Positions 1 to 64,000 of a stretch of DNA of 64,000 bases are shown piece by piece. The translations under genes were made by a program, and so were the position numbers. The notes beneath the pieces are model-generated. The model did no database searches and was not told where the DNA came from. It saw nothing but the letters and a program-made list of their open reading frames with translations. This DNA is from Seonamhaeicola sediminis. Lineage in GTDB: Bacteria > Bacteroidota > Bacteroidia > Flavobacteriales > Flavobacteriaceae. The stretch is from the NCBI RefSeq assembly GCF_004358095.2, contig NZ_SMZJ02000001.1, positions 496,001 through 560,000 on the forward strand. The letters run 5' to 3'. Within the stretch, counting starts at the first letter, position 1, and every line of letters begins with the position of its first letter.

Positions 1-155
1 ATACTGCTAACAGGTTTGTTTTCAGCAATTTCTTTGGCCGATAAATGGTTGTGATAATCTAAAATAGGTAAATCTTTTGCATACTCGTGATAAAGGGTTT
101 TAGCTACCTCAGATTGTAACACAAAATTATCTGTGATAAAAGTTTTACTCTTCAT
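1..155 (-). CDS. uxaC: Glucuronate isomerase UxaC, first copy, N-terminal fragment cut by window edge
   Basis: Reading leftward from an ATG at 155, the frame stays open to the window edge for about 51 codons. It aligns well with the start of the complete UxaC at 51861-53255: both have an N-terminal NF(L/V)LQ segment, a LYH-YAK block and the family signature DYHNHLS, whose histidines bind the active-site metal in uronate isomerases. The enzyme interconverts D-glucuronate with D-fructuronate, and D-galacturonate with D-tagaturonate, in the cytoplasm. The start overlaps the end of the upstream SDR gene by 11 bases, so the two are probably translationally coupled. It is the fourth gene of an operon with mannonate oxidoreductase and uxuA, which suggests this copy serves glucuronate. 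The C-terminal part is outside the window. Confidence 0.85.
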   Translation of the reverse strand, partial: MKSKTFITDNFVLQSEVAKTLYHEYAKDLPILDYHNHLSAKEIAENKPVSS

Positions 156-939
156 TTGACGGTTTTCCTATGGTTGCTAAAATACCGCCATCTACATATA
201 AAACATGACCATTTACAAAATCACTAGCTTTAGAAGATAAAAAGATAGCTGCTCCAGATAAATCATTTGGATCACCCCACTTAGCTGCAGGAGTTCTGTT
301 AATGATAAATTCATTAAATGGATGCCCCTCCACTCTAATTGGCGCTGTTTGGGACGTTGCAAAATATCCTGGCCCTATACCATTAACTTGAATATTGTAC
401 TTTGCCCATTCTGTGGCCATATTTTGAGTTAACATTTTAAGCCCTCCTTTTGCTGCTGCATAAGCCCCTACACTATTACGACCAAGCTCACTCATCATTG
501 AGCAAATGTTAATTATTTTACCTTCCTTTCTGGCTATCATGCCTTTTACCACATGCTTTGAAACGATAAAAGGACTCACTAAATCAACATCAATAACCTG
601 CTTAAAATCAGATACTTCCATTTCAGCTAAAGGAGTTCTTTTAATAATACCTGCATTATTAATTAGTATGTCTATTTGCCCTACTTCCGCTTCAATTTTA
701 CCTATGGCTTCAACAACTGCAGCCTCATCAGTTACATTAAACTTATAACCAACAGCATCAATTCCTTCGGCTTTATAAGTTTTTAAGGCATTGTCTATTT
801 TTTCTTGTGAGGAATTACCGTTAACAATAATTTTAGCACCTGCAAGACCAAGACCTCTGGCCATAGCCATTCCCAATCCGTGAGTACTTCCTGTTACAAG
901 AGCATTCTTTCCTTTTACGTCAAATAATGATAAACTCAT
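145..939 (-). CDS. SDR oxidoreductase, KduD / gluconate-5-dehydrogenase-like
   Basis: A 264-residue classical short-chain dehydrogenase. The nucleotide-binding glycine motif TGSTHGLG is at residues 16-23, NNAG at 94-97, and the catalytic Ser147, Tyr160 and Lys164 are all present. The C-terminal VNGHVLYVDGG is typical of the family. Close family members include 2-deoxy-D-gluconate 3-dehydrogenase (KduD) and gluconate 5-dehydrogenase, which act on keto-deoxy-uronates or ketogluconates with NAD(P)H. It lies 12 bases after uxuA and overlaps uxaC, so a role in uronate or 2-keto-3-deoxygluconate metabolism is likely. The exact substrate cannot be read from the sequence. No signal peptide, so cytoplasmic. 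Confidence 0.8.
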   Translation of the reverse strand: MSLSLFDVKGKNALVTGSTHGLGMAMARGLGLAGAKIIVNGNSSQEKIDNALKTYKAEGIDAVGYKFNVTDEAAVVEAIGKIEAEVGQIDILINNAGIIKRTPLAEMEVSDFKQVIDVDLVSPFIVSKHVVKGMIARKEGKIINICSMMSELGRNSVGAYAAAKGGLKMLTQNMATEWAKYNIQVNGIGPGYFATSQTAPIRVEGHPFNEFIINRTPAAKWGDPNDLSGAAIFLSSKASDFVNGHVLYVDGGILATIGKPSNEE

Positions 940-951
940 ATTTTAATATTT

Positions 952-2127
952 TTATATACTATTTGTAATTCCGTATTCTAGACCTCTTAATTCTGCCAAA
1001 CCTCTCAACCTTCCAATTCCGGAATAACCTGGGTTTGTTTTTTTCTTTAAATCATCTAGCATTTGATGCCCATGATCTGGTCTTACTGGTATTGCATAGT
1101 CTTTCATGCCAGCAGCTTTCCTTCTTCTTTCTTCTAATACGACTGCCTTTACTACAGCATACATATCTACATCGCCATCTAAATGATCTGCTTCATAAAA
1201 ATTTCCTTCTGCATCACGTCTTGTACTTCTCAAATGTAAGAAATGTGCGCGATCTGCAAATCTTTCAAAAATTTGTACCAAATTATTATCTGCTCTTACA
1301 CCTAAAGAACCTGTACAGAATGTAATGCCGTTTGCTCTATCAGGAACATTGTCAAATAAATAAGCGTAATCTGACTCTGTACTTACTACTCTAGGCAAAC
1401 CTAAAATTGGATAAGGTGGATCATCTGGGTGAATGCACATTAATACGTTATTTTGAGATGCCACAGGTATAATTTCCTTTAAAAACGCTACCAAGTTATC
1501 TCTTAATTTTTGAGCATCTATATCTTTGTAAGTATCTAATATGTTTTGAAATTGCTCTAAAGTATATCCTTCTTCAGCCCCTGGTAAACCAGCAATGATA
1601 TTATTTACTAACTTAGTTTTTTCATCTTCAGACAACCCTTGTACATAAGTTTTAGCTGCTTGCTTTTGCTCATCAGTGTAAGCATCTTCAGCACCTGGCC
1701 TTTTTAATAAATACAATTCGAAAGCTGCAAAAGCAGTAACATCAAAACGCAATGCCTCAGATCCATCGGCTACTTTGAACGCCAGATCTGTTCTAGTCCA
1801 ATCAAGCACTGGCATAAAGTTATAACACACAATATTGACACCACACGTTGCTAAGTTTTCTATACTCTTCTTGTAGGTTTCTATGTAAGCTTTAAAATTT
1901 CCAGATCGAGTTTTTATATTTTCATGAACCGGAATACTTTCCACTACACTCCAGGTTAAACCCTCATTTTCTATAATAGCTTTACGCTTTTGAATTTCAT
2001 CTACTGTCCATACTTCTCCATTTGGAATATGATGCAATGCAGACACCACACCTGTTGCGCCTGCTTGTTTTACATCTAATAAAGTTACTGGGTCATTAGG
2101 CCCGTACCATCTCCATGTTTGCTCCAT
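952..2127 (-). CDS. uxuA: D-mannonate dehydratase UxuA
   Basis: A 391-residue protein of the UxuA family, which has a TIM-barrel fold related to xylose isomerase. It removes water from D-mannonate to give 2-keto-3-deoxy-D-gluconate. Visible signatures are the N-terminal [10 protein letters not shown], the metal-site segment [16 protein letters not shown], the DGDVDMY block and the C-terminal RPDHGHQML. Length matches E. coli UxuA (about 394). It is sandwiched between an SDR mannonate oxidoreductase (19-base gap) and a KduD-like SDR (12-base gap), followed by uxaC: a complete glucuronate-to-KDG route on one transcript. A second, shorter paralogue is at 9089-10174 in a different operon. Confidence 0.93.
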
Positions 2128-2146
2128 CTTAAATATCTTTTAATTT

Positions 2147-2974
2147 TTAAACACCACTGTAAGCACTGAATCCACCATCTATTGGCACAACTACACCCGT
2201 AACAAATGAGGACCCTTCTCCGCATAACCAAAGCGTAGTACCAATTAAATCTTCTGGCTCACCAAATTTACCCATTGGTGTTTGATCAATTATTTGATTT
2301 CCTCTAGGGGTTAAGCTTCCATCGCTGTTAGTTAGTAAAGTTCTATTTTGTTCAGTTAAAAAGAAACCTGGAGCTAATGCATTCACACGTATATTAACCT
2401 TTGAAAAATGAACTGCTAACCATTGGGTAAAGTTTGAAACCGCAGCTTTTGCACCACTGTAAGCTGGTATTTTTGTTAAAGGTGTAAAAGCATTCATTGA
2501 AGAAACATTTAAAATACTACAACCTTCTCTACCAACCATGTCTTGTGCAAAAATCTGTGTTGGCAGAAGTGTACCAATAAAGTTTAAATTAAAAACAAAC
2601 TGAATACCTTGAGGGTCTAAATCAAAAAAAGTTTTGAATCCTTCTTCTTTTCTCACTAAATCTTCTAACTGTAAAAAAGGGTTACTTGTAGTTCCTAACG
2701 GGTGATTTCCTCCTGCCCCATTTACAAGAATATCACATTTACCAAAAGCATTATTAACTTCTTCTTTAGCCTGAACTAAAGAATCTTTTTCTAGCACATT
2801 GGCTTTAACTCCAATAGCACTACCGCCATTTTCATTAATCTTATCTGCAACAGCTATAGCTGCCTCTTTGTTTAAATCTAACAGAGCTATATTATGTCCT
2901 TCTTTGGCTAAAGCTTCTGCCATGGTACTACACAAAACGCCTCCCGCTCCTGTAATTACAATTGTTTTTTTCAT
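2147..2974 (-). CDS. SDR-type D-mannonate oxidoreductase (fructuronate reductase)
   Basis: A 275-residue short-chain dehydrogenase with TGAGGVLCSTM near residue 8, the NGAGGNHP motif in place of the usual NNAG, and the catalytic YSGAK. The NGAGGNHP segment and the long insertion that follows are typical of SDRs found with uxuA in Bacteroidota and Firmicutes, where they replace the unrelated E. coli UxuB and reduce D-fructuronate to D-mannonate. It is the first gene of the leftward uronate operon and uxuA follows after 19 bases, which supports this role. The assignment rests on family resemblance and neighbours. A related sugar-acid substrate cannot be excluded. Confidence 0.78.
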   Translation of the reverse strand: MKKTIVITGAGGVLCSTMAEALAKEGHNIALLDLNKEAAIAVADKINENGGSAIGVKANVLEKDSLVQAKEEVNNAFGKCDILVNGAGGNHPLGTTSNPFLQLEDLVRKEEGFKTFFDLDPQGIQFVFNLNFIGTLLPTQIFAQDMVGREGCSILNVSSMNAFTPLTKIPAYSGAKAAVSNFTQWLAVHFSKVNIRVNALAPGFFLTEQNRTLLTNSDGSLTPRGNQIIDQTPMGKFGEPEDLIGTTLWLCGEGSSFVTGVVVPIDGGFSAYSGV

Positions 2975-3443
2975 TAATTAAGTTTATTTAATTCTCCTTG
3001 TAGTTTTTTAAGGTTATTTTTAGTTGTATTAGCTGGTTTGATTTCTAAAAAATAATTTAGTTTATTGGTTTATAGTGAATAGTACAAAACAATGATATTA
3101 GTTTCAAATAACCAAAATACACCATAAACATTGAACTTTTATCACCCCTAAAATGTATTTTGAGACCACCAATAAATTTTGTCAAATAATCAAAATAGTG
3201 GGCAAAAATTTATATGTATGCATTTATAAAATGAAACCTTAACAAAACTAGAAAATTAACGACTTAAAAGTGTCCTGCTCTGTCCTGTAGGAAATGTCAA
3301 AAAATATTTATAATAAGCCTAATAAAAAGACAAAATAAAGATTAATAAAACTCAGCACCTTTATTACTATTTAATTGACCAGAAAAGAATTTGAGTAAAG
3401 CTTATGTTTTAAACCATCAAAAAAAAATAACTTTATAAATATG
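2975..3443. other. 469-base intergenic region upstream of the uronate operon
   Basis: Very AT-rich, with no convincing open frame. It must hold the promoter of the leftward uronate operon and the end of the long mannan operon. I found no clean TAnnTTTG box in the direction of the uronate genes and no strong stem-loop after the MlrC-like gene. There is only a run of nine A on the plus strand at about 3419-3427, which reads as T on the transcribed strand. The one structured element is the direct repeat listed separately at 3271-3287. Confidence 0.6.
3271..3287. promoter_or_regulatory. Direct repeat TGTCCTG, 10-base period, possible regulator site
   Basis: TGTCCTG occurs at 3271-3277 and again at 3281-3287, one helical turn apart, in otherwise AT-rich DNA about 300 bases upstream of the uronate operon start. 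Its GC content stands out from its surroundings. Two same-face half-sites suit binding by a dimeric or tandem regulator. No regulator for it is visible in the window. Confidence 0.3.
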
Positions 3444-5015
3444 CTATTTTAAACCTGCTGAAGAAATCCAACGCACACTCAAATCGGGGGTTTCCATATC
3501 CTTATCTAAGGGAAACATAGGGCGTTTAATGCGTTTATATGGTAAACGCTCTAAGTCTTGATCTACTCCTCCGGGAGTTAATGCCATCACCCAATCGCCT
3601 CGCATATTGTACAACTCTGGAACTAAATAACCTATTTTAACAACAACAATATCTGTTTCTCTAGGATTTAAATTCAATGCAGTAAAATCCTTCTCATAAT
3701 GATACGGCTTGCGCTTCTTAGTAACAATCACAAAAATGTTTCCTGATTGAACTACTACCTCAACCTCGGCATTTTTATCACCTTTCTTTATGGCCCTTAC
3801 AGTACCTTCCAATAATACTGGTGCTGCAAAGCGATTATCAACCTCTGCTCCAACATAGGCCTTTACTTTTCCTCCAACACCAACTTTTAAAGCGTCTTCA
3901 ATTAATTTTGGACCAGGAATGGATGCATATATTAACGATTTACCGCCTTCTTTACTAAACTCATTTACTTTTAATAGTTCGTTCAATGTCCAAGTTACAT
4001 CTCCTGCTCCACCTGCGGTTGGATTATCTCCCATGTCACTAAGCATAAATGGTTTTTTATCACTATTAATTGCTTGTTTCAAGGCTTCTTTAAAAGGCAA
4101 TGTAGGGGCAACAAACTCAAATTCTTTTCTTACATCCCAAAAACTTTGTGCCAACATTTCTGCAGATGTTTTAACTTGTTCTTTATCATCTCCTGTAACC
4201 ATAACCACAGCATGGTTCCTTGGTTCATCAGCCCAAGCATACCCAACCCAAATGGCAGCATCTATAACACCTTTCTTTTCTACCTCCGGAGCTACTTTAG
4301 CATACAAACTTTTACCAGGTTCAATACGTGTACTAGTTTTTTCCCCTGGCAGTAAGATAGGTACGGGAATCCATGCTTTATATTTTGGTTTGCCTTTACC
4401 AGACTTTAATCGTTTTATTAGATTGACTAACGCACGCTCTTTAGATTCCATGGCATCTTCATGGGGTGCCAATCGATAACAAGTAATCAAATCCGTTTCT
4501 CTAGCCAAAGTTTCAGACACATTCCCATGCAAATCCATACAAGTAGAAATAACACAATCATACCCCACAATGCCTCTAATTTGTTTTATCATATCACCTT
4601 CGGGATCATCCAACCCTTCTACACTCATGGCGCCATGTATATCGAAAAACAATCCGTCGTATGGTAGATTTTTACGTAAAGTGTCTAAAGTTTTTTTCAT
4701 CAAAGCATCATAGGCTTCTTTTGTAACAATACCTCCTGGTATTGCATGCCCTTTCACCGCTGGAAAATAATGAGCCTGTTGTCTTAATGTATCTTTTGGA
4801 TCTCTTAAAAAAGGAAAATATTGAAACACATCTTCACCATAATACGCATGAAATGCCTCTTCTGTAGTTTTAGCTGGTGAAAAGGTACTTGACTCTATCG
4901 CTAAACCAGTAATAGCAATTCTAGGAAGCTCACGATCCTTTTTAGTATTGTTCTTACAGTTAATTAATGTAATAAAAATATACCCTAAAACTACTAGATT
5001 TCTAAATGTTGTCAT
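3444..5015 (-). CDS. M81-family (MlrC-like) metallohydrolase lipoprotein
   Basis: A 523-residue protein with a lipoprotein signal ending at Cys20 (TLINC), so it is probably membrane anchored outside the cytoplasm. The rest matches the M81/MlrC family named for the microcystin-degrading MlrC: AIESSTFSP near the N-terminus, then FFDIHGAM and CMDLHGNVS, which supply the Asp and His ligands of the zinc site, and a C-terminal MlrC domain with DMGDNPTAGGAGD. Many M81 proteins have no known link to microcystin and their substrate is unknown. It is the last gene of the 14-gene mannan operon, 10 bases after cutC. A role in cleaving an amide, perhaps a glycopeptide left after glycan removal, is only a guess. 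Confidence 0.8.
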   Translation of the reverse strand: MTTFRNLVVLGYIFITLINCKNNTKKDRELPRIAITGLAIESSTFSPAKTTEEAFHAYYGEDVFQYFPFLRDPKDTLRQQAHYFPAVKGHAIPGGIVTKEAYDALMKKTLDTLRKNLPYDGLFFDIHGAMSVEGLDDPEGDMIKQIRGIVGYDCVISTCMDLHGNVSETLARETDLITCYRLAPHEDAMESKERALVNLIKRLKSGKGKPKYKAWIPVPILLPGEKTSTRIEPGKSLYAKVAPEVEKKGVIDAAIWVGYAWADEPRNHAVVMVTGDDKEQVKTSAEMLAQSFWDVRKEFEFVAPTLPFKEALKQAINSDKKPFMLSDMGDNPTAGGAGDVTWTLNELLKVNEFSKEGGKSLIYASIPGPKLIEDALKVGVGGKVKAYVGAEVDNRFAAPVLLEGTVRAIKKGDKNAEVEVVVQSGNIFVIVTKKRKPYHYEKDFTALNLNPRETDIVVVKIGYLVPELYNMRGDWVMALTPGGVDQDLERLPYKRIKRPMFPLDKDMETPDLSVRWISSAGLK

Positions 5016-5025
5016 GTTTATCTTT

Positions 5026-5658
5026 TTACAATTTACCTACTATTAACTTACCATGATATGCTTTGGCATTAAAAAAATTATGAGCACTTTCCAAATTAAG
5101 TTGAGTAATTTTTCCGCAAGGCATAATCACAAGGTTATCACCAGCCTTTTTCATCATGCGCCTAATTAATTCCTGTCCTTCCTGCCATGTTTGTCCTTTG
5201 CCTGAGGTTAATATCGTATCTATGCCTTCAATTTTAATCAATTCCTTAATTGTTTCAACGGGATTATCTAGAGCATCAATGGCTTTATGTATTGTTACTT
5301 TCATTGGTTTGGCAAGTTCTACAAGCACTTCTGTTCTTGGTAAATCCATGACGTTATCGCTTTTGTTAATTCCTATTACAACTCCCTCAACACCTATTAA
5401 CTTACACAAGGCTATTGATAATCTCATCTTTTCAAATTCGTCGTCAGAATACTCAAAATCACCCGCTCTGGGTCTTATTATTACCCTTACAGGAATGTTA
5501 CAGCTCGCCTTAACTTCTTTTATCGTTTCAAAATCTGGTGTTAAACCATCTAAATCCAAACGCGCACAAAGTTCAATTCTATCCGCACCTTGTTTTTCAG
5601 CATGTAGTGCTTGTTGTAACCCCTCTACACAGGCTTCTTTTATGTATGTATTTTCCAT
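5026..5658 (-). CDS. cutC: CutC family protein
   Basis: A 210-residue TIM-barrel protein of the CutC family. It shows GADRIELC near residue 25, the conserved IRPRAGDF segment, TIHKAID and TILTSGKGQTW. E. coli CutC is about 35 residues longer, so this is a compact version, but all conserved blocks are present. CutC was first linked to copper tolerance, and later work casts doubt on a direct role. The true reaction is unknown. CutC genes often sit beside glycosidases in Bacteroidota. Here it lies between GH85 and the M81 lipoprotein with gaps of about 10 bases, which fits a role in sugar metabolism better than metal handling. No signal peptide. Confidence 0.85.
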   Translation of the reverse strand: MENTYIKEACVEGLQQALHAEKQGADRIELCARLDLDGLTPDFETIKEVKASCNIPVRVIIRPRAGDFEYSDDEFEKMRLSIALCKLIGVEGVVIGINKSDNVMDLPRTEVLVELAKPMKVTIHKAIDALDNPVETIKELIKIEGIDTILTSGKGQTWQEGQELIRRMMKKAGDNLVIMPCGKITQLNLESAHNFFNAKAYHGKLIVGKL

Positions 5659-5669
5659 AGTAACGGCAT

Positions 5670-7610
5670 CTATTTCATTAGCAGTCTTTTATTGGAAGGT
5701 TTACTTTTAGAGCCATCTTTAGCTATTGCAACCACTTGAATTTTGATTGTAGTTTTATTTTTATCTATTTTGAAAGGTGCCACGTAGTAATCTGTACTTC
5801 TAGTCTTTCCTAACCATATTTTGTTAGTCCCTTTTATTTGATAAATATTATGAAATTCGGCTAATTCATCTCCTTGAATATTTATATAAAGTTCTAAACT
5901 ATCATCTTTTTTAAATGGCGTGACACTTATTTTTGACTTCTTGATAGAGCTTTTGGATTTCTTTTTAATTGCCAATAAACCTAAATATATCCTTTCGCCT
6001 TTTTTTCCAGAGAATTCAGTTGCAATTTTCACAATCTTTTGTCCTTTTAAGTGCGATAAATCAAAACTGCTTGTAGTCCATGATTCGTTTATTTCAGGTT
6101 TAAAATTATACTTAAGACCATTATTTAGGTAAAGTACAAATTGTATATTACCATCACCTTTATGAACAACTTGTAACGCCTCTTTTCCAGACAGTTGCAA
6201 CGCTGTTTTATAAAGTGGAATTTTTGAATGCTCTGTGTTTTTTAAAGCTTCAATTTTGACTGACGAAGCGCCTGTATAGCTCTCAGTAAAATCAAAACTG
6301 GCTTTAACCACTGTAGTATCTACCTGCCATTGCCATGAGGGTAAAATATCCTGAATACTAAGGTTATGCCATTCTTTATTAGACAAACGCACACCTGCTT
6401 CATTATAAAAGCGCCCTAAACCATAATTAAAATGAGTAATAAAAGGGAGCTTTTTAATTACGGAACGGGCAGGAATATATTTAGAAAAACCTTTCCATTC
6501 TTTAGATTGCCATGCAGGAACTTCTTCTTCTAAAATAGTTCCATTCCAAAACTTTTGTTCTTCTTCGTAAACCGATTCCGGTTGTTTGTTTTTGGCTATA
6601 TTAAATGTAGAGTTGGGCCAATATAATCCTATAGAGGTTGTATAAGGCTTTCCATTTTTATATAAGCCTTTCCAATTGGTTGGTGTTTTATAACTTTTAG
6701 CCTGAACATCTATACCAGAGTAGAGCTCCCATGGACTTCTACCTAATGCTTTTGCTCGTTTATGAGAATCTTCCAATTGTGTTTCGCTCCAGCCAAAATC
6801 AATAAACATAATGTCTGTTAGTTTTTTATCTTTGTTCTGAAAATAGATACTATTGTGATGATTAAGTTCATCTTGCCAAATGACGCGTCCGTCTTCAATC
6901 ATAGCATCGTACCACATAATTTTAAATTTTCCGTTGGATTTTTCTTGATAATACTTTAAGAACTTCTGCATTAAATGGGCTTCTTCTTTCCTCATACCGT
7001 GGGTTTCTTGGTTAATAAACCACCCTTCAAAACCATAAAGTTTGGCCACTTCAATTAGTTTATCGGCTACTGGAAAATTTCCAGTGTCATCTTGTTGTAA
7101 AAATTCTAGAACCCATTCCTCTTTACCGCCATATACGTTAGGCGGAAAGAACACGGTTCCTAAAATTTCAACGCCATTTAGGTGTGCAGATTCTATCCAA
7201 AAAGCAGTTGGAGTAACAACAAGACCTTCGCCCGCAGAACCTCCCCATTGCACCAAATAATCGATGTACTGCCAATACGGAAAGGCATACTGCTCAACCG
7301 TTTGAAACCCTTGGGAAGGATGATAATTCGTAGTATGCGGTGCAATTAATGATACCACTGATGGTTTGGTACTTAATTCTGGATTTACCTGTGTAGTACT
7401 ATCAATAAATCGCACTTGTAGCGGTAGATAACTTTTATTGAATTTAACGTTGTTATCTTCATTGGGATTCCACTCCAAGAGTTCATCGATAAACCAGTAC
7501 GACGAAAAAGGTTGGTATTTTCCAAAGTCGTTCTGAGCAACGGCATATTGACAAACGAAAATTAGTATTAGAATTTGAAAATAATTTTTAAACTGTTGCA
7601 TACATCCCAT
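5670..7610 (-). CDS. GH85 endo-beta-N-acetylglucosaminidase (ENGase)
   Basis: A 646-residue exported enzyme with a signal peptide of about 25 residues (cleavage near VAQ). The GH85 catalytic region is clear: APHTTNYHP near residue 90, then GFEGWFINQE, where Asn200 and Glu202 occupy the positions of the assisting Asn and the catalytic Glu of GH85 enzymes. The family uses substrate-assisted catalysis to cut the chitobiose core of high-mannose N-glycans, releasing the oligosaccharide and leaving one GlcNAc on the protein. The C-terminal half, from about residue 430, looks like beta-sandwich accessory domains. An ATG three codons in is an alternative start. It sits between GH76 and cutC in the LacI-controlled operon. 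It indicates that mannoproteins are among the substrates. Confidence 0.9.
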   Translation of the reverse strand: MGCMQQFKNYFQILILIFVCQYAVAQNDFGKYQPFSSYWFIDELLEWNPNEDNNVKFNKSYLPLQVRFIDSTTQVNPELSTKPSVVSLIAPHTTNYHPSQGFQTVEQYAFPYWQYIDYLVQWGGSAGEGLVVTPTAFWIESAHLNGVEILGTVFFPPNVYGGKEEWVLEFLQQDDTGNFPVADKLIEVAKLYGFEGWFINQETHGMRKEEAHLMQKFLKYYQEKSNGKFKIMWYDAMIEDGRVIWQDELNHHNSIYFQNKDKKLTDIMFIDFGWSETQLEDSHKRAKALGRSPWELYSGIDVQAKSYKTPTNWKGLYKNGKPYTTSIGLYWPNSTFNIAKNKQPESVYEEEQKFWNGTILEEEVPAWQSKEWKGFSKYIPARSVIKKLPFITHFNYGLGRFYNEAGVRLSNKEWHNLSIQDILPSWQWQVDTTVVKASFDFTESYTGASSVKIEALKNTEHSKIPLYKTALQLSGKEALQVVHKGDGNIQFVLYLNNGLKYNFKPEINESWTTSSFDLSHLKGQKIVKIATEFSGKKGERIYLGLLAIKKKSKSSIKKSKISVTPFKKDDSLELYINIQGDELAEFHNIYQIKGTNKIWLGKTRSTDYYVAPFKIDKNKTTIKIQVVAIAKDGSKSKPSNKRLLMK

Positions 7611-7628
7611 ACTTTTATTGGCTATAAA

Positions 7629-9032
7629 TTAGTTTTCATTTAAACTTCGGATAGTTGCCCCTAAAACATCTAAACCTATGGATTGACACACACCGAATTT
7701 GTTCTTTTCTTTCATCTTATCCAAATTCCATTCATATACATCATCTGCCAATCCCCAAAGTTGTCGAAATTGTTCAATATATAATTTATCATTCTCAGCG
7801 GTTGTAAACTCTGGTTTAAATTGGTTGGTTGCAATGTCTCTTGTATTCCAAATGGCTTCAAATGTCTTTGAAATATTGTCCGTCATATCAATATTCAAGT
7901 GTTTTTTAATCTCATCTTGCACTAAATAGCGTACCATAATGCCTCTTCCAGCGAGATAGTCTCTACCATGTTCAGGTCCGAAACTGGAATAACAAGGAGC
8001 TTCTCTTATAATACCGTCTGAATTTGCAATTAATCCATTTTGAATGCCTTTAGCTAGTTTTTTTATTAAGTTATTGATTTTTGATTTGAATGTACCGGTA
8101 TCAAAATCAGGATAAATATTTGTCCTTTTTAAATAATCATCTAAGTCATCGGCTATAGCCAATATATCTATTAAGGAAGCCACCAGCATACCTTGGTCTC
8201 CAGACCATATCCAGCCCTCTGCCCATGGTGGATGAATTTTTTCAATATAAGTTGAGCCCTCAACAAAGGCCATGGGTCGCTCTTGAACCAAAACACCTTC
8301 TGTGGTTAATTTCTTGAGATACTCGTAATCCTTTAAATTAGACCACTCATCAAACCACAACCACTGCCTGTAAGCCATATCTAAGTACTTATCTCCATTG
8401 GCAATATCTTCTTCCGAAAGACAACGATAAATACGAGACGAAAGTAAAAAGAGCAACACATTGGTTACGGTATTCTTTACGCCTTTACTTTCTCCGTTGG
8501 CATCTCCATTTCTGCATCCATGCAAAACAGGGAAGCCTTCATCGGAATTATCGTAGGCTGTTTTTTTCTTGTATTCCCAACATAAATCAGTTGATAATTT
8601 TAAATACGCATTCGCTAATTCTATATTTCCAATTTTAAGCAAATGTTTTCTGGCATTTAAGGCCATGAGTCCCCACCATCCAAAATCATCGGCCCATAAC
8701 TTGCCAGGGTCATAGCTATGGAAAAACTCTAAATTTTCCTTTAGCATTTTCTCAACTTCTTTCTGGATTTCAATAACGTCACTATCGTCTGGCCACTGAT
8801 TTTGCAATGCATCAACAAAAACCAAACAAGCATCGAAAGTATTACCACGTTTCCAGAAATCCTTAAAGTTCCAAACTTCTGTAAATCGCCAAAAAGACAA
8901 CAAAGCTTGTTTTTTTAATAAACTTTTTAATGGCACCTCTGGCTTACAGTTGGACAAAGTCATCAATGGAGGTAAGCTAAATAAAGAAGCTCCAAACAAA
9001 CTTGTATTTCTAACAAATGTTCTTCTTTTCAT
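7629..9032 (-). CDS. GH76-like endo-alpha-1,6-mannanase, lipoprotein/Tat-type signal
   Basis: A 467-residue protein. The N-terminus has a twin-arginine-like KRRTFVRN followed by a lipobox ending at Cys29 (TLSNC). The family feature is the paired aspartate in WADDFGWWGLMAL (Asp115-Asp116), which matches the catalytic DD of GH76 alpha-1,6-mannanases, with the supporting KNTVTNVLLFLLSSRIYR block further on. GH76 enzymes cut the alpha-1,6-mannan backbone of fungal cell wall mannan. The protein is longer and more divergent than typical GH76, so the alpha/alpha-barrel assignment is firm but the exact linkage is less so. It is followed by GH85 after 18 bases. Confidence 0.75.
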   Translation of the reverse strand: MKRRTFVRNTSLFGASLFSLPPLMTLSNCKPEVPLKSLLKKQALLSFWRFTEVWNFKDFWKRGNTFDACLVFVDALQNQWPDDSDVIEIQKEVEKMLKENLEFFHSYDPGKLWADDFGWWGLMALNARKHLLKIGNIELANAYLKLSTDLCWEYKKKTAYDNSDEGFPVLHGCRNGDANGESKGVKNTVTNVLLFLLSSRIYRCLSEEDIANGDKYLDMAYRQWLWFDEWSNLKDYEYLKKLTTEGVLVQERPMAFVEGSTYIEKIHPPWAEGWIWSGDQGMLVASLIDILAIADDLDDYLKRTNIYPDFDTGTFKSKINNLIKKLAKGIQNGLIANSDGIIREAPCYSSFGPEHGRDYLAGRGIMVRYLVQDEIKKHLNIDMTDNISKTFEAIWNTRDIATNQFKPEFTTAENDKLYIEQFRQLWGLADDVYEWNLDKMKEKNKFGVCQSIGLDVLGATIRSLNEN

Positions 9033-9088
9033 AACATTGAAAATTTCTGTTTCTTCTTACAAACCACCTCGTGCTTGAGTATTTTAAA

Positions 9089-10174
9089 TTACACTTTAGA
9101 GTGCATCGATTCAATTAACTTCAAAGAAGCTTTCATAAACCCCATAGCATAAGCCATACCGGCATACCATGGGCCATCGCAACTCATCTGAGGCGTATGG
9201 TCCGGAATTAAAACACCATCGAAATTATTTTTCTTCAAAATTTCTAATATTTTGAACATATCGATATCGCCTTCATCCACAAATACTTCATGGTAATTGG
9301 GAACTTTGCCAACTACATTTCTAAAATGGATATAGGCTATTTTATTTTGTTTGCTGTATTGGTCTGTGGCTTCATACACATTGCCCTCGGTCATTTCAGA
9401 AATGGTGCCTAAACAGAATTCCAAGTTATTGTGATTACTTGGCTTCATATCTATTAAACGCTGGTACATATTGGGCTGATATACCAATCGTGGTGTATTT
9501 CTAACATAAGGCATTGGTGGGTCGTCTGGATGGGCCGCCATCTTTACACCTGCCTCCTCGGCTACTGGTATCACGTGGTCTAAAAAGTATTGTAAGCGCT
9601 CCCAAAGGATGGCATGCGAGACTCTTTCCACTGTTCCTGCTGGTGCGTTTTCATCATAAACCATATTCCAAACCATACCATTCGGAATAGGGGTTTCATC
9701 TACCGAACCTTCCATTCCTACGGAAACTGCACCACCACGAGCAAATGGTTTTTCAACCCTACTAGATACGCCTGCTAAAGAAAAATTATAGCCAAAGACT
9801 GGAATGCCTGCTTTACCCACAATTCGTATTTGTTCCTTTACCAGTTCTATCTGTGCCTCTTTTTTAGGACCGTCTAAAAGAATATCGTACCATATTGAAG
9901 GGTCAAAATTCTCGATAGCATACCATTCTAAACCATGATTATTAATTTCTGCTTTAATCTTTAAAAGCTCCTCTAAAGACCATAGTTCTCCGTTACCTGC
10001 TTTTCCCCAGCCTTTATTTCCGCCTATGGGTTGATTGGCATTCGATTTACTATTATCTGCACTACCAAAATAATCTACCATGTGCACCACCACGTGTGTT
10101 GCGCCACATTGCTTTGCAAACTTATAATGCTGGTCGTTCAGCATGTGACGGTATAATCCGAATCCTAATTTCAT
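9089..10174 (-). CDS. UxuA-like mannonate dehydratase, second paralogue
   Basis: A 361-residue member of the UxuA family. It shares with the left-hand UxuA the metal-site block AAHPDDPPMP, an HFRNV strand, EGDIDMF and the C-terminal PDHTPQM, but it is about 30 residues shorter and clearly diverged. Known family members convert D-mannonate to 2-keto-3-deoxy-D-gluconate. It lies in the middle of the mannan operon beside a lactonase and an SDR, away from uxaC and the mannonate oxidoreductase. This suggests it receives mannonate, or a related aldonate, made by direct oxidation of mannose. The 56-base gap to GH76 is the largest within the operon. Cytoplasmic. Confidence 0.83.
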   Translation of the reverse strand: MKLGFGLYRHMLNDQHYKFAKQCGATHVVVHMVDYFGSADNSKSNANQPIGGNKGWGKAGNGELWSLEELLKIKAEINNHGLEWYAIENFDPSIWYDILLDGPKKEAQIELVKEQIRIVGKAGIPVFGYNFSLAGVSSRVEKPFARGGAVSVGMEGSVDETPIPNGMVWNMVYDENAPAGTVERVSHAILWERLQYFLDHVIPVAEEAGVKMAAHPDDPPMPYVRNTPRLVYQPNMYQRLIDMKPSNHNNLEFCLGTISEMTEGNVYEATDQYSKQNKIAYIHFRNVVGKVPNYHEVFVDEGDIDMFKILEILKKNNFDGVLIPDHTPQMSCDGPWYAGMAYAMGFMKASLKLIESMHSKV

Positions 10175-10186
10175 TTCGCTAATTTT

Positions 10187-11374
10187 TTATGTTTTGTTTA
10201 AAAATGATTGGACCTCCAAATCGGAATATCCACAGTATTGTTTTAATATCTCTTCGGCATGTTGGTTGAGTAAGGGTGCCGGTTTTTCAATTTTTTGTGG
10301 TGTGTCACTAAACTTCACAGGAAACCCCGTAGTTTTTATAGTGCCCACCTTTGGATGTTCGTACTCCAAAATCATGTCATTATGCTTTATCTGTGGGTCT
10401 TCCACCATCTCTTTAAAACTATTGACTTGCGAACACCAAATGTCTTCTGCCAATAACAACTCTAACCATTCGCTAGTGGTTTTGGTTTTAAAAACAGTAT
10501 TAAAATCGTTTCGAATGTCATCACGGTTGTCTATAATATTATTTGATTTATACGCCTCTGAATCATACTTATCCAAACCAATGACTTGCGCTAGTCTTTG
10601 TACAGAATTCATCCCAATAGCGATGTAACCATCTGATGTGTTGTATAAACCATAAGGTGCTCCCAGCCAAGGATTTGGGATACCGCTTGCACTGCGTTCT
10701 GGATTTGACCCTTTTAGCAAAAAAGCTGTTATCTCTTGAATATGAAATCCTACCGCAGAACTCAATAAATTGGCTTCAATTTTTTGCCCCTTACCGGTGA
10801 CACTCCTTGAATAAATAGCCGCTAAAACCGATTGCACAATAAACAAACTGGTTAGCAAATCGGCTTGCCCCACGGCGGTTACTACTGGCAACCCTCCTTT
10901 CTGTCCGTTTAAATAAGGGGCTCCACTAATGGACTGTGCCAATAAATCCTGACCTGGTCTTTTTAGGTAAGGCCCTGAAGCACCGTACCCTGAGCTTGAG
11001 CAATACACCAGCTTTGGATTCAGCGTTTTCATATCTTCATAACCCAAACCTAAGCGCTCCATTACACCAGGACGAAAATTTTCCAAAAGAATATCCGCCT
11101 TGGCAATGATATCTTTTGCTATTTTTTTGCCTTCGTCAGATTTTAAGTCGAGTGCGATACTTTTTTTATTCCTATTGAAGCTTATAAAGGAAATGCTCTC
11201 TCCTTCGGGATATAAATTCCCATAGGAATAATGACGCATCCAATCGCCTTTTACCGGTTCTATTTTTATGATGTCTGCGCCCATATCTCCCAACATTTGG
11301 GTAGCCCATGGCCCCTGTGCCAACTGCGAAAAATCAGCTACTACCAATCCTTTTAATGGTCCGTGTTGCTCCAT
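10187..11374 (-). CDS. CaiB/BaiF family (class III) CoA-transferase
   Basis: A 395-residue class III CoA-transferase. The N-terminal ADFSQLAQGPWATQMLGDMGAD and IKIEP segments and the RPGQDLLAQ block, with Asp143 at the position of the catalytic aspartate that forms the acyl anhydride, are all present. The family moves CoA between carboxylic acids. The spacing of 2 to 12 bases to a crotonase and a UxuA-like dehydratase places it firmly in the mannan operon. A CoA-transferase is unusual in a glycan operon, and the acid it activates is unknown. Cytoplasmic, normal length. Confidence 0.88.
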   Translation of the reverse strand: MEQHGPLKGLVVADFSQLAQGPWATQMLGDMGADIIKIEPVKGDWMRHYSYGNLYPEGESISFISFNRNKKSIALDLKSDEGKKIAKDIIAKADILLENFRPGVMERLGLGYEDMKTLNPKLVYCSSSGYGASGPYLKRPGQDLLAQSISGAPYLNGQKGGLPVVTAVGQADLLTSLFIVQSVLAAIYSRSVTGKGQKIEANLLSSAVGFHIQEITAFLLKGSNPERSASGIPNPWLGAPYGLYNTSDGYIAIGMNSVQRLAQVIGLDKYDSEAYKSNNIIDNRDDIRNDFNTVFKTKTTSEWLELLLAEDIWCSQVNSFKEMVEDPQIKHNDMILEYEHPKVGTIKTTGFPVKFSDTPQKIEKPAPLLNQHAEEILKQYCGYSDLEVQSFLNKT

Positions 11375-11376
11375 GA

Positions 11377-12147
11377 CTATTGCTCAGACTTTTTTATAAA
11401 TTTTTTAATGGCTGTTTGTGCTTCTACATCAAGATATAATTGTTTAACTGTATTGGCCTCTTCATTGATTCGTTCTTCAAAAGGTGTTGTTGTCAAACTT
11501 ATATTTGCCAAACGCTTTAATTGTGCTACAGATTTATGAGGTCTTCTTGAAAGTTTCCCTGCAAAATCCATCATTTCGGTTAAAAAATTTTCGTTAGAAA
11601 CTACCTTATTAACCAACCCCCAATCTTTTAAGGTATTCGCATCATATTGCCCTCCTAGAAACAACATTTCCTTAACTCGGTTTATACCTATTTTTTGAAT
11701 TAATCGTTGGGTACCACCACCACCAGGAACTAAACTTAAAAATACTTCTGGCAGTCCCATTTTTGCGCTTTCAGATGCTACAATCATGTCGCAGGCTAAG
11801 GCTATCTCGCAACCACCACCAAGGGCAAAACCATTAACACCGGCAATCCAAGGTTTATCTGCATTTTCAATAGCATCATAAAGTTCTTTACCCTTTTCTT
11901 GAAATGAATCAAACTGTTCCGGTGTTTGGTTTCCGTACTCCTTTATATCGGCTCCTGCCATAAATGCTCTACCTGCTCCAGTAATTACAGCCACATGGTA
12001 TTCAGATTGCTCATTAATCCAATGTATGCCATCAATTATTTCATCCATCATCTCCCGATTCATGGCGTTTAATTGATCTGGCCGATTAAATTTTAATACA
12101 GCTATGGCATCGTTGGTTTCAATGGTTATCGTTTTAAATGCTTTCAT
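11377..12147 (-). CDS. Enoyl-CoA hydratase/isomerase (crotonase) family protein
   Basis: A 256-residue crotonase-fold protein. It has the oxyanion-hole segments GRAFMAGADIKEYG and NGFALGGGCEIALACD and the following PEVFLSLVPGGGGTQRL block. Such enzymes act on acyl-CoA thioesters: hydration, isomerisation or carbon-carbon cleavage. The gene lies 2 bases before the CoA-transferase and 2 bases after a solute-binding-like gene, so the three are probably made together. The natural partner would be a CoA ester made by the CoA-transferase. The substrate cannot be read from the sequence. Confidence 0.88.
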   Translation of the reverse strand: MKAFKTITIETNDAIAVLKFNRPDQLNAMNREMMDEIIDGIHWINEQSEYHVAVITGAGRAFMAGADIKEYGNQTPEQFDSFQEKGKELYDAIENADKPWIAGVNGFALGGGCEIALACDMIVASESAKMGLPEVFLSLVPGGGGTQRLIQKIGINRVKEMLFLGGQYDANTLKDWGLVNKVVSNENFLTEMMDFAGKLSRRPHKSVAQLKRLANISLTTTPFEERINEEANTVKQLYLDVEAQTAIKKFIKKSEQ

Positions 12148-12149
12148 AA

Positions 12150-13289
12150 CTAAACGGATTTGTAACAGTCGTTTAATCTATTCATTATTATTTCTGAACT
12201 CGTATCTTTTAATATGCCTTCGTGAATAATATCGGCACCTTGTTCTTGAAATGCGTTCCAACCCGGATGTTGTGGACGTATATAAGCGTTTTCAATAGTC
12301 CATTTGGTATCCTTAAAAAAGTCGTTACACAACACATTGTTGACTTTGCTCTCCCAAGCATTTTTACTTGCTGGTTGTCCGCCGTTTTCGGTAAACACCC
12401 CTTCTTGCACCTCTGCACTAGCAACATAATTTACATACTTTGAAGCAATTTCAGGATGTTTTGTTAGAGCAGACACTGCTAAACCTACACCACCCATAAT
12501 GGTGGCTATGTTTTTTTGCTTTCCAGTTGGGCTATTTGTGAAATTCACTAATTTTTTAGTATAATCTTTACGTGAATAGTTAGTATAACCAAAAAGGTAA
12601 GGCGAATAAACAATACTATTTTCCTCGCCCATATTATCTAGGATTTGTATGGGATTCCAGTTTAAGGATTGAGGATGGCTCAGCTCTACATGAAATTTTA
12701 GCTCATCTAAAGCATTAATACCAACTTTTGAATTAATTTCATTATTCTGAATAAAGCCTGAACCAAAATATTGAGCGCAAAGTGTTAAAAATGTGCACCA
12801 GATATCAGTAGGGCATAATGCCCAAGCTATAGAAAACCCTAAAGGTAACTTGTTATAAAATGCTTTTAATTCCTCCTGGTTTTTAGGTAAGTCCAGTCCT
12901 AAACTAACTATAATATCTTTTCTATACGACGCCACTAAAGCGGCCGCATCAATGGGTGTAGCATAGACGTGCTTTTCGTAATTATAGATATCAAAGCATT
13001 TGCCTAAAGCCTGTTGTTTCAAGGCGTTCAACTCCTCGGTTTTTAAATAATCTTCTAACGGAAGTAATAAACCATTTTTATGGGCTTGCCCCATATAGGG
13101 ATGGTCTATAGTTATAACATCAAAATTTTCAATTAAATCTTCAATAGGCGTATCTCCAAATTCCTTTAGAGAGCGTACTTTCCAAGTGATATTGACATTT
13201 GGATTATTATCTTGAAATGCCTTTGATGTAGCTATGAGTGGTTCATACCCTCTTGGATGATCCCATGCTATGCCTTTTAATTCAATCAT
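12150..13289 (-). CDS. Leaderless extracellular-solute-binding-protein-like protein
   Basis: A 379-residue protein that resembles sugar-type ABC solute-binding proteins: HPRGYEPLIATSKAFQ, NPNVNITWKV, FDVITIDHPYMG and PLEDYL follow the usual order of the first lobe, and the C-terminal third has a GGVGLAVSALTKHPE block typical of the family. It has no signal peptide: it begins MIELKGIAWDHP, and an in-frame stop lies just upstream, so a hidden leader is ruled out. No ABC permease or ATPase is in the window. It is coupled by a 2-base gap to a crotonase and a CoA-transferase. It may therefore bind a ligand in the cytoplasm or have been recruited as an enzyme subunit. Function unknown. Confidence 0.7.
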   Translation of the reverse strand: MIELKGIAWDHPRGYEPLIATSKAFQDNNPNVNITWKVRSLKEFGDTPIEDLIENFDVITIDHPYMGQAHKNGLLLPLEDYLKTEELNALKQQALGKCFDIYNYEKHVYATPIDAAALVASYRKDIIVSLGLDLPKNQEELKAFYNKLPLGFSIAWALCPTDIWCTFLTLCAQYFGSGFIQNNEINSKVGINALDELKFHVELSHPQSLNWNPIQILDNMGEENSIVYSPYLFGYTNYSRKDYTKKLVNFTNSPTGKQKNIATIMGGVGLAVSALTKHPEIASKYVNYVASAEVQEGVFTENGGQPASKNAWESKVNNVLCNDFFKDTKWTIENAYIRPQHPGWNAFQEQGADIIHEGILKDTSSEIIMNRLNDCYKSV

Positions 13290-13305
13290 TGTTAACTTAA
13301 TTAAA

Positions 13306-14394
13306 CTATAACCAGCATATATTTACTGGCGTATTTACTTTAAATGTTGATTTCTTTTGAAGTGTACCGTCGTTGGTATTTATTTCAAAAACTACTAAGC
13401 TATTACTATCCTGATTGGCCGCGATGAGCCATTTGCCTTCGGGATGGATATTAAAATCCCGTGGGGTTTTGCCATAGGTGTTTTGATGCCCTAGAAGGGA
13501 TAACCGTTTTGTATAGGCGTCAATTTTAAAAATAGCAATGGTTTCAGAACCGCGATTGGATGCATATAAAAACTTTCCGTTGGGGTGCATTCGTATGGCT
13601 GCACCACCAACAGGCCCATCATGATTATCAGGGATAAAACTTATTTTTTGAACAACGTTAGATTCTCCTATAGTTAAATCTACAACAAAAAGCTCTCCAG
13701 TTAATTCTCCAAGCACATAGGCAAATTCTTGGTCGCTATCCATAACCATGTGTCGCGCACCACTACCCGCCTCAATTTGAATATCCAAAGCTGGCGTGCC
13801 CTCCCATTTTTGATCTTTTTCATTCCATTGATAGGCCTTTGCGGTATCTAAAGTTAAATCTACCGCGTACATTTGATTATGTGCAAAAGGTAATATCATA
13901 TGGGCGTGAGCTGCCTCTTGTCGCTCTTTGTTTGGACCTATGCCGTTATGTTGAATTTCTTGCGAACAAGCTTCTAGACTTCCGTCTTCTTTTATTGGAT
14001 ATGACAATATGTTTCCTGAAACATAACTGGCTACTACCAAGTTGTTTTCTATAATTGCAAAATGACAGGCATAATCGCCATGTATAGGCTGTGAATTTAT
14101 GGTACTTAATGCACCATCTTCCGCAATCTTATAGGCATAAAGTCTTGGTTGTAGGTTTTGGTACATTTCCTCTAGTGCATAAAGATATTTTTTGTCTTTT
14201 GAAACTACCAAATAGCTTGGATTTCTCTGTTTAGTATAGGCTTTTTCACGTATTTCACCCGTTTCCAAATTAATTGCGAAACAACCTACACCTTCGCCTA
14301 CTGGGTTTTCGGCTGGCGCTCCTTCTTGTGTATAACTTCCTGTATAAAAAACCACCATACTTTGTAATGCAATTGTTATTAAAATTAGTTTCAT
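13306..14394 (-). CDS. Lactonase, seven-bladed beta-propeller (6-phosphogluconolactonase-like)
   Basis: A 362-residue beta-propeller of the bacterial lactonase family that includes the E. coli YbhE-type 6-phosphogluconolactonase. Repeated blade strands are visible, such as YTGSYTQEG near residue 17, GGAAIRMHPNGKFLYASNRGSE and RDFNIHPEGKWLIAANQDS. The first 12 residues are hydrophobic but short, so it may be cytoplasmic with a start at the second methionine (residue 13), or exported. It directly abuts the SDR gene (no gap). A dehydrogenase paired with a lactonase suggests oxidation of an aldose to its lactone followed by ring opening to an aldonate, here perhaps mannonate. Confidence 0.8.
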   Translation of the reverse strand: MKLILITIALQSMVVFYTGSYTQEGAPAENPVGEGVGCFAINLETGEIREKAYTKQRNPSYLVVSKDKKYLYALEEMYQNLQPRLYAYKIAEDGALSTINSQPIHGDYACHFAIIENNLVVASYVSGNILSYPIKEDGSLEACSQEIQHNGIGPNKERQEAAHAHMILPFAHNQMYAVDLTLDTAKAYQWNEKDQKWEGTPALDIQIEAGSGARHMVMDSDQEFAYVLGELTGELFVVDLTIGESNVVQKISFIPDNHDGPVGGAAIRMHPNGKFLYASNRGSETIAIFKIDAYTKRLSLLGHQNTYGKTPRDFNIHPEGKWLIAANQDSNSLVVFEINTNDGTLQKKSTFKVNTPVNICWL

Positions 14395-15198
14395 CTATTT
14401 ATTCGTTCTTCTTGGTGGACGTGGGTCGTACTGAATGGTGTGATTCATGTAAGCCCCATCAATATACAAATCGGTTCCGTTGATGTAATCTGCCATATCA
14501 CTTGCTAAAAATGCTACGGTATTGGCTACTTCGGTAACATTTCCTATTCTGCCTGATGGTATCCAATTATGAAATTTTTCGCGTCCAAACTTGTTAATCT
14601 CCTCTCGATTCATATTGGTTTCAATAGCACCTGGAGCCACTGAAACAACCCGTATATTTCTTTCAGCCAATTCCAGTGACAGGCATTTAGAAAACATCTT
14701 CAACCCAGCTTTAGCCGAACAATAATGTATTAGTCCTTTTCTTGGTACGGTATCATGAATAGAAGAAATATTAATAATAACGCCTCCTCCATTTTTTTCC
14801 ATACGTGCCCCTGCTTCTTTAGAACATAAAAAAGGCCCTTTCAGGTTGATGCCCATTACCCTTTCCCATTCGTCTTCTTCTAAATCTAAAACATGTGCTA
14901 CACTTTCACTACCTGCATTGTTTACAAGAATATCAATAGTGCCAATTTCAACATCCATTGTGTTGAACATGTCTTTAACTTCTGATGCTTCTGATACATT
15001 TGCTTTTCCTATACTTACGTTTACATTGAAAGTGGATTTTATCTCATCTGCTACCTCTTGTGCTTTCTCCTTATTACTATAATAATTGATGAATACATCT
15101 GCACCGCAAGCCGCTAGTGCTTTACAAATGCCTGCACCAATCCCTTGACTCCCTCCTGTTACTAATGCTTTTTTGCCTTTTAAGTTAATTTGTGTCAT
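14395..15198 (-). CDS. SDR oxidoreductase, candidate aldose 1-dehydrogenase
   Basis: A 267-residue classical SDR with TGGSQGIGAGICKAL near residue 15, NNAGSE, the catalytic Ser, YCSAK, and a C-terminal INGTDLYIDGAY. It resembles glucose 1-dehydrogenase-type SDRs, but SDR subfamilies with this look act on many sugars and alcohols. Its start overlaps the end of the cupin gene by 14 bases and its stop touches the lactonase gene, so cupin, SDR and lactonase are likely co-translated. With the lactonase and the UxuA-like dehydratase in the same operon, a role as D-mannose dehydrogenase is attractive but unproven. Confidence 0.8.
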   Translation of the reverse strand: MTQINLKGKKALVTGGSQGIGAGICKALAACGADVFINYYSNKEKAQEVADEIKSTFNVNVSIGKANVSEASEVKDMFNTMDVEIGTIDILVNNAGSESVAHVLDLEEDEWERVMGINLKGPFLCSKEAGARMEKNGGGVIINISSIHDTVPRKGLIHYCSAKAGLKMFSKCLSLELAERNIRVVSVAPGAIETNMNREEINKFGREKFHNWIPSGRIGNVTEVANTVAFLASDMADYINGTDLYIDGAYMNHTIQYDPRPPRRTNK

Positions 15199-15637
15199 TG
15201 GCTTTTAATTTTTTTTTGTTATCGAAACAAGCTGTTACCATCTGTTTTAGTTCAGCTATTTGTGCATCATTTAATTGAAAAAACTCAAAATCTGACACGT
15301 GCGTCTCTGATTTTTCAACGATAATTATTTCGCTTCCCTCCCTCATGGCAATATTATGCCAAGCATTAGCAGGTATATTATAAGTAATACTAGGTTTTAA
15401 AAGTTCGGTTTCGAATGTCACATTATTATTTTCAATTTCAGCCCCTATTAATACGGCCTCGCCTTTAAGAAGTATAAATACCTCATCGGTTAAAAAATGA
15501 ACATCTAATTTTTTTATATTGTTTATATGTTGCTCTGGCATGTAGTTTAATTGTGCCACTTGCCAGCCCTCGCGAATCAAAAACGGATGATACCCATTAG
15601 CTTCTACTTTGTACTGTTCTATAACGGTTGTGCTCAT
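15185..15637 (-). CDS. Cupin-fold protein
   Basis: A 150-residue protein with a single cupin barrel. Features are HFLTDEVFILLKGEAVLIGAE in the first half and NIPANAWHNIAM in the second, which would supply the metal-binding His/Glu positions. Small cupins of this kind occur beside sugar genes as isomerases, epimerases or mutarotase-like helpers, or as sensors. It lies 6 bases after the sugar porter gene and overlaps the SDR gene. A role in handling the imported sugar is likely. The reaction is not identifiable. Confidence 0.72.
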   Translation of the reverse strand: MSTTVIEQYKVEANGYHPFLIREGWQVAQLNYMPEQHINNIKKLDVHFLTDEVFILLKGEAVLIGAEIENNNVTFETELLKPSITYNIPANAWHNIAMREGSEIIIVEKSETHVSDFEFFQLNDAQIAELKQMVTACFDNKKKLKANDTN

Positions 15638-15643
15638 ATTATT

Positions 15644-17095
15644 TTAGTCTTTTGTTTTATCTTGTTTCCAAGACATTTCTATTTCTTCTAATGTTTTGCC
15701 TTTTGTTTCTGGAACAAACCTCCATATAAACCAAATGGCTGGGAGCGTTAATGCGCCGTATAAAAAGAAAGTACCCGAAGGTTTTATATTTTCTATAAAA
15801 ACAGGATTGGTTAATGTGATAAAAAAGCCTGTAACCATTAATGACAAGCTACCTATACTTACCGCCAAACCTCTAATTTTAGTTGGGAAAATTTCGCTAA
15901 TAATAACCCAAACAATAGGTCCATAAGAAAAGGCAAAACACGCCACATAAAGTAACAATGGTATAATCACTAAACTAGAACCTATAGCAAATAATGCTGC
16001 TACTCCAAATAAAGATATTGCTGCACCAACTACACCTATTAAAAGAAGTTTTCTTCTTCCATAACGTTCTATATTCATAATGGCAACGAAGGTGAAAATG
16101 GAATTTACAAGTCCAACTAAAACAGCTCCTAAAAAGGAACTTTCAACACTTTTTATCGACTCGTTTAAAATATTTGGCGCAAAATACATGATGGCCGCAA
16201 TACCACTCAAATGTGAGAACATTGGCAGCAAAATACCTATTAAAAATGGTCGTCTTAAATAGGGCTTTAATAAGTCCTTAAAACCTTGTGATTCTGATTT
16301 TACAACTGTTTTAATCTCATCCATTTGAGATTTTGCCATGAGCTCTCCCATGGTTTTAACCATAATAGTATATGCTTTATTTTCTTTACCATTTACCGCT
16401 AACCATCTGGGGCTTTCTGGCACCAAGAATAATAACACAAGGAAAAGCAAAGCTATTGGAATTTCTGTACCGAACATACCTCGCCAAATTTCTTGCACAA
16501 AAAGCCAGTTCCAAAAGCCTCCATTTTCTTGGGTTATAACTCCAGCAGCTTCTCCTGCTGCATTTAATACCATCCAATCTACTAAAAATGCCAACAAGAT
16601 ACCTAAGGTGATCGACAATTGGTATAACGATACCATTCTGCCACGCTTTTGAGGTAAAGTAAGCTCTGAAATATAAATTGGGGCCACAACAGATGTGATA
16701 CCCACACCAATACCACCTATAATTCTTACTATAACTAAAAACAAAAATGAGTTTTCTGAGGATGCTGCTATCCAATAGGTGTTATCTAAATTACCTGAAA
16801 ACTGTGGTGGTAGCATAGACCCAAAAGCGGATAATACTAAACATACTGCTGCAACTATTAAAGCTTTCTTCCTACCAAATTTATCGGTAATACTCCCTGA
16901 TATAATACACCCTAAAATGGTTCCCAATAAGGCCGATGACACCACCCAACCCAACATGCTTGCTGAAAGATTGTACTGTGTTTCAAGGAAGGTGTTACAT
17001 CCTGAAATTATAGCCGTATCATAACCAAAGAGGAAGCCCCCAATAGTGGACACAAAACTAATAGCGTAAACATAAATGGATGAGTTGTTTTTCAT
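15644..17095 (-). CDS. MFS sugar porter (XylE/GLUT type)
   Basis: A 483-residue membrane protein with about 12 predicted helices and all the hallmark motifs of the sugar porter family: GGFLFGYDTAIISG in helix 1, DKFGRKK between helices 2 and 3, PESPRWL after helix 6, GRRKLL in the second half and PETKGKTLEEIE at the C-terminus. Family members bring hexoses or pentoses across the inner membrane, usually with protons. In this operon it most likely imports mannose released in the periplasm by GH38 and other mannosidases. It lies 41 bases after the RraA-like gene and 6 bases before the cupin gene. Confidence 0.9.
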   Translation of the reverse strand: MKNNSSIYVYAISFVSTIGGFLFGYDTAIISGCNTFLETQYNLSASMLGWVVSSALLGTILGCIISGSITDKFGRKKALIVAAVCLVLSAFGSMLPPQFSGNLDNTYWIAASSENSFLFLVIVRIIGGIGVGITSVVAPIYISELTLPQKRGRMVSLYQLSITLGILLAFLVDWMVLNAAGEAAGVITQENGGFWNWLFVQEIWRGMFGTEIPIALLFLVLLFLVPESPRWLAVNGKENKAYTIMVKTMGELMAKSQMDEIKTVVKSESQGFKDLLKPYLRRPFLIGILLPMFSHLSGIAAIMYFAPNILNESIKSVESSFLGAVLVGLVNSIFTFVAIMNIERYGRRKLLLIGVVGAAISLFGVAALFAIGSSLVIIPLLLYVACFAFSYGPIVWVIISEIFPTKIRGLAVSIGSLSLMVTGFFITLTNPVFIENIKPSGTFFLYGALTLPAIWFIWRFVPETKGKTLEEIEMSWKQDKTKD

Positions 17096-17136
17096 AAATT
17101 CTTGTTATTTAGAGTGATTAGGTTCTATCGATGTAT

Positions 17137-17841
17137 TTACATAATACCAAATTTATTGTAAGCGTCAACCGTACTCATGCCATTTTCCAGAGCCTTTTTA
17201 ACTAATTGCTCTCCTCTAGCTTTTTCAATAGCTCCTGTGAATGCTTTTACTTCAACTTCTTTTGGTACTACCACTACACCATCTCTATCTCCATAAATGA
17301 TATCTCCTGGATTTATACGAGTACCTTCTATTTCAATAGGAACACGATAATCTATAACTTTTCCTCTTGGACCTTGATCTTGCGCATACCCGCCATAAGA
17401 AAATGTTGGAAAATTAAGGTTTAAAACTTCGTTGGTATCTCTTGAATATCCATGTAGTACTGCACCAGCTGCTTTAAGTTTCATGGCTCTTGTACTCATT
17501 AATCCACCCCAAAGTGCATATCTAGGCGAGGATCCTGAACAGATGTAAACTTCATCTTCTTTTAAATCGTCTAGGGCTTCAAACATAATCCCAAATGGTT
17601 TTTTCATCATAGGGTTTTTAGTATCTTTCACAGACTCTTCAAAAACATCGGCTTCTAAGACGGGCATTGCCCTACCAATAAGAATGAAATCAGTATTTAA
17701 CGGTTTTATATTAGGAGGCAGGAACTGATGCTGATACCCTAAAGTATCTAAAATATCACCCACCAAGGCTACAAATAATTCTGATTTAGCTATGGCGTAT
17801 AGCTCTTTATCATCCTTCCATATTTTGTTAGTAATGCTCAT
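17137..17841 (-). CDS. RraA / HMG-CHA aldolase family protein
   Basis: A 234-residue protein of the RraA-like family, once annotated as demethylmenaquinone methyltransferase. The conserved core GGLMSTRAMKLKAAGAV, with SRDTNEV following, and GDIIYGDRDGVVVVP near the C-terminus are present. Members with these Arg-Asp residues include class II pyruvate aldolases such as 4-hydroxy-4-methyl-2-oxoglutarate aldolase, which bind a divalent metal and cleave 2-keto acids to pyruvate. RNase E inhibition applies only to a subset. It is the second gene after GH38. Cleavage of a 2-keto-3-deoxy sugar acid would fit its neighbours, but this is inference. Confidence 0.8.
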   Translation of the reverse strand: MSITNKIWKDDKELYAIAKSELFVALVGDILDTLGYQHQFLPPNIKPLNTDFILIGRAMPVLEADVFEESVKDTKNPMMKKPFGIMFEALDDLKEDEVYICSGSSPRYALWGGLMSTRAMKLKAAGAVLHGYSRDTNEVLNLNFPTFSYGGYAQDQGPRGKVIDYRVPIEIEGTRINPGDIIYGDRDGVVVVPKEVEVKAFTGAIEKARGEQLVKKALENGMSTVDAYNKFGIM

Positions 17842-17859
17842 ATTGTTAATTACAAAAAG

Positions 17860-20721
17860 TTAATTAGTTTTCTTTAAAATTATTTTATAAGTTTCAATAG
17901 CGTTGTTACCAATTTCAATTTTAATGTTCTCACCATTTAAATTCAATAATTCGGTTTCTTCTTCAATTAAATTGGTTTTTATCACTTTAGATGCTGGTTT
18001 GGGTAGAGAAATTGTCGGTTGACTGTTTTTACCATCAATTTCAACAAGTCTTAACACAAGCGCATCTTCATCTTCTGCTTTCTTAATTGTACTTACACGC
18101 ACCATAGGTTGAGATACTTTAAAAAAGCTTTTGCTGGCTGGTAAAACACCCGAATTATTCTTTATTTTTTGCTCACTAACCTGAAGCGGGTGGTTTGCAC
18201 CGTTACCAAATTGATAAGATAAAGCATCATTAGCTTCATTAGAGGTTATAGAAAACTCAAAATGATGGTCTCCGGTTTGATGATACCAGTTACCTTCACC
18301 ATGACAACTTTTATGTGTTGCCATTAAAATTCCCTGTAACACGGTATATTCAACAGATTCCCTTGTTGCGTCAATCCAATCAGCCAAAGCAACATCGGTA
18401 GCTAAGGTTACTTGGAAGCCGTCTTTTTCAGAAGCTATAAAATTCATGACCTCCCTTGGGTGAATCTCAACAGGTTTTTGGTCATAAGTACCACCCCATG
18501 CCCATCCTCGTGGGGCTTGTTTCATTTCAGACTTTCCAACTTCAGCAATAGCCAAAGGCACTTCATACTTTATAGTCGAGTCCTCCATATCTAAAGGAAG
18601 GGCAAATCTAAATTCACGGTTATGTGTTCCATCCCAATCAAGAATATCAACAAAAACATCTATTTTCTTAATTTGGTGATACACTTTTACGTATTGTACA
18701 ATGTTAGCATGCTCAAACTTAACCTTGTTTTCAAACATGGTAAAAACGTTGCCATCATTAACAATTTTCCAATTGGCAGTATGCAAACTTGCTTTATTGA
18801 ATCCGTCCATTTTAGGTTCGGTCATCTGGGTAAACTCGCCTGCGCCATTCCCATCATATTTCATAGTAATAATATCTCCTCCAGCAAATCTTGTAGTTTT
18901 TATAACTTCTTTTCCTAATTTATTATCAAACAAATAGGTTAAACCGCCGTCGCCTAATCTCATAATATAAAAGTCATTACTTAAAGCATTAGGTGTTACA
19001 GATTTGTTAACATCAAAATACTTTTTACCCTTTTTTAAGTAAAATGTGGAATAACCTAACGGTGGAATATTGGATGCTACAAACTCTAAGGTTCTTGTTC
19101 CTCTAGCATTACTAATTTGAGAGGGCATTACCACACCTTCATGATTCACTACGTAGTAGTTAGAATTATCTTCAATGGTAACCTTTGCCGTTGCTGTTCT
19201 TTCCCATGATAAATCGTTGTAAACCACTACAGCATTATTCTTCTTGGTTCTAATGTTACTAGTAATTGAGGTTAGTGACTTTTCAATTAAACGATCAGCT
19301 TCAGAAGCTGCAAACTCTAGTTTAGCACGAAAAATACTATCAGTAATATGACCATTCTTTCCGCCCCAACCATGATCAGGATAAATGGATTCCTCAAAAG
19401 CTTCTGAAAGTGCTTCTTCAGGATAATCCTTAAAAGAACCTTTTAAAATGGCGTCAATTGATGCAAAAATTTCAGCAGACGGCAATAAACGCCCTGCTTT
19501 TCTTGAAGCTGTAATAGCCTTAGCGTGCCCTGGACCATGAATATAAGACCATATATTTGGTCTTTCTCCAGAAATCGTTTCAAAAACAACTCCAGGTTTT
19601 TTGATTTCATTCATTAATGCAGTGACTGTTGAATGTCTAAGCTTAGGCATTTTTACTCCAGTTTTTTTAATAATGTCATTCCATTCTGAAACAATTGCAC
19701 CATAGTTTGCTGGCCCCGAAGCATCATTGCTTATAACAATAGCAAAGTGTGGTGGTAAGTTATGTTCTTTGTAATAATCTCCCCACATTTTCACCCTTGT
19801 TTGTAGTTTGTGCATTGCCTCTATGGCATCTTGTTCAAAAAGTTTATAAAACATTACTGCCCAACCATAATTACCTGGGCTATACGTTGGTATTGATGAA
19901 CCATCTGGCGAATACCAGTTATAGAATCCCTCCTTTAACCTTGAAACAAATAAGTTTTCTACACCAGATTTTGCCAGTATTTGCGGGAATTGCAACGTTC
20001 TACCAGGCACATCTGTATTAAATGCCGTTATAACATCATTGCCTTCAAAATTCTTTTTAAGCCAACGTCTTCCAAAATACATCTCACGAATTAACTGCTC
20101 GTCGGTTTGCATACCTTCATACGGCTGGTTGTAGGTTGCTCCCCATGTAAACCTACCTTCATCTGAGCGTAACATAACCTCTGCTTTTCTCTCTGGAAAT
20201 TCTTCAATAAATTCCTTTAAATTAAGCGTTTGTTCCATTCCAAAATGAAAAGCCTTATCTGTATCCATCATATCCAATGCAGGAGCGATAATATCATGAA
20301 TGCGCTCATGTCTACAATATTGAGGCGTATCCATCCAAGCGATATCTTGATGTGATGATGAGATAATGTGAAAGGTTCCTTCTTTAAAATAACCCCAATC
20401 TGAGGTCACTAAAGGTGTAAAAAGTTGCTTTGTGGAATTCTTTCGTGAGTTCCCAACAAACGTCACGCTTTCTGGAGTTCCAAAAACGGGTAACCACAAC
20501 CATGCTTTACCGTTCTCTTGTTCAATTTCTATAGTTTTACCATTTTCAAATGATAAACCTTTGTATTGATTAGCATCTTCTATATTTAAACTAGCTTTAG
20601 CCAGTAAACTACCTGAAACTTCTTTATATTCATAAGGTTCAACGTAGGTAATGTTAATCGTATTTTGCCCGAATGCAAAACCAAACAACATTATTAATAC
20701 TAAATAGATGTACTTTTTCAT
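17860..20721 (-). CDS. GH38 alpha-mannosidase, exported
   Basis: A 953-residue protein with a signal peptide of about 18 residues (cleavage before Gln19), so periplasmic or surface exposed. The GH38 catalytic barrel is clear: SSSHQDIAWMDTP gives zinc ligands His124 and Asp126, and AFNTDVPGR contains Asp237 at the nucleophile position. A three-helix middle region and a long beta-rich C-terminal half follow, as in the family. GH38 enzymes are retaining, zinc-dependent exo-alpha-mannosidases with mixed linkage preference. It is the first gene of the 14-gene operon and has a LacI-type operator 30 bases before its start, so it is probably induced by a mannose-derived ligand. Confidence 0.92.
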   Translation of the reverse strand: MKKYIYLVLIMLFGFAFGQNTINITYVEPYEYKEVSGSLLAKASLNIEDANQYKGLSFENGKTIEIEQENGKAWLWLPVFGTPESVTFVGNSRKNSTKQLFTPLVTSDWGYFKEGTFHIISSSHQDIAWMDTPQYCRHERIHDIIAPALDMMDTDKAFHFGMEQTLNLKEFIEEFPERKAEVMLRSDEGRFTWGATYNQPYEGMQTDEQLIREMYFGRRWLKKNFEGNDVITAFNTDVPGRTLQFPQILAKSGVENLFVSRLKEGFYNWYSPDGSSIPTYSPGNYGWAVMFYKLFEQDAIEAMHKLQTRVKMWGDYYKEHNLPPHFAIVISNDASGPANYGAIVSEWNDIIKKTGVKMPKLRHSTVTALMNEIKKPGVVFETISGERPNIWSYIHGPGHAKAITASRKAGRLLPSAEIFASIDAILKGSFKDYPEEALSEAFEESIYPDHGWGGKNGHITDSIFRAKLEFAASEADRLIEKSLTSITSNIRTKKNNAVVVYNDLSWERTATAKVTIEDNSNYYVVNHEGVVMPSQISNARGTRTLEFVASNIPPLGYSTFYLKKGKKYFDVNKSVTPNALSNDFYIMRLGDGGLTYLFDNKLGKEVIKTTRFAGGDIITMKYDGNGAGEFTQMTEPKMDGFNKASLHTANWKIVNDGNVFTMFENKVKFEHANIVQYVKVYHQIKKIDVFVDILDWDGTHNREFRFALPLDMEDSTIKYEVPLAIAEVGKSEMKQAPRGWAWGGTYDQKPVEIHPREVMNFIASEKDGFQVTLATDVALADWIDATRESVEYTVLQGILMATHKSCHGEGNWYHQTGDHHFEFSITSNEANDALSYQFGNGANHPLQVSEQKIKNNSGVLPASKSFFKVSQPMVRVSTIKKAEDEDALVLRLVEIDGKNSQPTISLPKPASKVIKTNLIEEETELLNLNGENIKIEIGNNAIETYKIILKKTN

Positions 20722-20750
20722 ATAATAAAAATTTAATTATGTTTCAATTT

Positions 20751-20766
20751 ACTAAATCGGTTTAGT
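20751..20766. promoter_or_regulatory. LacI-family operator before the GH38 operon
   Basis: The 16-base element ACTAAATCGGTTTAGT has six-base inverted arms ACTAAA and TTTAGT around a central TCGG, the CG-centred form typical of LacI-family sites. It lies in the 70-base gap between the regulator gene and GH38, 30 bases before the GH38 start. The same 16 bases recur at 21823-21838, before the regulator gene itself. Confidence 0.8.
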
Positions 20767-20791
20767 TATTTTTAAAAAAAACTACAATGGA

Positions 20792-21814
20792 CTATTTATT
20801 CCCACAAGAGCCTCTTATTTCAAGTTTTGTTTTTAAAACTTTGGTTTGAAACTTAGTCTGAACCTCCCCAGCAATTTTGCTTAACAGTATTTCTATAGCT
20901 GAACAACCTATTTCCTTAACTGGCTGAACAACAGCTGTAACCGGTGGCTCTACGATATCGAATGCGCTTAATTCATCAAAACTGACAATAGCAACATCAT
21001 CTGGTACTTTTACCTTTAATTTTTTTAAAACTCTCAAACCTTGTGATGCCAAATAATGTGTTGAAAAAACTATGGCATCAACAGGCTGTTTACACAGAAC
21101 CAAATCCTTTAGTGCTTCTTCTACCTCACTAAAATACTCTTCACGCTTAATTTCCTTTACATAGTCATGATTGGCAACAATATTATGACCTTGTAGCGCA
21201 TTATGATATCCTTGTAAACGTTGTGCTATTGGCTCTAAACCAGGTTTTAAAGTAACAAATCCAATATGCTTTCTTCCAAGACCAAGAAGATGTTCAGTCA
21301 CTTTCTTGGTTCCATAAAAATTATCGACGATAACATAATCTGTATCATGCTCAGGATAAAACCTGTCAAACAACACAAAGGGAAACTTCTCTTTCTTTAA
21401 AAATTCAATTTCCTTTTTATTCTTTTGAGTAGAAGCTATAATTAACCCATCTACTTGTCTATTAAGCATAGACTGTATAAGTTCCCCTTCTGTTTTGGGA
21501 TCTTCATAGGAACTACTAAACAATACCGTATACCCTTTTTCTTTTGCTTTTCTCTCAATAACACCAGCTACTTTAGAGTAAAATGTATCTGATATATTTG
21601 GTATGATTAACCCTATAGTCTCACTTTTACCCCTACTTAAACCACGCGCCAACTGATTTGGAATATAATTATGTTCTTTAACAAAACTTATAATTTTCTG
21701 TTGGGTTTCTTGACTTATCTTGTTCTCATCACCCTTCCCATTAAGCACTAGTGAAACTGCCGTTTTAGATACATTTAACTCTTTAGCAACATCTTTCAAA
21801 TATAACTTCTTCAT
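20792..21814 (-). CDS. LacI-family transcriptional regulator
   Basis: A 340-residue regulator. The N-terminal helix-turn-helix begins LKDVAKELNVSKTAVSLVLNG and is followed by the hinge helix YIPNQLARGLSRGKS. From about residue 65 it has the periplasmic-binding-protein-like effector domain (IGLIIPNISDTFYSKV, VDGLIIAST, AIVSFDELSAFD). Such proteins repress carbohydrate operons and release DNA when a sugar or sugar derivative binds. Identical operators in front of itself and in front of the GH38 operon point to autoregulation and local control of the mannan operon. The effector is not known. A mannose-derived sugar is the natural candidate. Confidence 0.93.
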   Translation of the reverse strand: MKKLYLKDVAKELNVSKTAVSLVLNGKGDENKISQETQQKIISFVKEHNYIPNQLARGLSRGKSETIGLIIPNISDTFYSKVAGVIERKAKEKGYTVLFSSSYEDPKTEGELIQSMLNRQVDGLIIASTQKNKKEIEFLKKEKFPFVLFDRFYPEHDTDYVIVDNFYGTKKVTEHLLGLGRKHIGFVTLKPGLEPIAQRLQGYHNALQGHNIVANHDYVKEIKREEYFSEVEEALKDLVLCKQPVDAIVFSTHYLASQGLRVLKKLKVKVPDDVAIVSFDELSAFDIVEPPVTAVVQPVKEIGCSAIEILLSKIAGEVQTKFQTKVLKTKLEIRGSCGNK

Positions 21815-21822
21815 AGAAATGA

Positions 21823-21838
21823 ACTAAATCGGTTTAGT
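21823..21838. promoter_or_regulatory. LacI-family operator before the regulator gene
   Basis: ACTAAATCGGTTTAGT, the same sequence as at 20751-20766; here the arms extend by one more matching base on each side (21822-21839). It begins only 8 bases upstream of the regulator start codon, so a bound repressor would lie in the untranslated leader and block its own transcription. Confidence 0.8.
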
Positions 21839-21906
21839 TAATACGACAAATTAATTAAAAATTAATAAAACAAACAACTTTTCTCAAATTAATTTACCTT
21901 TATTCA

Positions 21907-22047
21907 TTAATTTTCAACTTCATTCACTGCCTTTGCTGCAATACCCACAAGAGACTCTAAAAGAATTCTTTCCTTATAGCTATTGTGGTCCACTAAACAA
22001 GTAATCAATTTATTTGAAACTTTCTGCTCTGGCAAACCAGTACTCAT
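21907..22047 (-). CDS. Small open frame, 46 residues, possible gene remnant
   Basis: A minus-strand frame from ATG at 22047 to TAA at 21907. The product begins MSTGLPEQKVSNKLI and ends GIAAKAVNEVEN. Its composition is protein-like and suggests an amphipathic helix (NSYKERILLESLVGIAAKAV). It has no recognisable domain. It overlaps, in another frame, the tail of a broken lipoprotein-like segment just upstream, so it may be the frameshifted end of a decayed gene and not an independent gene. Confidence 0.25.
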   Translation of the reverse strand: MSTGLPEQKVSNKLITCLVDHNSYKERILLESLVGIAAKAVNEVEN

Positions 22048-22082
22048 CTGAAGTCGAGAACTATTTTGCCTTTACTAAAACG

Positions 22083-22180
22083 TTGCTAAATCCATCTTTG
22101 GGATCAATTTCTAGGATTGTATTTTCATCTGGGTTGGAGTCTGTCATTCCTACCTTATCGCATGAAAAACAAACCGATAA
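22083..22180 (-). pseudogene. Lipoprotein-like fragment, interrupted
   Basis: On the minus strand one frame reads LSVCFSCDKVGMTDSNPDEN and continues to a TAG, with a lipobox-like FSC-D at its start. Immediately upstream, in the same frame, a TGA follows a run of nine T, so no start codon is available unless the homopolymer is shifted. After the TAG the frame continues for about 15 residues to another stop. This looks like the remains of a small exported protein. No family is recognised. Confidence 0.3.
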
Positions 22181-22304
22181 AAAAAAAGGTCAAAAGGAAA
22201 TAAAGAATTGATTTTCCGAAATATAAATTTATTGAGTTAAACTTATTTATCATTTACTTTTTTAATAAGAGTTAACAAAAATAAACAGTAAACCTAAAGG
22301 CAAA

Positions 22305-23630
22305 TTAATTGGCCAACCCCTCAACCGCCTTTTTTTGATTACCTACAAAAAAACCATACCAAGTAATGTAGAGAAAGCATAATAATGGTAAAACGAAAGA
22401 AAAAGAGACTTCTGATACTCCTAATATTTGCGTATCTGCCACGCCGTTACCTCCCACATCGATAATCATACCTTGTAATTTGGGCATTAATGCACCACCA
22501 ACTATAGCCATAACCAAACCTGCAGACCCTACTTTTGATTGTTCTTCGGTTAAATCCTTAAGTGCGATACCATAAATTGTTGGGAACATTAATGACATAC
22601 AAAAAGATACGCCAACTAATGCATACAAACCGACAGTACCTTTTATAAAAATGGTTCCTAAAACAAAACACATAGCGAAGATGGCAAAAAGCATAAGTAA
22701 TTTACCCGAACTTATAAATCGCAATAAATAAGTACCTATTGCCCTACCTACAGTAAATAAAATAAAAGCGGCCATTTGATAATAACCTGCTGTTACACTA
22801 TCCATGCCAATAGCCTCTGCATATTGATAAATATACGTCCAACACATTATTTGTGCACCTACATACAATATTTGGGCTAACACACCCAAAACGTATTTTT
22901 TGTTCTGAGATAAAACTGATAACGTGCTGCCAATACTTGGCATCTCCCCTTCTTCCTTCGCTTGGGGCATTTTACTTACTAAAAACAAAACAAAAACACC
23001 AACAAGAACAAGCCCTAGTATGACATATGGGTTTCTAATAACTAATAAATCAGATGTTTTGATCAGAATTTTAGAAGCTTCATCTAAGGCGCTAAAGTTA
23101 TCTACGTCATCAGATTTTAAATTTTTAAGCACCAATTGCTGCGCAACAAACAAGCCTATTATCAAACCTACAGGATTAAATGCCTGTGCTAAATTTAGTC
23201 GTTGTGTAGCAGTTTCTTTTGGCCCCATTGCTAGAGCATAGGGATTTGCTGCTGTTTCTAAAAATGCTAAACCAAAAGTTAAGATATACAGACCTAAACA
23301 AAAAAACCAGAATAGTTCTGTTGTAGCTGCAGGGTAAAATAATAGAGCACCAATGGCATAAAGACCAAGCCCAATTAAAACCCCTATTTTGTAGGAATAC
23401 TTACGCATAAACATAGCTGCAGGTAATGCCATACAAAAATACCCACCGTAAAATGCCATTTGTACCCACGCAGCCTGAGAATTTGATAACTCTAACACTT
23501 TTTTAAAAGCTTGTACCATAGGGTCTGTGACTGCATTTGCAAATCCCCATAAAGCAAATAAGGAAGTCACTAAAATAAATGGTATGACCATCTGTTTTGG
23601 AACAACTGGAATTTTTGATTTTATATTCAT
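22305..23630 (-). CDS. FHS-family sugar:proton symporter (FucP-like MFS)
   Basis: A 441-residue membrane protein with about 12 helices. FALWGFANAVTDPMVQAFKKV in helix 1, the AFYGGYFCMALPA block and LAFLETAANPYALAMGP are typical of the FHS branch of the major facilitator superfamily, which includes the fucose permease FucP and glucose/galactose transporters of Bacteroidota. It probably imports a monosaccharide released in the periplasm. It lies 139 bases downstream of the HTCS gene, in the same direction, and has its own putative control region with a strong inverted repeat and a 13-base motif shared with the susC upstream region. The actual sugar is unknown; mannose is plausible. Confidence 0.88.
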   Translation of the reverse strand: MNIKSKIPVVPKQMVIPFILVTSLFALWGFANAVTDPMVQAFKKVLELSNSQAAWVQMAFYGGYFCMALPAAMFMRKYSYKIGVLIGLGLYAIGALLFYPAATTELFWFFCLGLYILTFGLAFLETAANPYALAMGPKETATQRLNLAQAFNPVGLIIGLFVAQQLVLKNLKSDDVDNFSALDEASKILIKTSDLLVIRNPYVILGLVLVGVFVLFLVSKMPQAKEEGEMPSIGSTLSVLSQNKKYVLGVLAQILYVGAQIMCWTYIYQYAEAIGMDSVTAGYYQMAAFILFTVGRAIGTYLLRFISSGKLLMLFAIFAMCFVLGTIFIKGTVGLYALVGVSFCMSLMFPTIYGIALKDLTEEQSKVGSAGLVMAIVGGALMPKLQGMIIDVGGNGVADTQILGVSEVSFSFVLPLLCFLYITWYGFFVGNQKKAVEGLAN

Positions 23631-23698
23631 GTTAAAGTCTTGTTTTTAATACTTTCAAAAATGAAACAAATAAGTTTTGTAAATACTGAAATTTTAAT

Positions 23699-23728
23699 CA
23701 AATACATGGATATCTTAATTATATCCAT
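23699..23728. promoter_or_regulatory. Candidate HTCS site: inverted repeat plus shared 13-base motif
   Basis: The motif CAAATACATGGAT (23699-23711) recurs exactly at 46046-46058 upstream of susC. Here it overlaps a perfect inverted repeat, ATGGATAT (23706-23713), seven bases, ATATCCAT (23721-23728). The element lies about 70 bases upstream of the FHS permease start. The neighbouring HTCS with its AraC-type output domain is the obvious candidate to bind it. Confidence 0.5.
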
Positions 23729-23769
23729 AGCAGATACTGCATTCTTTGGACATATATCAAAATTTCAAC

Positions 23770-26700
23770 TTACTTAATGAGTTTACTAGGTGAATAACCA
23801 AACTGTTTTTTAAACACTCTACTGAAATATAATGGATCGTTGAAACCCACTAAATCAGAAACTTCAGAAACATTATAATTTTTAGATTTCAATAATTGAG
23901 CTGATTTTTTTAACCGAATGGTTCTTATAAACTCATTGGGAGATAAATCTGTTAGTTGTTTAATTCTTCTGTATAACTTAGAGGAACTCATAGCCATTTG
24001 TTCAGAAATAAATGCGGGTGATAAATTTGGAGAACTGATGTTATTCTCAATAATCTCTTTGATTTTAGATATGAGGTCGATATCTATTTGTGAATGTGCT
24101 AATGTCATAACATCACTTTCTGCTTCTCCAGAAAACCTTTGTTTCAAATCAAAGTGTATTTTAATTACATTTTCAATCCTAGTTTTAAGAAGCGAAGGGT
24201 CAAAAGGTTTTACTAAATAACCATCTACTCCAATTTTATAAGCCTTTATTCTATTTTCATTCTCAGCAAGTGCTGTAAGCATAATAATAGCTGTGTGACT
24301 CATATTGTCATCGTTTTTAATAGCTTCCACAAAATCAAATCCGTCCATAACAGGCATCATAGCATCAACAACGCACAATACGGGTTTCACTTTTTTACAT
24401 ATTTCAAACCCTTCATGACCATTTTCAGCCTCATAAACTTTATAGAACTCAGATAGATTTTGAACGATATAATTTCTTAATTCGGGATTGTCTTCAATTA
24501 CCAGAATTTCATGTTTTAAATCTGTATTTAAACTTTTCTTGACACCTTTTGTATTTAGATTCAATACTGATTCCATATTTAATAGTTCATCTTGCGCTTT
24601 ATGTAAATTTTCTGCATCGTGCTCTAATATTTCATCGAGTGTATAGGCTTCTTTACTTGCAGGTAATTCTACAGTAAATACACTCCCTGAATCAGTTTCA
24701 CTATCTACCGTTATGGTTCCCTTGTGGATTTCAACCAAAGCCTTGACCAAAGACAAGCCTATTCCCGTTCCTGTGGTATTTTCCTTACTGTTTTTTGCCT
24801 GGTAGAATCTATTGAAAATTTTTGTTCTACTTTCTTGAGGAATTCCAATACCGTCATCACTAACTTCGATAATTAGTTTTTTGACTTCATCTTCTTTAAC
24901 ACCAACAAATAGATCAACATTCCCATAATTATTGGTAAACTTCATGGCGTTGGATAATAAATTAAATAGAACTTTATTGAGTTTATCAAAATCTACCCAA
25001 CAGACTATATTCTCATCTTCTGTATTAAAATTGAAATTAATATTCTTTGTGTTAGCTAACTCAATAAATGAATTAAAAATAAGCTTTGTACTCCGCAACA
25101 CATCCACTCTTGAGACTTTTAATTGTAATTCTCCGGTCTCAGCCCTTCTAAAATCCAATATTTGGTTAACCAACCTTAAAAGTCTATTAGCATTATGATA
25201 AATTAATTCTAACTTGTTTTTCTCTTGATTAATTTTATTGTCTTGATTAAGCAATTGTTTTGCTGGCCCTAAAATTAGAGTTAGAGGTGTTCTTAACTCA
25301 TGTGAAATATTAGTGAAAAATCTCAGTTTTTCGTTGTTTAGTTTTTCATCTCTTTCTCGCTTTACTTTCTCCAGTAATAATTCTTGTTTTAGTTGAAGCC
25401 TGTATTTTATTTGCTTTCTTAAAAAATAAACTACAGCAATAACAACTAACAGAACCGCAATAAAAAAAGGATAGGTTAACCAAAAAGGTGATAAAACAGT
25501 AATCTTTAGCTCTGTTTCCCTACTCCAATACCCGTTGTTGTTGGAAGCCTTAATTTTTAGGTTGTAATCACCAGGATATAAATTGGTATATTGGATGGTA
25601 CGGGAATTACTGGTTGTAGTATTCCATTTTTCATCAAAACCCTCTAGTTTGTATTGGTAGCAATTTAATCTTTCATTAGCAAAAGATGGCATTGAAAATT
25701 CTATAGAAAAATTTCTATTCCTATAACCCAGTGCTACATTTTCAGTATAGTTTAGGTCTTTTTCTATGACAATTTGACCGTCAACTTCGACCTGAGGCAA
25801 AACCTCTTCATTATTAATCTTAAAAGTTGTTATAATTGGTTTTGGTGAATATTTATTCTCCTCTATACTTAATGGAGAAAAGTGTATAATATCTTTGTCC
25901 CCTCCTATGAAAATTGTATTGTTATCATATTGAAGAAAACCCCGTTTATTAATAATGTTTGATCTTACGCCGTTATTGATATGAAAAGACCTAAATTCAC
26001 TTTTATCTGGCAAATATTTTCCAATTTTATTCGAATTCATATTTAGCCAAAGACAACCATTTACATCAATGGCAATATCTGTAATCCAACTATTTTTTAA
26101 TTCAAGTGGTTTTTCTTGAGGTAAAAAATCATCTTTTATGGGATCATAAAAATTAAGGCCATTTCTAGTTCCTACCCAAACTTTACCGTTCCCATCTACT
26201 ACAATATCTTTCACCTTATTATTTGATAAACTAACTCTATCTTGTATAGATTGATAATGCCTAGTTTCTTTAGTTATAAAGTTATATTTAAAGATACCCT
26301 CTTCTGTGGCTAACCAAACTTTATCTTCTTGATAAGGAACAATTTTATTGACATCTAAAAGAGCATCCAATTCTTCATTAATTCTAATACTTTTTTCATT
26401 TATTAAATCAAATTCTACGAGCCCCTCCCCGACGGAACCTATTAAAAGTGTTCTGTTGTTTATTATATAAAAAGACATGACTGGTGAATTGGAAAAACCA
26501 ACGTCTAAACTACGGTTGGTACCAGTAACCATATCATATTTTAAAACTTTTCCATTCCATAGCCCAATATAAAATAACCTATTGTCAGTTGTGTAAATAC
26601 TACTTATTCTATTATAAGCTTTTAGAACCCTGCGAAACCTGTTGGCTTCCTTTACATATAAACCATCCGAATGTGTTCCTAAAAACAGTTCGTTTTTATA

Positions 26701-27807
26701 GGTTTTGGAGAGACAACTAACAATTGGGATTTTTCCGCTTGATGTAAAATTTGCCTTAATGGTTTTAAATTGGTTTTCAAAAGGGTCTAATTTATCCAAA
26801 CCATTCTCGGTACCTACCCAAAGTATTCCAGAAGCATCAAAGAAAAGTGATAATATATAATTGTTAACCAAAGAATTGGTATTAGTCAAATCTGGAATAT
26901 GACGTTTGTATTTCCCATTCTTTAATGCATCTATACTCCTACAAGTAATTATACCGTTTGAAGTCCCAAACCAAAATTCTCCATCATCAGAGACGGTATA
27001 ACATCTAAAATAGTCTCCTTGACCTTCGAAATTTATTAAACTAAAAACGTTTTCTAATTTTTTATATTCATACAAGCCATCTTTGGTTCCTGCATATAAA
27101 TTAAATTGGCTATCTTCAAAGAGAAAGTAGGCGTCCGATTGCATATTGAAGCTGCCTTTTGAAGGGCTTAAGTCAAAATTGTTGGATCTTAATATTCGAC
27201 CTGAGTTGTCAAATTCCAAACTATAAACCCCATTATTAAAAGTTGTAAACCATAATTTATTGTCATGGGTTTGATAAATACCCCTAATATTTTCAACACT
27301 TTGAATATCTACTTTATGAAATTTTTCCTCTTCTTCGTCAAAATAACAAATACCACTGGTCATGGTACCCACCCATAATCGATCTGTATTGTCAATAAAA
27401 ACAGATCTCACCTTATTATCGGGCAGAGAATACTTATCATTTTCATTAGCATGGTACGTTTTAAATGTGTGGGTTGGTATGTGGTATTTTGTTAGTCCAA
27501 AATCAGTTGCAATCCATAGGTTATTATGATTATCTTTTACTATTTGCAATATGTCGTTACTATGCAAATAATCCTCCCTATTTATGTTACTTTGAAACGC
27601 CCGAAAATTATAACCATCAAATCTATTTACCCCCCAAAACGTACCAATCCATAAAAATCCTTCATCATCTTGAACAATAGATCTTACAGAGTTTTGAGAC
27701 AGCCCATTAATTTCATTATAGTGCTCAAAAACAAGTTCTTGTCCTTGCGAACTATAACAAGAAAAGAAAACAGCTAATAATAAAAGTTTAAATATTTTTA
27801 AAGTCAT
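23770..27807 (-). CDS. Hybrid two-component system sensor-regulator (HTCS)
   Basis: A 1345-residue one-protein signalling system. After a signal peptide (about 22 residues) comes a periplasmic sensor of propeller repeats (residues about 25-650, with repeated (L)W(I/V)GT units), a Y_Y_Y domain (about 690-765), one membrane helix (about 775-796), a histidine kinase with FFTNISHELRTPL (His near 836), an ATPase with NLLSNAMKF and GTGIGLSLVKAL, a receiver domain with VVDAMMPVMDGF (phospho-Asp near 1143) and a C-terminal AraC-type helix-turn-helix (about 1249-1345). HTCS proteins bind an oligosaccharide of the target glycan and switch on their own locus. It is last in the susC-to-HTCS gene run, 4 bases after the phosphoesterase. 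Confidence 0.96.
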   Translation of the reverse strand: MTLKIFKLLLLAVFFSCYSSQGQELVFEHYNEINGLSQNSVRSIVQDDEGFLWIGTFWGVNRFDGYNFRAFQSNINREDYLHSNDILQIVKDNHNNLWIATDFGLTKYHIPTHTFKTYHANENDKYSLPDNKVRSVFIDNTDRLWVGTMTSGICYFDEEEEKFHKVDIQSVENIRGIYQTHDNKLWFTTFNNGVYSLEFDNSGRILRSNNFDLSPSKGSFNMQSDAYFLFEDSQFNLYAGTKDGLYEYKKLENVFSLINFEGQGDYFRCYTVSDDGEFWFGTSNGIITCRSIDALKNGKYKRHIPDLTNTNSLVNNYILSLFFDASGILWVGTENGLDKLDPFENQFKTIKANFTSSGKIPIVSCLSKTYKNELFLGTHSDGLYVKEANRFRRVLKAYNRISSIYTTDNRLFYIGLWNGKVLKYDMVTGTNRSLDVGFSNSPVMSFYIINNRTLLIGSVGEGLVEFDLINEKSIRINEELDALLDVNKIVPYQEDKVWLATEEGIFKYNFITKETRHYQSIQDRVSLSNNKVKDIVVDGNGKVWVGTRNGLNFYDPIKDDFLPQEKPLELKNSWITDIAIDVNGCLWLNMNSNKIGKYLPDKSEFRSFHINNGVRSNIINKRGFLQYDNNTIFIGGDKDIIHFSPLSIEENKYSPKPIITTFKINNEEVLPQVEVDGQIVIEKDLNYTENVALGYRNRNFSIEFSMPSFANERLNCYQYKLEGFDEKWNTTTSNSRTIQYTNLYPGDYNLKIKASNNNGYWSRETELKITVLSPFWLTYPFFIAVLLVVIAVVYFLRKQIKYRLQLKQELLLEKVKRERDEKLNNEKLRFFTNISHELRTPLTLILGPAKQLLNQDNKINQEKNKLELIYHNANRLLRLVNQILDFRRAETGELQLKVSRVDVLRSTKLIFNSFIELANTKNINFNFNTEDENIVCWVDFDKLNKVLFNLLSNAMKFTNNYGNVDLFVGVKEDEVKKLIIEVSDDGIGIPQESRTKIFNRFYQAKNSKENTTGTGIGLSLVKALVEIHKGTITVDSETDSGSVFTVELPASKEAYTLDEILEHDAENLHKAQDELLNMESVLNLNTKGVKKSLNTDLKHEILVIEDNPELRNYIVQNLSEFYKVYEAENGHEGFEICKKVKPVLCVVDAMMPVMDGFDFVEAIKNDDNMSHTAIIMLTALAENENRIKAYKIGVDGYLVKPFDPSLLKTRIENVIKIHFDLKQRFSGEAESDVMTLAHSQIDIDLISKIKEIIENNISSPNLSPAFISEQMAMSSSKLYRRIKQLTDLSPNEFIRTIRLKKSAQLLKSKNYNVSEVSDLVGFNDPLYFSRVFKKQFGYSPSKLIK

Positions 27808-27811
27808 TATA

Positions 27812-29596
27812 TTATTTAGACATCAGTTGATTGGTATCTAAATGTATCACAAAATTATCAGATGGTGCTCCGTTTAAAAACTTTTTAAAGATTATACAGA
27901 ATTGTAAGAAGTCATTTTCTATTTCTGATGGCTCACTAATCTCTTTAAAATGAACCAAGTAGGCTTCTATAATGCTTTTATAGTTTTCAATTTTTTTTGC
28001 TCCAATATCTTGAAATGCCAACGTATCTGCAGAACGCAAGCGATACAAATCGAATAACATATCAAAACCTGTCCAGTCCTCAAATCCTTCTAAAGAGTTT
28101 TTGTCAATTGGAACAAATTCTGAAACACTATTCTTGGTTAAACTCAGTAAAAATTTGGTAAACGGAATATCCCAATCGTTTTGCAAAAACCTATCATTAA
28201 TTAGACCTTTCAAATGGCTTTGTGTAAAATCTCTATAGCTTTTAGCATCTAAAATTGTTGAATCCCATAACGTACTAGCATCTTTACTTTTTAAATGGGC
28301 GTACTCTTGTTGATATAATGGAAAAAGTTCCTTAAATCTGGGCACATTGTCTATCACTACAGTCTCAATCTCAACTTCATCTGCGGAGAACCTTGCAACT
28401 TTATAAGCAGGAATATATGCCGATAGTGAAGGAACTTGCACATTTACCAAACTACCTGATTCAAAAGTAGCGACACCTGTATCATTAATATGCATGTGCC
28501 CTCCAAAATGTACTTTTACACCGGTTTCAATAAATGCTTTGGCTACTGCTTCTTCTGGTACACGATGCAATTGCATTTTATTTTCTCTTAGTAACATTCG
28601 TATGTTTTCTGAAGCACCATCGTTAAATTCTACGGTTGGAAAATGGCTAAACACGATTAATTTTTTATTCAACGTTTTTGCACGTTGTGTCACGCTTTTT
28701 ATCCATGCTATCAGATGTGACTTATGCGATAATACATTATTATAGCCAATACTTGCACTGTTATAGTTATTGGCATCCTTAGGTACATACGCATTAGCAT
28801 CAATAGCTAAAAACCATAGTCCCTCTGTCGGTTCTACCAAATAACTCACATCGGGAATTTGGCTTCCAAAGGGTGGGATTTTGTAATTTCTATTTGATAA
28901 TTCAGCTTGTTTTAGAGCTTCATCAAATTGATAATTATCGTAATCATAATCTGTAAATGGTGTCTCCCAATACACATCATTTTGTTTTGGATAGAAACCG
29001 AAATCTTTTAATTCATTTAAGATGTCTTCGTAACCTAATTTTGCAATATCTTTTGTATAAATAGGTGCTAACGCGTTGGAGTCTTTCGCTTTGTATATCT
29101 CTTCTGAACTAAATATGGGTTGCCGTTTTCCGCCTTCGCCTATAAAATCATGCTTGCCCGCTTCTTGGTAAAATGGACGCACCGGGTCGTGATTACCCGT
29201 AGTTAAAATAAACTTAATATTATGTTCTTCCGAATACTTTTTTAAAATCCGTTTTAAGCCCTTGATATTCACCATTTGCCCATCATCACTAAAATCTCCA
29301 GGCAATACCACGTATTTAATATTTTTGGATACTATATCGTCTAAAGCCGACAAAAAAGCGAAGTAGTTTTCATTGAACAACCGTGTAGATTGTAACTGAG
29401 ACTGCATGGTTCTGGATAGTGTATAGGTATTCGTTTCAGGGTTTAAAACACCCTTATAATCACTATCAGAAAAACTACCGTAGATATCTTGCAAATGCAC
29501 ATCTGCCATAAAAGCTACTTTATAGCTTTTATCATCCCTTTCTTTTTTACAAGAAAGACACACCAATAGTATTAATATGATGATACTTCTGTGCAA
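27812..29596 (-). CDS. Calcineurin-like metallophosphoesterase lipoprotein
   Basis: A 594-residue lipoprotein (lipobox CLSC, Cys16). The metallophosphoesterase motifs are in order: FMADVHLQD (Asp32, His34), LPGDFSDDG (Asp102), TTGNHDPV (Asn136, His137), VFSHFPT and GGHMH, which together bind two metals. It is larger than a bare phosphoesterase because of insertions and a C-terminal region of about 200 residues with no clear domain. It removes phosphate from monoesters or cuts diesters outside the cytoplasm. In a mannan locus, likely targets are phosphomannose, or inositol phosphate released by the PI-PLC-like neighbour. It lies 7 bases after GH115 and 4 before the HTCS. Confidence 0.87.
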   Translation of the reverse strand: MHRSIIILILLVCLSCKKERDDKSYKVAFMADVHLQDIYGSFSDSDYKGVLNPETNTYTLSRTMQSQLQSTRLFNENYFAFLSALDDIVSKNIKYVVLPGDFSDDGQMVNIKGLKRILKKYSEEHNIKFILTTGNHDPVRPFYQEAGKHDFIGEGGKRQPIFSSEEIYKAKDSNALAPIYTKDIAKLGYEDILNELKDFGFYPKQNDVYWETPFTDYDYDNYQFDEALKQAELSNRNYKIPPFGSQIPDVSYLVEPTEGLWFLAIDANAYVPKDANNYNSASIGYNNVLSHKSHLIAWIKSVTQRAKTLNKKLIVFSHFPTVEFNDGASENIRMLLRENKMQLHRVPEEAVAKAFIETGVKVHFGGHMHINDTGVATFESGSLVNVQVPSLSAYIPAYKVARFSADEVEIETVVIDNVPRFKELFPLYQQEYAHLKSKDASTLWDSTILDAKSYRDFTQSHLKGLINDRFLQNDWDIPFTKFLLSLTKNSVSEFVPIDKNSLEGFEDWTGFDMLFDLYRLRSADTLAFQDIGAKKIENYKSIIEAYLVHFKEISEPSEIENDFLQFCIIFKKFLNGAPSDNFVIHLDTNQLMSK

Positions 29597-29603
29597 TATT
29601 TTG

Positions 29604-32555
29604 CTATTTTAGTTTAGTTTCAGATGGAAAGGCATACGAGGTTTTCCAACCGCCTAAATCAATTAAAATCTGGTCTAACATCACTCCGGGGTCTACCATC
29701 CAAATCTTTAATTTATGCTTTCCAGCTGTGTTTACTATTTGCTTAGCGGATTTTACCGATGCATTTTTTAATACATTTTGCTTCCAAGTTTGACTTCGTC
29801 CAAAAGTCTGAAAATCAACTATTACAGGTTCTGCATCATCTATAGCTACTGCACAACGCACACCCGTATCATTATTAAAAGCATGAGTAGGCACAGCCTG
29901 TAAAAACACATCTACCTCTCCAAAATTAAAGGTATAAAAATCATATTCTAAAATAGGACTATTTTGCTTTATGCCTTCAATAGTGGTTTCAGAAGTTGCG
30001 CTTCGCGGAAGTGCCACACTTACATTTCCTGAGTAGCCTAGACCAGAGAAGGTGGTCCATTTGGCTTTCTTTCCGTCTGTTTTTCTAGTGAAATTTTCAG
30101 CATTTATAGATACAAAACCTTTGTCTTCAACAAAACCTTTATAATTTTCTAAATCTTCAAACTTTGGATTGAAGACCGAAACACCAAGCGTTGTAGTTTT
30201 GTTTTTGGTTACTACATCTATAGCCGAATTCACTTTGTAACTTGGCGGTATTAATTGATAATCGTGTCCTAACGGAGCTTCCTTTTTATTTTCGCCCTGC
30301 GGTACTTTATCCCAGTCTATGGTAACCCAAATACGCTCTTCTAATTGGTTTTCATCTAATTTCCCCGAGGTTTTAGAAAGTATAATCCAATCGTCTTTTG
30401 GTTGTAATTCCCACTCCAATTCGCCTTGTCCATTTAAAAACACATCCATGTAATATGTATTCTCAGTGTAAGCATTAAACACAGGAAAAACATCGGCATA
30501 AGAATTTATAATCTCATCATTTACCTCCATTTGATAGCTCTCGATGGCTATCCCCAAGGTATTTGATTTTTCGGTTAAAGGAATAGACGCCGTTGGCTCT
30601 GAAAACACGGGCAAGTGCCTAGGCGACATGCTCATGATATGCTTCCATTTTCCATTTTGAAGCGTGTTATTAAAATAATCGGTTTCCTTTTGAATGGTTT
30701 TGTAAGCCTCTAAAGATTTCGTTGCAAAATCCTTGGCACTCTCTCGCCCTTGTGATGCTACAAAAGCATTTTTATAACTGTACAACCATTTTAAATTTAG
30801 GTTCGAGGCACCCGAAATTGGATAATAAACGAGTTGATAAAAGGCATCTGCCCTATGGCTGGGAATATTTTTTTGAATAGCCTTCACACGAGTAATTAAA
30901 TCTTGATACGTTTTGATACGCTTGCTAACCTCATCGCCATAATGGTATTGCGTCAACTCGGTGTTGCCCGGTTTGGTAACAGGCTCCACACTACTCCACG
31001 CCATAAACTCAGGTCGCCTTTGAAACGCCAATTGATTGTATTGATACATCAAATCGGTAATAGCCTCTGCATTGTTTTTTCCAAATTCTCTGGCGCTCCA
31101 ATCCTTTTGATGTGCTCTAACGGCATTGTCATTTTTAAAGCCATCAATATCCCAAGCCATGTCCAAAAACAGCTCGATATTATATTCATGTGGCTTAATA
31201 TCGCCACAATTCAAAATCCAAATATTTTGAGACCCAAACTCGTATGCTTTGGTCATTTCTTCCCACATTAAAACAGGATTCGTCGAGTTTAACCATAAAT
31301 AATCATGTGGCCTACCCCAGTAGGACGTGTGATAATAAACGCCTGCTCCTCCGCTTCGTTTTTGCTCTTCAGCATTACTTAATTGCCGAATATACCCGTA
31401 GTTATCGTCGGTCCAAACCAAACTTACATCTTCCGGTAAATCCAATCCGCTTTGGTAGTAATGCAACACCTCTTTATATGGCACAAAAGCCTGTGGTTTT
31501 GTAATGCCTTTTTTAGAATTTGCTTTTAAAATCTCGCGTTGGTCGGTTATAACCTGTTCTAAAAGTTTTACTTGCGAATCGGTATCATCTTCTCCAACAA
31601 TCATTGGGGAGTCGTGTTCCCCACGCATACCAACGGTATAAATACCTTCAAAATTTGCGGTTTCTTTAGCACGTTTTTTGAATAAGGATTTTATCGATTC
31701 TGAATTGGTATCGTATCGATAATCGCCCATAGTAGCATGATTCCATTCTGCATTGATATTGCACAACATAGGCTCTGCATGCGATGTACCGATAACAATA
31801 GCGTAATTATCGGCTACTATTTTATTTTGTGGATAGTGGTAAAATGCCTTGGTACATTTGTGCATGGCGGGCCAAACAGTATTAGCTCGTAGGCGCAACA
31901 ATAGTTCAAATACTTTGGCATAGGTTTTTGGGCCTATATCTCCCGTTTCTGGTTCGTAATTGAGTGCCGACCACCGTTGCAAGCCCCAATCTTCGTCATT
32001 TAAAAATATGCCTCGGTATTTTACTGATGGTGTTCCGTAGGTTTTGTTTTCAACATTAAGCACAATACTTTCTTGCTTTTCTGGAGTAACATCTGCCCAC
32101 CATTCCCACGGGGAAACGCCAATCCTTCTAGAAATTTCTAAAAGTCCGTAAGCCGTTCCTCTTCGGTCTGAACCAATAATGACTAATGCTTTTTTTATGC
32201 CTTTTGAAGGATTTTCAATGACCTGAATCGTGTAGGTTTCCCATTTTCCTCTAATTTGAGAGATATCAATAGCGTGTTTGTTAATGAGTTGATTGATAAC
32301 TTTACTGTTCCCCAATGTTCCTACTATAATTTGACATGAGGCTTTCTTTTGATGTTTCACAACCGTTTTCCCTGAAACTTTTTGGATATCGCTCGCCAAA
32401 ATATCTGAAGCAATATCGACGACTTTGGCATCCCTTTTATCTATGATAATAGAGGCTACTTCTCCATTTTGAACTATTGGAAATTGAATACTATTTTGCC
32501 CCCAAAGAGAAGAACAAATTATTAGAAATATGAATCTTATATAGCGTTTATTCAT
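29604..32555 (-). CDS. GH115 alpha-glucuronidase
   Basis: An exported protein of about 983 residues when started at the second methionine (MNKRYIRFIFLII), which gives a proper signal peptide; an upstream in-frame ATG at 32594 would add 13 unlikely residues. GH115 features include the N-terminal domain with IIVGT and YGLLEISRRIGVSPWEWWADV, then KYRGIFLNDEDWGLQRW, RLRANTVWPAMH, TSHAEPM and GMRGEHDS. A C-terminal domain of about 170 residues completes the family architecture. GH115 enzymes remove (4-O-methyl-)glucuronic acid from inside or ends of glycans, best known from xylan. With GH92 and no xylanase nearby, a glucuronic acid branch on mannan is more likely. The start overlaps the PI-PLC-like gene by 8 bases. 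Confidence 0.92.
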   Translation of the reverse strand: MNKRYIRFIFLIICSSLWGQNSIQFPIVQNGEVASIIIDKRDAKVVDIASDILASDIQKVSGKTVVKHQKKASCQIIVGTLGNSKVINQLINKHAIDISQIRGKWETYTIQVIENPSKGIKKALVIIGSDRRGTAYGLLEISRRIGVSPWEWWADVTPEKQESIVLNVENKTYGTPSVKYRGIFLNDEDWGLQRWSALNYEPETGDIGPKTYAKVFELLLRLRANTVWPAMHKCTKAFYHYPQNKIVADNYAIVIGTSHAEPMLCNINAEWNHATMGDYRYDTNSESIKSLFKKRAKETANFEGIYTVGMRGEHDSPMIVGEDDTDSQVKLLEQVITDQREILKANSKKGITKPQAFVPYKEVLHYYQSGLDLPEDVSLVWTDDNYGYIRQLSNAEEQKRSGGAGVYYHTSYWGRPHDYLWLNSTNPVLMWEEMTKAYEFGSQNIWILNCGDIKPHEYNIELFLDMAWDIDGFKNDNAVRAHQKDWSAREFGKNNAEAITDLMYQYNQLAFQRRPEFMAWSSVEPVTKPGNTELTQYHYGDEVSKRIKTYQDLITRVKAIQKNIPSHRADAFYQLVYYPISGASNLNLKWLYSYKNAFVASQGRESAKDFATKSLEAYKTIQKETDYFNNTLQNGKWKHIMSMSPRHLPVFSEPTASIPLTEKSNTLGIAIESYQMEVNDEIINSYADVFPVFNAYTENTYYMDVFLNGQGELEWELQPKDDWIILSKTSGKLDENQLEERIWVTIDWDKVPQGENKKEAPLGHDYQLIPPSYKVNSAIDVVTKNKTTTLGVSVFNPKFEDLENYKGFVEDKGFVSINAENFTRKTDGKKAKWTTFSGLGYSGNVSVALPRSATSETTIEGIKQNSPILEYDFYTFNFGEVDVFLQAVPTHAFNNDTGVRCAVAIDDAEPVIVDFQTFGRSQTWKQNVLKNASVKSAKQIVNTAGKHKLKIWMVDPGVMLDQILIDLGGWKTSYAFPSETKLK

Positions 32556-33612
32556 TTTTGATGTCTTTAAAACGTTCGTAAGTACCGTCCTCAAATTTTA
32601 CTTCAAAAGTAGATTTGAACAATCTTGAAGGTTGATAATAATCGGTTGAAATAACTTGTGCTCCAGAAGCTTTTGCTTTTTCAAATTTGGTGGAATCATT
32701 TGTTCTGGCTTCTTTAGTTCCTGCATCGGCACGTGTACGAACCATATAGCCTTTTGCCACCAACTGCTTGATATATTCAAAATCGGCAATAGGATTGTTT
32801 ACAATTCTAAACGCCGATTCTGGATTTCCTTCTTTACTATTTACAAAAAATACGCGATTTTTTAAAGTAGAATCACCATTCATGTATAGGCTATTTTTAT
32901 GAGCCTTTTCATCTAAAACAAACAGAAATTTCCCTTTACATTCTTCTAATTCTGGCCAACCTTGTTTTAAAACGGCTTCTTCTAAAGTATCATGGTTTCC
33001 TCTTACATCATCGGGTCGTATTAAATCCTCTGTTGTAAATACTGAAAATATTTCAGCATCTAATTCTTGATAGGCTTTCGCTGAAAAGGGAATTGGTTTG
33101 GTTAAGTCTGGTATTACCTTGTCTTTCGTATTCATTAAAATTATGATGGGCAGATGTGCAGGATTGTTATCCGACCATTTCTTCATCGCTTTTAACGCCT
33201 CTTTGAATAACAAATGATGACTTCGAAAATCGATATCTTGGATATGAAATAGTTTAAACCCCGGTTGTTTTAATTGTTTTGCTTCGTCATAAGGCATTGG
33301 CGTTTCTCCCGATTGTTTTACAATGTCTAAGCCTTTCGGATTTGAAAAATGACTGCCTTTGGGGTCGTAAAACACATCTAGCTCTAAATTACGTATGCCA
33401 AGATTTAACTGTGCTTCTATGGAAATATGCTCGTATTCCAATGACTTCGCTTTACTGGAATCTTTTAAAGCGATGTAGTTTAAAAGTGGTTGTTCAATCG
33501 CTATTTTATAGGAATTGTGGCTCCCTATAACCTGAATATCATTTAGCTTTATGCGTTGCTCTTTTGAACACCCAAAACTTAGAAGCACAACAAGTAGAAC
33601 AAAGTGCTTCAT
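32548..33612 (-). CDS. PI-PLC-like phosphodiesterase lipoprotein
   Basis: A 354-residue lipoprotein (lipobox SFGC, Cys15) of the phosphatidylinositol-specific phospholipase C superfamily, closest in look to the calcium-dependent Streptomyces type. GSHNSYK carries His32; IRNLELDVFYD carries Glu77 and Asp79, the likely calcium ligands; LFHIQDIDFRS carries His123, the second catalytic His; and LPIIILMNTKD is a conserved barrel strand. Known relatives cleave phosphatidylinositol to diacylglycerol and inositol phosphate. The gene overlaps GH115 by 8 bases and follows GH125 by 2 bases, so it is fully embedded in the glycan locus. GPI anchors or inositol phosphoglycolipids are possible substrates. 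Another phosphodiester is also possible. Confidence 0.82.
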   Translation of the reverse strand: MKHFVLLVVLLSFGCSKEQRIKLNDIQVIGSHNSYKIAIEQPLLNYIALKDSSKAKSLEYEHISIEAQLNLGIRNLELDVFYDPKGSHFSNPKGLDIVKQSGETPMPYDEAKQLKQPGFKLFHIQDIDFRSHHLLFKEALKAMKKWSDNNPAHLPIIILMNTKDKVIPDLTKPIPFSAKAYQELDAEIFSVFTTEDLIRPDDVRGNHDTLEEAVLKQGWPELEECKGKFLFVLDEKAHKNSLYMNGDSTLKNRVFFVNSKEGNPESAFRIVNNPIADFEYIKQLVAKGYMVRTRADAGTKEARTNDSTKFEKAKASGAQVISTDYYQPSRLFKSTFEVKFEDGTYERFKDIKNE

Positions 33613-33614
33613 AT

Positions 33615-35054
33615 TTAAATGGATTTAAGTAGGTCTGGCTTTTCGTTGTATAATTTCAAAATTAACTCGCCAAAAAGGGTGTTTGCCCAAGCAAACCAAG
33701 AGCGCGAAAATTTGGACGCATCATCTTTATGGAAAGTTTCGTGCATAAACCCCTTGCCATCATGCGTGTTCATGAGTTGTTTTACACACCACACAATTTC
33801 AGAATCGCTATCGCTGGTCATGGCTCGTAATATAATCCCCATAGGCCAAATGGTATCTAATCCTGCGTGCGGACCGCCTTGTCCTTCGCCTGCTTTTCCT
33901 TTAAAATAGTATGGGTTGTCGTCACTTAACAGATAAGCTCTTGTATTTTTATACGCCTCTAAATCATAATACTGCTCGCTCATTAAATACTTCATGGCGA
34001 TTAAAGATGGAATGTTTGGGTCGTCTATAAATGCTTTGTTACCAAAACCGTCCACTTCAAAGGCATATACTTTACCATAGTTTAAGTGTTCCGAAATGGC
34101 ATATTTGTTTACAGCGCTTAACACTTCGTCTGAAAAGGATTGACATCCTTCTGAAAACACTTTATCGCAAAGAACATCATTATAAATCTTGCTTAACTGT
34201 GCTAGAGACTCCACCGCAAATAAATTAGATGGAATCAAAAATGGGTACATCGTGCCATCATCTGATGGTCTAAACGCAGAACAAATGAGACCCACGGGTT
34301 TTATTGGCCTGCCTTTTCCACTAAAGGGAGCTGTAACGTTTTTATTCCTTCTAACACGCTCAAAATAATAGGGTGTTTCTCCATTTTTACGTTGCTCTGT
34401 TCTTAGCGTTTTTACTACGAGTCTCATGGCTTTATCCCAATCTGAATCAAAAACCGATGTGTCGCCAGTTTCCTTATAATATCCATAAGATAAACGAATA
34501 GCGTAGCATAACGAATCTATTTCCCATTTACGCTCATGCACTCCTGGTATTGGCGTTGGACGGTCATCCTTCCATTTGGTTTCTCTGGTCAGGTCTTTAT
34601 AAAATGCGTTGGCATAGGGGTCTAACAAAATGCATTTGGTTTGCCTGTTGATTAAACCTTTAAATAGCTTTTTTAATGCTTTATCTTGATTTACCAAAGG
34701 CAAATAAGGCCATACTTGGGCTGTAGAATCCCTGAGCCACATGGCGTCAATATCGCCAGTAATAACAAAGGTATCTGTTTTGTTATTCATGACTTCGAAA
34801 TCTACCGTGGTATCTAAAGTGTTTGGAAAACAGTTTTCAAAAAGCCACGACAATTCTGGGTTTTTTATGCCCTTTTTTACCGTTTTAATGGTATTTTCAA
34901 CGGCTTGACTTATAAAGGTTCTATCGGCTAATGGTGGTCTATTAGATGTATAAGATGATATACTTGAAGCCATCGTAAATGCCGAGCAACTTAGTGTCGC
35001 AACTCCCGTTGTACCAATAATTGTTTGCTTTATAAATTTTCGTCGTGTGGTCAT
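33615..35054 (-). CDS. GH125 exo-alpha-1,6-mannosidase
   Basis: A 479-residue protein with a twin-arginine leader (TTRRKFIKQ) and a possible lipobox (TLSC, Cys23). The GH125 core is clear: FENCFPNTLDTTV, then DIDAMWLRDSTAQVWPYL (residues 101-118), YAFEVDGFGNKAF and EGQGGPHAGLDTIWPMGI, all hallmarks of the (alpha/alpha)6 barrel. GH125 enzymes are inverting, metal-independent exo-mannosidases specific for alpha-1,6-linked mannose and are common in N-glycan and mannan loci. It follows a GH92 after 43 bases and precedes the PI-PLC-like gene by 2 bases. Confidence 0.93.
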   Translation of the reverse strand: MTTRRKFIKQTIIGTTGVATLSCSAFTMASSISSYTSNRPPLADRTFISQAVENTIKTVKKGIKNPELSWLFENCFPNTLDTTVDFEVMNNKTDTFVITGDIDAMWLRDSTAQVWPYLPLVNQDKALKKLFKGLINRQTKCILLDPYANAFYKDLTRETKWKDDRPTPIPGVHERKWEIDSLCYAIRLSYGYYKETGDTSVFDSDWDKAMRLVVKTLRTEQRKNGETPYYFERVRRNKNVTAPFSGKGRPIKPVGLICSAFRPSDDGTMYPFLIPSNLFAVESLAQLSKIYNDVLCDKVFSEGCQSFSDEVLSAVNKYAISEHLNYGKVYAFEVDGFGNKAFIDDPNIPSLIAMKYLMSEQYYDLEAYKNTRAYLLSDDNPYYFKGKAGEGQGGPHAGLDTIWPMGIILRAMTSDSDSEIVWCVKQLMNTHDGKGFMHETFHKDDASKFSRSWFAWANTLFGELILKLYNEKPDLLKSI

Positions 35055-35097
35055 AAAAATGATATTTACCTAAACCTTTTTCAATCTGCATGACAGA

Positions 35098-37395
35098 CTA
35101 CTTTGTCCCAGTCATTTCAAGTTTTAGCACCCCGCCGTTAGTTAAGGATTTATGAGACACATTAAATTTAGGCAAATCCTCGTTATTAAAAGAGGCCTCT
35201 TTTATGAAAACATTAGAACTGCTATTGTCTACAGATTGAATCTCCAAAGTCTTCCCTGAATAATATTCTGGATGTAATTGGATGGTTACCTTATCAAAAA
35301 TAGGACTTCCTATTTGATACTCCGGATTTTCCTCTGTACCTCCATTCACTTGAAACAGCCCAATTTTTATTAAAACGGCTAAACTTCCCATGAGGCCTTG
35401 GTCTTCATCGCCATTGTATCCTGTGGATGGGGCTAAACCACCAAAAACCTTAGAAGCTACTTGCCTAGACCAATAGTGGGTTAAATCTGGTCTTCCTAAT
35501 TTATTGAAAATAAAAGCTGTTTGAATGGAAGGCTGATTTCCATAATTTATGGGGATTTTACGATATTCTGGATGTAATTCTGAAGCATGCGATGTTCCCG
35601 AGGTAAAGTTTAATTGTTCCGCTTGTTCAAATTGTGTATTCAATTTATTGACAGCTTTGTCCTTGCCTCCCATGAGTTCAGCTAGTCCATCGTAATCATG
35701 AGGTACAAACCAAGTAGATTGCGCGCCATTGGATTCTATAAACCCTTCTTCGTAGGTATACGGACTATAGTCTACCTGCATTTTACCATCCACATTTTTG
35801 GCTTGCATCCAGCCCTCATCATTTAAAAGCTTTCCATAATTTTTTGAACGTTTTAGGAAGTATTCATAATCTTCCGTTTTATTCAGCTTCAATGCCAATT
35901 GGGCCAATACCCAATCTTGATAGGCATACTCTAAAGTTAAACCTGCACCATCTTGATGTCCGCCAAACTTCCCTTTAGGGTTAGGATGTGGCACAAAGCC
36001 TTTTTCCATATAGAAATCCAGTCCGCCACCAATATTGGTTTTATGCTCATAACCCGCTTTTTCCATAATACCTCCTTCTACATGGTTTTTCTTCAAAGCG
36101 TTATATATAGCTTCTATATTTTCCTTCAAAATACCTTTTTGAATCGCGCTGACAAAAAACGGTGTGGCTGGGGTACCTGTCATAACGTAGGTATAATTTC
36201 CACCTGATGGTCCTCTGGGAACCAAGCCTCCATCTTTATAATATTGAAGAAAAGACATGGCAAATTCCTCATAAATATCTGGGTAAGCTAGTCCCCAGAG
36301 TGTATTTAGTGTCCATTGCGCTCCCCAAAGTGCATCAGAATTGTAATGATTAAATTTTGGTTTTCCTGAAGCATCTAATGGCAATTGTCCAATCTTAAAT
36401 TTACCTCCAGTATTATCCGGATACGCACCATTGACATCATTAATAATGCGTCTGCCCTGAAGTGCATGCCATAAATCTGTATAAAAACGTCTTTGTTGTT
36501 TCTCGGTATTACCTTCAACCTTTATTCTACTCAATAACGAATTCCAATGGTCTTTAGAATCTTTAACTACCGCTTCAAAATCCCAGTGCGGTAACTCTGT
36601 TTTAAGATTCAAGTTTGCATTTTCTTCTGAAGTGTACGAGATAGCCACCTTCATAAGTAAGGGATTTTCCAAATCCTTAAAATGCATCAAGTAATTGCCT
36701 GTTGCTTCATCTTTTTGTAATTCGGTTACTGGAATATCGAGACTTACTCTAAAGAATACCTTAAATTCTTGAGGCCTTCTGTGGGTTGGTGTTGCCACTA
36801 CTGAACCCGCAAATTCCGTATCACTAATTTGGCGTAATTCGCCTTGGGCATTATCTGATGGCCCAAGTATGGTATTCAAATTAAATAGAACGGCATTTTT
36901 GGTGTTTTCTGGAAAGGTATACTTATGAAAACCCACTCTTGTGGTACTGGTAAGCTCTGTTTTAATATCATAACGTTGTAGTTTCAAGCTATGATAACCA
37001 GGTGTTACCGTCTCATTATCATGACTGAATTTTGAATAAAAATCCTTAAAAACGGTTTTAGTATTCGCATCAGAAAGTGTTACCGGCATAACCGACACAC
37101 CCGATATTTGCCAACCATGTATATGGCTAAAGCCTTTAATGGTATCGGTTTTATAACGATAACCACTGCCCCAAGCACCGTCTATTTCGTTATCTGGACT
37201 TAGGTTTACCATGCCAAATGGGCGACATGCTGATGAAAAGAAAAACCATCTGGAATTCTCTGTATCTAAATGCGGATATACCAAACTCGCGTAATCCATT
37301 GCTTTTTTGGTTTTATCAACAGTTGTTTTATCTTCATTTTTACATGAAAACAGTATACTTAAAACGGTTATTGTTACTATTAAATATTTTCTCAT
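35098..37395 (-). CDS. GH92 exo-alpha-mannosidase lipoprotein, divergent
   Basis: A 765-residue lipoprotein (lipobox ILFSC, Cys18). It has the two-domain GH92 plan: an N-terminal beta-sandwich and an (alpha/alpha)6 barrel, with DALWGAQWTLNTLWGLAYPD, YTYVMTGTPATP and the loop NGDEDQGLMGSLAVLIKIGLF near the C-terminus. In typical GH92 this last loop reads GNDDCGQMSAWY-FGLGFYP, so the catalytic acidic residues are kept but the surroundings differ. The substrate-binding region reads YGNQPSIQTAFIF where others have GNEPCHHVPYLY. It is therefore the most diverged GH92 here and may prefer another linkage. GH92 enzymes are calcium-dependent inverting exo-mannosidases. Confidence 0.88.
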   Translation of the reverse strand: MRKYLIVTITVLSILFSCKNEDKTTVDKTKKAMDYASLVYPHLDTENSRWFFFSSACRPFGMVNLSPDNEIDGAWGSGYRYKTDTIKGFSHIHGWQISGVSVMPVTLSDANTKTVFKDFYSKFSHDNETVTPGYHSLKLQRYDIKTELTSTTRVGFHKYTFPENTKNAVLFNLNTILGPSDNAQGELRQISDTEFAGSVVATPTHRRPQEFKVFFRVSLDIPVTELQKDEATGNYLMHFKDLENPLLMKVAISYTSEENANLNLKTELPHWDFEAVVKDSKDHWNSLLSRIKVEGNTEKQQRRFYTDLWHALQGRRIINDVNGAYPDNTGGKFKIGQLPLDASGKPKFNHYNSDALWGAQWTLNTLWGLAYPDIYEEFAMSFLQYYKDGGLVPRGPSGGNYTYVMTGTPATPFFVSAIQKGILKENIEAIYNALKKNHVEGGIMEKAGYEHKTNIGGGLDFYMEKGFVPHPNPKGKFGGHQDGAGLTLEYAYQDWVLAQLALKLNKTEDYEYFLKRSKNYGKLLNDEGWMQAKNVDGKMQVDYSPYTYEEGFIESNGAQSTWFVPHDYDGLAELMGGKDKAVNKLNTQFEQAEQLNFTSGTSHASELHPEYRKIPINYGNQPSIQTAFIFNKLGRPDLTHYWSRQVASKVFGGLAPSTGYNGDEDQGLMGSLAVLIKIGLFQVNGGTEENPEYQIGSPIFDKVTIQLHPEYYSGKTLEIQSVDNSSSNVFIKEASFNNEDLPKFNVSHKSLTNGGVLKLEMTGTK

Positions 37396-37399
37396 GCAG

Positions 37400-39028
37400 T
37401 TACTTGATTACTAGAATATTTTCCTTTATAGCATCACTATGTGTAAAATTCTCTTTTCCCTCAAAAACGAATTGTTTGTGGATAGTTTCTGGAACTGTGA
37501 CGCTTTCTAAATGTACACCATCAACACCATGGAACACAAAAGCTGGTCTAAAATCGTGATGTTCTAACTTTAAATTTACGTTTTTATATGTAATGTTGTT
37601 TGCATGTTTTACATAAAATCCCCAAGCTGGCAACTCGCCAAACATTGAAAATTCCGGATAATCTTTTATTTTCTCGGGCACTTGTTCCAATCTGCTTAAT
37701 GGCACATAAGCCATCCCTTTTGATGCTCTTCCTGGATATGTAATTTCTACATTTTCAATGGTTACGTTTTCAATGTTGTGTCCAGGAATACCAACAATGG
37801 AAGATGGAAAAGGATTGTGGAAGAAGTCTACTTCAGGTCCTCGTAAATCGTAATCTATGTCGGGCCTTCCAAAAGGCACCTCAACTTTGATATCTTTAAT
37901 GTGAATATTTTTTACTACTCCCGGTGCATCTCCGCCTCTATGCCCTAATCTTATAAAGATGGCATTGCCTGTATTTTTCGCTATGATATTGGAAACGTTG
38001 ATGTTTTCAATAACACCACCATCTACACTTTCAATAGCTATGGCTGAACGGAACGTATCAAATACTTCTATACTATCGATGGTTACGTTTTTAAATCCGC
38101 CGTAAGAAGCTGTTCCAAATTTTAATGCGCTAGCGCTACTTCTTATTTTACAATTCGCTATGTAAATGCTATCGTTGTAATACGCCGGGAAGTATGATTT
38201 TAGGCAGATACCGTCATCGGCTGAATTTACATCACAATTTGTGATTTGTACATTTTTGCAATCGGTAATGTCCATACCGTCGTTATTCCAATAGGCTCTA
38301 TTGATAATTTTTAAATTATCCAGTTTTAATTTTTCACATAATTCGAAAGACAATCCCCAGCATGCCCCATTTTGAAGATGTAGGTCTAAAATATCTACAT
38401 TTTTACACATCGAAAATCTGAGCAACTTAGGTCTAGCTGTTTCGTTGGGGCGCATACGCCTGTAGTTATATTTTGGGTCTTTGCGTTCTCCTGAATGATG
38501 TAAGCTGTCAATATTTAAAGCCAATGCTCTACCTTGACCGTCTATTTTTCCTTGGCCATATATCTTAAAATTGTTGGCCTTATAAGCCACCAAAAATGCC
38601 ATATTGGAATAGTCATCACGCTTGGGAGATTCTGGACGTTCTGGCATTGGCACATCTGAATAATGATAGGGGTTTGTACTTCCCAACAATATAGCATCTT
38701 CTTTTAAATAAAGACTTACGTTAGATTTCATTACCAAACCTCCTGAAAGATATTGCCCTTTAGGAAATACCAAGGTGCCCCCATTTTCCTTATGAACCTT
38801 ATCTATTAATTGTTGTAATGCTATGGTGTTTAGGGTTGTGCTATTACCAACTATACCATAATCTGTAACCAGATATTCTGTATCGTTGGTTTTTTTTATA
38901 TAGTTCTTATTTATTTCAATTTGAGAGACATTTACAGCTGTTTTTGGTGTTTCGTTACACGACCAAAAAAATAAGGTCAGTAACAACACGTATAAAACAG
39001 AACTATTAAATTTTGTCTTGTATATCAT
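37400..39028 (-). CDS. GH28-like parallel beta-helix lipoprotein
   Basis: A 542-residue lipoprotein (lipobox FFWSC, Cys24). From about residue 55 it shows the polygalacturonase-like right-handed beta-helix: ALQQLIDKVHKENGGTLVFP, then NNDGMDITDCKNV and SADDGICLKS (about residues 243-272), which carry the conserved aspartates of GH28. The usual GHG and RIK motifs that follow in true polygalacturonases are missing; the equivalent segment reads SASALKFGTASYGGF. It may therefore cut a non-galacturonan uronide or other acidic linkage. It is packed between two GH92 genes (gaps of 3-4 bases), so its natural substrate is probably a side chain of the same glycan. Confidence 0.8.
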   Translation of the reverse strand: MIYKTKFNSSVLYVLLLTLFFWSCNETPKTAVNVSQIEINKNYIKKTNDTEYLVTDYGIVGNSTTLNTIALQQLIDKVHKENGGTLVFPKGQYLSGGLVMKSNVSLYLKEDAILLGSTNPYHYSDVPMPERPESPKRDDYSNMAFLVAYKANNFKIYGQGKIDGQGRALALNIDSLHHSGERKDPKYNYRRMRPNETARPKLLRFSMCKNVDILDLHLQNGACWGLSFELCEKLKLDNLKIINRAYWNNDGMDITDCKNVQITNCDVNSADDGICLKSYFPAYYNDSIYIANCKIRSSASALKFGTASYGGFKNVTIDSIEVFDTFRSAIAIESVDGGVIENINVSNIIAKNTGNAIFIRLGHRGGDAPGVVKNIHIKDIKVEVPFGRPDIDYDLRGPEVDFFHNPFPSSIVGIPGHNIENVTIENVEITYPGRASKGMAYVPLSRLEQVPEKIKDYPEFSMFGELPAWGFYVKHANNITYKNVNLKLEHHDFRPAFVFHGVDGVHLESVTVPETIHKQFVFEGKENFTHSDAIKENILVIK

Positions 39029-39031
39029 TTT

Positions 39032-41116
39032 CTAATTTTGTTTTCCCCAAAGTGTATTGGGCATGTCTGTTAATTCAAATTGTAAAACGCCTCCTTTAGA
39101 AATTAAATTAAAGTCTATAATACTTGAATTTATTTCCTCTCCATTCCATGTAACTTTTTGAATGTAAATTGTATTTGGTGTTCTGCCATTGGTTATAATT
39201 TCCAATGGTTTGTCTTTTGTTTTTATGGTTATCTTATCAAATTGTGGTACTGTTAATGCTAACTGCGTACTTCCCGGAAACACAGGGTAAAGCCCCATAG
39301 TGGACCAAACATACCATGAAGACATGGTGCCTGCATCATCATCCATTTCTTTGATATAGCCATTTGGTGTTGCTGTAAATATTTTTTTTACTATTGGTGC
39401 TTCAAACTTTTCGTGGGTACCGTACCAGTTATTAGTTACTTTGTTGAGTAATTTGTCTACCAACTGTTGTGTTTTCCAAGGCGAATTGGTATAGTTATAC
39501 AAATAAGGCACTTGGATATCTGGTTGATTACCAATGTTAAACAGTTCGTTATCAAAGAAATACTCTAATTGATTTTCAAATTCGTCTTTGCCTCCCATCA
39601 TGGTTTGAATGCCTTGTATATCAAAAGGCACAAACCACCGATATTGCCACAGGGTACCTTCATATAAACCATCACCATGCATGATATCTGAATTTTCATC
39701 CATATTCATGAATTTATTCTCCCATGTTGTTTTATACTCAAATGCGCGTGCTCTGTAAAATTCTGCATCTACATTCTCTCCTAAAGCTTTAGAAATTTCT
39801 GAAAGCGCCCATAAATCATAACTAGATTCTAATACATTATCTGGAGATTTAAATGGTAGATGTTCAGCTTCTACTTTCATTTCTTTATAAATATCCGATA
39901 ATGGAAATGGTAATAGTCCTTTTTTATAAGCATCCAAAACCACTGCAATTGTATGTTCCGTTCTTATCGACAAAAAAGGCTCCGTGTCTGTTACCCAATC
40001 TACTTTTCCTTGTTTGTACAAGGCTTTCAATGACAATAACATGTCTCTATACTTGACTGGATATAACAGTGACAGTAATGGCAGTTTGGTTCTAAACGTA
40101 TCCCAAACAGACCATCCGTGATAATACGGGGTTTCTGATTGGTACTGCTTTCCATCACTTCCTCTAAATTCACCTCCTTCATCATTAATTATAAAAGGCG
40201 ACTGCGTAGCATGATATAAATGTGTGTAAAACAATGTTTTTAATGAGTCATTTTCAGTTTCAACATCAACTGCGCTTAACAAATTATTCCATGCTTTGGA
40301 AGCTTGAGATTTGACTTGAGAAAAGCTCAAATTTTTCGATGCTTTTAAGTTTTGAATAGCACTACTTACATCTACTACTGATAATGCACACCTCAACAAT
40401 ACATTTTGATTTTCCTTAGTAGAAAAACTAACAATCAATTTAGACTCCTTTTCTTTTATTTCTTCAGGCTCTTGACTAAATGCGATCGCATAGTAAAACG
40501 TGTATTTCCCTTTTTTGCAAATATTCACACTGGTAACTTTTCCACTAATAATGCCATTTCCTATCTGATGTTCTTCTGTTACATGTTCAACAAAAGAGCT
40601 AGCTAAATCAATTGTAAATCCAGCCTTCTCTGATTTTGGAAATGTATACTGATGAAAGCTCACTTGCTGTGTCGCTGTAAGTTGCGTTTCTACGCCATTA
40701 TTTAGCATAACCTTGTAATATCCCGCTTGAGCTTGTTCACTTTCTTTTGAAAACCTTATACGGTTTGGAATTGAGTCACCCTCTGAAATCACAAAAGGTA
40801 GTACTCGTAAATTACCACCAACACCCCTACAGCCTACACCTGAAAATCTCGTGTTTGAAAAACCGATAATTTCTTTGGCCATGTATTCGTACCCAGAATG
40901 TCCCACAGGACGTGTATCTGGACCTGGTTTTACCATTCCAAATGGTATGGATGCAGACACATCTGTTTGCCCATGATCATCTGCTGTACAAATAAATGGA
41001 TTGACGAAGTCTTCTATACTTTGATTTGATACAGCTACAGTAATACCAGCTTGCTTTTGACATGAGAAAACAATCAAAAAAACAAAAGCAATTATAATTG
41101 GGGTGTATCTACGCAT
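39032..41116 (-). CDS. GH92 exo-alpha-mannosidase lipoprotein
   Basis: A GH92 enzyme of 694 residues if started at MRRYTPIIIAFVF, which gives a lipoprotein signal ending at Cys19 (IVFSC). A frame-compatible ATG at 41143 is rejected because it sits inside the hairpin found upstream. Family blocks include PFICTADDHGQTDVSASIPFGMVKPGPD at the N-terminus (read in two parts), YHGWSVWDTFRTKLPLLSLL, the GNQPDIQVPYLYNY segment and MDDDAGTMSSWYVWSTMGLYP, which holds the catalytic base region. GH92 enzymes remove terminal alpha-mannose with inversion and need calcium. First gene after the susCD hairpin. Confidence 0.92.
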   Translation of the reverse strand: MRRYTPIIIAFVFLIVFSCQKQAGITVAVSNQSIEDFVNPFICTADDHGQTDVSASIPFGMVKPGPDTRPVGHSGYEYMAKEIIGFSNTRFSGVGCRGVGGNLRVLPFVISEGDSIPNRIRFSKESEQAQAGYYKVMLNNGVETQLTATQQVSFHQYTFPKSEKAGFTIDLASSFVEHVTEEHQIGNGIISGKVTSVNICKKGKYTFYYAIAFSQEPEEIKEKESKLIVSFSTKENQNVLLRCALSVVDVSSAIQNLKASKNLSFSQVKSQASKAWNNLLSAVDVETENDSLKTLFYTHLYHATQSPFIINDEGGEFRGSDGKQYQSETPYYHGWSVWDTFRTKLPLLSLLYPVKYRDMLLSLKALYKQGKVDWVTDTEPFLSIRTEHTIAVVLDAYKKGLLPFPLSDIYKEMKVEAEHLPFKSPDNVLESSYDLWALSEISKALGENVDAEFYRARAFEYKTTWENKFMNMDENSDIMHGDGLYEGTLWQYRWFVPFDIQGIQTMMGGKDEFENQLEYFFDNELFNIGNQPDIQVPYLYNYTNSPWKTQQLVDKLLNKVTNNWYGTHEKFEAPIVKKIFTATPNGYIKEMDDDAGTMSSWYVWSTMGLYPVFPGSTQLALTVPQFDKITIKTKDKPLEIITNGRTPNTIYIQKVTWNGEEINSSIIDFNLISKGGVLQFELTDMPNTLWGKQN

Positions 41117-41129
41117 AATGAAGTTAAAA

Positions 41130-41163
41130 ATAAAGGCAGACATGTAAAAGTATCTGCCTTTAT
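41130..41163 (-). terminator. Hairpin between susCD and the glycosidase genes
   Basis: Perfect 11-base inverted arms, ATAAAGGCAGA (41130-41140) and TCTGCCTTTAT (41153-41163), around a 12-base loop. On the transcribed minus strand the stem is followed by a T-rich stretch (TTTTT at 41125-41129). This is a rho-independent terminator or attenuator that would give more susCD than downstream enzyme mRNA. Confidence 0.7.
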
Positions 41164-41230
41164 AAAACTAAACTAACTCAAATAGAAAAAAAATACTTCT
41201 ACTTACTTTTATAAATCCATTACTACCTTT

Positions 41231-42889
41231 TTAGTAGTTTGGATTTTGCTGTATTGAACCCTCGGATAATGCTACCTCATTATCAGGTATTGGTCTTACC
41301 AAATGTGTATTAGCATTAAAAGCTCCATGATCTACAATATGAGGGTTATGAATGTTTATACGTTCTTCTAATTTTCCAGTTCTTTTCAAAACAGCCCATC
41401 TATCTTCTTCACCTGCCAGTTCAATAGCTCTCTCATCAAGAATGGTATCGATATTTACAGTAGTGTAATGATTTGCTACACCTGTAGCACGTTCTCTAAC
41501 TCTATTCAAATGACTTAAGGCAGCACTTGTATTACCTGCTCCAAGATGAGCCTCGGCAGCTATCAAATGCGTTGCTGCAATTCTAAATATGAATGCATCT
41601 CTAGAACCCCCATTCTCTGCGTCAATACCCACATCATCAAACTTTTTGAATATTGGAAAATTAGTCCTAAGCACGTTAGATGAATACTGGTAAATTACAC
41701 CAGGAATATTATCTGGTAACCCAAACAAGTACTGATCTGGTTGGTACACCCAGTACCTTTGTAATTTATCCGCTAATTCTGCAGGGGCTAGTGGTGTTTT
41801 AGGGTAATAAACTATGGTATCTCCAGGAATTACATTGTCAGAACCTTCAGGCGAAGTGAATGTAGCAGCCTCGTCGGCATATAATACTCTATGCAACGTT
41901 GCTTCATCTCTTGTATCATTAGCCGCCAACAAATCAAAGAAACGCGGTGTTGGCATTAAACCTGTATTGTTGGCTCCGTAAGGATTACCTCTTCCAATAC
42001 CTACATAATCATTCACAGGGTTCATAAAAATACCGTGTTTAGAATTATTTCTATCATCAAAATTACCACCAGGGCCATATTGTACAGCAAAAAGAACCTC
42101 AGGGTTTACCTGATTTCCATAATCAAAGACTTGAGCATAGGTTTGACTTCTAATATCATAAGACCCTATGGCTTGTTCTGCTTAATTTGCAGCGGTTGTA
42201 AAATCTGAAGCGCTACCAAAAGACTTATAAGCTCTAGTTAAATAGACATCGGCCAATAAATGTTGCGCTGCACGTTTTGATATTCTGCCTGTTTGAGGGC
42301 TATCTAACAAGTTTGGAATAGCAGCTTCTAAGTCAGTGATAATTTGGTCAAAAGTTTCTTGCTCGCTAGAACGCACATAATCTGTACGAATAGAATTGGT
42401 TTCATTCAGTTCTAAAACAATACCTCCAAAGTGTTTAGCTAAATTATAAAACCCTAAGGCTCTTAAAGCTTTAGCCTGAGCAATACCATAATCACGATCT
42501 GCTAATTTAGCATCACTCCAACTAATTTGATTTTCATAACGATTAATAACAGTATTGGCCTCAGAAGTTAAAGCATAATTAGCTCCCCAATAACCTGCTG
42601 AAGCACCCTCACTTGCAGTTAATCCGAAATAATCATTTAGTGGTGAATTACTTCTTACATCATCCTGAGAAGTAAACATATCTGTTCCAGCAAACGTAAT
42701 TCCATAATTCTTGTAAACACCCCTTAAGTGGCTATAAACTGAGACTACTAACGCATCAGCATTATCCTCATTAATTGAGTTTTCCACTACCAAACCGCCG
42801 TAAAACTCTTCTTCAATATAACTGTCACACGCCGCAGTTACAAACGCTAGAGCAATTATAATATATTTTATTTTAAAAATTGATTTCAT
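41231..42889 (-). pseudogene. SusD-like glycan-binding lipoprotein, broken by one in-frame TAA
   Basis: A reading frame of 552 sense-length codons with the expected SusD layout: lipoprotein signal ending at Cys21 (TAAC), the helical TPR-rich N-terminal part (ALRALGFYNLAKHFGGIVLEL) and a C-terminal part ending ALSEGSIQQNPNY. It is interrupted once, at 42182-42184, by TAA after residue 235. The frame then continues unchanged: TTAAN, stop, AEQAIGSYDIRSQTY. A single T-to-A change in a TTA leucine codon would explain it. If real, the outer-membrane binding lipoprotein partner of SusC is lost or truncated to 235 residues. A sequencing error is an equal possibility. It follows susC after 19 bases. 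Confidence 0.88.
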
Positions 42890-42908
42890 CTTCTTAACAA
42901 TTTAAAAT

Positions 42909-45900
42909 TTATAGTGATACATTTAATCCGAATAATACAACTTTAGTCATATAACCGGCTCCGTAAGAATTCTGTAATCCTGACTCTGGGTCTGGTCCCT
43001 CATAATCTGTAAAAACAAATGGATTTTGAATATCTAAAGACAATCTTGCACCATCCAATTGGATTTTATCTAAAAATGCTGAAGGCAAAGTATACGAAAA
43101 TCCTATATTACCAACTTTTACGAAATCAAACGATTCGTAATAGTATTCACCAGGATGCGCATAAGATAGAGCTGGTCTAGAAGCATTAGGGTTGTTCGGC
43201 GTCCAATAATCAATATTAATCTTATTAAATTTAGCCTGATCATTTTGGTATGGTGCAAAATTTTGGTACCACTCGGAATGTCCAAGAGAACCTTGACGCG
43301 TATTAATTTGAATTCTAGCTTCAAAATTCTTGTATGTAAAGGTATTTGTCATACCTGCAATCCAATCCGGAGTAGGTGAACCAATAACCACTTTATCTTC
43401 ATTGTTAATAACACCATCATTATTTTGATCTACAAACTTATATTGCCCAGGTCTTGCTCCAAAAGTAGCTGCCTCTGCATATTCATCTAATTGCCATATG
43501 CCATCATTTTCAAAAGAGAAGATTGCCGCAGGGTCTTCTCCTACTTTTGTCACACCATGACGTCCAAAAGGCACCTCTTCAACATCTCCATCTATTCTTA
43601 GGATTTCATCTCTATTTCTTGAGAAGTTAAAATTTGTTGTCCATTTAAAATTATCGTTTTGTATGTTGGTTGTATTCAATACAAATTCAAATCCTCTACT
43701 TCTTACTTCACCAAAATTTCCTATGGCACTACTAAAACCTGATAAGGCTAAAAGTGATCTTGGAAACAAGCTGCCATCAGTATCTTTATTGTAGTAATCC
43801 ATAGTAATATTAACTCTACTATTCAACAAACTAAAATCAAGACCAACATTTGTTTCGGTAGATACCGCCCAAGTCAACTCGGTATTCGGTAACCCAGCTA
43901 CAAATTGTGTGTTTACTAAGTCATCACCAAGCAAATAAGTTGAATTCCCTAAAAAAGACAAGGATGAGTAAGGTCCAACCGTATCAATATTACCCGTTTG
44001 CCCATAACTTAAACGAACTTTCATATTACTGAGCCAATCAATATTTTGCATAAAATCTTCTTCTGAAACTTTCCATGCTAAAGCTGCAGATGGAAAGAAA
44101 TCCCACTTATTACCAACCGCTAAACGCGAAGCACCGTCATAACGCCCTGTTAAAGTTAGTAAGTATTTGTCTTTGTAGGCATAATTTACTCTGGCTGCAA
44201 AAGAGGCAATATTGTCCTTTAAAAACCCACTGTTATAATCGCGAATATCTAAACCAGCACGTGTATTAAAGAATAAGAAATTATCGGTATTTAAATTACG
44301 TGTTTGAATATCTCCTCTTTCAAATTCTCTTAGAAATAAAGAAGAAATTAAGGTAGCCTTTACATTATTATTTTCATCTAAATCAAAATTCATGTTAGCA
44401 ATATTATCCCAAGTATAGGTAACCACGGAAGCTGAGTTATATACAGCACGTGTTCTGTTAGGTTCGTTCCTTGCTGCCTTGGTTAGCAATCCTCTAGATT
44501 CTCCATTCCTATCATAGGATACACTTGGTGAAAATTGTGTTTTTAAATCCAACCATTTTAATGGCTTGTATTGTAAAAAAGCATTAGCTATAATATCAAA
44601 ACGTTTTGTGTTTAAGCGCCATGCTCCTTGTTCTTCATAGATTGGATTGATAAATCGTTGGTCTTGTTCATCTGGAATTAAATCTAAGGAACCATCATCA
44701 TTAAATGGATTAACTGTAGGTGCTAAGCGAAATGAACTTCTAAACAATTCAAGACTCCCTTGTTCTCTTTCTGAATATGACAAATAAGCTTTTACTCCAA
44801 AAGTTAGTTGCTCATTAACTTTTTTACTAAGAGCTGCTGATAGATTATATCTCTCAAAAGCTTCAATGCCTACAACCCCTTCATCTTTTAAATAACCAAT
44901 AGATGTGTTATAAACTAAACCATTTTCTCCTCCTGAAGCGGAAAGGGTGTGACTTGTTTGTATCCCAGTTTCTTGAAATAAACCAATCCAATCTGTATAA
45001 TTTCTGTTTACAGCATTACTTTGTTCTTCTGCACCAATAAACTCAACCGTTGTATCTGGGACTATGCTGTTATAATCTGCTACGGTGGCTGGACCTCCAT
45101 TCAGTAAATTAGCAAAATCTCTAGCACGAACAACATCATTTACAAAAGCAACATATTCATCACCATTGTAAAAATTAGGAACATTTACGGCGCTACGTAC
45201 ACCAAAGGTTGCATCGTAAGTAAAACGCGTTCTACCTTCCAAACCGTTTTTAGTTGTTATAATCACAACACCATTTGCTCCTCTTGCTCCATAAATAGCT
45301 GTTGAGGAAGCATCTTTCAAAACATCTATTTGTTGAATATCAGCAGGATTTAATGCAATAATATTATCAAAGAAAATACCATCAACTACATAAAGAGGTT
45401 GAGATAAATCGCTAAAAGGAGAGTCACTAACACCATCATTACCTTGATTATTATTCCGTATAGATCCATTTCCACGAATATTGATGGATAAAGGTGCCCC
45501 AGGTTTATTATTCAAGACCCGAACATCTACACCAGCCAGACGCCCCTGAATTGCCGACGCTACATCTGTTTTTCTTTGCTCTACAACATCATCACTTCCA
45601 ATAGACACTACAGCACCAGTCAAATCTTTACGTTTAACTGCACCATAACCAATTACAACTACCTCGTCTAATTGCGCCGTATCTTCTTTCATTTGAACAT
45701 TTAAAGGCGATTGTCCTGAATAAACAATCTCTAAAGTCTGGTACCCCAGATAAGAAAATACAATAACAGCTCCATTGGTAGCCTCAATTGTATAATTACC
45801 ATCAAAATCTGTTGCAACACCTGTTGTTGTTCCCTTTATAAGGACATTTACACCCGGTATTGGCACATTTTGCTCGTCTGTTACAACACCTGATACAGTA

Positions 45901-45965
45901 TCCTGCGCAAATGCTATAGACGAGACCCCTATAAATAGGGTTAATAATAGTTTAAGTTTTTTCAT
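42909..45965 (-). CDS. SusC-like TonB-dependent glycan transporter
   Basis: A 1018-residue outer-membrane receptor of normal length. It has a signal peptide (about 20 residues, cleavage at FAQ), a carboxypeptidase-regulatory-like N-terminal domain (VSGVVTDEQNVPIPGVNVLIKG, in two pieces), the SusC-type TonB box region DEVVVIGYGAVKRKD, the plug domain (INIRGNGSIRNNN, IDVLKDASSTAIYGARGANGV) and a 22-strand barrel ending in the typical aromatic C-terminus (VLFGLNVSL). With SusD it imports oligosaccharides through the outer membrane using TonB energy. First gene of the locus. Transcription probably starts in the 334-base gap shared with the divergent inositol oxygenase gene. Confidence 0.95.
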   Translation of the reverse strand: MKKLKLLLTLFIGVSSIAFAQDTVSGVVTDEQNVPIPGVNVLIKGTTTGVATDFDGNYTIEATNGAVIVFSYLGYQTLEIVYSGQSPLNVQMKEDTAQLDEVVVIGYGAVKRKDLTGAVVSIGSDDVVEQRKTDVASAIQGRLAGVDVRVLNNKPGAPLSINIRGNGSIRNNNQGNDGVSDSPFSDLSQPLYVVDGIFFDNIIALNPADIQQIDVLKDASSTAIYGARGANGVVIITTKNGLEGRTRFTYDATFGVRSAVNVPNFYNGDEYVAFVNDVVRARDFANLLNGGPATVADYNSIVPDTTVEFIGAEEQSNAVNRNYTDWIGLFQETGIQTSHTLSASGGENGLVYNTSIGYLKDEGVVGIEAFERYNLSAALSKKVNEQLTFGVKAYLSYSEREQGSLELFRSSFRLAPTVNPFNDDGSLDLIPDEQDQRFINPIYEEQGAWRLNTKRFDIIANAFLQYKPLKWLDLKTQFSPSVSYDRNGESRGLLTKAARNEPNRTRAVYNSASVVTYTWDNIANMNFDLDENNNVKATLISSLFLREFERGDIQTRNLNTDNFLFFNTRAGLDIRDYNSGFLKDNIASFAARVNYAYKDKYLLTLTGRYDGASRLAVGNKWDFFPSAALAWKVSEEDFMQNIDWLSNMKVRLSYGQTGNIDTVGPYSSLSFLGNSTYLLGDDLVNTQFVAGLPNTELTWAVSTETNVGLDFSLLNSRVNITMDYYNKDTDGSLFPRSLLALSGFSSAIGNFGEVRSRGFEFVLNTTNIQNDNFKWTTNFNFSRNRDEILRIDGDVEEVPFGRHGVTKVGEDPAAIFSFENDGIWQLDEYAEAATFGARPGQYKFVDQNNDGVINNEDKVVIGSPTPDWIAGMTNTFTYKNFEARIQINTRQGSLGHSEWYQNFAPYQNDQAKFNKINIDYWTPNNPNASRPALSYAHPGEYYYESFDFVKVGNIGFSYTLPSAFLDKIQLDGARLSLDIQNPFVFTDYEGPDPESGLQNSYGAGYMTKVVLFGLNVSL

Positions 45966-46045
45966 TGTAATTTAATTAGTTAATTCGTTAAAAATATTTC
46001 TGTGAAATTATATTAATGCCTTAAATAAGATATGTAATAATAACC

Positions 46046-46058
46046 CAAATACATGGAT
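46046..46058. promoter_or_regulatory. Shared 13-base motif upstream of susC
   Basis: CAAATACATGGAT is identical to 23699-23711 before the FHS permease gene and lies at a similar distance from the start codon (about 81-93 bases, against about 69-81). Two identical 13-mers at matching positions before two transport genes of one locus suggest a common activator, most likely the HTCS. Confidence 0.5.
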
Positions 46059-46156
46059 TAATTGATTAACCTAAATACTAATTATGTAAAATCTAATCGT
46101 TGCATGGCTAGTCTAAAAAGCTATAAAAGCTGTTTTGAATAACTCTTGTAGAATAC

Positions 46157-46186
46157 ACAAATAATCCATTTTTTTGAATTATTTGT
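46157..46186. promoter_or_regulatory. Inverted repeat ACAAATAAT-N12-ATTATTTGT
   Basis: Perfect nine-base arms at 46157-46165 and 46178-46186 with a 12-base AT-rich spacer that includes seven T. It lies about 27 bases upstream of the TAnnTTTG box of the rightward genes. It could be a regulator site or a weak bidirectional terminator; the low GC content argues against a stable hairpin. Confidence 0.35.
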
Positions 46187-46212
46187 CCTTTCCCAAAAAT
46201 TGTTTAATCCTG

Positions 46213-46220
46213 TATCTTTG
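46213..46220 (+). promoter_or_regulatory. Bacteroidota -7 promoter box for inositol oxygenase
   Basis: TATCTTTG matches the TAnnTTTG consensus of the main sigma factor in Bacteroidota. It lies 80 bases before the inositol oxygenase start codon, which leaves room for an untranslated leader of about 70 bases. No clear -33 TTG was found at the expected spacing. Confidence 0.5.
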
Positions 46221-46299
46221 AAAAGACGGATTTAAACCATTAGCCTTTCTGGCAAATATACTATTGACATCAAACCCTAAATAACGTTAAATTTAAATT

Positions 46300-47157
46300 A
46301 TGGAAAAATCTCCTTTAAAAAACATAGAGCATTGGGAGGAAGATATATTGAAACGATATCCTGATCCAGACCTTCCGAAAAAAGAAAAAGAGGATTTTAG
46401 AAATTACGAAGACTCTGACAGGGCAGAAACCGTCAGAGAATTCTATAGATTAAATCACACTTACCAAACCTATAATTTTGTATGTGAAAAAGAGGCCGAT
46501 TTTTTAAAATTTAATCGCAAGGAAATGTCTTTATGGGAAGCTGTTGATTTCTTAAACACATTAGTGGATGATAGCGATCCTGATATTGATTTGGATCAAC
46601 TACAACATTTATTACAAACCTCTGAAGCTATTAGAGCTGATGGACACCCAGATTGGTTTGTTCTAACAGGGTTCTTGCACGATGTTGGTAAAGTTTTATG
46701 TTTGTTTGATGAACCGCAATGGGCTGTGGTTGGGGATACATTTCCAGTGGGATGTAAGTTCTCTGATAAAATTGTACATGCTGAGTTTTTTAATGCAAAC
46801 CCAGATTCCACAAACCCGAAATACAATACCAAATACGGAATCTATGAACCCAATTGTGGTTTAGATAATGTTAAAATGAGTTGGGGACATGACGAGTATT
46901 TATATCAAATTATGAAAGATTATTTACCTGAACCAGCGCTATACATTATTAGATACCACTCATTCTATGCGCAGCATCGTGAAAACGAATACAGTCATTT
47001 GATGAACGATAAAGACCATGAAATGTTTGAATGGGTGAAGGAATTTAACCCTTACGATTTATACACCAAAGCGCCCGTAAAACCTGATACTGAAGCCTTA
47101 AAACCTTATTACCAAGAACTTGTTAAAAAATACTTACCCGAAGTACTAAAATTTTAA
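46300..47157 (+). CDS. myo-Inositol oxygenase (MIOX)
   Basis: A 285-residue protein that matches animal and plant inositol oxygenase along its whole length. All six di-iron ligands are visible: His103 ([12 protein letters not shown]), His127 and Asp128 (TGFLHDVGK), His197 (SWGHDEYLY), His220 (IRYHSFY) and Asp253 (NPYDLYTK). The [15 protein letters not shown] and [10 protein letters not shown] blocks are also kept. The enzyme uses oxygen to convert myo-inositol to D-glucuronate in the cytoplasm. Bacterial inositol breakdown normally goes through inositol dehydrogenase and the iol genes, none of which is in the window. The product feeds directly into uxaC. A symporter gene follows after 33 bases; susC is divergent. 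Confidence 0.95.
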
Positions 47158-47190
47158 AAAAGAACAACTAATTAAACCAGCTAAAGAATA

Positions 47191-48765
47191 ATGCTTTACA
47201 CCTATCTTGGATTTTTCGGATTCACCTTATTTGTAATAATCTATACAACATACAAACTCCGAAAAGACAAGTTTACAACATCGCAAGGTTACTTTTTAGC
47301 TGGAAAAAGTTTAACAGGTCCTATCATAGCTGGATCTATGATACTCACCAATATTTCTACCGAACATTTAATTGGAATGAATGGTAGTTCCTATAAAAAT
47401 GGCATTATCATTATTGCTTGGGAAGTTACTTCTGCAATCGCCTTGGTGATTGCGGCCATTTATTTTATACCTAAATTCATTAAACTTGGAATTACTACCA
47501 TTCCCGAATTTTTAGAAAAACGTTTTGATGGAGCCATACGCTCTATTGTTGCTTTTCTATTAATGTCTTCATTTGTGATAACCTTATTACCAATTGTATT
47601 ATATTCAGGTGCTATAAACATTGAAAGCGTATTTGATTTTTCTGCCATATTTAACGTATCAAAGAGAGAATCGCTTATTTACACCGTACTAACCATTGGT
47701 ATTCTGGGTTCAATGTATGCCATTTTTGGAGGTTTAAAAGCTGTTGCCTATTCCGATTCATTAAACGGTATAGGACTAATGTTGGGAGGTCTTCTTATAC
47801 CCGTTATTGCTTTATATCAAATTGGTAACGGTAATATGTTTGAGGGTTTAAGCACTGTTTATGACTTTGCTCCTGATAAATTTGATATTATTGGAAAGCC
47901 GGATTCTGTGCTTCCATTTTCGGTCTTGTTTACTGGATTAATGATTAATCAATTATATTTCTGGGGGATGAACCAAGCCATTATTCAACGTGCCTTCGGA
48001 GCAAAAAATTTAGTAGAAGCTCAAAAAGGACTCATTTACACAGGTGCTTTAAAACTTTTTGTCCCTGCCATTATAGTCCTACCTGGCTTAATCGGATACT
48101 ATTATTTTCGAGACACTTATTATGAAAACCCAGATTTGATATACCCCATGCTCGTAAAAAAGGTATTGCCGTCTTACCTTTTTGGCTTTTTTGCGGCCGT
48201 AATTTTAGGAGCTGTATTAAGTACTTTTAATAGTGTACTTAACTCTGCCAGTACTATTTTTTGCTTGGACATTTACAAAAAAATCATAGACAAAAATGCT
48301 TCGGATAAAAAACTAGTAAAGTATGGCAAGATATCATCTGTTGTTCTTGCTTTAATTGCAATTGCGGTGGCTCCAATGGTTTCTTATGCCCCTGAGGGTT
48401 TATACCAACTATTACAAGAACTTAACGGTATATTCTTTATACCTATTTCTTCTATCATCATTGCTGGTATTTTCTTTAAACAGATAAATACTATTGGGGC
48501 TAAAGCAGGACTGTTCTTCGGATTTACATTTTATATTCTAACAACTTTTATACTGAATCTAGATATTCACTTTGTACATTTATGGGGTATTGAATTTGTA
48601 CTCAACTTCATAATCATGTTTTTAGTTTCTAGATTGTATCCGTCTCAAAAAACATCTGAATATTATCAAGAAACTGAACTTGAAGAAACTTCTTGGCCTA
48701 ATGTAAAAATGTATGGTGCCGTATTGGTGTTTTTAACGGTATTGATTTACGTTTTACTGTCTTAA
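47191..48765 (+). CDS. Sodium/solute symporter (SSS family), candidate inositol carrier
   Basis: A 524-residue membrane protein with about 14 helices. The SSS family pattern is clear: the QGYFLAGKSLTGPIIAGSMI stretch of helix 1 with ILTNISTEHLIGMNG, then ITTIPEFLEKRFDG, YAIFGGLKAVAYSDSLNGIG and NQAIIQRAFGAKN. The family uses sodium to drive uptake of sugars, inositol and other small solutes; mammalian inositol carriers belong to it. Placement 33 bases after inositol oxygenase, with no other gene on this strand, makes myo-inositol the best guess. Glucuronate is an alternative. Convergent with uxaA, with 6 bases between the stops. Confidence 0.87.
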   Translation: MLYTYLGFFGFTLFVIIYTTYKLRKDKFTTSQGYFLAGKSLTGPIIAGSMILTNISTEHLIGMNGSSYKNGIIIIAWEVTSAIALVIAAIYFIPKFIKLGITTIPEFLEKRFDGAIRSIVAFLLMSSFVITLLPIVLYSGAINIESVFDFSAIFNVSKRESLIYTVLTIGILGSMYAIFGGLKAVAYSDSLNGIGLMLGGLLIPVIALYQIGNGNMFEGLSTVYDFAPDKFDIIGKPDSVLPFSVLFTGLMINQLYFWGMNQAIIQRAFGAKNLVEAQKGLIYTGALKLFVPAIIVLPGLIGYYYFRDTYYENPDLIYPMLVKKVLPSYLFGFFAAVILGAVLSTFNSVLNSASTIFCLDIYKKIIDKNASDKKLVKYGKISSVVLALIAIAVAPMVSYAPEGLYQLLQELNGIFFIPISSIIIAGIFFKQINTIGAKAGLFFGFTFYILTTFILNLDIHFVHLWGIEFVLNFIIMFLVSRLYPSQKTSEYYQETELEETSWPNVKMYGAVLVFLTVLIYVLLS

Positions 48766-48771
48766 ACAACT

Positions 48772-50397
48772 TTAAACAGACACACCTTTACGCCAAGGAA
48801 TAAAATCGTTTTGACCTAATTCTTTTGCTTTTGGTTCTATATTACCGCTAGCTACTTCAATAATAAAATTAAGAAGTTCTTGTCCCATCTCATGAATACT
48901 TTTTTCTCCCCTTATAACAGGACCCGTTTCAAAATCTATGATATCAGGCATTTTTTGTTTTAACTCAGTATTTGAAGCCACTTTTATAACCGGAGCTATT
49001 GGGTTTCCCGTTGGCGTACCCAATCCTGTTGTAAACAAAACCATGTTTGCACCTGACCCCACAAGGCCCGTGGTACTTTCTACATCATTACCTGGTGTAC
49101 ACAATAAATGAAGCCCATGTTTAGATATATATTCGCCATAATCCAAAACACCTTCTATTGGACTATTACCTCCTTTTTTATAGGCTCCTGCAGATTTCAT
49201 GGCATCTGTTAACAACCCATCTTTAATATTGCCAGGAGAGGGATTCATATCAAAACCAGAACCTACATTGATGAGGCTTTGTTCAAATGCCTTCATTAAA
49301 TTCAAGAATTTAACAGCATCGTCATCATTTTTACATCTGTTTACCAATTCCTGTTCTACACCACATAATTCTGGAAACTCTGCAAGAATAGCTTTTCCTT
49401 TTAAAGCCACTAAAATATCCGAAACAACACCTAAAGTAGGGTTTGCAGAAATACCAGAAAACCCATCTGAACCACCACACTCCAATCCTAAAGTTAATTT
49501 GGAAAGCGGTGCTGGTTTACGTGTAATATTATTAGCCTTTTTAATTTCAGCAAAGGAATCTTTTATGATAACAGATAACATATCATCCACAGTCCCCATT
49601 TGTTGTTGCTCATAGATAAGTACCGGCTTTTTAAAGTTGGAAGCCATGGTATTTAAAGCATCTTTAAATATTTTGATTTGTAGGTTCTGACAACCTAAAC
49701 TTAGCACAGTTGCTCCTGCTACATTTGGATTATTTACGTATCCTGCCAATAATTTTGCTAAACCTTCAGAATCTTGACGAATACCACCACAACCACCAGA
49801 ATGAGTAATAAATCTAACTTCAACATTGTTGAACACATTTGACTGTGTATCATCCAATGCTATAGACGGCTCTTGACCATTAATCAAACCTCTTAACAAC
49901 ATTTGATGCGAACTGACTTGCTTTGGCCTAAGCTCGCTTTCAAAAATATCCTTTAAAAGCTCTATATTTCTATTTTCACAAAACACCAGAGGAAAAAACA
50001 ACCATACATTTTCAGTTCCTACTTGACCATCTTCCCTATGATACCCCAAGAATGTTCTATTTTTCCATTTGTCAATATTCGGAGGATTCCAGTTGATTGA
50101 CCCCGTTTTCTTCACGACCTTTTCAGCCTTATGGGTAATATTGTTTACCGTTAATACTTCTCCTTTTTTAATGGCTTCACTGACTGTTCCTACCAGAACA
50201 CCGTACATCATAACCCTATCACCTTTTTCAAGATTTTCTAAGGCAATTTTATGTTTTCGTGGCGTATCTTTTAGAACGATAATCGAATCACTATGAAGTG
50301 TTAAGACTTCATTAGCCTTTAAATCCACCAAAGCCACTGCCACATTATCCGAAGCATTAATTTTTAAAAGTTTTTTATGGTGTAGACTGCTACTCAT
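48772..50397 (-). CDS. uxaA: Altronate dehydratase UxaA
   Basis: A 541-residue protein joining an N-terminal SAF domain (about residues 1-100) to the long UxaA/GarD dehydratase domain. Signatures include GYHREDGQVGTENVWLFFP (residues about 118-136), THSGGCGGIRQDSE and LGLECGGSDGFSGISANPTLG, whose cysteines are conserved in the family and thought to bind iron. It converts D-altronate to 2-keto-3-deoxy-D-gluconate, the last step of the galacturonate branch. Gene order uxaC-uxaB-uxaA with gaps of 5 to 6 bases gives that whole branch in one operon. Cytoplasmic, normal length. Confidence 0.93.
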   Translation of the reverse strand: MSSSLHHKKLLKINASDNVAVALVDLKANEVLTLHSDSIIVLKDTPRKHKIALENLEKGDRVMMYGVLVGTVSEAIKKGEVLTVNNITHKAEKVVKKTGSINWNPPNIDKWKNRTFLGYHREDGQVGTENVWLFFPLVFCENRNIELLKDIFESELRPKQVSSHQMLLRGLINGQEPSIALDDTQSNVFNNVEVRFITHSGGCGGIRQDSEGLAKLLAGYVNNPNVAGATVLSLGCQNLQIKIFKDALNTMASNFKKPVLIYEQQQMGTVDDMLSVIIKDSFAEIKKANNITRKPAPLSKLTLGLECGGSDGFSGISANPTLGVVSDILVALKGKAILAEFPELCGVEQELVNRCKNDDDAVKFLNLMKAFEQSLINVGSGFDMNPSPGNIKDGLLTDAMKSAGAYKKGGNSPIEGVLDYGEYISKHGLHLLCTPGNDVESTTGLVGSGANMVLFTTGLGTPTGNPIAPVIKVASNTELKQKMPDIIDFETGPVIRGEKSIHEMGQELLNFIIEVASGNIEPKAKELGQNDFIPWRKGVSV

Positions 50398-50403
50398 TGT
50401 ATA

Positions 50404-51855
50404 TCAATAGGATTTACTATACGACTCAAACCCTTTTTCAATACCATAACCATCTATGGTTTCTAAAGCAAGTGTAATAGCATCTTTCAATCCTTCTATT
50501 TTTGTTAAATCTTGTCCCCAAAACAACTCATTTGCCAGTACCTCTTGAGCCACTTTTCCATAGTTATTTGATTGCCAGATTAGTGATAGCTTTTGAGTTA
50601 CATACTCATTATCATTAACAGGCGTTGATAAACCGTTATATTCGCCTTTGTAAAACCATATTAAACAAGCAAAAGCAAATGTTAAACGGGTTGGGATTTT
50701 TCCACATTTATCGAAATATGACAATAGACTTGGCAACACCCGAACTTTAAACTTCGATACCATATTCAAGGCTATACTGGACAAATTATGCACTATATAT
50801 GGATTTTGAAACCTCTCGAAAGTAGCATTTGCAAAAGATTTTAGTTCATCTTTATCCATTTCCAAGGTATTGATAATTTCATCAAAAACCGTTTGTTTTA
50901 CAAAGTTTGACGTAAAATCTACATCCATGGTTTGTTTCACGGTAGTATTTCCATAAAGTATCGATAAAGGGACCATTACTGTATGCGCCCCGTTAAGAAT
51001 TCTAACCTTTCTTGTTCTAAAAGGCTGCATATCTGGCACAATCTTAACATCCAAATCTGTTTTTGAGAATGGCAACTTTCCCTTCAAACTTTCACCACCT
51101 TCTATGACCCAAAGAAAAAAGGTTTCAGCGTTAACAATTAATTTATCTGAATAGTTTAATTGCTTATTGTAATACTCAATATTATCCTTTGGAAATCCCG
51201 GAACTATTCTATCTACCAATGTATTATGAAAAGTGCATGCCTTGTCTATCCAATTTTTAAAATTCCCCTCTAAATTCCATAGGTCAACATACTTTAAAAT
51301 GACAGCTTTCAAGGTATCTGCATTATAATTTATCAACTCACATGGAATAATGCTTAACCCTTTGGAAACATCGGCCTTAAACCAGTTGTACCGTTCTAAT
51401 AAAAACAAGGTTAATTTAGCAGGAAAAGCACTTGGAGGTATCATATCTTGAGTGTCTGATGGAATAAAACTAATACCTGCCTCGGTTGTGTTCGAAATAA
51501 CAAACTCTAAAGTTTCGGTTCTTGCTAATTCTAAAAAGTTATTAAAATCTGAATAAGGGTTTATGCTTTTTACAATAGTGTCTATTAATTCGACTTCATT
51601 AACTGCTTTACCGTTTTTAAACCCTCTCATAAACAGCGTGTACAAGCCATCTTGTTCATTCAATATGGGAATCAATCCTTTATTTATAGGCTGTACAACT
51701 GCTATACCTGCATTGAAATCAGTAAATTTATTTAGCTCATTGATTGCATATCCAACAAAAGCACGAAGAAAATTCCCCTCACCAAACTGGACAATTTTTA
51801 TCGGTTTGGGATCACTACAACTAATGTTTTTTCTATTTAGCGATGGTTTATGCAT
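50404..51855 (-). CDS. uxaB: Tagaturonate reductase UxaB (altronate oxidoreductase)
   Basis: A 483-residue member of the mannitol dehydrogenase / polyol-specific long-chain dehydrogenase family. The N-terminal VQFGEGNFLRAFVGY binds NAD, SNTTEAGISF is conserved, and KVRILNGAHTVMVPLSILYG carries the Lys-x5-Asn-x2-His catalytic pattern in slightly modified form. UxaB reduces D-tagaturonate to D-altronate. UxuB of this same family would reduce fructuronate, but the position between uxaC and uxaA, and the separate SDR-type mannonate oxidoreductase at the left end, support UxaB. Confidence 0.9.
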   Translation of the reverse strand: MHKPSLNRKNISCSDPKPIKIVQFGEGNFLRAFVGYAINELNKFTDFNAGIAVVQPINKGLIPILNEQDGLYTLFMRGFKNGKAVNEVELIDTIVKSINPYSDFNNFLELARTETLEFVISNTTEAGISFIPSDTQDMIPPSAFPAKLTLFLLERYNWFKADVSKGLSIIPCELINYNADTLKAVILKYVDLWNLEGNFKNWIDKACTFHNTLVDRIVPGFPKDNIEYYNKQLNYSDKLIVNAETFFLWVIEGGESLKGKLPFSKTDLDVKIVPDMQPFRTRKVRILNGAHTVMVPLSILYGNTTVKQTMDVDFTSNFVKQTVFDEIINTLEMDKDELKSFANATFERFQNPYIVHNLSSIALNMVSKFKVRVLPSLLSYFDKCGKIPTRLTFAFACLIWFYKGEYNGLSTPVNDNEYVTQKLSLIWQSNNYGKVAQEVLANELFWGQDLTKIEGLKDAITLALETIDGYGIEKGFESYSKSY

Positions 51856-51860
51856 ACCTA

Positions 51861-53255
51861 TTAAAAATTAAAGTATTTCTTAGCGTTATTATAACAAATG
51901 TCCGACACCATACCCCCAACTAAACCCATATCATTGGGCAATTCTCCACTCTCCATTTCCTTACCCAAAATATTACAAAGCACCCGCCTAAAATATTCAT
52001 GCCTGGGAAACGACAAAAAACTCCTAGAATCCGTTAGCATGCCAACAAAACAGCTCAAGAGTCCCATATTAGAAAGCGCATTTAATTGTTTGGTCATACC
52101 ATCTTTTTGGTCTAAAAACCACCAACCAGAGCCTAATTGCATCTTCCCTTTTATACTACCGTCATTAAAATTCCCAATCATTGAAGCGAACACTTCATTA
52201 TCAGCTGGATTAAGATTATATAAAATGGTTTTAGTCAGTTTATCATTATTATCCAGAGCGTTCAAAAATTTTGAAAGGCTTTGTGCTTGTGTATAATCCC
52301 CGATAGAATCCCAACCTGTATCAGGCCCTAACATGCTATGCATCCGCGCATTATTATTTCTTAAGGCTCCTAAATGAAACTGTTGTACCCACCCAAAAGC
52401 ATGGTAGGTTTCTCCTAAAAATAATAAAATAGCACTTTGGAACTTTACAGCCTCTTTTTCACTGATAGATTTGTTTTCTCGCCTCTTTTTAAAAATAGCA
52501 TCAACCTCTTTTTCAGTAAAGTTTTCACAGCTAATTTGGTTCAATCCGTGGTCACTTAATTTACATCCGTTAGCATCAAAAAAGGTAATTCTATCATGTA
52601 AAGCGTCGCATAAATCTTTAAAGGTATTTATGTCTTTTTCAACACATTTAGCTAAGGTATTTATATAATCATTATATCCTTCATTTTGAATTAGAATACT
52701 CTTATCTGGTCTAAAAGATGTACTAACTTTCACCTCTAAAGTTGAATGTTGTAATTGTTTATGATACATTAAGTCATCTATTGGGTCTTCTGTGGTGCAG
52801 ACTATTTCGGTATTAGCCATTTTCAGTAAATTTTGACAGCTAAATGACTTTGAACTTAGTTTTTCAAGCGTATCGTGATAAATACTTTCGGCTGTATTCG
52901 CATTCAATAAGTCATAAATATCGAAGTATCTTGCGAGTTCCAAGTGCGTCCAATGATACAACGGATTTCTTAATGTAAATGGTACAGTTTTGGCCCATTT
53001 ATTAAATTTATCTTTGTCTGAGGCATTGCCCGTAATATATCGTTCGTCAATCCCTAAAGTTCTCATGGCACGCCATTTGTAGTGGTCGCCATGTATCCAA
53101 ACCTGAGTTAAATTCCCAAAAATGGTATCCTCGGCAATATCCTTTGGCGATAAATGATTATGATAATCTATTATGGGTTGATTTTTGGCATAATTGTGAT
53201 AGAGTTCTTCTGCAAACCTATTTTGTAACAAGAAATTTTCGTGTATAAATTTCAT
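51861..53255 (-). CDS. uxaC: Glucuronate isomerase UxaC, second copy
   Basis: A complete 464-residue uronate isomerase. IIDYHNHLSPKDIAED near residue 29 gives the metal-binding His pair; IHGDHYKWRAMRTLGI, CTTEDPIDD, GWVQQFHLGALRNNN and MLTDSRSFLSFPRHEYFRR are further family blocks. It converts glucuronate to fructuronate and galacturonate to tagaturonate. It heads the uxaC-uxaB-uxaA set, and a GH92 gene is 53 bases upstream, so it is probably transcribed with mannan genes. The partial copy at the left edge is clearly a different gene (about half of the aligned N-terminal residues differ), which suggests each copy serves a separate operon. Confidence 0.95.
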   Translation of the reverse strand: MKFIHENFLLQNRFAEELYHNYAKNQPIIDYHNHLSPKDIAEDTIFGNLTQVWIHGDHYKWRAMRTLGIDERYITGNASDKDKFNKWAKTVPFTLRNPLYHWTHLELARYFDIYDLLNANTAESIYHDTLEKLSSKSFSCQNLLKMANTEIVCTTEDPIDDLMYHKQLQHSTLEVKVSTSFRPDKSILIQNEGYNDYINTLAKCVEKDINTFKDLCDALHDRITFFDANGCKLSDHGLNQISCENFTEKEVDAIFKKRRENKSISEKEAVKFQSAILLFLGETYHAFGWVQQFHLGALRNNNARMHSMLGPDTGWDSIGDYTQAQSLSKFLNALDNNDKLTKTILYNLNPADNEVFASMIGNFNDGSIKGKMQLGSGWWFLDQKDGMTKQLNALSNMGLLSCFVGMLTDSRSFLSFPRHEYFRRVLCNILGKEMESGELPNDMGLVGGMVSDICYNNAKKYFNF

Positions 53256-53308
53256 AAGAAATAGCTTAAGTTATGTATGATGCTCGCTTTTGAAACTGAG
53301 TATATCGA

Positions 53309-55609
53309 TTATTCTGCAGTCATCTCAAAAACCAATTCCCCACCATTCAAAATCTCATCATGGGTAATATATTCTCTATCTAATACTTCACCATTTAACG
53401 TAACGGAATGCACGATATAATTGGTATCACTCAAATTTTTGGCGGTCATGGTAAAAGTTTTTCCATTAGGAAGATTAATAATAGCTTCCTCTATTTGTGG
53501 TGCACCCAAAACATACTCGCCACCTGTTGGATTTACGGGATAAAACCCTAACACTCCAAACATATACCATGCAGACATTTGCCCACAATCGTCATTACCC
53601 ATCAAGCCATCGGGTTTTGTATAGTAGTACTCGTCAATTAAGGTTTTTATTATTTTATCTGTTTTATGGGGTCTGTCACTAAATTTATAGAGATACGGCA
53701 CATGATGACAAGGTTCGTTTCCATGCCAATACTGTCCGTAAGTCCCATGAATATTCCAAACTAAAGTACGCACCTCTGGTTTTTCTTTGGAATAAAACAT
53801 CGCATCCAGCTTATCGCCAAATGCTGTTTTACCTCCCATTATATTTACCAAACCAGGAATATCATGCAACACATGAAACTGATAATGAAATGCATTACCC
53901 TCTGTAAAATCTGAACCTTCCAACCATTCGCCTACAACTTCGGTTACATCAACATCGGTTTTAAATTCGCCCTTGGCATTTTTACCTCGCATAAAACCAC
54001 TTTCTTTATCATACACATTTTTATAAAAAGATGCTCTATTTCTTAAAAATTTGGCTTTCTCGGTTTTACCCAATTTTTCTGCTAGTAAAGCACCAGCATA
54101 GTCATCATACGTGTTTTCTAAAAGTCGAGATACAGTTTCCCTCCCGTCGTCAATACTAGATAATTTTACGTCATAAGGAATATAGCCAAAGGAGTCTACA
54201 AGCTTTACATGGTTTCGGTAGTGTTCTTTAGTTAGCGATGTCCAAACGGCATCAAAAATTTCGTCATCGGTATAGCCTTTAGACTTAATGCCTTTTAAGT
54301 AAGCATCTACCAATACAGGTACCGCATGATTGCCTACCATAGTATGAGTTTCTTGCCCCCATAATTGCCATCGTGGTAAGTATTTATTCGCTTCTTTTGG
54401 GTTCAAGGAATCGGCTTTCATATACTTGTAGCTATCCAACATTGAGGTATTGATGTCGCTAACCAAGTCTGGACTTAACATAGTGTACATGGGGTTGGCC
54501 GCTCGGTAGGTATCCCATAACGACAAGGTTGAATAGTATTTACCCGCAGTGGCCTGCTGAACTCCAGAATCTGAACTCCTAAATTTACCATCTACATCGG
54601 CAATGTTGTTAGGCTGAATATATAAATGGTACAAACTGGTATAGAATGCCTCTTTTTTATCCTCATCGCCTTTAAGATTAAACTTGCCTAAAATATCATT
54701 CCACTTTTTATTGGTGCTTGTTCTTACGTTATCAAAACTATTCCATGTGGGTATTTGTGCCTCCAAATTCTTTTTGGCCTCTTCTATACCAACGGTTGAA
54801 ACACCTATTTTCACCTCTAGCGTTTTACTGTCTTCCATTTCAAAATCCAAAATATACCGCGGTGCTTTTTCTTCTTTGGCATTAGGTGATGGCAATTTGT
54901 TTTTACTATTAATCTTTTTATTGAATTTTATAACATAATACAAATCGCGATGCGCCCAAACACGTGCTTTTCGGTATCCGCTTAGTGTGTAATCGTCTTC
55001 AAATTGCTGATGCGCTTCTAAAATATTGAGTGGAATTTCGTTAATATCCCAAGAGACGCCATATTGTAAATCTATAAGTAACTTAGCGTTTTCAGGATCA
55101 TCAAAAGTATATCTGTGATAAGCAACATGCTCTGAAGCCGTAAGCTCTACTTGTACCTTAAAATCATCTAAATACACTTTATAATACCCTGGTGTTGCAA
55201 CTTCACTTTCTTTTTTATAGGTTGATTTATAATTGAATCTAGAATTAGAATTGATGGTATCTGTATTTAAGGGTTGCAACAAAATATCGGACATTGACGG
55301 ACACCCCACGCCATTTAAATGGGTTTGGGTAAAACCGATAAGCCAAGGGTCGTTGTACTGATAGCCAGCAATATGGTCCATTTCGTAACCTTCGTAGTGG
55401 GTGTTGTAGGATTCTGGACTTGGTTGTACCATACCCAAAGGTGTAGTAGCCCCTGGAAAGGTGTGCCCTTCGTTTTGAGTGCCAATAAATGGGTTTACGT
55501 AAACAGTATAATCTTTCGGTACTTCTTTAGTTTCACATGAAAGGATTAACGTAAAAAAAATGTAAACTACACTTTTTACTACCGTATTTAGATGTATTAT
55601 TTTATTCAT
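53309..55609 (-). CDS. GH92 exo-alpha-mannosidase lipoprotein
   Basis: A 766-residue lipoprotein (lipobox LILSC, Cys25) with the most typical GH92 sequence in the window. N-terminal VNPFIGTQNEGHTFPGATTP, then LSLWDTYRAANPMYT, GQYWHGNEPCHHVPYLY and MGNDDCGQMSAWYMFGVLGFYP, where the paired Asp belong to the catalytic base site. It is a calcium-dependent inverting exo-alpha-mannosidase; the intact HGNE motif near the +1 subsite is often seen in alpha-1,2-active members, but linkage must be measured. It precedes uxaC by 53 bases. Confidence 0.94.
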   Translation of the reverse strand: MNKIIHLNTVVKSVVYIFFTLILSCETKEVPKDYTVYVNPFIGTQNEGHTFPGATTPLGMVQPSPESYNTHYEGYEMDHIAGYQYNDPWLIGFTQTHLNGVGCPSMSDILLQPLNTDTINSNSRFNYKSTYKKESEVATPGYYKVYLDDFKVQVELTASEHVAYHRYTFDDPENAKLLIDLQYGVSWDINEIPLNILEAHQQFEDDYTLSGYRKARVWAHRDLYYVIKFNKKINSKNKLPSPNAKEEKAPRYILDFEMEDSKTLEVKIGVSTVGIEEAKKNLEAQIPTWNSFDNVRTSTNKKWNDILGKFNLKGDEDKKEAFYTSLYHLYIQPNNIADVDGKFRSSDSGVQQATAGKYYSTLSLWDTYRAANPMYTMLSPDLVSDINTSMLDSYKYMKADSLNPKEANKYLPRWQLWGQETHTMVGNHAVPVLVDAYLKGIKSKGYTDDEIFDAVWTSLTKEHYRNHVKLVDSFGYIPYDVKLSSIDDGRETVSRLLENTYDDYAGALLAEKLGKTEKAKFLRNRASFYKNVYDKESGFMRGKNAKGEFKTDVDVTEVVGEWLEGSDFTEGNAFHYQFHVLHDIPGLVNIMGGKTAFGDKLDAMFYSKEKPEVRTLVWNIHGTYGQYWHGNEPCHHVPYLYKFSDRPHKTDKIIKTLIDEYYYTKPDGLMGNDDCGQMSAWYMFGVLGFYPVNPTGGEYVLGAPQIEEAIINLPNGKTFTMTAKNLSDTNYIVHSVTLNGEVLDREYITHDEILNGGELVFEMTAE

Positions 55610-55846
55610 TGATATCTTTTTATTTTGAAAGTATTCTCAATTTTTTTTACCTAATCAGAAACCTAGCGAAACAGATATATTTTGTCTAGTAAAACTATAA
55701 TTTGTATTACAGTTGATGGTGCATAGATTCACCTAATTCATGGACATTCTATTCAAGACTAAACTCACAAGCCACTTGCTTAGATTAGAAACTCAAATTA
55801 CACCAAAACCAATCAAACTTAATAAGGAGTATATACTCAGTCATTT

Positions 55847-56260
55847 TTATTCTGAAAACACTTCGCTATCATTTACAAAAGATTTAAACTCAATTGGGTT
55901 TCCGCTAAAATCAAAAACAAACATAGTCATTTGCTCTCCAACTTTTCCTTCGTAACGTTTTTGGGGTTTTATAACAAAATCAATGTTTGCTGTTTCTAAT
56001 TTCTTTTGAACTCTTTTAAATTCATTTTTAGCCAACAGACACCCAAAATGAGGAATGGGTACATGCACGCCATCTACTTTTCCGCAATAGTCCAATTCTG
56101 GAAAATTATCGCTTAAATGAGCAGAAAGTTGGTTCCCAAAAAAATCGAAATCTATCCATGATTCGGTTGACCTTCCTTCTTTACACCCTAGTATTTCCAC
56201 ATAAAATTTTCGTGTCGATTGAATATCTTTCACCTTAAAAGCAAAATGAAATGCTCGCAT
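55847..56260 (-). CDS. VOC-superfamily protein (glyoxalase/dioxygenase-like)
   Basis: A 137-residue protein of the vicinal-oxygen-chelate fold. FHFAFKVKDIQSTRKFYVEILG is the first half, HVPIPHFGCLL begins the second, and FDFSGNPIEFKSF ends it, giving the usual His/His/Glu metal site. Small proteins of this fold include dioxygenases, glyoxalase I and resistance proteins; the annotation as an extradiol dioxygenase-like protein is common but untested. It lies 14 bases after a GH92 gene and 237 bases before the next one, so it ends that transcript or shares it. Its tie to mannan use is unclear. Confidence 0.82.
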   Translation of the reverse strand: MRAFHFAFKVKDIQSTRKFYVEILGCKEGRSTESWIDFDFFGNQLSAHLSDNFPELDYCGKVDGVHVPIPHFGCLLAKNEFKRVQKKLETANIDFVIKPQKRYEGKVGEQMTMFVFDFSGNPIEFKSFVNDSEVFSE

Positions 56261-56274
56261 AATGGTCTTGAGTT

Positions 56275-58905
56275 TTATACTGCATCTTTACCCCATGATA
56301 TATTAGGTTCTGGCCCTAATTCAAAAACCATCTCCCCTCCCTTAATTAAATCGTCATGATGCAACCAACTTTTGTGATACGGTTGTCCATTTAAAGTTAC
56401 CGATTGTATATAACAGTTTTCTTTTGAATTGTTTTCTGTAGTAATTTTAAAGGCTTTTCCATGACCAATATTTATAGATACCTCATCAAAAATGGGACTG
56501 CATAGTTGATACACTGGTGTTCCTGGACAAGCGGGGTAAAATCCCATAGCTCCGAAAACATACCATGAGGAAACTTGTCCGCAATCGTCATTTCCAGGTA
56601 AACCACCCACATCATTAAAAAAGTATTTTGCCAACATATCGCGCACTACTTTCTGTGTACGCCATGGTGCGCCCACGCTGTTGTACATATATGGTGCGTG
56701 CATTGAAAATTCATCGCCCACATAATACATATCATTGGCGAAAAAATGATCAAGAAAATCGATTAGTTTTTGATGACCTCCCATAAACTCTGCCAATCCT
56801 TCAATATCGTGTGGTACTAAAAGCGTATGGTTATAATAGTAATTTTTGGTATCTTCCTCTGTACCTTGCGCCCAAACACTAATGGATTTATCAAAGGGAG
56901 AAAGCCATTCACCATCTTTCGTTTTACCACGAACCAAACCTGTTTCTTTATCCAATACATTGATATATCGTTTGGAACGTTGCATATATTCTTTATGGGC
57001 ATCCTCTTTCCCTAAGGCTTTAGCCATTTGTGCGATGCAATAATCATCATACGAAAACTCCAAAGTTCTGGCTACTGGTTCTCCATAAAACCCAAAAATA
57101 TCTGTTGGCACGTAGCCAATGGTATTGAAATAATCGATTCCCACACGACCTGAAAATCCTCGGTCTCCTTTTTGATTCGCATTTTTGAGCATAGACTCAA
57201 AGGCTAAATCGGTATCAAAACCTCTAATACCTTTTACGTAAGCATCTGCAACTACCGCATCAGCATGGGTACCCATCATTATGTTTCGGTACCAAGGATT
57301 TGGCCACTTGGGCATCCACCCACCCTCTTGAAACGCGTTTAACATACCGTTTATCACATCGGTTGTTTCATCGGGTTTTATGATAACCCATAGCGGATGC
57401 AAAGACCTGAAGGTATCCCACAGCGAAAGATCTGTATACATTTGTCCGCCTTCATGTACTTGAAAATCAAACGGACTAAAATACTTCCCGTCTTCATTTA
57501 GATTTCTCGGATTCACAAAACATTTGGTAAGTGCCGTGTAAAAGATAGCTTTATCGTCTTCGCTACCTTCTACTTTAATTTTATGAAGTTCCGCCTCCCA
57601 AAGTTGTGCTTGTGCGTTCACCGCTTTATCAAAATCAAAATCTGGAAATTCGTTTTGCATATTAGCACGGGCTTGTGCGATGCTAATTAAGGAAGTAGCA
57701 ACTTTAACTTTAACTTTTTCACCGTAAGATGTTGCAAAAGATACGTAAACCGCATTGCCATCAGCACCTTTTAATGCCATTTTAGAACCTAATTTAGCGT
57801 CTAGTGCTTTCGGTTCTTTACACCTCAAATGCATTTCGGTTGAACTGGAACCATCGTAATATTTGATTTTTAATGCGTAAGACTCACCGGCCTTCATATT
57901 CATGGCAAACGAATTTGTGCTCGTCGCTCGGTATTTCCACTCGTCAATAACCAAAGAATCATTCACATACATTCTTGTGCCATCTTTTGTAATGAGTTCA
58001 AAAAGGTGTTCTCCAGAATGCTTAGGAATAAAATTCGCTTTGTAAATGACTGAGAAGAAATCTGCCCTAACACCTTCAGCAGGTGCTTTCAACCAATCAA
58101 AATTTAACTTTTTATGGGTAGTGACAACTTCGGGCTGACCTTCAAATTTATCATTATTATAATATTCAGCCTTGAAGCCCTCAGGAACTAAATCCTCATC
58201 AACAACCTTAGGAAGCAAATCAACCTTAAAAACTTCAAAAGGCTTATCAAACTTAGCGACCCAATGGTTTCTGAAATGACCTGCTATGGTGGTGTAACCC
58301 TCTATTTCATTGCGCTCGGGTATGACCTTGTAATTTCCAGGAACATATACACCGTCAAATAACACGGTGGATGCGTCCGACTGTGGAAATGTAAATTGAA
58401 AGAATGCCGTTTTAGCCGAAGCTGTAAATTCTGTTTTAATATTATAATCATCTAGCATCACCGAATAATAATGCGGTTTTGCAATTTCATTATCGTGACT
58501 AAATTTTGAAGCGCGCTCTTCAGCATCAATCTTAACTTTACCTGTTAGCGGCATGACGCACATAGGCCCCCAATCGCCTGTAACCGAACCGTTGGGGTAA
58601 CGGGTACCTCTAAAACCCTGTATCTTTTCTTGGTCGTACCAATATGGCACAGGAACCGTAATAACACGCTTGGTAAACAGTGCCGTTTGTGGCGTCCAAT
58701 GGGTTAATGCCGACGGGTTTCCAACAATAGGCGATACATAACCTAAAGGCTCCTCTACCTCGGTTACCGTAATGTCGGCAATACTTGGTGCTGTTCCCAC
58801 TCTGGTATCTACATAGTTTAATACTGATGGTGTTTTTTCTGTATTAGTGCAGGCGTAAAATGTTATTAAAATGAATACTATTAAGGTTTTCAAAATATTT
58901 TTCAT
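56275..58905 (-). CDS. GH92 exo-alpha-mannosidase with inserted PA14 domain (first of tandem pair)
   Basis: An 876-residue lipoprotein (lipobox FYAC, Cys19). A PA14 domain occupies about residues 235-362 (EGFKAEYYNNDKFEG to SSTEMHLRC) and is inserted into the N-terminal beta-sandwich region of GH92. PA14 domains often bind carbohydrate. The barrel follows with DLSLWDTFRSLHPLWVII, YVGDEFSMHAPYMYNSV and LPGNDDCGQVSSWYVFGAMGFYP. The motif that reads GNEPCHH in the classical enzyme is GDEFSMH here, so linkage or aglycone preference probably differs. It shares this whole plan with the next gene, 9 bases away. Confidence 0.93.
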   Translation of the reverse strand: MKNILKTLIVFILITFYACTNTEKTPSVLNYVDTRVGTAPSIADITVTEVEEPLGYVSPIVGNPSALTHWTPQTALFTKRVITVPVPYWYDQEKIQGFRGTRYPNGSVTGDWGPMCVMPLTGKVKIDAEERASKFSHDNEIAKPHYYSVMLDDYNIKTEFTASAKTAFFQFTFPQSDASTVLFDGVYVPGNYKVIPERNEIEGYTTIAGHFRNHWVAKFDKPFEVFKVDLLPKVVDEDLVPEGFKAEYYNNDKFEGQPEVVTTHKKLNFDWLKAPAEGVRADFFSVIYKANFIPKHSGEHLFELITKDGTRMYVNDSLVIDEWKYRATSTNSFAMNMKAGESYALKIKYYDGSSSTEMHLRCKEPKALDAKLGSKMALKGADGNAVYVSFATSYGEKVKVKVATSLISIAQARANMQNEFPDFDFDKAVNAQAQLWEAELHKIKVEGSEDDKAIFYTALTKCFVNPRNLNEDGKYFSPFDFQVHEGGQMYTDLSLWDTFRSLHPLWVIIKPDETTDVINGMLNAFQEGGWMPKWPNPWYRNIMMGTHADAVVADAYVKGIRGFDTDLAFESMLKNANQKGDRGFSGRVGIDYFNTIGYVPTDIFGFYGEPVARTLEFSYDDYCIAQMAKALGKEDAHKEYMQRSKRYINVLDKETGLVRGKTKDGEWLSPFDKSISVWAQGTEEDTKNYYYNHTLLVPHDIEGLAEFMGGHQKLIDFLDHFFANDMYYVGDEFSMHAPYMYNSVGAPWRTQKVVRDMLAKYFFNDVGGLPGNDDCGQVSSWYVFGAMGFYPACPGTPVYQLCSPIFDEVSINIGHGKAFKITTENNSKENCYIQSVTLNGQPYHKSWLHHDDLIKGGEMVFELGPEPNISWGKDAV

Positions 58906-58914
58906 AAACCTAGT

Positions 58915-61605
58915 CTAATTGGTTAACGGCTTACTGATAGACACATGCCTATCCTTTAACTTAGTTCCCCACGCTTTGTTTGGTTCAGGTCCCATTTCGA
59001 ATTCTAGTGTGCTACCGGCCATAATATCATCATGATGAATCCATGATTTTGTGTAGGGCTTCCCATCAAGGGTTGCCGACTGGATATACACATTTTCTTT
59101 TGAATTGTTATGTGCAATGATGGTAAATTGTTTTCCGTTGGATAATTTCAAACTAACTTTATCAAACATGGGGCTTCCAATTTGATACGTTGGGCTACCA
59201 GGACATGTGGGATAAAAGCCCATACTCCCAAAAATATACCACGACGACATTTGTCCGCAATCTTCATTACCCGGTAACCCTCCAGGACCCGAAGAAAAGT
59301 TTTCGTTGAGTAAGGTTCTAATTAGTTTTTGGGTTTTCCAAGGTGCGCCAATGTAATTATACAAATAAGGCGAGTGCATGGAATACTCATCGCCCACATA
59401 ATAAAAATCGTTTTCAAAAAAATGGTCTAGGTAGGCTTCAAGAGCCTTATCGCCTCCCATAAAATTGGCGAGCCCTTGTACGTCATGTGGCGCAAAAAGT
59501 GTAATATTTCTAAAATAATTTTCCCTATCCTTATCAGAACCATACGCCCAACCACTAATAGAAGGGTCAGTAGCACTACGCCAGCTTCCATCGGCATTTC
59601 TACCTCGTACCAACTTTGTTTCTGGGTCTAAAAAGTTTTTGTAATAAAGTGAACGCTTTATGTATTCTTCGTATACTGCTTCTTTACCCATAGCTTTGGC
59701 CATTTGTGCAATACAATAATCATCGTAGGCAAACTCTAAAGTTCTAATAGCCGACTCACCGTGCTTATCAGTAGGCACATAACCTAACTTTTGGTAGTCT
59801 AAAATGCCTACACGCGCCACGTAATGACCGGTACCAGGTGTTGTGCCATTTTTTAACATGGCTTCAAAAACCTTTTCTGAGTCATAATCTCGAATGCCCT
59901 TAATGTAGGCATCGGCAACAACCGCATCGGCATGGGTACCATGCATGATATTGGAATACCCCGGACTGGGCCACTTGGGCATCCATCCACCTTCATCATA
60001 TGAATTTAATAGGGCGGTAATCATTTCTGAAACCTTTTCAGGCTCAAGTAAAATTAGTAAAGGGTGCTCTGAACGAAAGGTGTCCCAAATTGAAAAATCG
60101 GTGTACATTATCCCGGGCATCACCTTGCCATTGAAAGCACTGTAGTGGTAACCATCTTCTGTGATGTTTCTTGGTAACAATAAACTACGCTGTAAGGCTG
60201 TATAGAAAATTTTCTTTTGGTCTTCTGGTCCTTCAATTTGTATTTTTTCTAAGGCCTTATTCCATGCCTCTTTAGTGGCTTGTGACGTTTTCTCAAAATC
60301 CCAATGGTTAATTTCACTTTCTAAATTATTTCTTGCTTGGGCTATGTTTATAAAAGAGGTACCTAACTTTACCTGAACTTTTTCGTCCGCTTCCGTTTTA
60401 AAAGAAACATGAACCGCCGAGGCCTCAGCCCCATTTGTAGCCATTTGCATTAATTTAGATGCATTAAAAGATGTGGGTTGCGCACAACCAAATTTTAATG
60501 TTCCTCCGCCATAATTATCATAGTATTCAATTTTTACTTTATAAGATTCGTCAGCCTTCAAATTCATACTAAAATCATCTGTGGTTGCACCTCGATTAAC
60601 CCAAGAATCAATGACTAATGTATCGTTGACAAATAAACGAACGCCATCATCTGAAGTCACATAAAATGTATGTTGACCAGATTGTTTTGCAATAAGCTCT
60701 CCCGTATATCTCACTGAAAACAGGTCTGCATTGATAGTACTAGCCGGGGCTCCCGACCATTCGAAATCAATGGAGGAATCTATGCGCTGTAAATTCGGTT
60801 TTCCCGAAAGTTCCATATTATTGTAGAATTCTCCCTTAAACCCATCAGGAAATAGCTGAACTGTTCTACTTAAATCTGGCTTTGCCATTAGGGCAAAATC
60901 CTCAAAAGGTTTACTAAATTTTGCAACAAAATAAGATGCAAATTCTCTGCCTGTATAACCTTTATTACCTGCTCTACCAGTGTTGTCGGTATAGCCTTCT
61001 ATTTCATTTTTTTCTGGATTGACACGAAAGTATCCGTGCGCCTCGGGATTATCAATAACAATATGAGACGCATCAGATTTTGGAAAGGTAAATTGTAAAA
61101 ACTTGGCTTTAGATACTGCTGTAAGTTCTGCCTTAATATCATAATCATCGAGTATTACCGAATAATAATGAGGTTGTGCTATTTCATAGTCATGGCTAAA
61201 ATTGGATGCTCGGTCTTCAGGAGTTGTCCTTAACTCGCCCACCATTGGCATTATGGTCAAAGGGCCATATTCAGACATGGAAGCCCCATTGGGATAATGC
61301 GTACTGCGGAATCCTTGTATTTTTTCGTTCTCCCACCAGTACGGAATATCTTTTGTTGTGGTTTGTGGGGTTATTTGAGTCATGGCAAATGGCAAACCAA
61401 CGCCTGGATACACATGACCTTGTGGCAATTCTGCCTGACTCAAGGTCGATTTACCAGACCATGGTTTTGTTCCTATTCTGGTGTCTATATAATCTATAAA
61501 ACCAGAATCGCTGGTATTATTATTCTTCGTAGTCTTAGAACAGGAAGTTATTACAAGTACCAAGATTGAGAAAGGTACAAACCAAAAAATATTTCTTTTA
61601 GTCAT
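58915..61605 (-). CDS. GH92 exo-alpha-mannosidase with inserted PA14 domain (second of tandem pair)
   Basis: An 896-residue lipoprotein (lipobox VITSC, Cys22), sister of the preceding gene product. The PA14 insertion covers about residues 252-378 (DGFKGEFYNNMELSG to GGTLKFGC). The barrel has YTDFSIWDTFRSEHPLLILL, YVGDEYSMHSPYLYNYIGAPW and LPGNEDCGQMSSWYIFGSMGFYP; here the loop has Glu-Asp where the sister has Asp-Asp. The two genes are adjacent in the same direction and very similar along their length, which indicates tandem duplication. Both are probably outer-membrane or periplasmic exo-alpha-mannosidases of related specificity. Confidence 0.93.
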   Translation of the reverse strand: MTKRNIFWFVPFSILVLVITSCSKTTKNNNTSDSGFIDYIDTRIGTKPWSGKSTLSQAELPQGHVYPGVGLPFAMTQITPQTTTKDIPYWWENEKIQGFRSTHYPNGASMSEYGPLTIMPMVGELRTTPEDRASNFSHDYEIAQPHYYSVILDDYDIKAELTAVSKAKFLQFTFPKSDASHIVIDNPEAHGYFRVNPEKNEIEGYTDNTGRAGNKGYTGREFASYFVAKFSKPFEDFALMAKPDLSRTVQLFPDGFKGEFYNNMELSGKPNLQRIDSSIDFEWSGAPASTINADLFSVRYTGELIAKQSGQHTFYVTSDDGVRLFVNDTLVIDSWVNRGATTDDFSMNLKADESYKVKIEYYDNYGGGTLKFGCAQPTSFNASKLMQMATNGAEASAVHVSFKTEADEKVQVKLGTSFINIAQARNNLESEINHWDFEKTSQATKEAWNKALEKIQIEGPEDQKKIFYTALQRSLLLPRNITEDGYHYSAFNGKVMPGIMYTDFSIWDTFRSEHPLLILLEPEKVSEMITALLNSYDEGGWMPKWPSPGYSNIMHGTHADAVVADAYIKGIRDYDSEKVFEAMLKNGTTPGTGHYVARVGILDYQKLGYVPTDKHGESAIRTLEFAYDDYCIAQMAKAMGKEAVYEEYIKRSLYYKNFLDPETKLVRGRNADGSWRSATDPSISGWAYGSDKDRENYFRNITLFAPHDVQGLANFMGGDKALEAYLDHFFENDFYYVGDEYSMHSPYLYNYIGAPWKTQKLIRTLLNENFSSGPGGLPGNEDCGQMSSWYIFGSMGFYPTCPGSPTYQIGSPMFDKVSLKLSNGKQFTIIAHNNSKENVYIQSATLDGKPYTKSWIHHDDIMAGSTLEFEMGPEPNKAWGTKLKDRHVSISKPLTN

Positions 61606-61620
61606 TTTTTTAAAAGTATT

Positions 61621-64000
61621 TTATTGTACTAATATTTCATCTATAAAAATCCAGTGATTCTTACCCGACCCAACATGCCAATTAGGAATTGATTTATTCT
61701 TAAAAGTGAATTTCACATATCGGCACAACTCTGGAGAAAAAGATATATTGGGCCTTTCAATGTATCTTTTATTAAGATTTTTAGAAGGCGTATTGGTTTT
61801 CACTCTTCCAACTTCTCTAAATTCCTTATTATCGGAAGACACTTGTACAATAATTTCGTCCGGATTGAATATCCATTGTCCTGTGTCAACAAGAAATCCC
61901 GGTCTAACTTTTTTTATCCACCGTTCACTTCCAAAATCAATTTCAACCTCCATATCCTCTTCATTTATTCCGGTCCAAAAGCCATCTCCAAAACTATTTG
62001 ACCCCAATACTCCATCAATTAACTGTACGCCATTAGGGTTTCCATATCCAAGCCCTTTCTGACTTACCTCTATTTTGGGGAGTTTGGTTTTTGGGTTATA
62101 CATAATTCCCTTCATATAAGTAGCTTCAAAAGTTCTACTCGCTTCTAAACCTTCTTTAAATGCCTTTGCTTTTATGGTTGTTTCATTATTGAGGATTAAG
62201 GGAGCATTATATACTTTAGAATTGATATCTGGCGCACTACCATCTAAAGTATACCTTATAATGGCACCTTCGGTATTACAATATAAATTTACTTTTTTGC
62301 TTTGCGCAAAACATAATTCTTTATCTGTTGTGTATGGAATACTCACCATGCGATTTATATACAGATTGTAATCAACATCCGCTTTCATACCAACCATACC
62401 TGACAGATCGTTATCACTATTCGCCCAGGTTTTATTGGGCTGGTTACCCATTTCCAATACAAGCTCGCCACCAGAAATTATTTGGTTGTATGTTATATAT
62501 GGCTTGGTGTAAACCTCTCCATTCAAGGTTGCTGATTGAATGAAAACATTTTCCCTTGAATTATTTTTTGCAACTACTACAAACTCCTTTCCATTCTCCA
62601 AAACAAGACCTGCCTTTTTAAACGCTGGCGACCCTATCTGATATTGATTACTACCGGGACAAACGGGATAAAACCCAAGAGAACTAAATACATACCAAGC
62701 CGCCATTTGGCCTAAGTCATCATTATTATCTAAACCATCTGGGACATCTCTGTAAAATTTCGGCATGATTTCCCGCACTAATTTTTGTGTTTTCCATGGC
62801 TCTCCTGCAAAGGTGTATAAGTAAGACATGTGGTTTGAAGGTTCGTCTCCATGGCCATATTTTCCAATAAAGCCCGAAATATCAACATGTTGCCCTCCTG
62901 AAATCTTGGTACTATCAGTAAAAACACCATCTAACCAATTGGCAAAGTTCTTTTTACCACCGTGAAGCTTCATTAAATACCCCATGTCATGCGGAACATA
63001 ACTTGAATACCCCCAAATGTTTCCAGAAATATAGTTTTTAACCAAACCCTCCCATTGGGTCATATCCATTTCTAACAGTTTTCCTGTTTCAGTTAAGGGA
63101 AGCAGATATCCGGTCTCCTTATCGAAGCTATTTCTATATCCTTTACTTCGTTTTTGAAACAATTTCAGGTCTTCTTGTTTGTGTAATTTTTTAGCAACCT
63201 CAGCAATGCACCAATCAAAGTAATTATATTCGGTGGTTTTGGAAACAGACATACCAATACTTGCCGGTACAAAATCCATTTCTATGTAATATTCCATACC
63301 ATTTTCTCCGTAGGGACCACTATGCTTATCTAATTCAAAAGCGGCATCTCGCATTGCTATATATGCAGATTCAACATCAATTCCAGGCAAATCTTTTACA
63401 ATAGCATCTGCCATGACCGATACGGTATTATGTCCAATCATACAAACATTGTCAAATCCAATACATTCCCATACCGGTAGGCCAACTTTGGCATCTGTAT
63501 AACGCGAAGTAAGACTGTTAACAAAATCAACCACTTTTTCTTGTTCTACTAAAGCCATTAATGGGTTTTGTGCACGGTATGTATCCCAGGTTGAGAAATT
63601 GCTATATTGTTCAAAATCGGAATGGTATTTTTTTCCTTCCACAATATATTCGCCTGTTACATCAGATATAAGGTTTGGAGAAATCATGGTACGGTATACG
63701 GCTGTGTAGAAGCTTCTTAAATCAGAAACACTTTCTGTTTCTATTGGGAATTTATTCATTTTCTGCTCCCAAACTTTTTGTGCTTCCACTAGAGCTTTGT
63801 CAAAAGATTTTGTCTTCGCTTCAGCATCAAAATTGGCTTTTGCTCCTTCATAACTAACGTAAGATATAGCAACTTTAACATCCACCTGTTCTCCCGCTTC
63901 CACATCAAAACTAACAAATGCCTTTACTTTTTTATCATCGGCAGATGTTGTTGCTGGAATTATAATATCGTTTATGGCTATCCCTTTCTCCTTGAATTTT
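61621..64000 (-). CDS. GH92 exo-alpha-mannosidase with C-terminal chitobiase-C-like and discoidin-like domains, N-terminus outside window
   Basis: The frame is open to the right edge, so at least 792 residues are present and the start is missing; a GTG at 63903 is an internal codon, since in-frame coding sequence (IIIPATTSADDKKVKAF) continues beyond it. The GH92 barrel shows FSTWDTYRAQNPLMAL, GHGDEPSNHMSYLYTF and LDNNDDLGQMAAWYVFSSLGFYP. After it come a chitobiase/hexosaminidase C-terminal-like domain (GAIIRYTLDGSAPDINSKVY, ETTIKAKAF) and an F5/8 type C (discoidin-like) domain (VQLIDGVLGSNSFGDGFW through RYVKFTF), probably for carbohydrate binding. No other GH92 in the window has these tails. 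Confidence 0.92.
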   Translation of the reverse strand, partial: KFKEKGIAINDIIIPATTSADDKKVKAFVSFDVEAGEQVDVKVAISYVSYEGAKANFDAEAKTKSFDKALVEAQKVWEQKMNKFPIETESVSDLRSFYTAVYRTMISPNLISDVTGEYIVEGKKYHSDFEQYSNFSTWDTYRAQNPLMALVEQEKVVDFVNSLTSRYTDAKVGLPVWECIGFDNVCMIGHNTVSVMADAIVKDLPGIDVESAYIAMRDAAFELDKHSGPYGENGMEYYIEMDFVPASIGMSVSKTTEYNYFDWCIAEVAKKLHKQEDLKLFQKRSKGYRNSFDKETGYLLPLTETGKLLEMDMTQWEGLVKNYISGNIWGYSSYVPHDMGYLMKLHGGKKNFANWLDGVFTDSTKISGGQHVDISGFIGKYGHGDEPSNHMSYLYTFAGEPWKTQKLVREIMPKFYRDVPDGLDNNDDLGQMAAWYVFSSLGFYPVCPGSNQYQIGSPAFKKAGLVLENGKEFVVVAKNNSRENVFIQSATLNGEVYTKPYITYNQIISGGELVLEMGNQPNKTWANSDNDLSGMVGMKADVDYNLYINRMVSIPYTTDKELCFAQSKKVNLYCNTEGAIIRYTLDGSAPDINSKVYNAPLILNNETTIKAKAFKEGLEASRTFEATYMKGIMYNPKTKLPKIEVSQKGLGYGNPNGVQLIDGVLGSNSFGDGFWTGINEEDMEVEIDFGSERWIKKVRPGFLVDTGQWIFNPDEIIVQVSSDNKEFREVGRVKTNTPSKNLNKRYIERPNISFSPELCRYVKFTFKNKSIPNWHVGSGKNHWIFIDEILVQ

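Follow-up and report, generated by a model that had tools for sequence, protein, structure and literature searches.

Gene content of the locus

The window, a stretch of 64,000 nucleotides from Seonamhaeicola sediminis (contig NZ_SMZJ02000001.1, positions 496,001 to 560,000), was annotated by a Pfam profile scan. One packed run encodes SusC, a stop-interrupted SusD, two GH92 enzymes, GH28, GH125, a PI-PLC (PF16670), GH115, a metallophosphoesterase (MPE) and a hybrid two-component sensor/regulator (HTCS), with inositol oxygenase (MIOX) and an SSS symporter divergent from susC. The features are listed below (position, strand, assignment).

952..2127, minus: mannonate dehydratase UxuA, glucuronate route, in a distant part of the window (Pfam)
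22305..23630, minus: FucP-like MFS sugar symporter (TIGR00885, 520 bits, over cut-off)
23770..27807, minus: HTCS (Reg_prop, Y_Y_Y, HisKA, HATPase, Response_reg, AraC HTH)
27812..29596, minus: MPE, putative lipoprotein (PF00149 calcineurin-like phosphoesterase, 43 bits)
29604..32594, minus: GH115 (PF15979 and PF17829, 440 bits)
32548..33612, minus: Ca2+-type PI-PLC, putative lipoprotein (PF16670, PI-PLC-C1, 416 bits; cut-off 29.9)
33615..35054, minus: GH125, metal-independent alpha-mannosidase family (PF06824, 524 bits)
35098..37395, minus: GH92, alpha-mannosidase family (PF07971 and PF17678)
37400..39028, minus: GH28 (best NCBIfam model rhamnogalacturonidase BT4146, below its cut-off)
39032..41143, minus: second GH92 of the run, alpha-mannosidase family (Pfam)
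41231..42025, minus: C-terminal part of SusD-like protein, after the in-frame stop (PF07980; DNA read)
42182..42889, minus: N-terminal part of SusD-like lipoprotein, ended by TAA (PF14322; DNA read)
42909..45965, minus: SusC/RagA TonB-dependent transporter (TIGR04056, 792 bits)
46300..47157, plus: MIOX (PF05153, 374 bits; PDB 2huo)
47191..48765, plus: SSS sodium symporter (PF00474, 199 bits; NF007790 over cut-off)
48772..50397, minus: altronate/galactarate dehydratase, UxaA type (Pfam)
50404..51855, minus: tagaturonate reductase, UxaB type (Pfam and NCBIfam)
51861..53255, minus: glucuronate isomerase UxaC (PF02614, 677 bits)
53309..55609, minus: GH92 beyond the uxa genes (Pfam)

The initial annotation had placed GH125, a PI-PLC, GH115 and a metallophosphoesterase in one tight run, which was borne out by the Pfam assignments and by the intergenic gaps from the HTCS to the GH92 genes (4, 7, -47, 2, 43, 4 and 3 nt). 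The 47-nt overlap depends on a TTG start; with the ATG that lies 13 codons further in, it would shrink to about 8 nt. Likewise, UxaC and UxuA were present in the window as it had stated. Beyond its description, the run also contains the two GH92 genes, GH28, the HTCS and an in-frame TAA (42182-42184) that cuts SusD, SusC being full length; SusD is a single ORF of 550-564 aa in the related loci L048-L054. The linked glycoside hydrolases and HTCS-type regulator are those expected of a polysaccharide utilization locus (PUL).

In the genomes G044 and G152, too, the FucP-like symporter gene adjoins the HTCS gene and the outlying GH92 gene adjoins the locus. GH85 and GH76 are encoded elsewhere in the window; GH89, or another gene for the glucosamine of the GPI core, was not found among the window proteins scanned with Pfam. 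IolE, the sole other inositol-breakdown gene looked for in the genome, gave no match over its cut-off of 290 (best, one match of 56.7 bits at C23). None of MPE, PI-PLC, GH115 and MIOX matched an NCBIfam model at E 0.001 or below.

Predicted enzymes

The PI-PLC had been described as a lipoprotein with both catalytic histidines. A simple motif test of protein starts found a lipoprotein-like start in PI-PLC and none in GH115. All 37 aligned proteins have His32 and His123, which we take to be the catalytic pair, and likewise Asn33, Glu77 and Asp79, which are candidate Ca2+ ligands. Residue 161, another such position, is Asn in 36 of the 37 and Glu in one; it is Glu in 3h4w and Asp in 5fyo, so that Ca2+ use may differ from that of the two solved enzymes. 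The same two structures were matched by a sequence search of the PDB and by fold, and Foldseek ranks 1-11 for the AF2 model (mean pLDDT 93.4) were all Ca2+-dependent PI-PLCs. The enzyme is proposed to cut inositol-phosphoceramide.

In MPE, the motif residues that presumably form the metal site were invariant in 31 of 31 aligned proteins. Foldseek placed its AF2 model (mean pLDDT 93.2) closest to 2xmo, followed by SMPDL3A/3B, with low TM-scores to SMPDL3A/B (0.33-0.37 by query). As a single sequence, MPE matched no PDB entry up to E 1, and an alignment-profile search gave 2xmo alone below E 0.1 (E 1.1e-9). MPE is proposed to be either a phosphatase/phosphodiesterase that acts on inositol phosphate or a GIPC phospholipase C akin to acid sphingomyelinase. 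GH115, whose catalytic (PF15979) and C-terminal (PF17829) domains are both present and whose best PDB match is 5by3 (BtGH115A), is a candidate for cutting GlcA-alpha(1->2)-inositol.

MIOX, annotated initially as carrying all six iron ligands and as followed by an SSS symporter divergent from susC, indeed has this position and keeps His103, His127, Asp128, His197, His220 and Asp253 at the mouse positions that we take to be iron ligands. The closest solved relatives of the symporter, for which inositol uptake is proposed, are the sodium/glucose cotransporters 2xq2 and 3dh4.

Recurrence of the gene set

The named sample consisted of the best 80 of at least 519 PI-PLC matches, of which 46 loci contained GH92 or HTCS. 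This split is itself defined by GH92 or HTCS, so that independent evidence comes from the remaining genes alone. Of the 46 loci, 40 contained GH115 or a GH115-like gene, versus none of the other 34, and MIOX lay inside the flanks examined in 23 of 46 versus 1 of 34. For the 23 loci without flanking MIOX, 17 genomes were searched (L053, L070, L059 and L075 were not taken in): MIOX lay within 25 kb in 14, on another contig in two and was absent from one. GH89 was found in 7 of the 80 loci, all with both GH115 and a DUF5009-like gene, and sister loci also carry GH29, GH43 or GH3. Among the 34 loci without GH92 or HTCS, an MPE like that of the window was directly beside PI-PLC in 19, and PI-PLC, MPE and SusCD occur there without glycosidases.

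Gene clusters were built by single linkage and recounted directly against one reference each. The recount left the values for the 46 loci unchanged for GH115 (34), GH115-like (18), either of these (40), MIOX (23), GH125 (10), GH89 (7), DUF5009-like (7), HTCS (44) and MPE (44). Two counts fell, that of GH29 among the 46 loci from 22 to 18 and that of MPE among the 34 from 22 to 19, and one HTCS match turned up among the 34 (L095). For six of the 46 loci (L057, L058, L087, L092, L109 and L113), the DNA examined contained no GH115 or GH115-like gene; cluster c30 (598 aa), present in L057 and L058, matched no Pfam family at E 0.001 and gave nothing over cut-off at E 1. An apparently doubled PLC in L059, L062, L063, L068, L084 and L086 is an ORF of 539-547 aa that was joined to the cluster via fusion proteins; the one scanned (G203, very likely L084) encodes an alpha/beta hydrolase with a SASA esterase. 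A single-assembly artefact was rejected for the gene run, which recurs in 46 named loci; the SusD stop may be one.

In a second sample of 249 genomes of the family, PF16670 was matched in 22 genomes; those in which every match was short and partial (G072, G195 and G121), a second, short match in G127 and a weak GH115 fragment (G002:C31:109972) were left out. The two samples overlap, G044, G152, G203 and G229 being very likely L051, L054, L084 and L089. MIOX genes were split by score into the window kind (>360 bits, 17 places) and another kind (313-327 bits, 24 places); matches of lower score, most of them below the cut-off, were left out. The initial annotation had suggested looking in related genomes for GH92, PI-PLC and MIOX within 20 kb of one another. 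At 25 kb, 9 of 19 full-length PI-PLC genes had a window-kind MIOX gene within this distance, and 12 genomes contained both. GH115 or a GH115-like gene lay within 25 kb of 13 of the 17 window-kind MIOX genes, while none of the 24 places of the other kind was near GH115 and one was near PI-PLC. Related genomes are not independent, and the p-values for this co-localisation therefore overstate its significance. The counts led us to reject adjacency of MIOX by chance.

These counts also bear on a reading that we regard as improbable, according to which the locus serves a GlcA-bearing alpha-mannan, the role of PI-PLC and MPE is phosphate scavenging, and MIOX and the symporter are an independent inositol pair that landed alongside. 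GH92, GH125 and GH115 fit such a glycan, PI-PLC with MPE and SusCD exists without glycosidases, and in G135 (with SSS) and in G137 MIOX lies apart from such loci; the repeated co-localisation of window-kind MIOX with GH115 and PI-PLC, not shared by the other kind, argues against it.

Individual genomes vary. G153 has a window-like locus with MPE and without a PI-PLC gene, a 48%-identical PI-PLC being encoded on another contig; in G164, G115 and G211, both PI-PLC and MPE are missing from the stretch examined, PI-PLC being absent from the rest of the genome as well. The glycosidase locus is present in G100 and G117, where no MIOX scored over the cut-off, and G144 has GH89, a DUF5009-like gene and MIOX, with no GH115 within the 19 kb examined.

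Phylogeny of GH115

In a GH115 tree built by a quick method, midpoint-rooted and with some long branches, 43 rows from such loci and two others formed one clade of 45 (support 100), and 37 other rows fell outside it. The two extra members also sit in loci with GH92, GH89 and SusCD. From 44 strong GH115 places outside such loci, 40 were retrieved and 39 gave tree rows.

These results weigh on the choice of target. The initial annotation had proposed that the locus strips GPI-anchored mannoproteins (Man3-GlcN-Ins-P-lipid) or inositol-phosphate glycolipids and harvests the inositol. GH92, GH125, PI-PLC, MPE and MIOX all fit a GPI target, to which GH85 and GH76 may be added; GlcN could be removed by GH89 and the DUF5009-like protein (in 7 loci among the best 80 of at least 519 matches, and in G144 with no GH115 in view), and PI-PLC could act at once, GlcN being attached to inositol O-6. 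However, such a target leaves no job for GH115, which, counted with GH115-like genes, is present in 40 of the 46 loci and falls in one clade, and GH89 is missing from the window and accompanied by GH115 in all seven named loci that have it. GPI-anchored mannoproteins are therefore an unlikely target, and the mannan label and GPI emphasis of that annotation are probably wrong. Its other part stands: recurrence of the gene set favours harvest of inositol and mannose from an inositol-phosphate glycolipid, which appears to be the right class.

Fungal inositol phosphoceramides or actinobacterial phosphatidylinositol mannosides, with mannose directly on inositol, are more doubtful still as targets: they suit the alpha-mannosidases, PI-PLC, MPE and MIOX, and an excerpt of PMC6151786 lists cores with mannose and with glucosamine in addition to the one with glucuronic acid, but GH115, in 40 of 46 loci from the best 80 of at least 519 matches, would again be jobless.

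Proposed target and pathway

The head group of plant GIPC is given in an excerpt of PMC12498067 as Man-α(1→4)-GlcA-α(1→2)-Ins-P-ceramide, and GlcNAc and GlcN heads are reported in an excerpt of PMC9113257. The GlcA-alpha(1->2)-inositol at this core would account for GH115, and each bond of Man-GlcA-Ins-P-Cer has a corresponding enzyme family in the run (GH92/GH125, GH115, PF16670 and PF00149), with MIOX in addition, the match being one of families only. From this match, the co-localisation of MIOX with PI-PLC and GH115, the GH115 clade, the GH89 loci, the PI-PLC fold and the lack of an IolE match over its cut-off, we consider it probable that the locus dismantles the sugar-inositol head of plant GIPC and that the sugars and inositol are consumed. 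The GH89 and DUF5009-like genes of seven sister loci (from the best 80 of at least 519) are fitting for GlcNAc/GlcN heads.

In the proposed pathway, GH92 and GH125 would take off alpha-mannose; in sister loci, GH89 and the DUF5009-like protein would act on GlcNAc/GlcN, and GH29, GH43 or GH3 on other sugars. GH115 would then remove the alpha-1,2-glucuronate and thereby free the inositol 2-OH used by PI-PLC chemistry, upon which PI-PLC would cut inositol phosphate from ceramide, with import by SusCD before or between these steps. MPE would strip the phosphate, the SSS symporter would import inositol and MIOX would oxidise it to glucuronate. GH115 would yield this acid too, so that glucuronate from both sources would enter UxaC and then pass through the Uxu/Uxa enzymes to KDG. 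The HTCS would sense a head-group fragment and drive the run.

Least certain is whether GH115 acts before PI-PLC, and MPE could make the first lipid cut instead; the lipoprotein-like start of PI-PLC, which GH115 lacks, sits uneasily with GH115 acting first. PI-PLC presumably requires a free inositol 2-OH, which GlcA would block. A tentative, less probable alternative for the same substrate has MPE, as an acid-sphingomyelinase-like GIPC phospholipase C, free the phosphorylated head, PI-PLC acting later or on other inositol lipids. It would agree with the Foldseek rank of SMPDL3A just after 2xmo, with the G153 locus, which has MPE without PI-PLC, and with a fungal putative sphingomyelinase described as a GIPC phospholipase C in an excerpt of PMC11496612. 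The low TM-scores to SMPDL3A/B and the profile search that yielded only 2xmo speak against it, and the position of MPE beside PI-PLC in 19 of the 34 loci lacking GH92 and HTCS (best 80 of at least 519) suits a downstream phosphatase.

Some observations do not fit plant GIPC readily, namely the interrupted SusD, Asn161 of PI-PLC, the loci without PI-PLC, MPE, GH115 or MIOX, and GH28, whose role this target leaves unexplained; nor was a ceramide-use gene noticed. Many carriers of such loci are, we assume, marine, and in the literature consulted no GlcA-core GIPC is documented for seaweeds or seagrasses.

Somewhat less firmly, we lean towards the view that these loci represent a widespread, unrecognised Bacteroidota class dedicated to plant-type GIPC heads. 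Its variants would match the host head type (alpha-mannosidases for Man; GH89 and an N-acetyltransferase-like protein for GlcNAc/GlcN), a GH115 subgroup would serve GlcA-inositol, MIOX would lead to the same glucuronate, and a single regulated locus would draw sugar, inositol and phosphate from the head.

Relation to known systems

Alpha-mannan and N-glycan PULs of Bacteroidota combine SusCD, HTCS, GH92 and GH125. The locus shares these components; what sets it apart is that PI-PLC, MPE, GH115 and MIOX, along with a sodium symporter, are encoded within the run or next to it.

The core of PI-PLC, MPE and SusCD is already known from Flavobacterium johnsoniae, whose phosphate utilisation system PUSI (Fjoh_4168/9, PusCD1; Fjoh_4172/4173) comprises, in an excerpt of PMC8115612, a PF16670 PI-PLC, a PF00149 phosphoesterase and a SusCD-like pair; many of the 34 loci without GH92 or HTCS (best 80 of at least 519) share it. 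According to the same excerpt, PUSI is induced by phosphate starvation and includes an ECF sigma factor, and the authors set it apart from PULs that carry CAZymes, whereas the locus described here has HTCS, GH92, GH125, GH115, GH28, MIOX and SSS. Literature searches (open-licence papers, no preprints) found no description of the full sugar-inositol locus, in line with the initial view that no such combined locus is established, and no bacterial route for dismantling the GIPC head. An excerpt of PMC9246714, on inositol lipids in gut Bacteroidetes, mentions GIPC once.

An excerpt of PMC11907402 counts GIPCs among the major sphingolipids on Earth. If the proposed target is correct, this pool gains a bacterial sink, the presence of MIOX in these loci is explained, GH115 acquires a new linkage and phosphate scavenging is joined to sugar catabolism. 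It would further predict a matching of head type between plant-associated bacteria and their hosts that can be read from gene content, and would provide candidate enzymes for the release and sequencing of GIPC heads.

The Botrytis GIPC phospholipase C BCIN07g04350, with the same proposed substrate and possibly a distant fold kinship with MPE, is a single fungal putative sphingomyelinase without attached sugar or inositol catabolism in an excerpt of PMC11496612. The Ca2+-dependent PI-PLCs of Streptomyces (3h4w) and Pseudomonas (5fyo, 5fyp and 5fyr) share family, fold and the His pair with the PI-PLC of the window, which differs in its Asn161, where both have an acidic residue, and is 14-19% identical to them by structure.

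Organisation of the locus and its enzymes

The genes were arranged as follows:
45965 down to 22305, minus strand: in gene order, SusC, SusD (two pieces), GH92, GH28, GH92, GH125, Ca2+-type PI-PLC (PI-PLC-C1, PF16670), GH115, metallophosphoesterase (MPE, PF00149), hybrid two-component regulator (HTCS), FucP-like symporter
Divergent from susC across a 334-nt gap, plus strand: inositol oxygenase (MIOX), then sodium symporter (SSS)
48772-53255, after MIOX and SSS: UxaA-, UxaB- and UxaC-type genes
952-2127: UxuA

The gene content described in the initial annotation was borne out, including the placement of GH125, PI-PLC, GH115 and MPE in one run, the enzyme genes of which were spaced by 2-43 nt with one overlap. 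The window SusD was terminated by an in-frame TAA (42182-42184), which may represent a real loss, a strain variant or a read error; a single ORF of 550-564 aa was found in loci L048-L054, which share the window gene order and carry the titles Seonamhaeicola, Hyunsoonleella, Algibacter and Maribacter. The PI-PLCs closest to that of the window (L048-L050, among the best 80 of 519 loci) were 93-95% identical. On either side of the locus (5670-9032 and 53309-63903), GH85, GH76 (weak, 29 bits) and four further GH92 genes were located, which suggests that another locus, for N-glycan or mannan, lies adjacent.

Both catalytic histidines of the PI-PLC (32548-33612), His32 and His123, did not vary among the 37 aligned proteins, nor did Asn33, Glu77, Asp79, Lys163 and Asp164. 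The first 11 Foldseek matches of its predicted model (mean pLDDT 93.4) were Ca2+-dependent PI-PLCs. Residue 161, acidic in both solved relatives (Glu in 3h4w, Asp in 5fyo), was Asn in 36 of the 37, including proteins from loci without glycosidases, and Glu in one (L113). Among nine PI-PLCs from GH92-less loci of the 249-genome Flavobacteriaceae sample, six carried Glu (genomes G143, G127, G153, G014, G100 and G117) and three Asn (G236, G172 and G135). MPE residues D32, H34, D101, N135, H136, H318, H367 and H369 were kept in 31 of 31 aligned proteins, and its model (pLDDT 93.2) matched 2xmo, then SMPDL3A/3B and, lower, GpdQ. All six ligand positions were kept in the window MIOX, and the solved structure nearest to the window GH115 was BtGH115A (5by3).

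Distribution of the gene set

An alignment search with the PI-PLC yielded 80 loci from named genomes (best 80 of 519), of which 46 contained GH92 or HTCS and 34 neither. The former 46 included MPE (44), GH115 (34), a GH115-like gene (18), either GH115 type (40), GH29 (22, or 18 when matched directly), GH125 (10), GH89 (7) and a DUF5009-like gene (7). The latter 34 held MPE in 22 cases (19 by direct match, all directly adjoining PI-PLC), MIOX in one, and GH115 and GH89 in none. MIOX lay within the examined flanks of 23 of the 46; for the other 23, 17 whole genomes were searched, placing MIOX within 25 kb in 14 and on another contig in two, with L090 (Prolixibacteraceae) the sole genome of the 17 without it. 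In two further loci, L051 and L054, apparently those of G044 and G152, MIOX lay 14 kb away. L090 and Ancylomarina (L059), both Marinilabiliales, had GH92, PI-PLC, GH115 and MPE; Fulvivirga (L113, Cytophagales) had GH92, GH125, PI-PLC and MIOX and lacked GH115 and MPE. Among the loci examined, the full set including MIOX was thus seen only in Flavobacteriaceae and close kin.

The 249 family genomes were searched for PI-PLC, MIOX and GH115. Full-length PI-PLC was present in 19 (three more had short partial matches only), and MIOX of the window's kind (>360 bits) in 17. Twelve genomes held both, within 25 kb in nine; the Fisher test for sharing genomes (p = 3e-12) is only a guide because the genomes are related. 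GH115 or a GH115-like gene lay within 25 kb of this MIOX in 13 of 17 genomes. For a second kind of MIOX (313-327 bits, 24 places), the corresponding counts were 0/24 for GH115 or GH115-like genes and 1/24 for PI-PLC. A MIOX of this second kind at G006:C3:86117-86866, 7 kb from PI-PLC, has two TGA codons and is a probable pseudogene.

Several genomes held part of the set. G153 showed the window gene order minus PI-PLC, a 48%-identical PI-PLC being located on another contig. In the stretches examined, G164 and G115 contained GH115, GH89, DUF5009-like, GH92, MIOX and SSS genes, and G211 GH115-like, GH92 and MIOX genes, all three without PI-PLC and MPE; G144 had GH89, DUF5009-like, GH28 and MIOX genes and no GH115. 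MIOX occurred without GH115 nearby in G127, G135 and G137. G100 and G117 combined HTCS, GH115, DUF5009-like, GH89, GH92 and SusCD genes with PI-PLC elsewhere in the genome, and a genome profile search found no MIOX over the cut-off in either. Given the loci that lack PI-PLC yet contain MIOX and the GH115 glycan set, the commonest partner of MIOX is this glycan set, not the phospholipase. For some strains the substrate may be heads that other organisms have set free; free inositol phosphate glycans have been reported from infected plants (PMC11496612).

Proposed breakdown of GIPC heads

Judged from gene content, the locus most likely acts on the head of plant glycosylinositol phosphoceramide (GIPC; Man-α(1→4)-GlcA-α(1→2)-Ins-P-ceramide), whose bonds, as given in PMC12498067, are matched in turn by GH92/GH125, GH115, PI-PLC, MPE and MIOX. 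The enzymes would act in this order, and the glucuronate from GH115 and that from MIOX would both enter UxaC. Bacterial PI-PLC uses the inositol 2-OH. GlcA on inositol O-2 would block it, so that GH115 would be expected to precede PI-PLC, except if the lipid is cut by MPE. This order is less settled given the lipoprotein-like starts of PI-PLC and MPE and their absence from GH115, with which either order of GH115 and PI-PLC may be possible. The initial annotation had proposed inositol harvest from GPI-anchored mannoproteins or inositol-phosphate glycolipids; the idea of inositol harvest was strengthened, and the target is better read, from the head-bond match, as GIPC than as GPI mannoprotein, with substrate, step order and regulation as proposals.

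A quick GH115 tree drew 43 of its 82 rows from these loci (the window's, 34 of named genomes and 8 from the family sample; two pairs identical); the rest were two others and 37 from outside. The 43 and the two others, which sit in the GH115/GH89/GH92/SusCD loci of G100 and G117, formed one 45-row clade (support 100) with the 37 outside it; a dedicated clade fits a dedicated linkage. GIPCs with a GlcNAc head and with a GlcN head are both known according to PMC9113257, with deacetylation as the presumed origin of the GlcN form. Seven sister loci (best 80 of 519), all Flavobacterium by title, carried GH89 and a weak DUF5009 match (19.9 bits, cut-off 25). The latter protein is presumably an HGSNAT-like N-acetyltransferase; GH89 action on GlcN would need prior acetylation.

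In PUSI of F. johnsoniae, as described in PMC8115612, PusCD1 is accompanied by one protein each of PF16670 and PF00149; the system is induced by phosphate depletion, has an ECF sigma factor and is set apart from CAZyme-bearing PULs. Many of the 34 named loci without GH92 or HTCS (best 80 of 519) resemble PUSI, whereas the window locus has an additional sugar and inositol part and HTCS. No description of a locus combining PI-PLC, MPE and SusCD with sugar and inositol genes and HTCS was found in searches of open-licence literature.

Further candidate enzymes

GH28 (37400-39028) recurred in 19 of the 46 GH92/HTCS loci (best 80 of 519); the GIPC head offers no obvious bond for it. The GH115-like protein (~685 aa), which scored just 62 bits against PF15979 and was present in 18 of the 80 named loci (best 80 of 519; for example L060:1711-3765), either replaces or accompanies GH115 and possibly constitutes a separate alpha-glucuronidase family. 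Between GH92 and PI-PLC of two loci without GH115 (L057:7124-8920, L058:6562-8355), a 598-aa protein for which a Pfam search gave no family is a candidate unknown glycosidase. A BD-FAE-type alpha/beta hydrolase, which might remove acyl or acetyl groups from the lipid head, was fused to PI-PLC in G207 or, together with a SASA esterase domain, immediately preceded it in G203; ORF lengths indicated a similar arrangement in 11 of the 80 named loci (best 80 of 519), and entries of this type were:
L007:649-2502, alpha/beta hydrolase (BD-FAE type)
L034:17739-19358, alpha/beta hydrolase (BD-FAE type)
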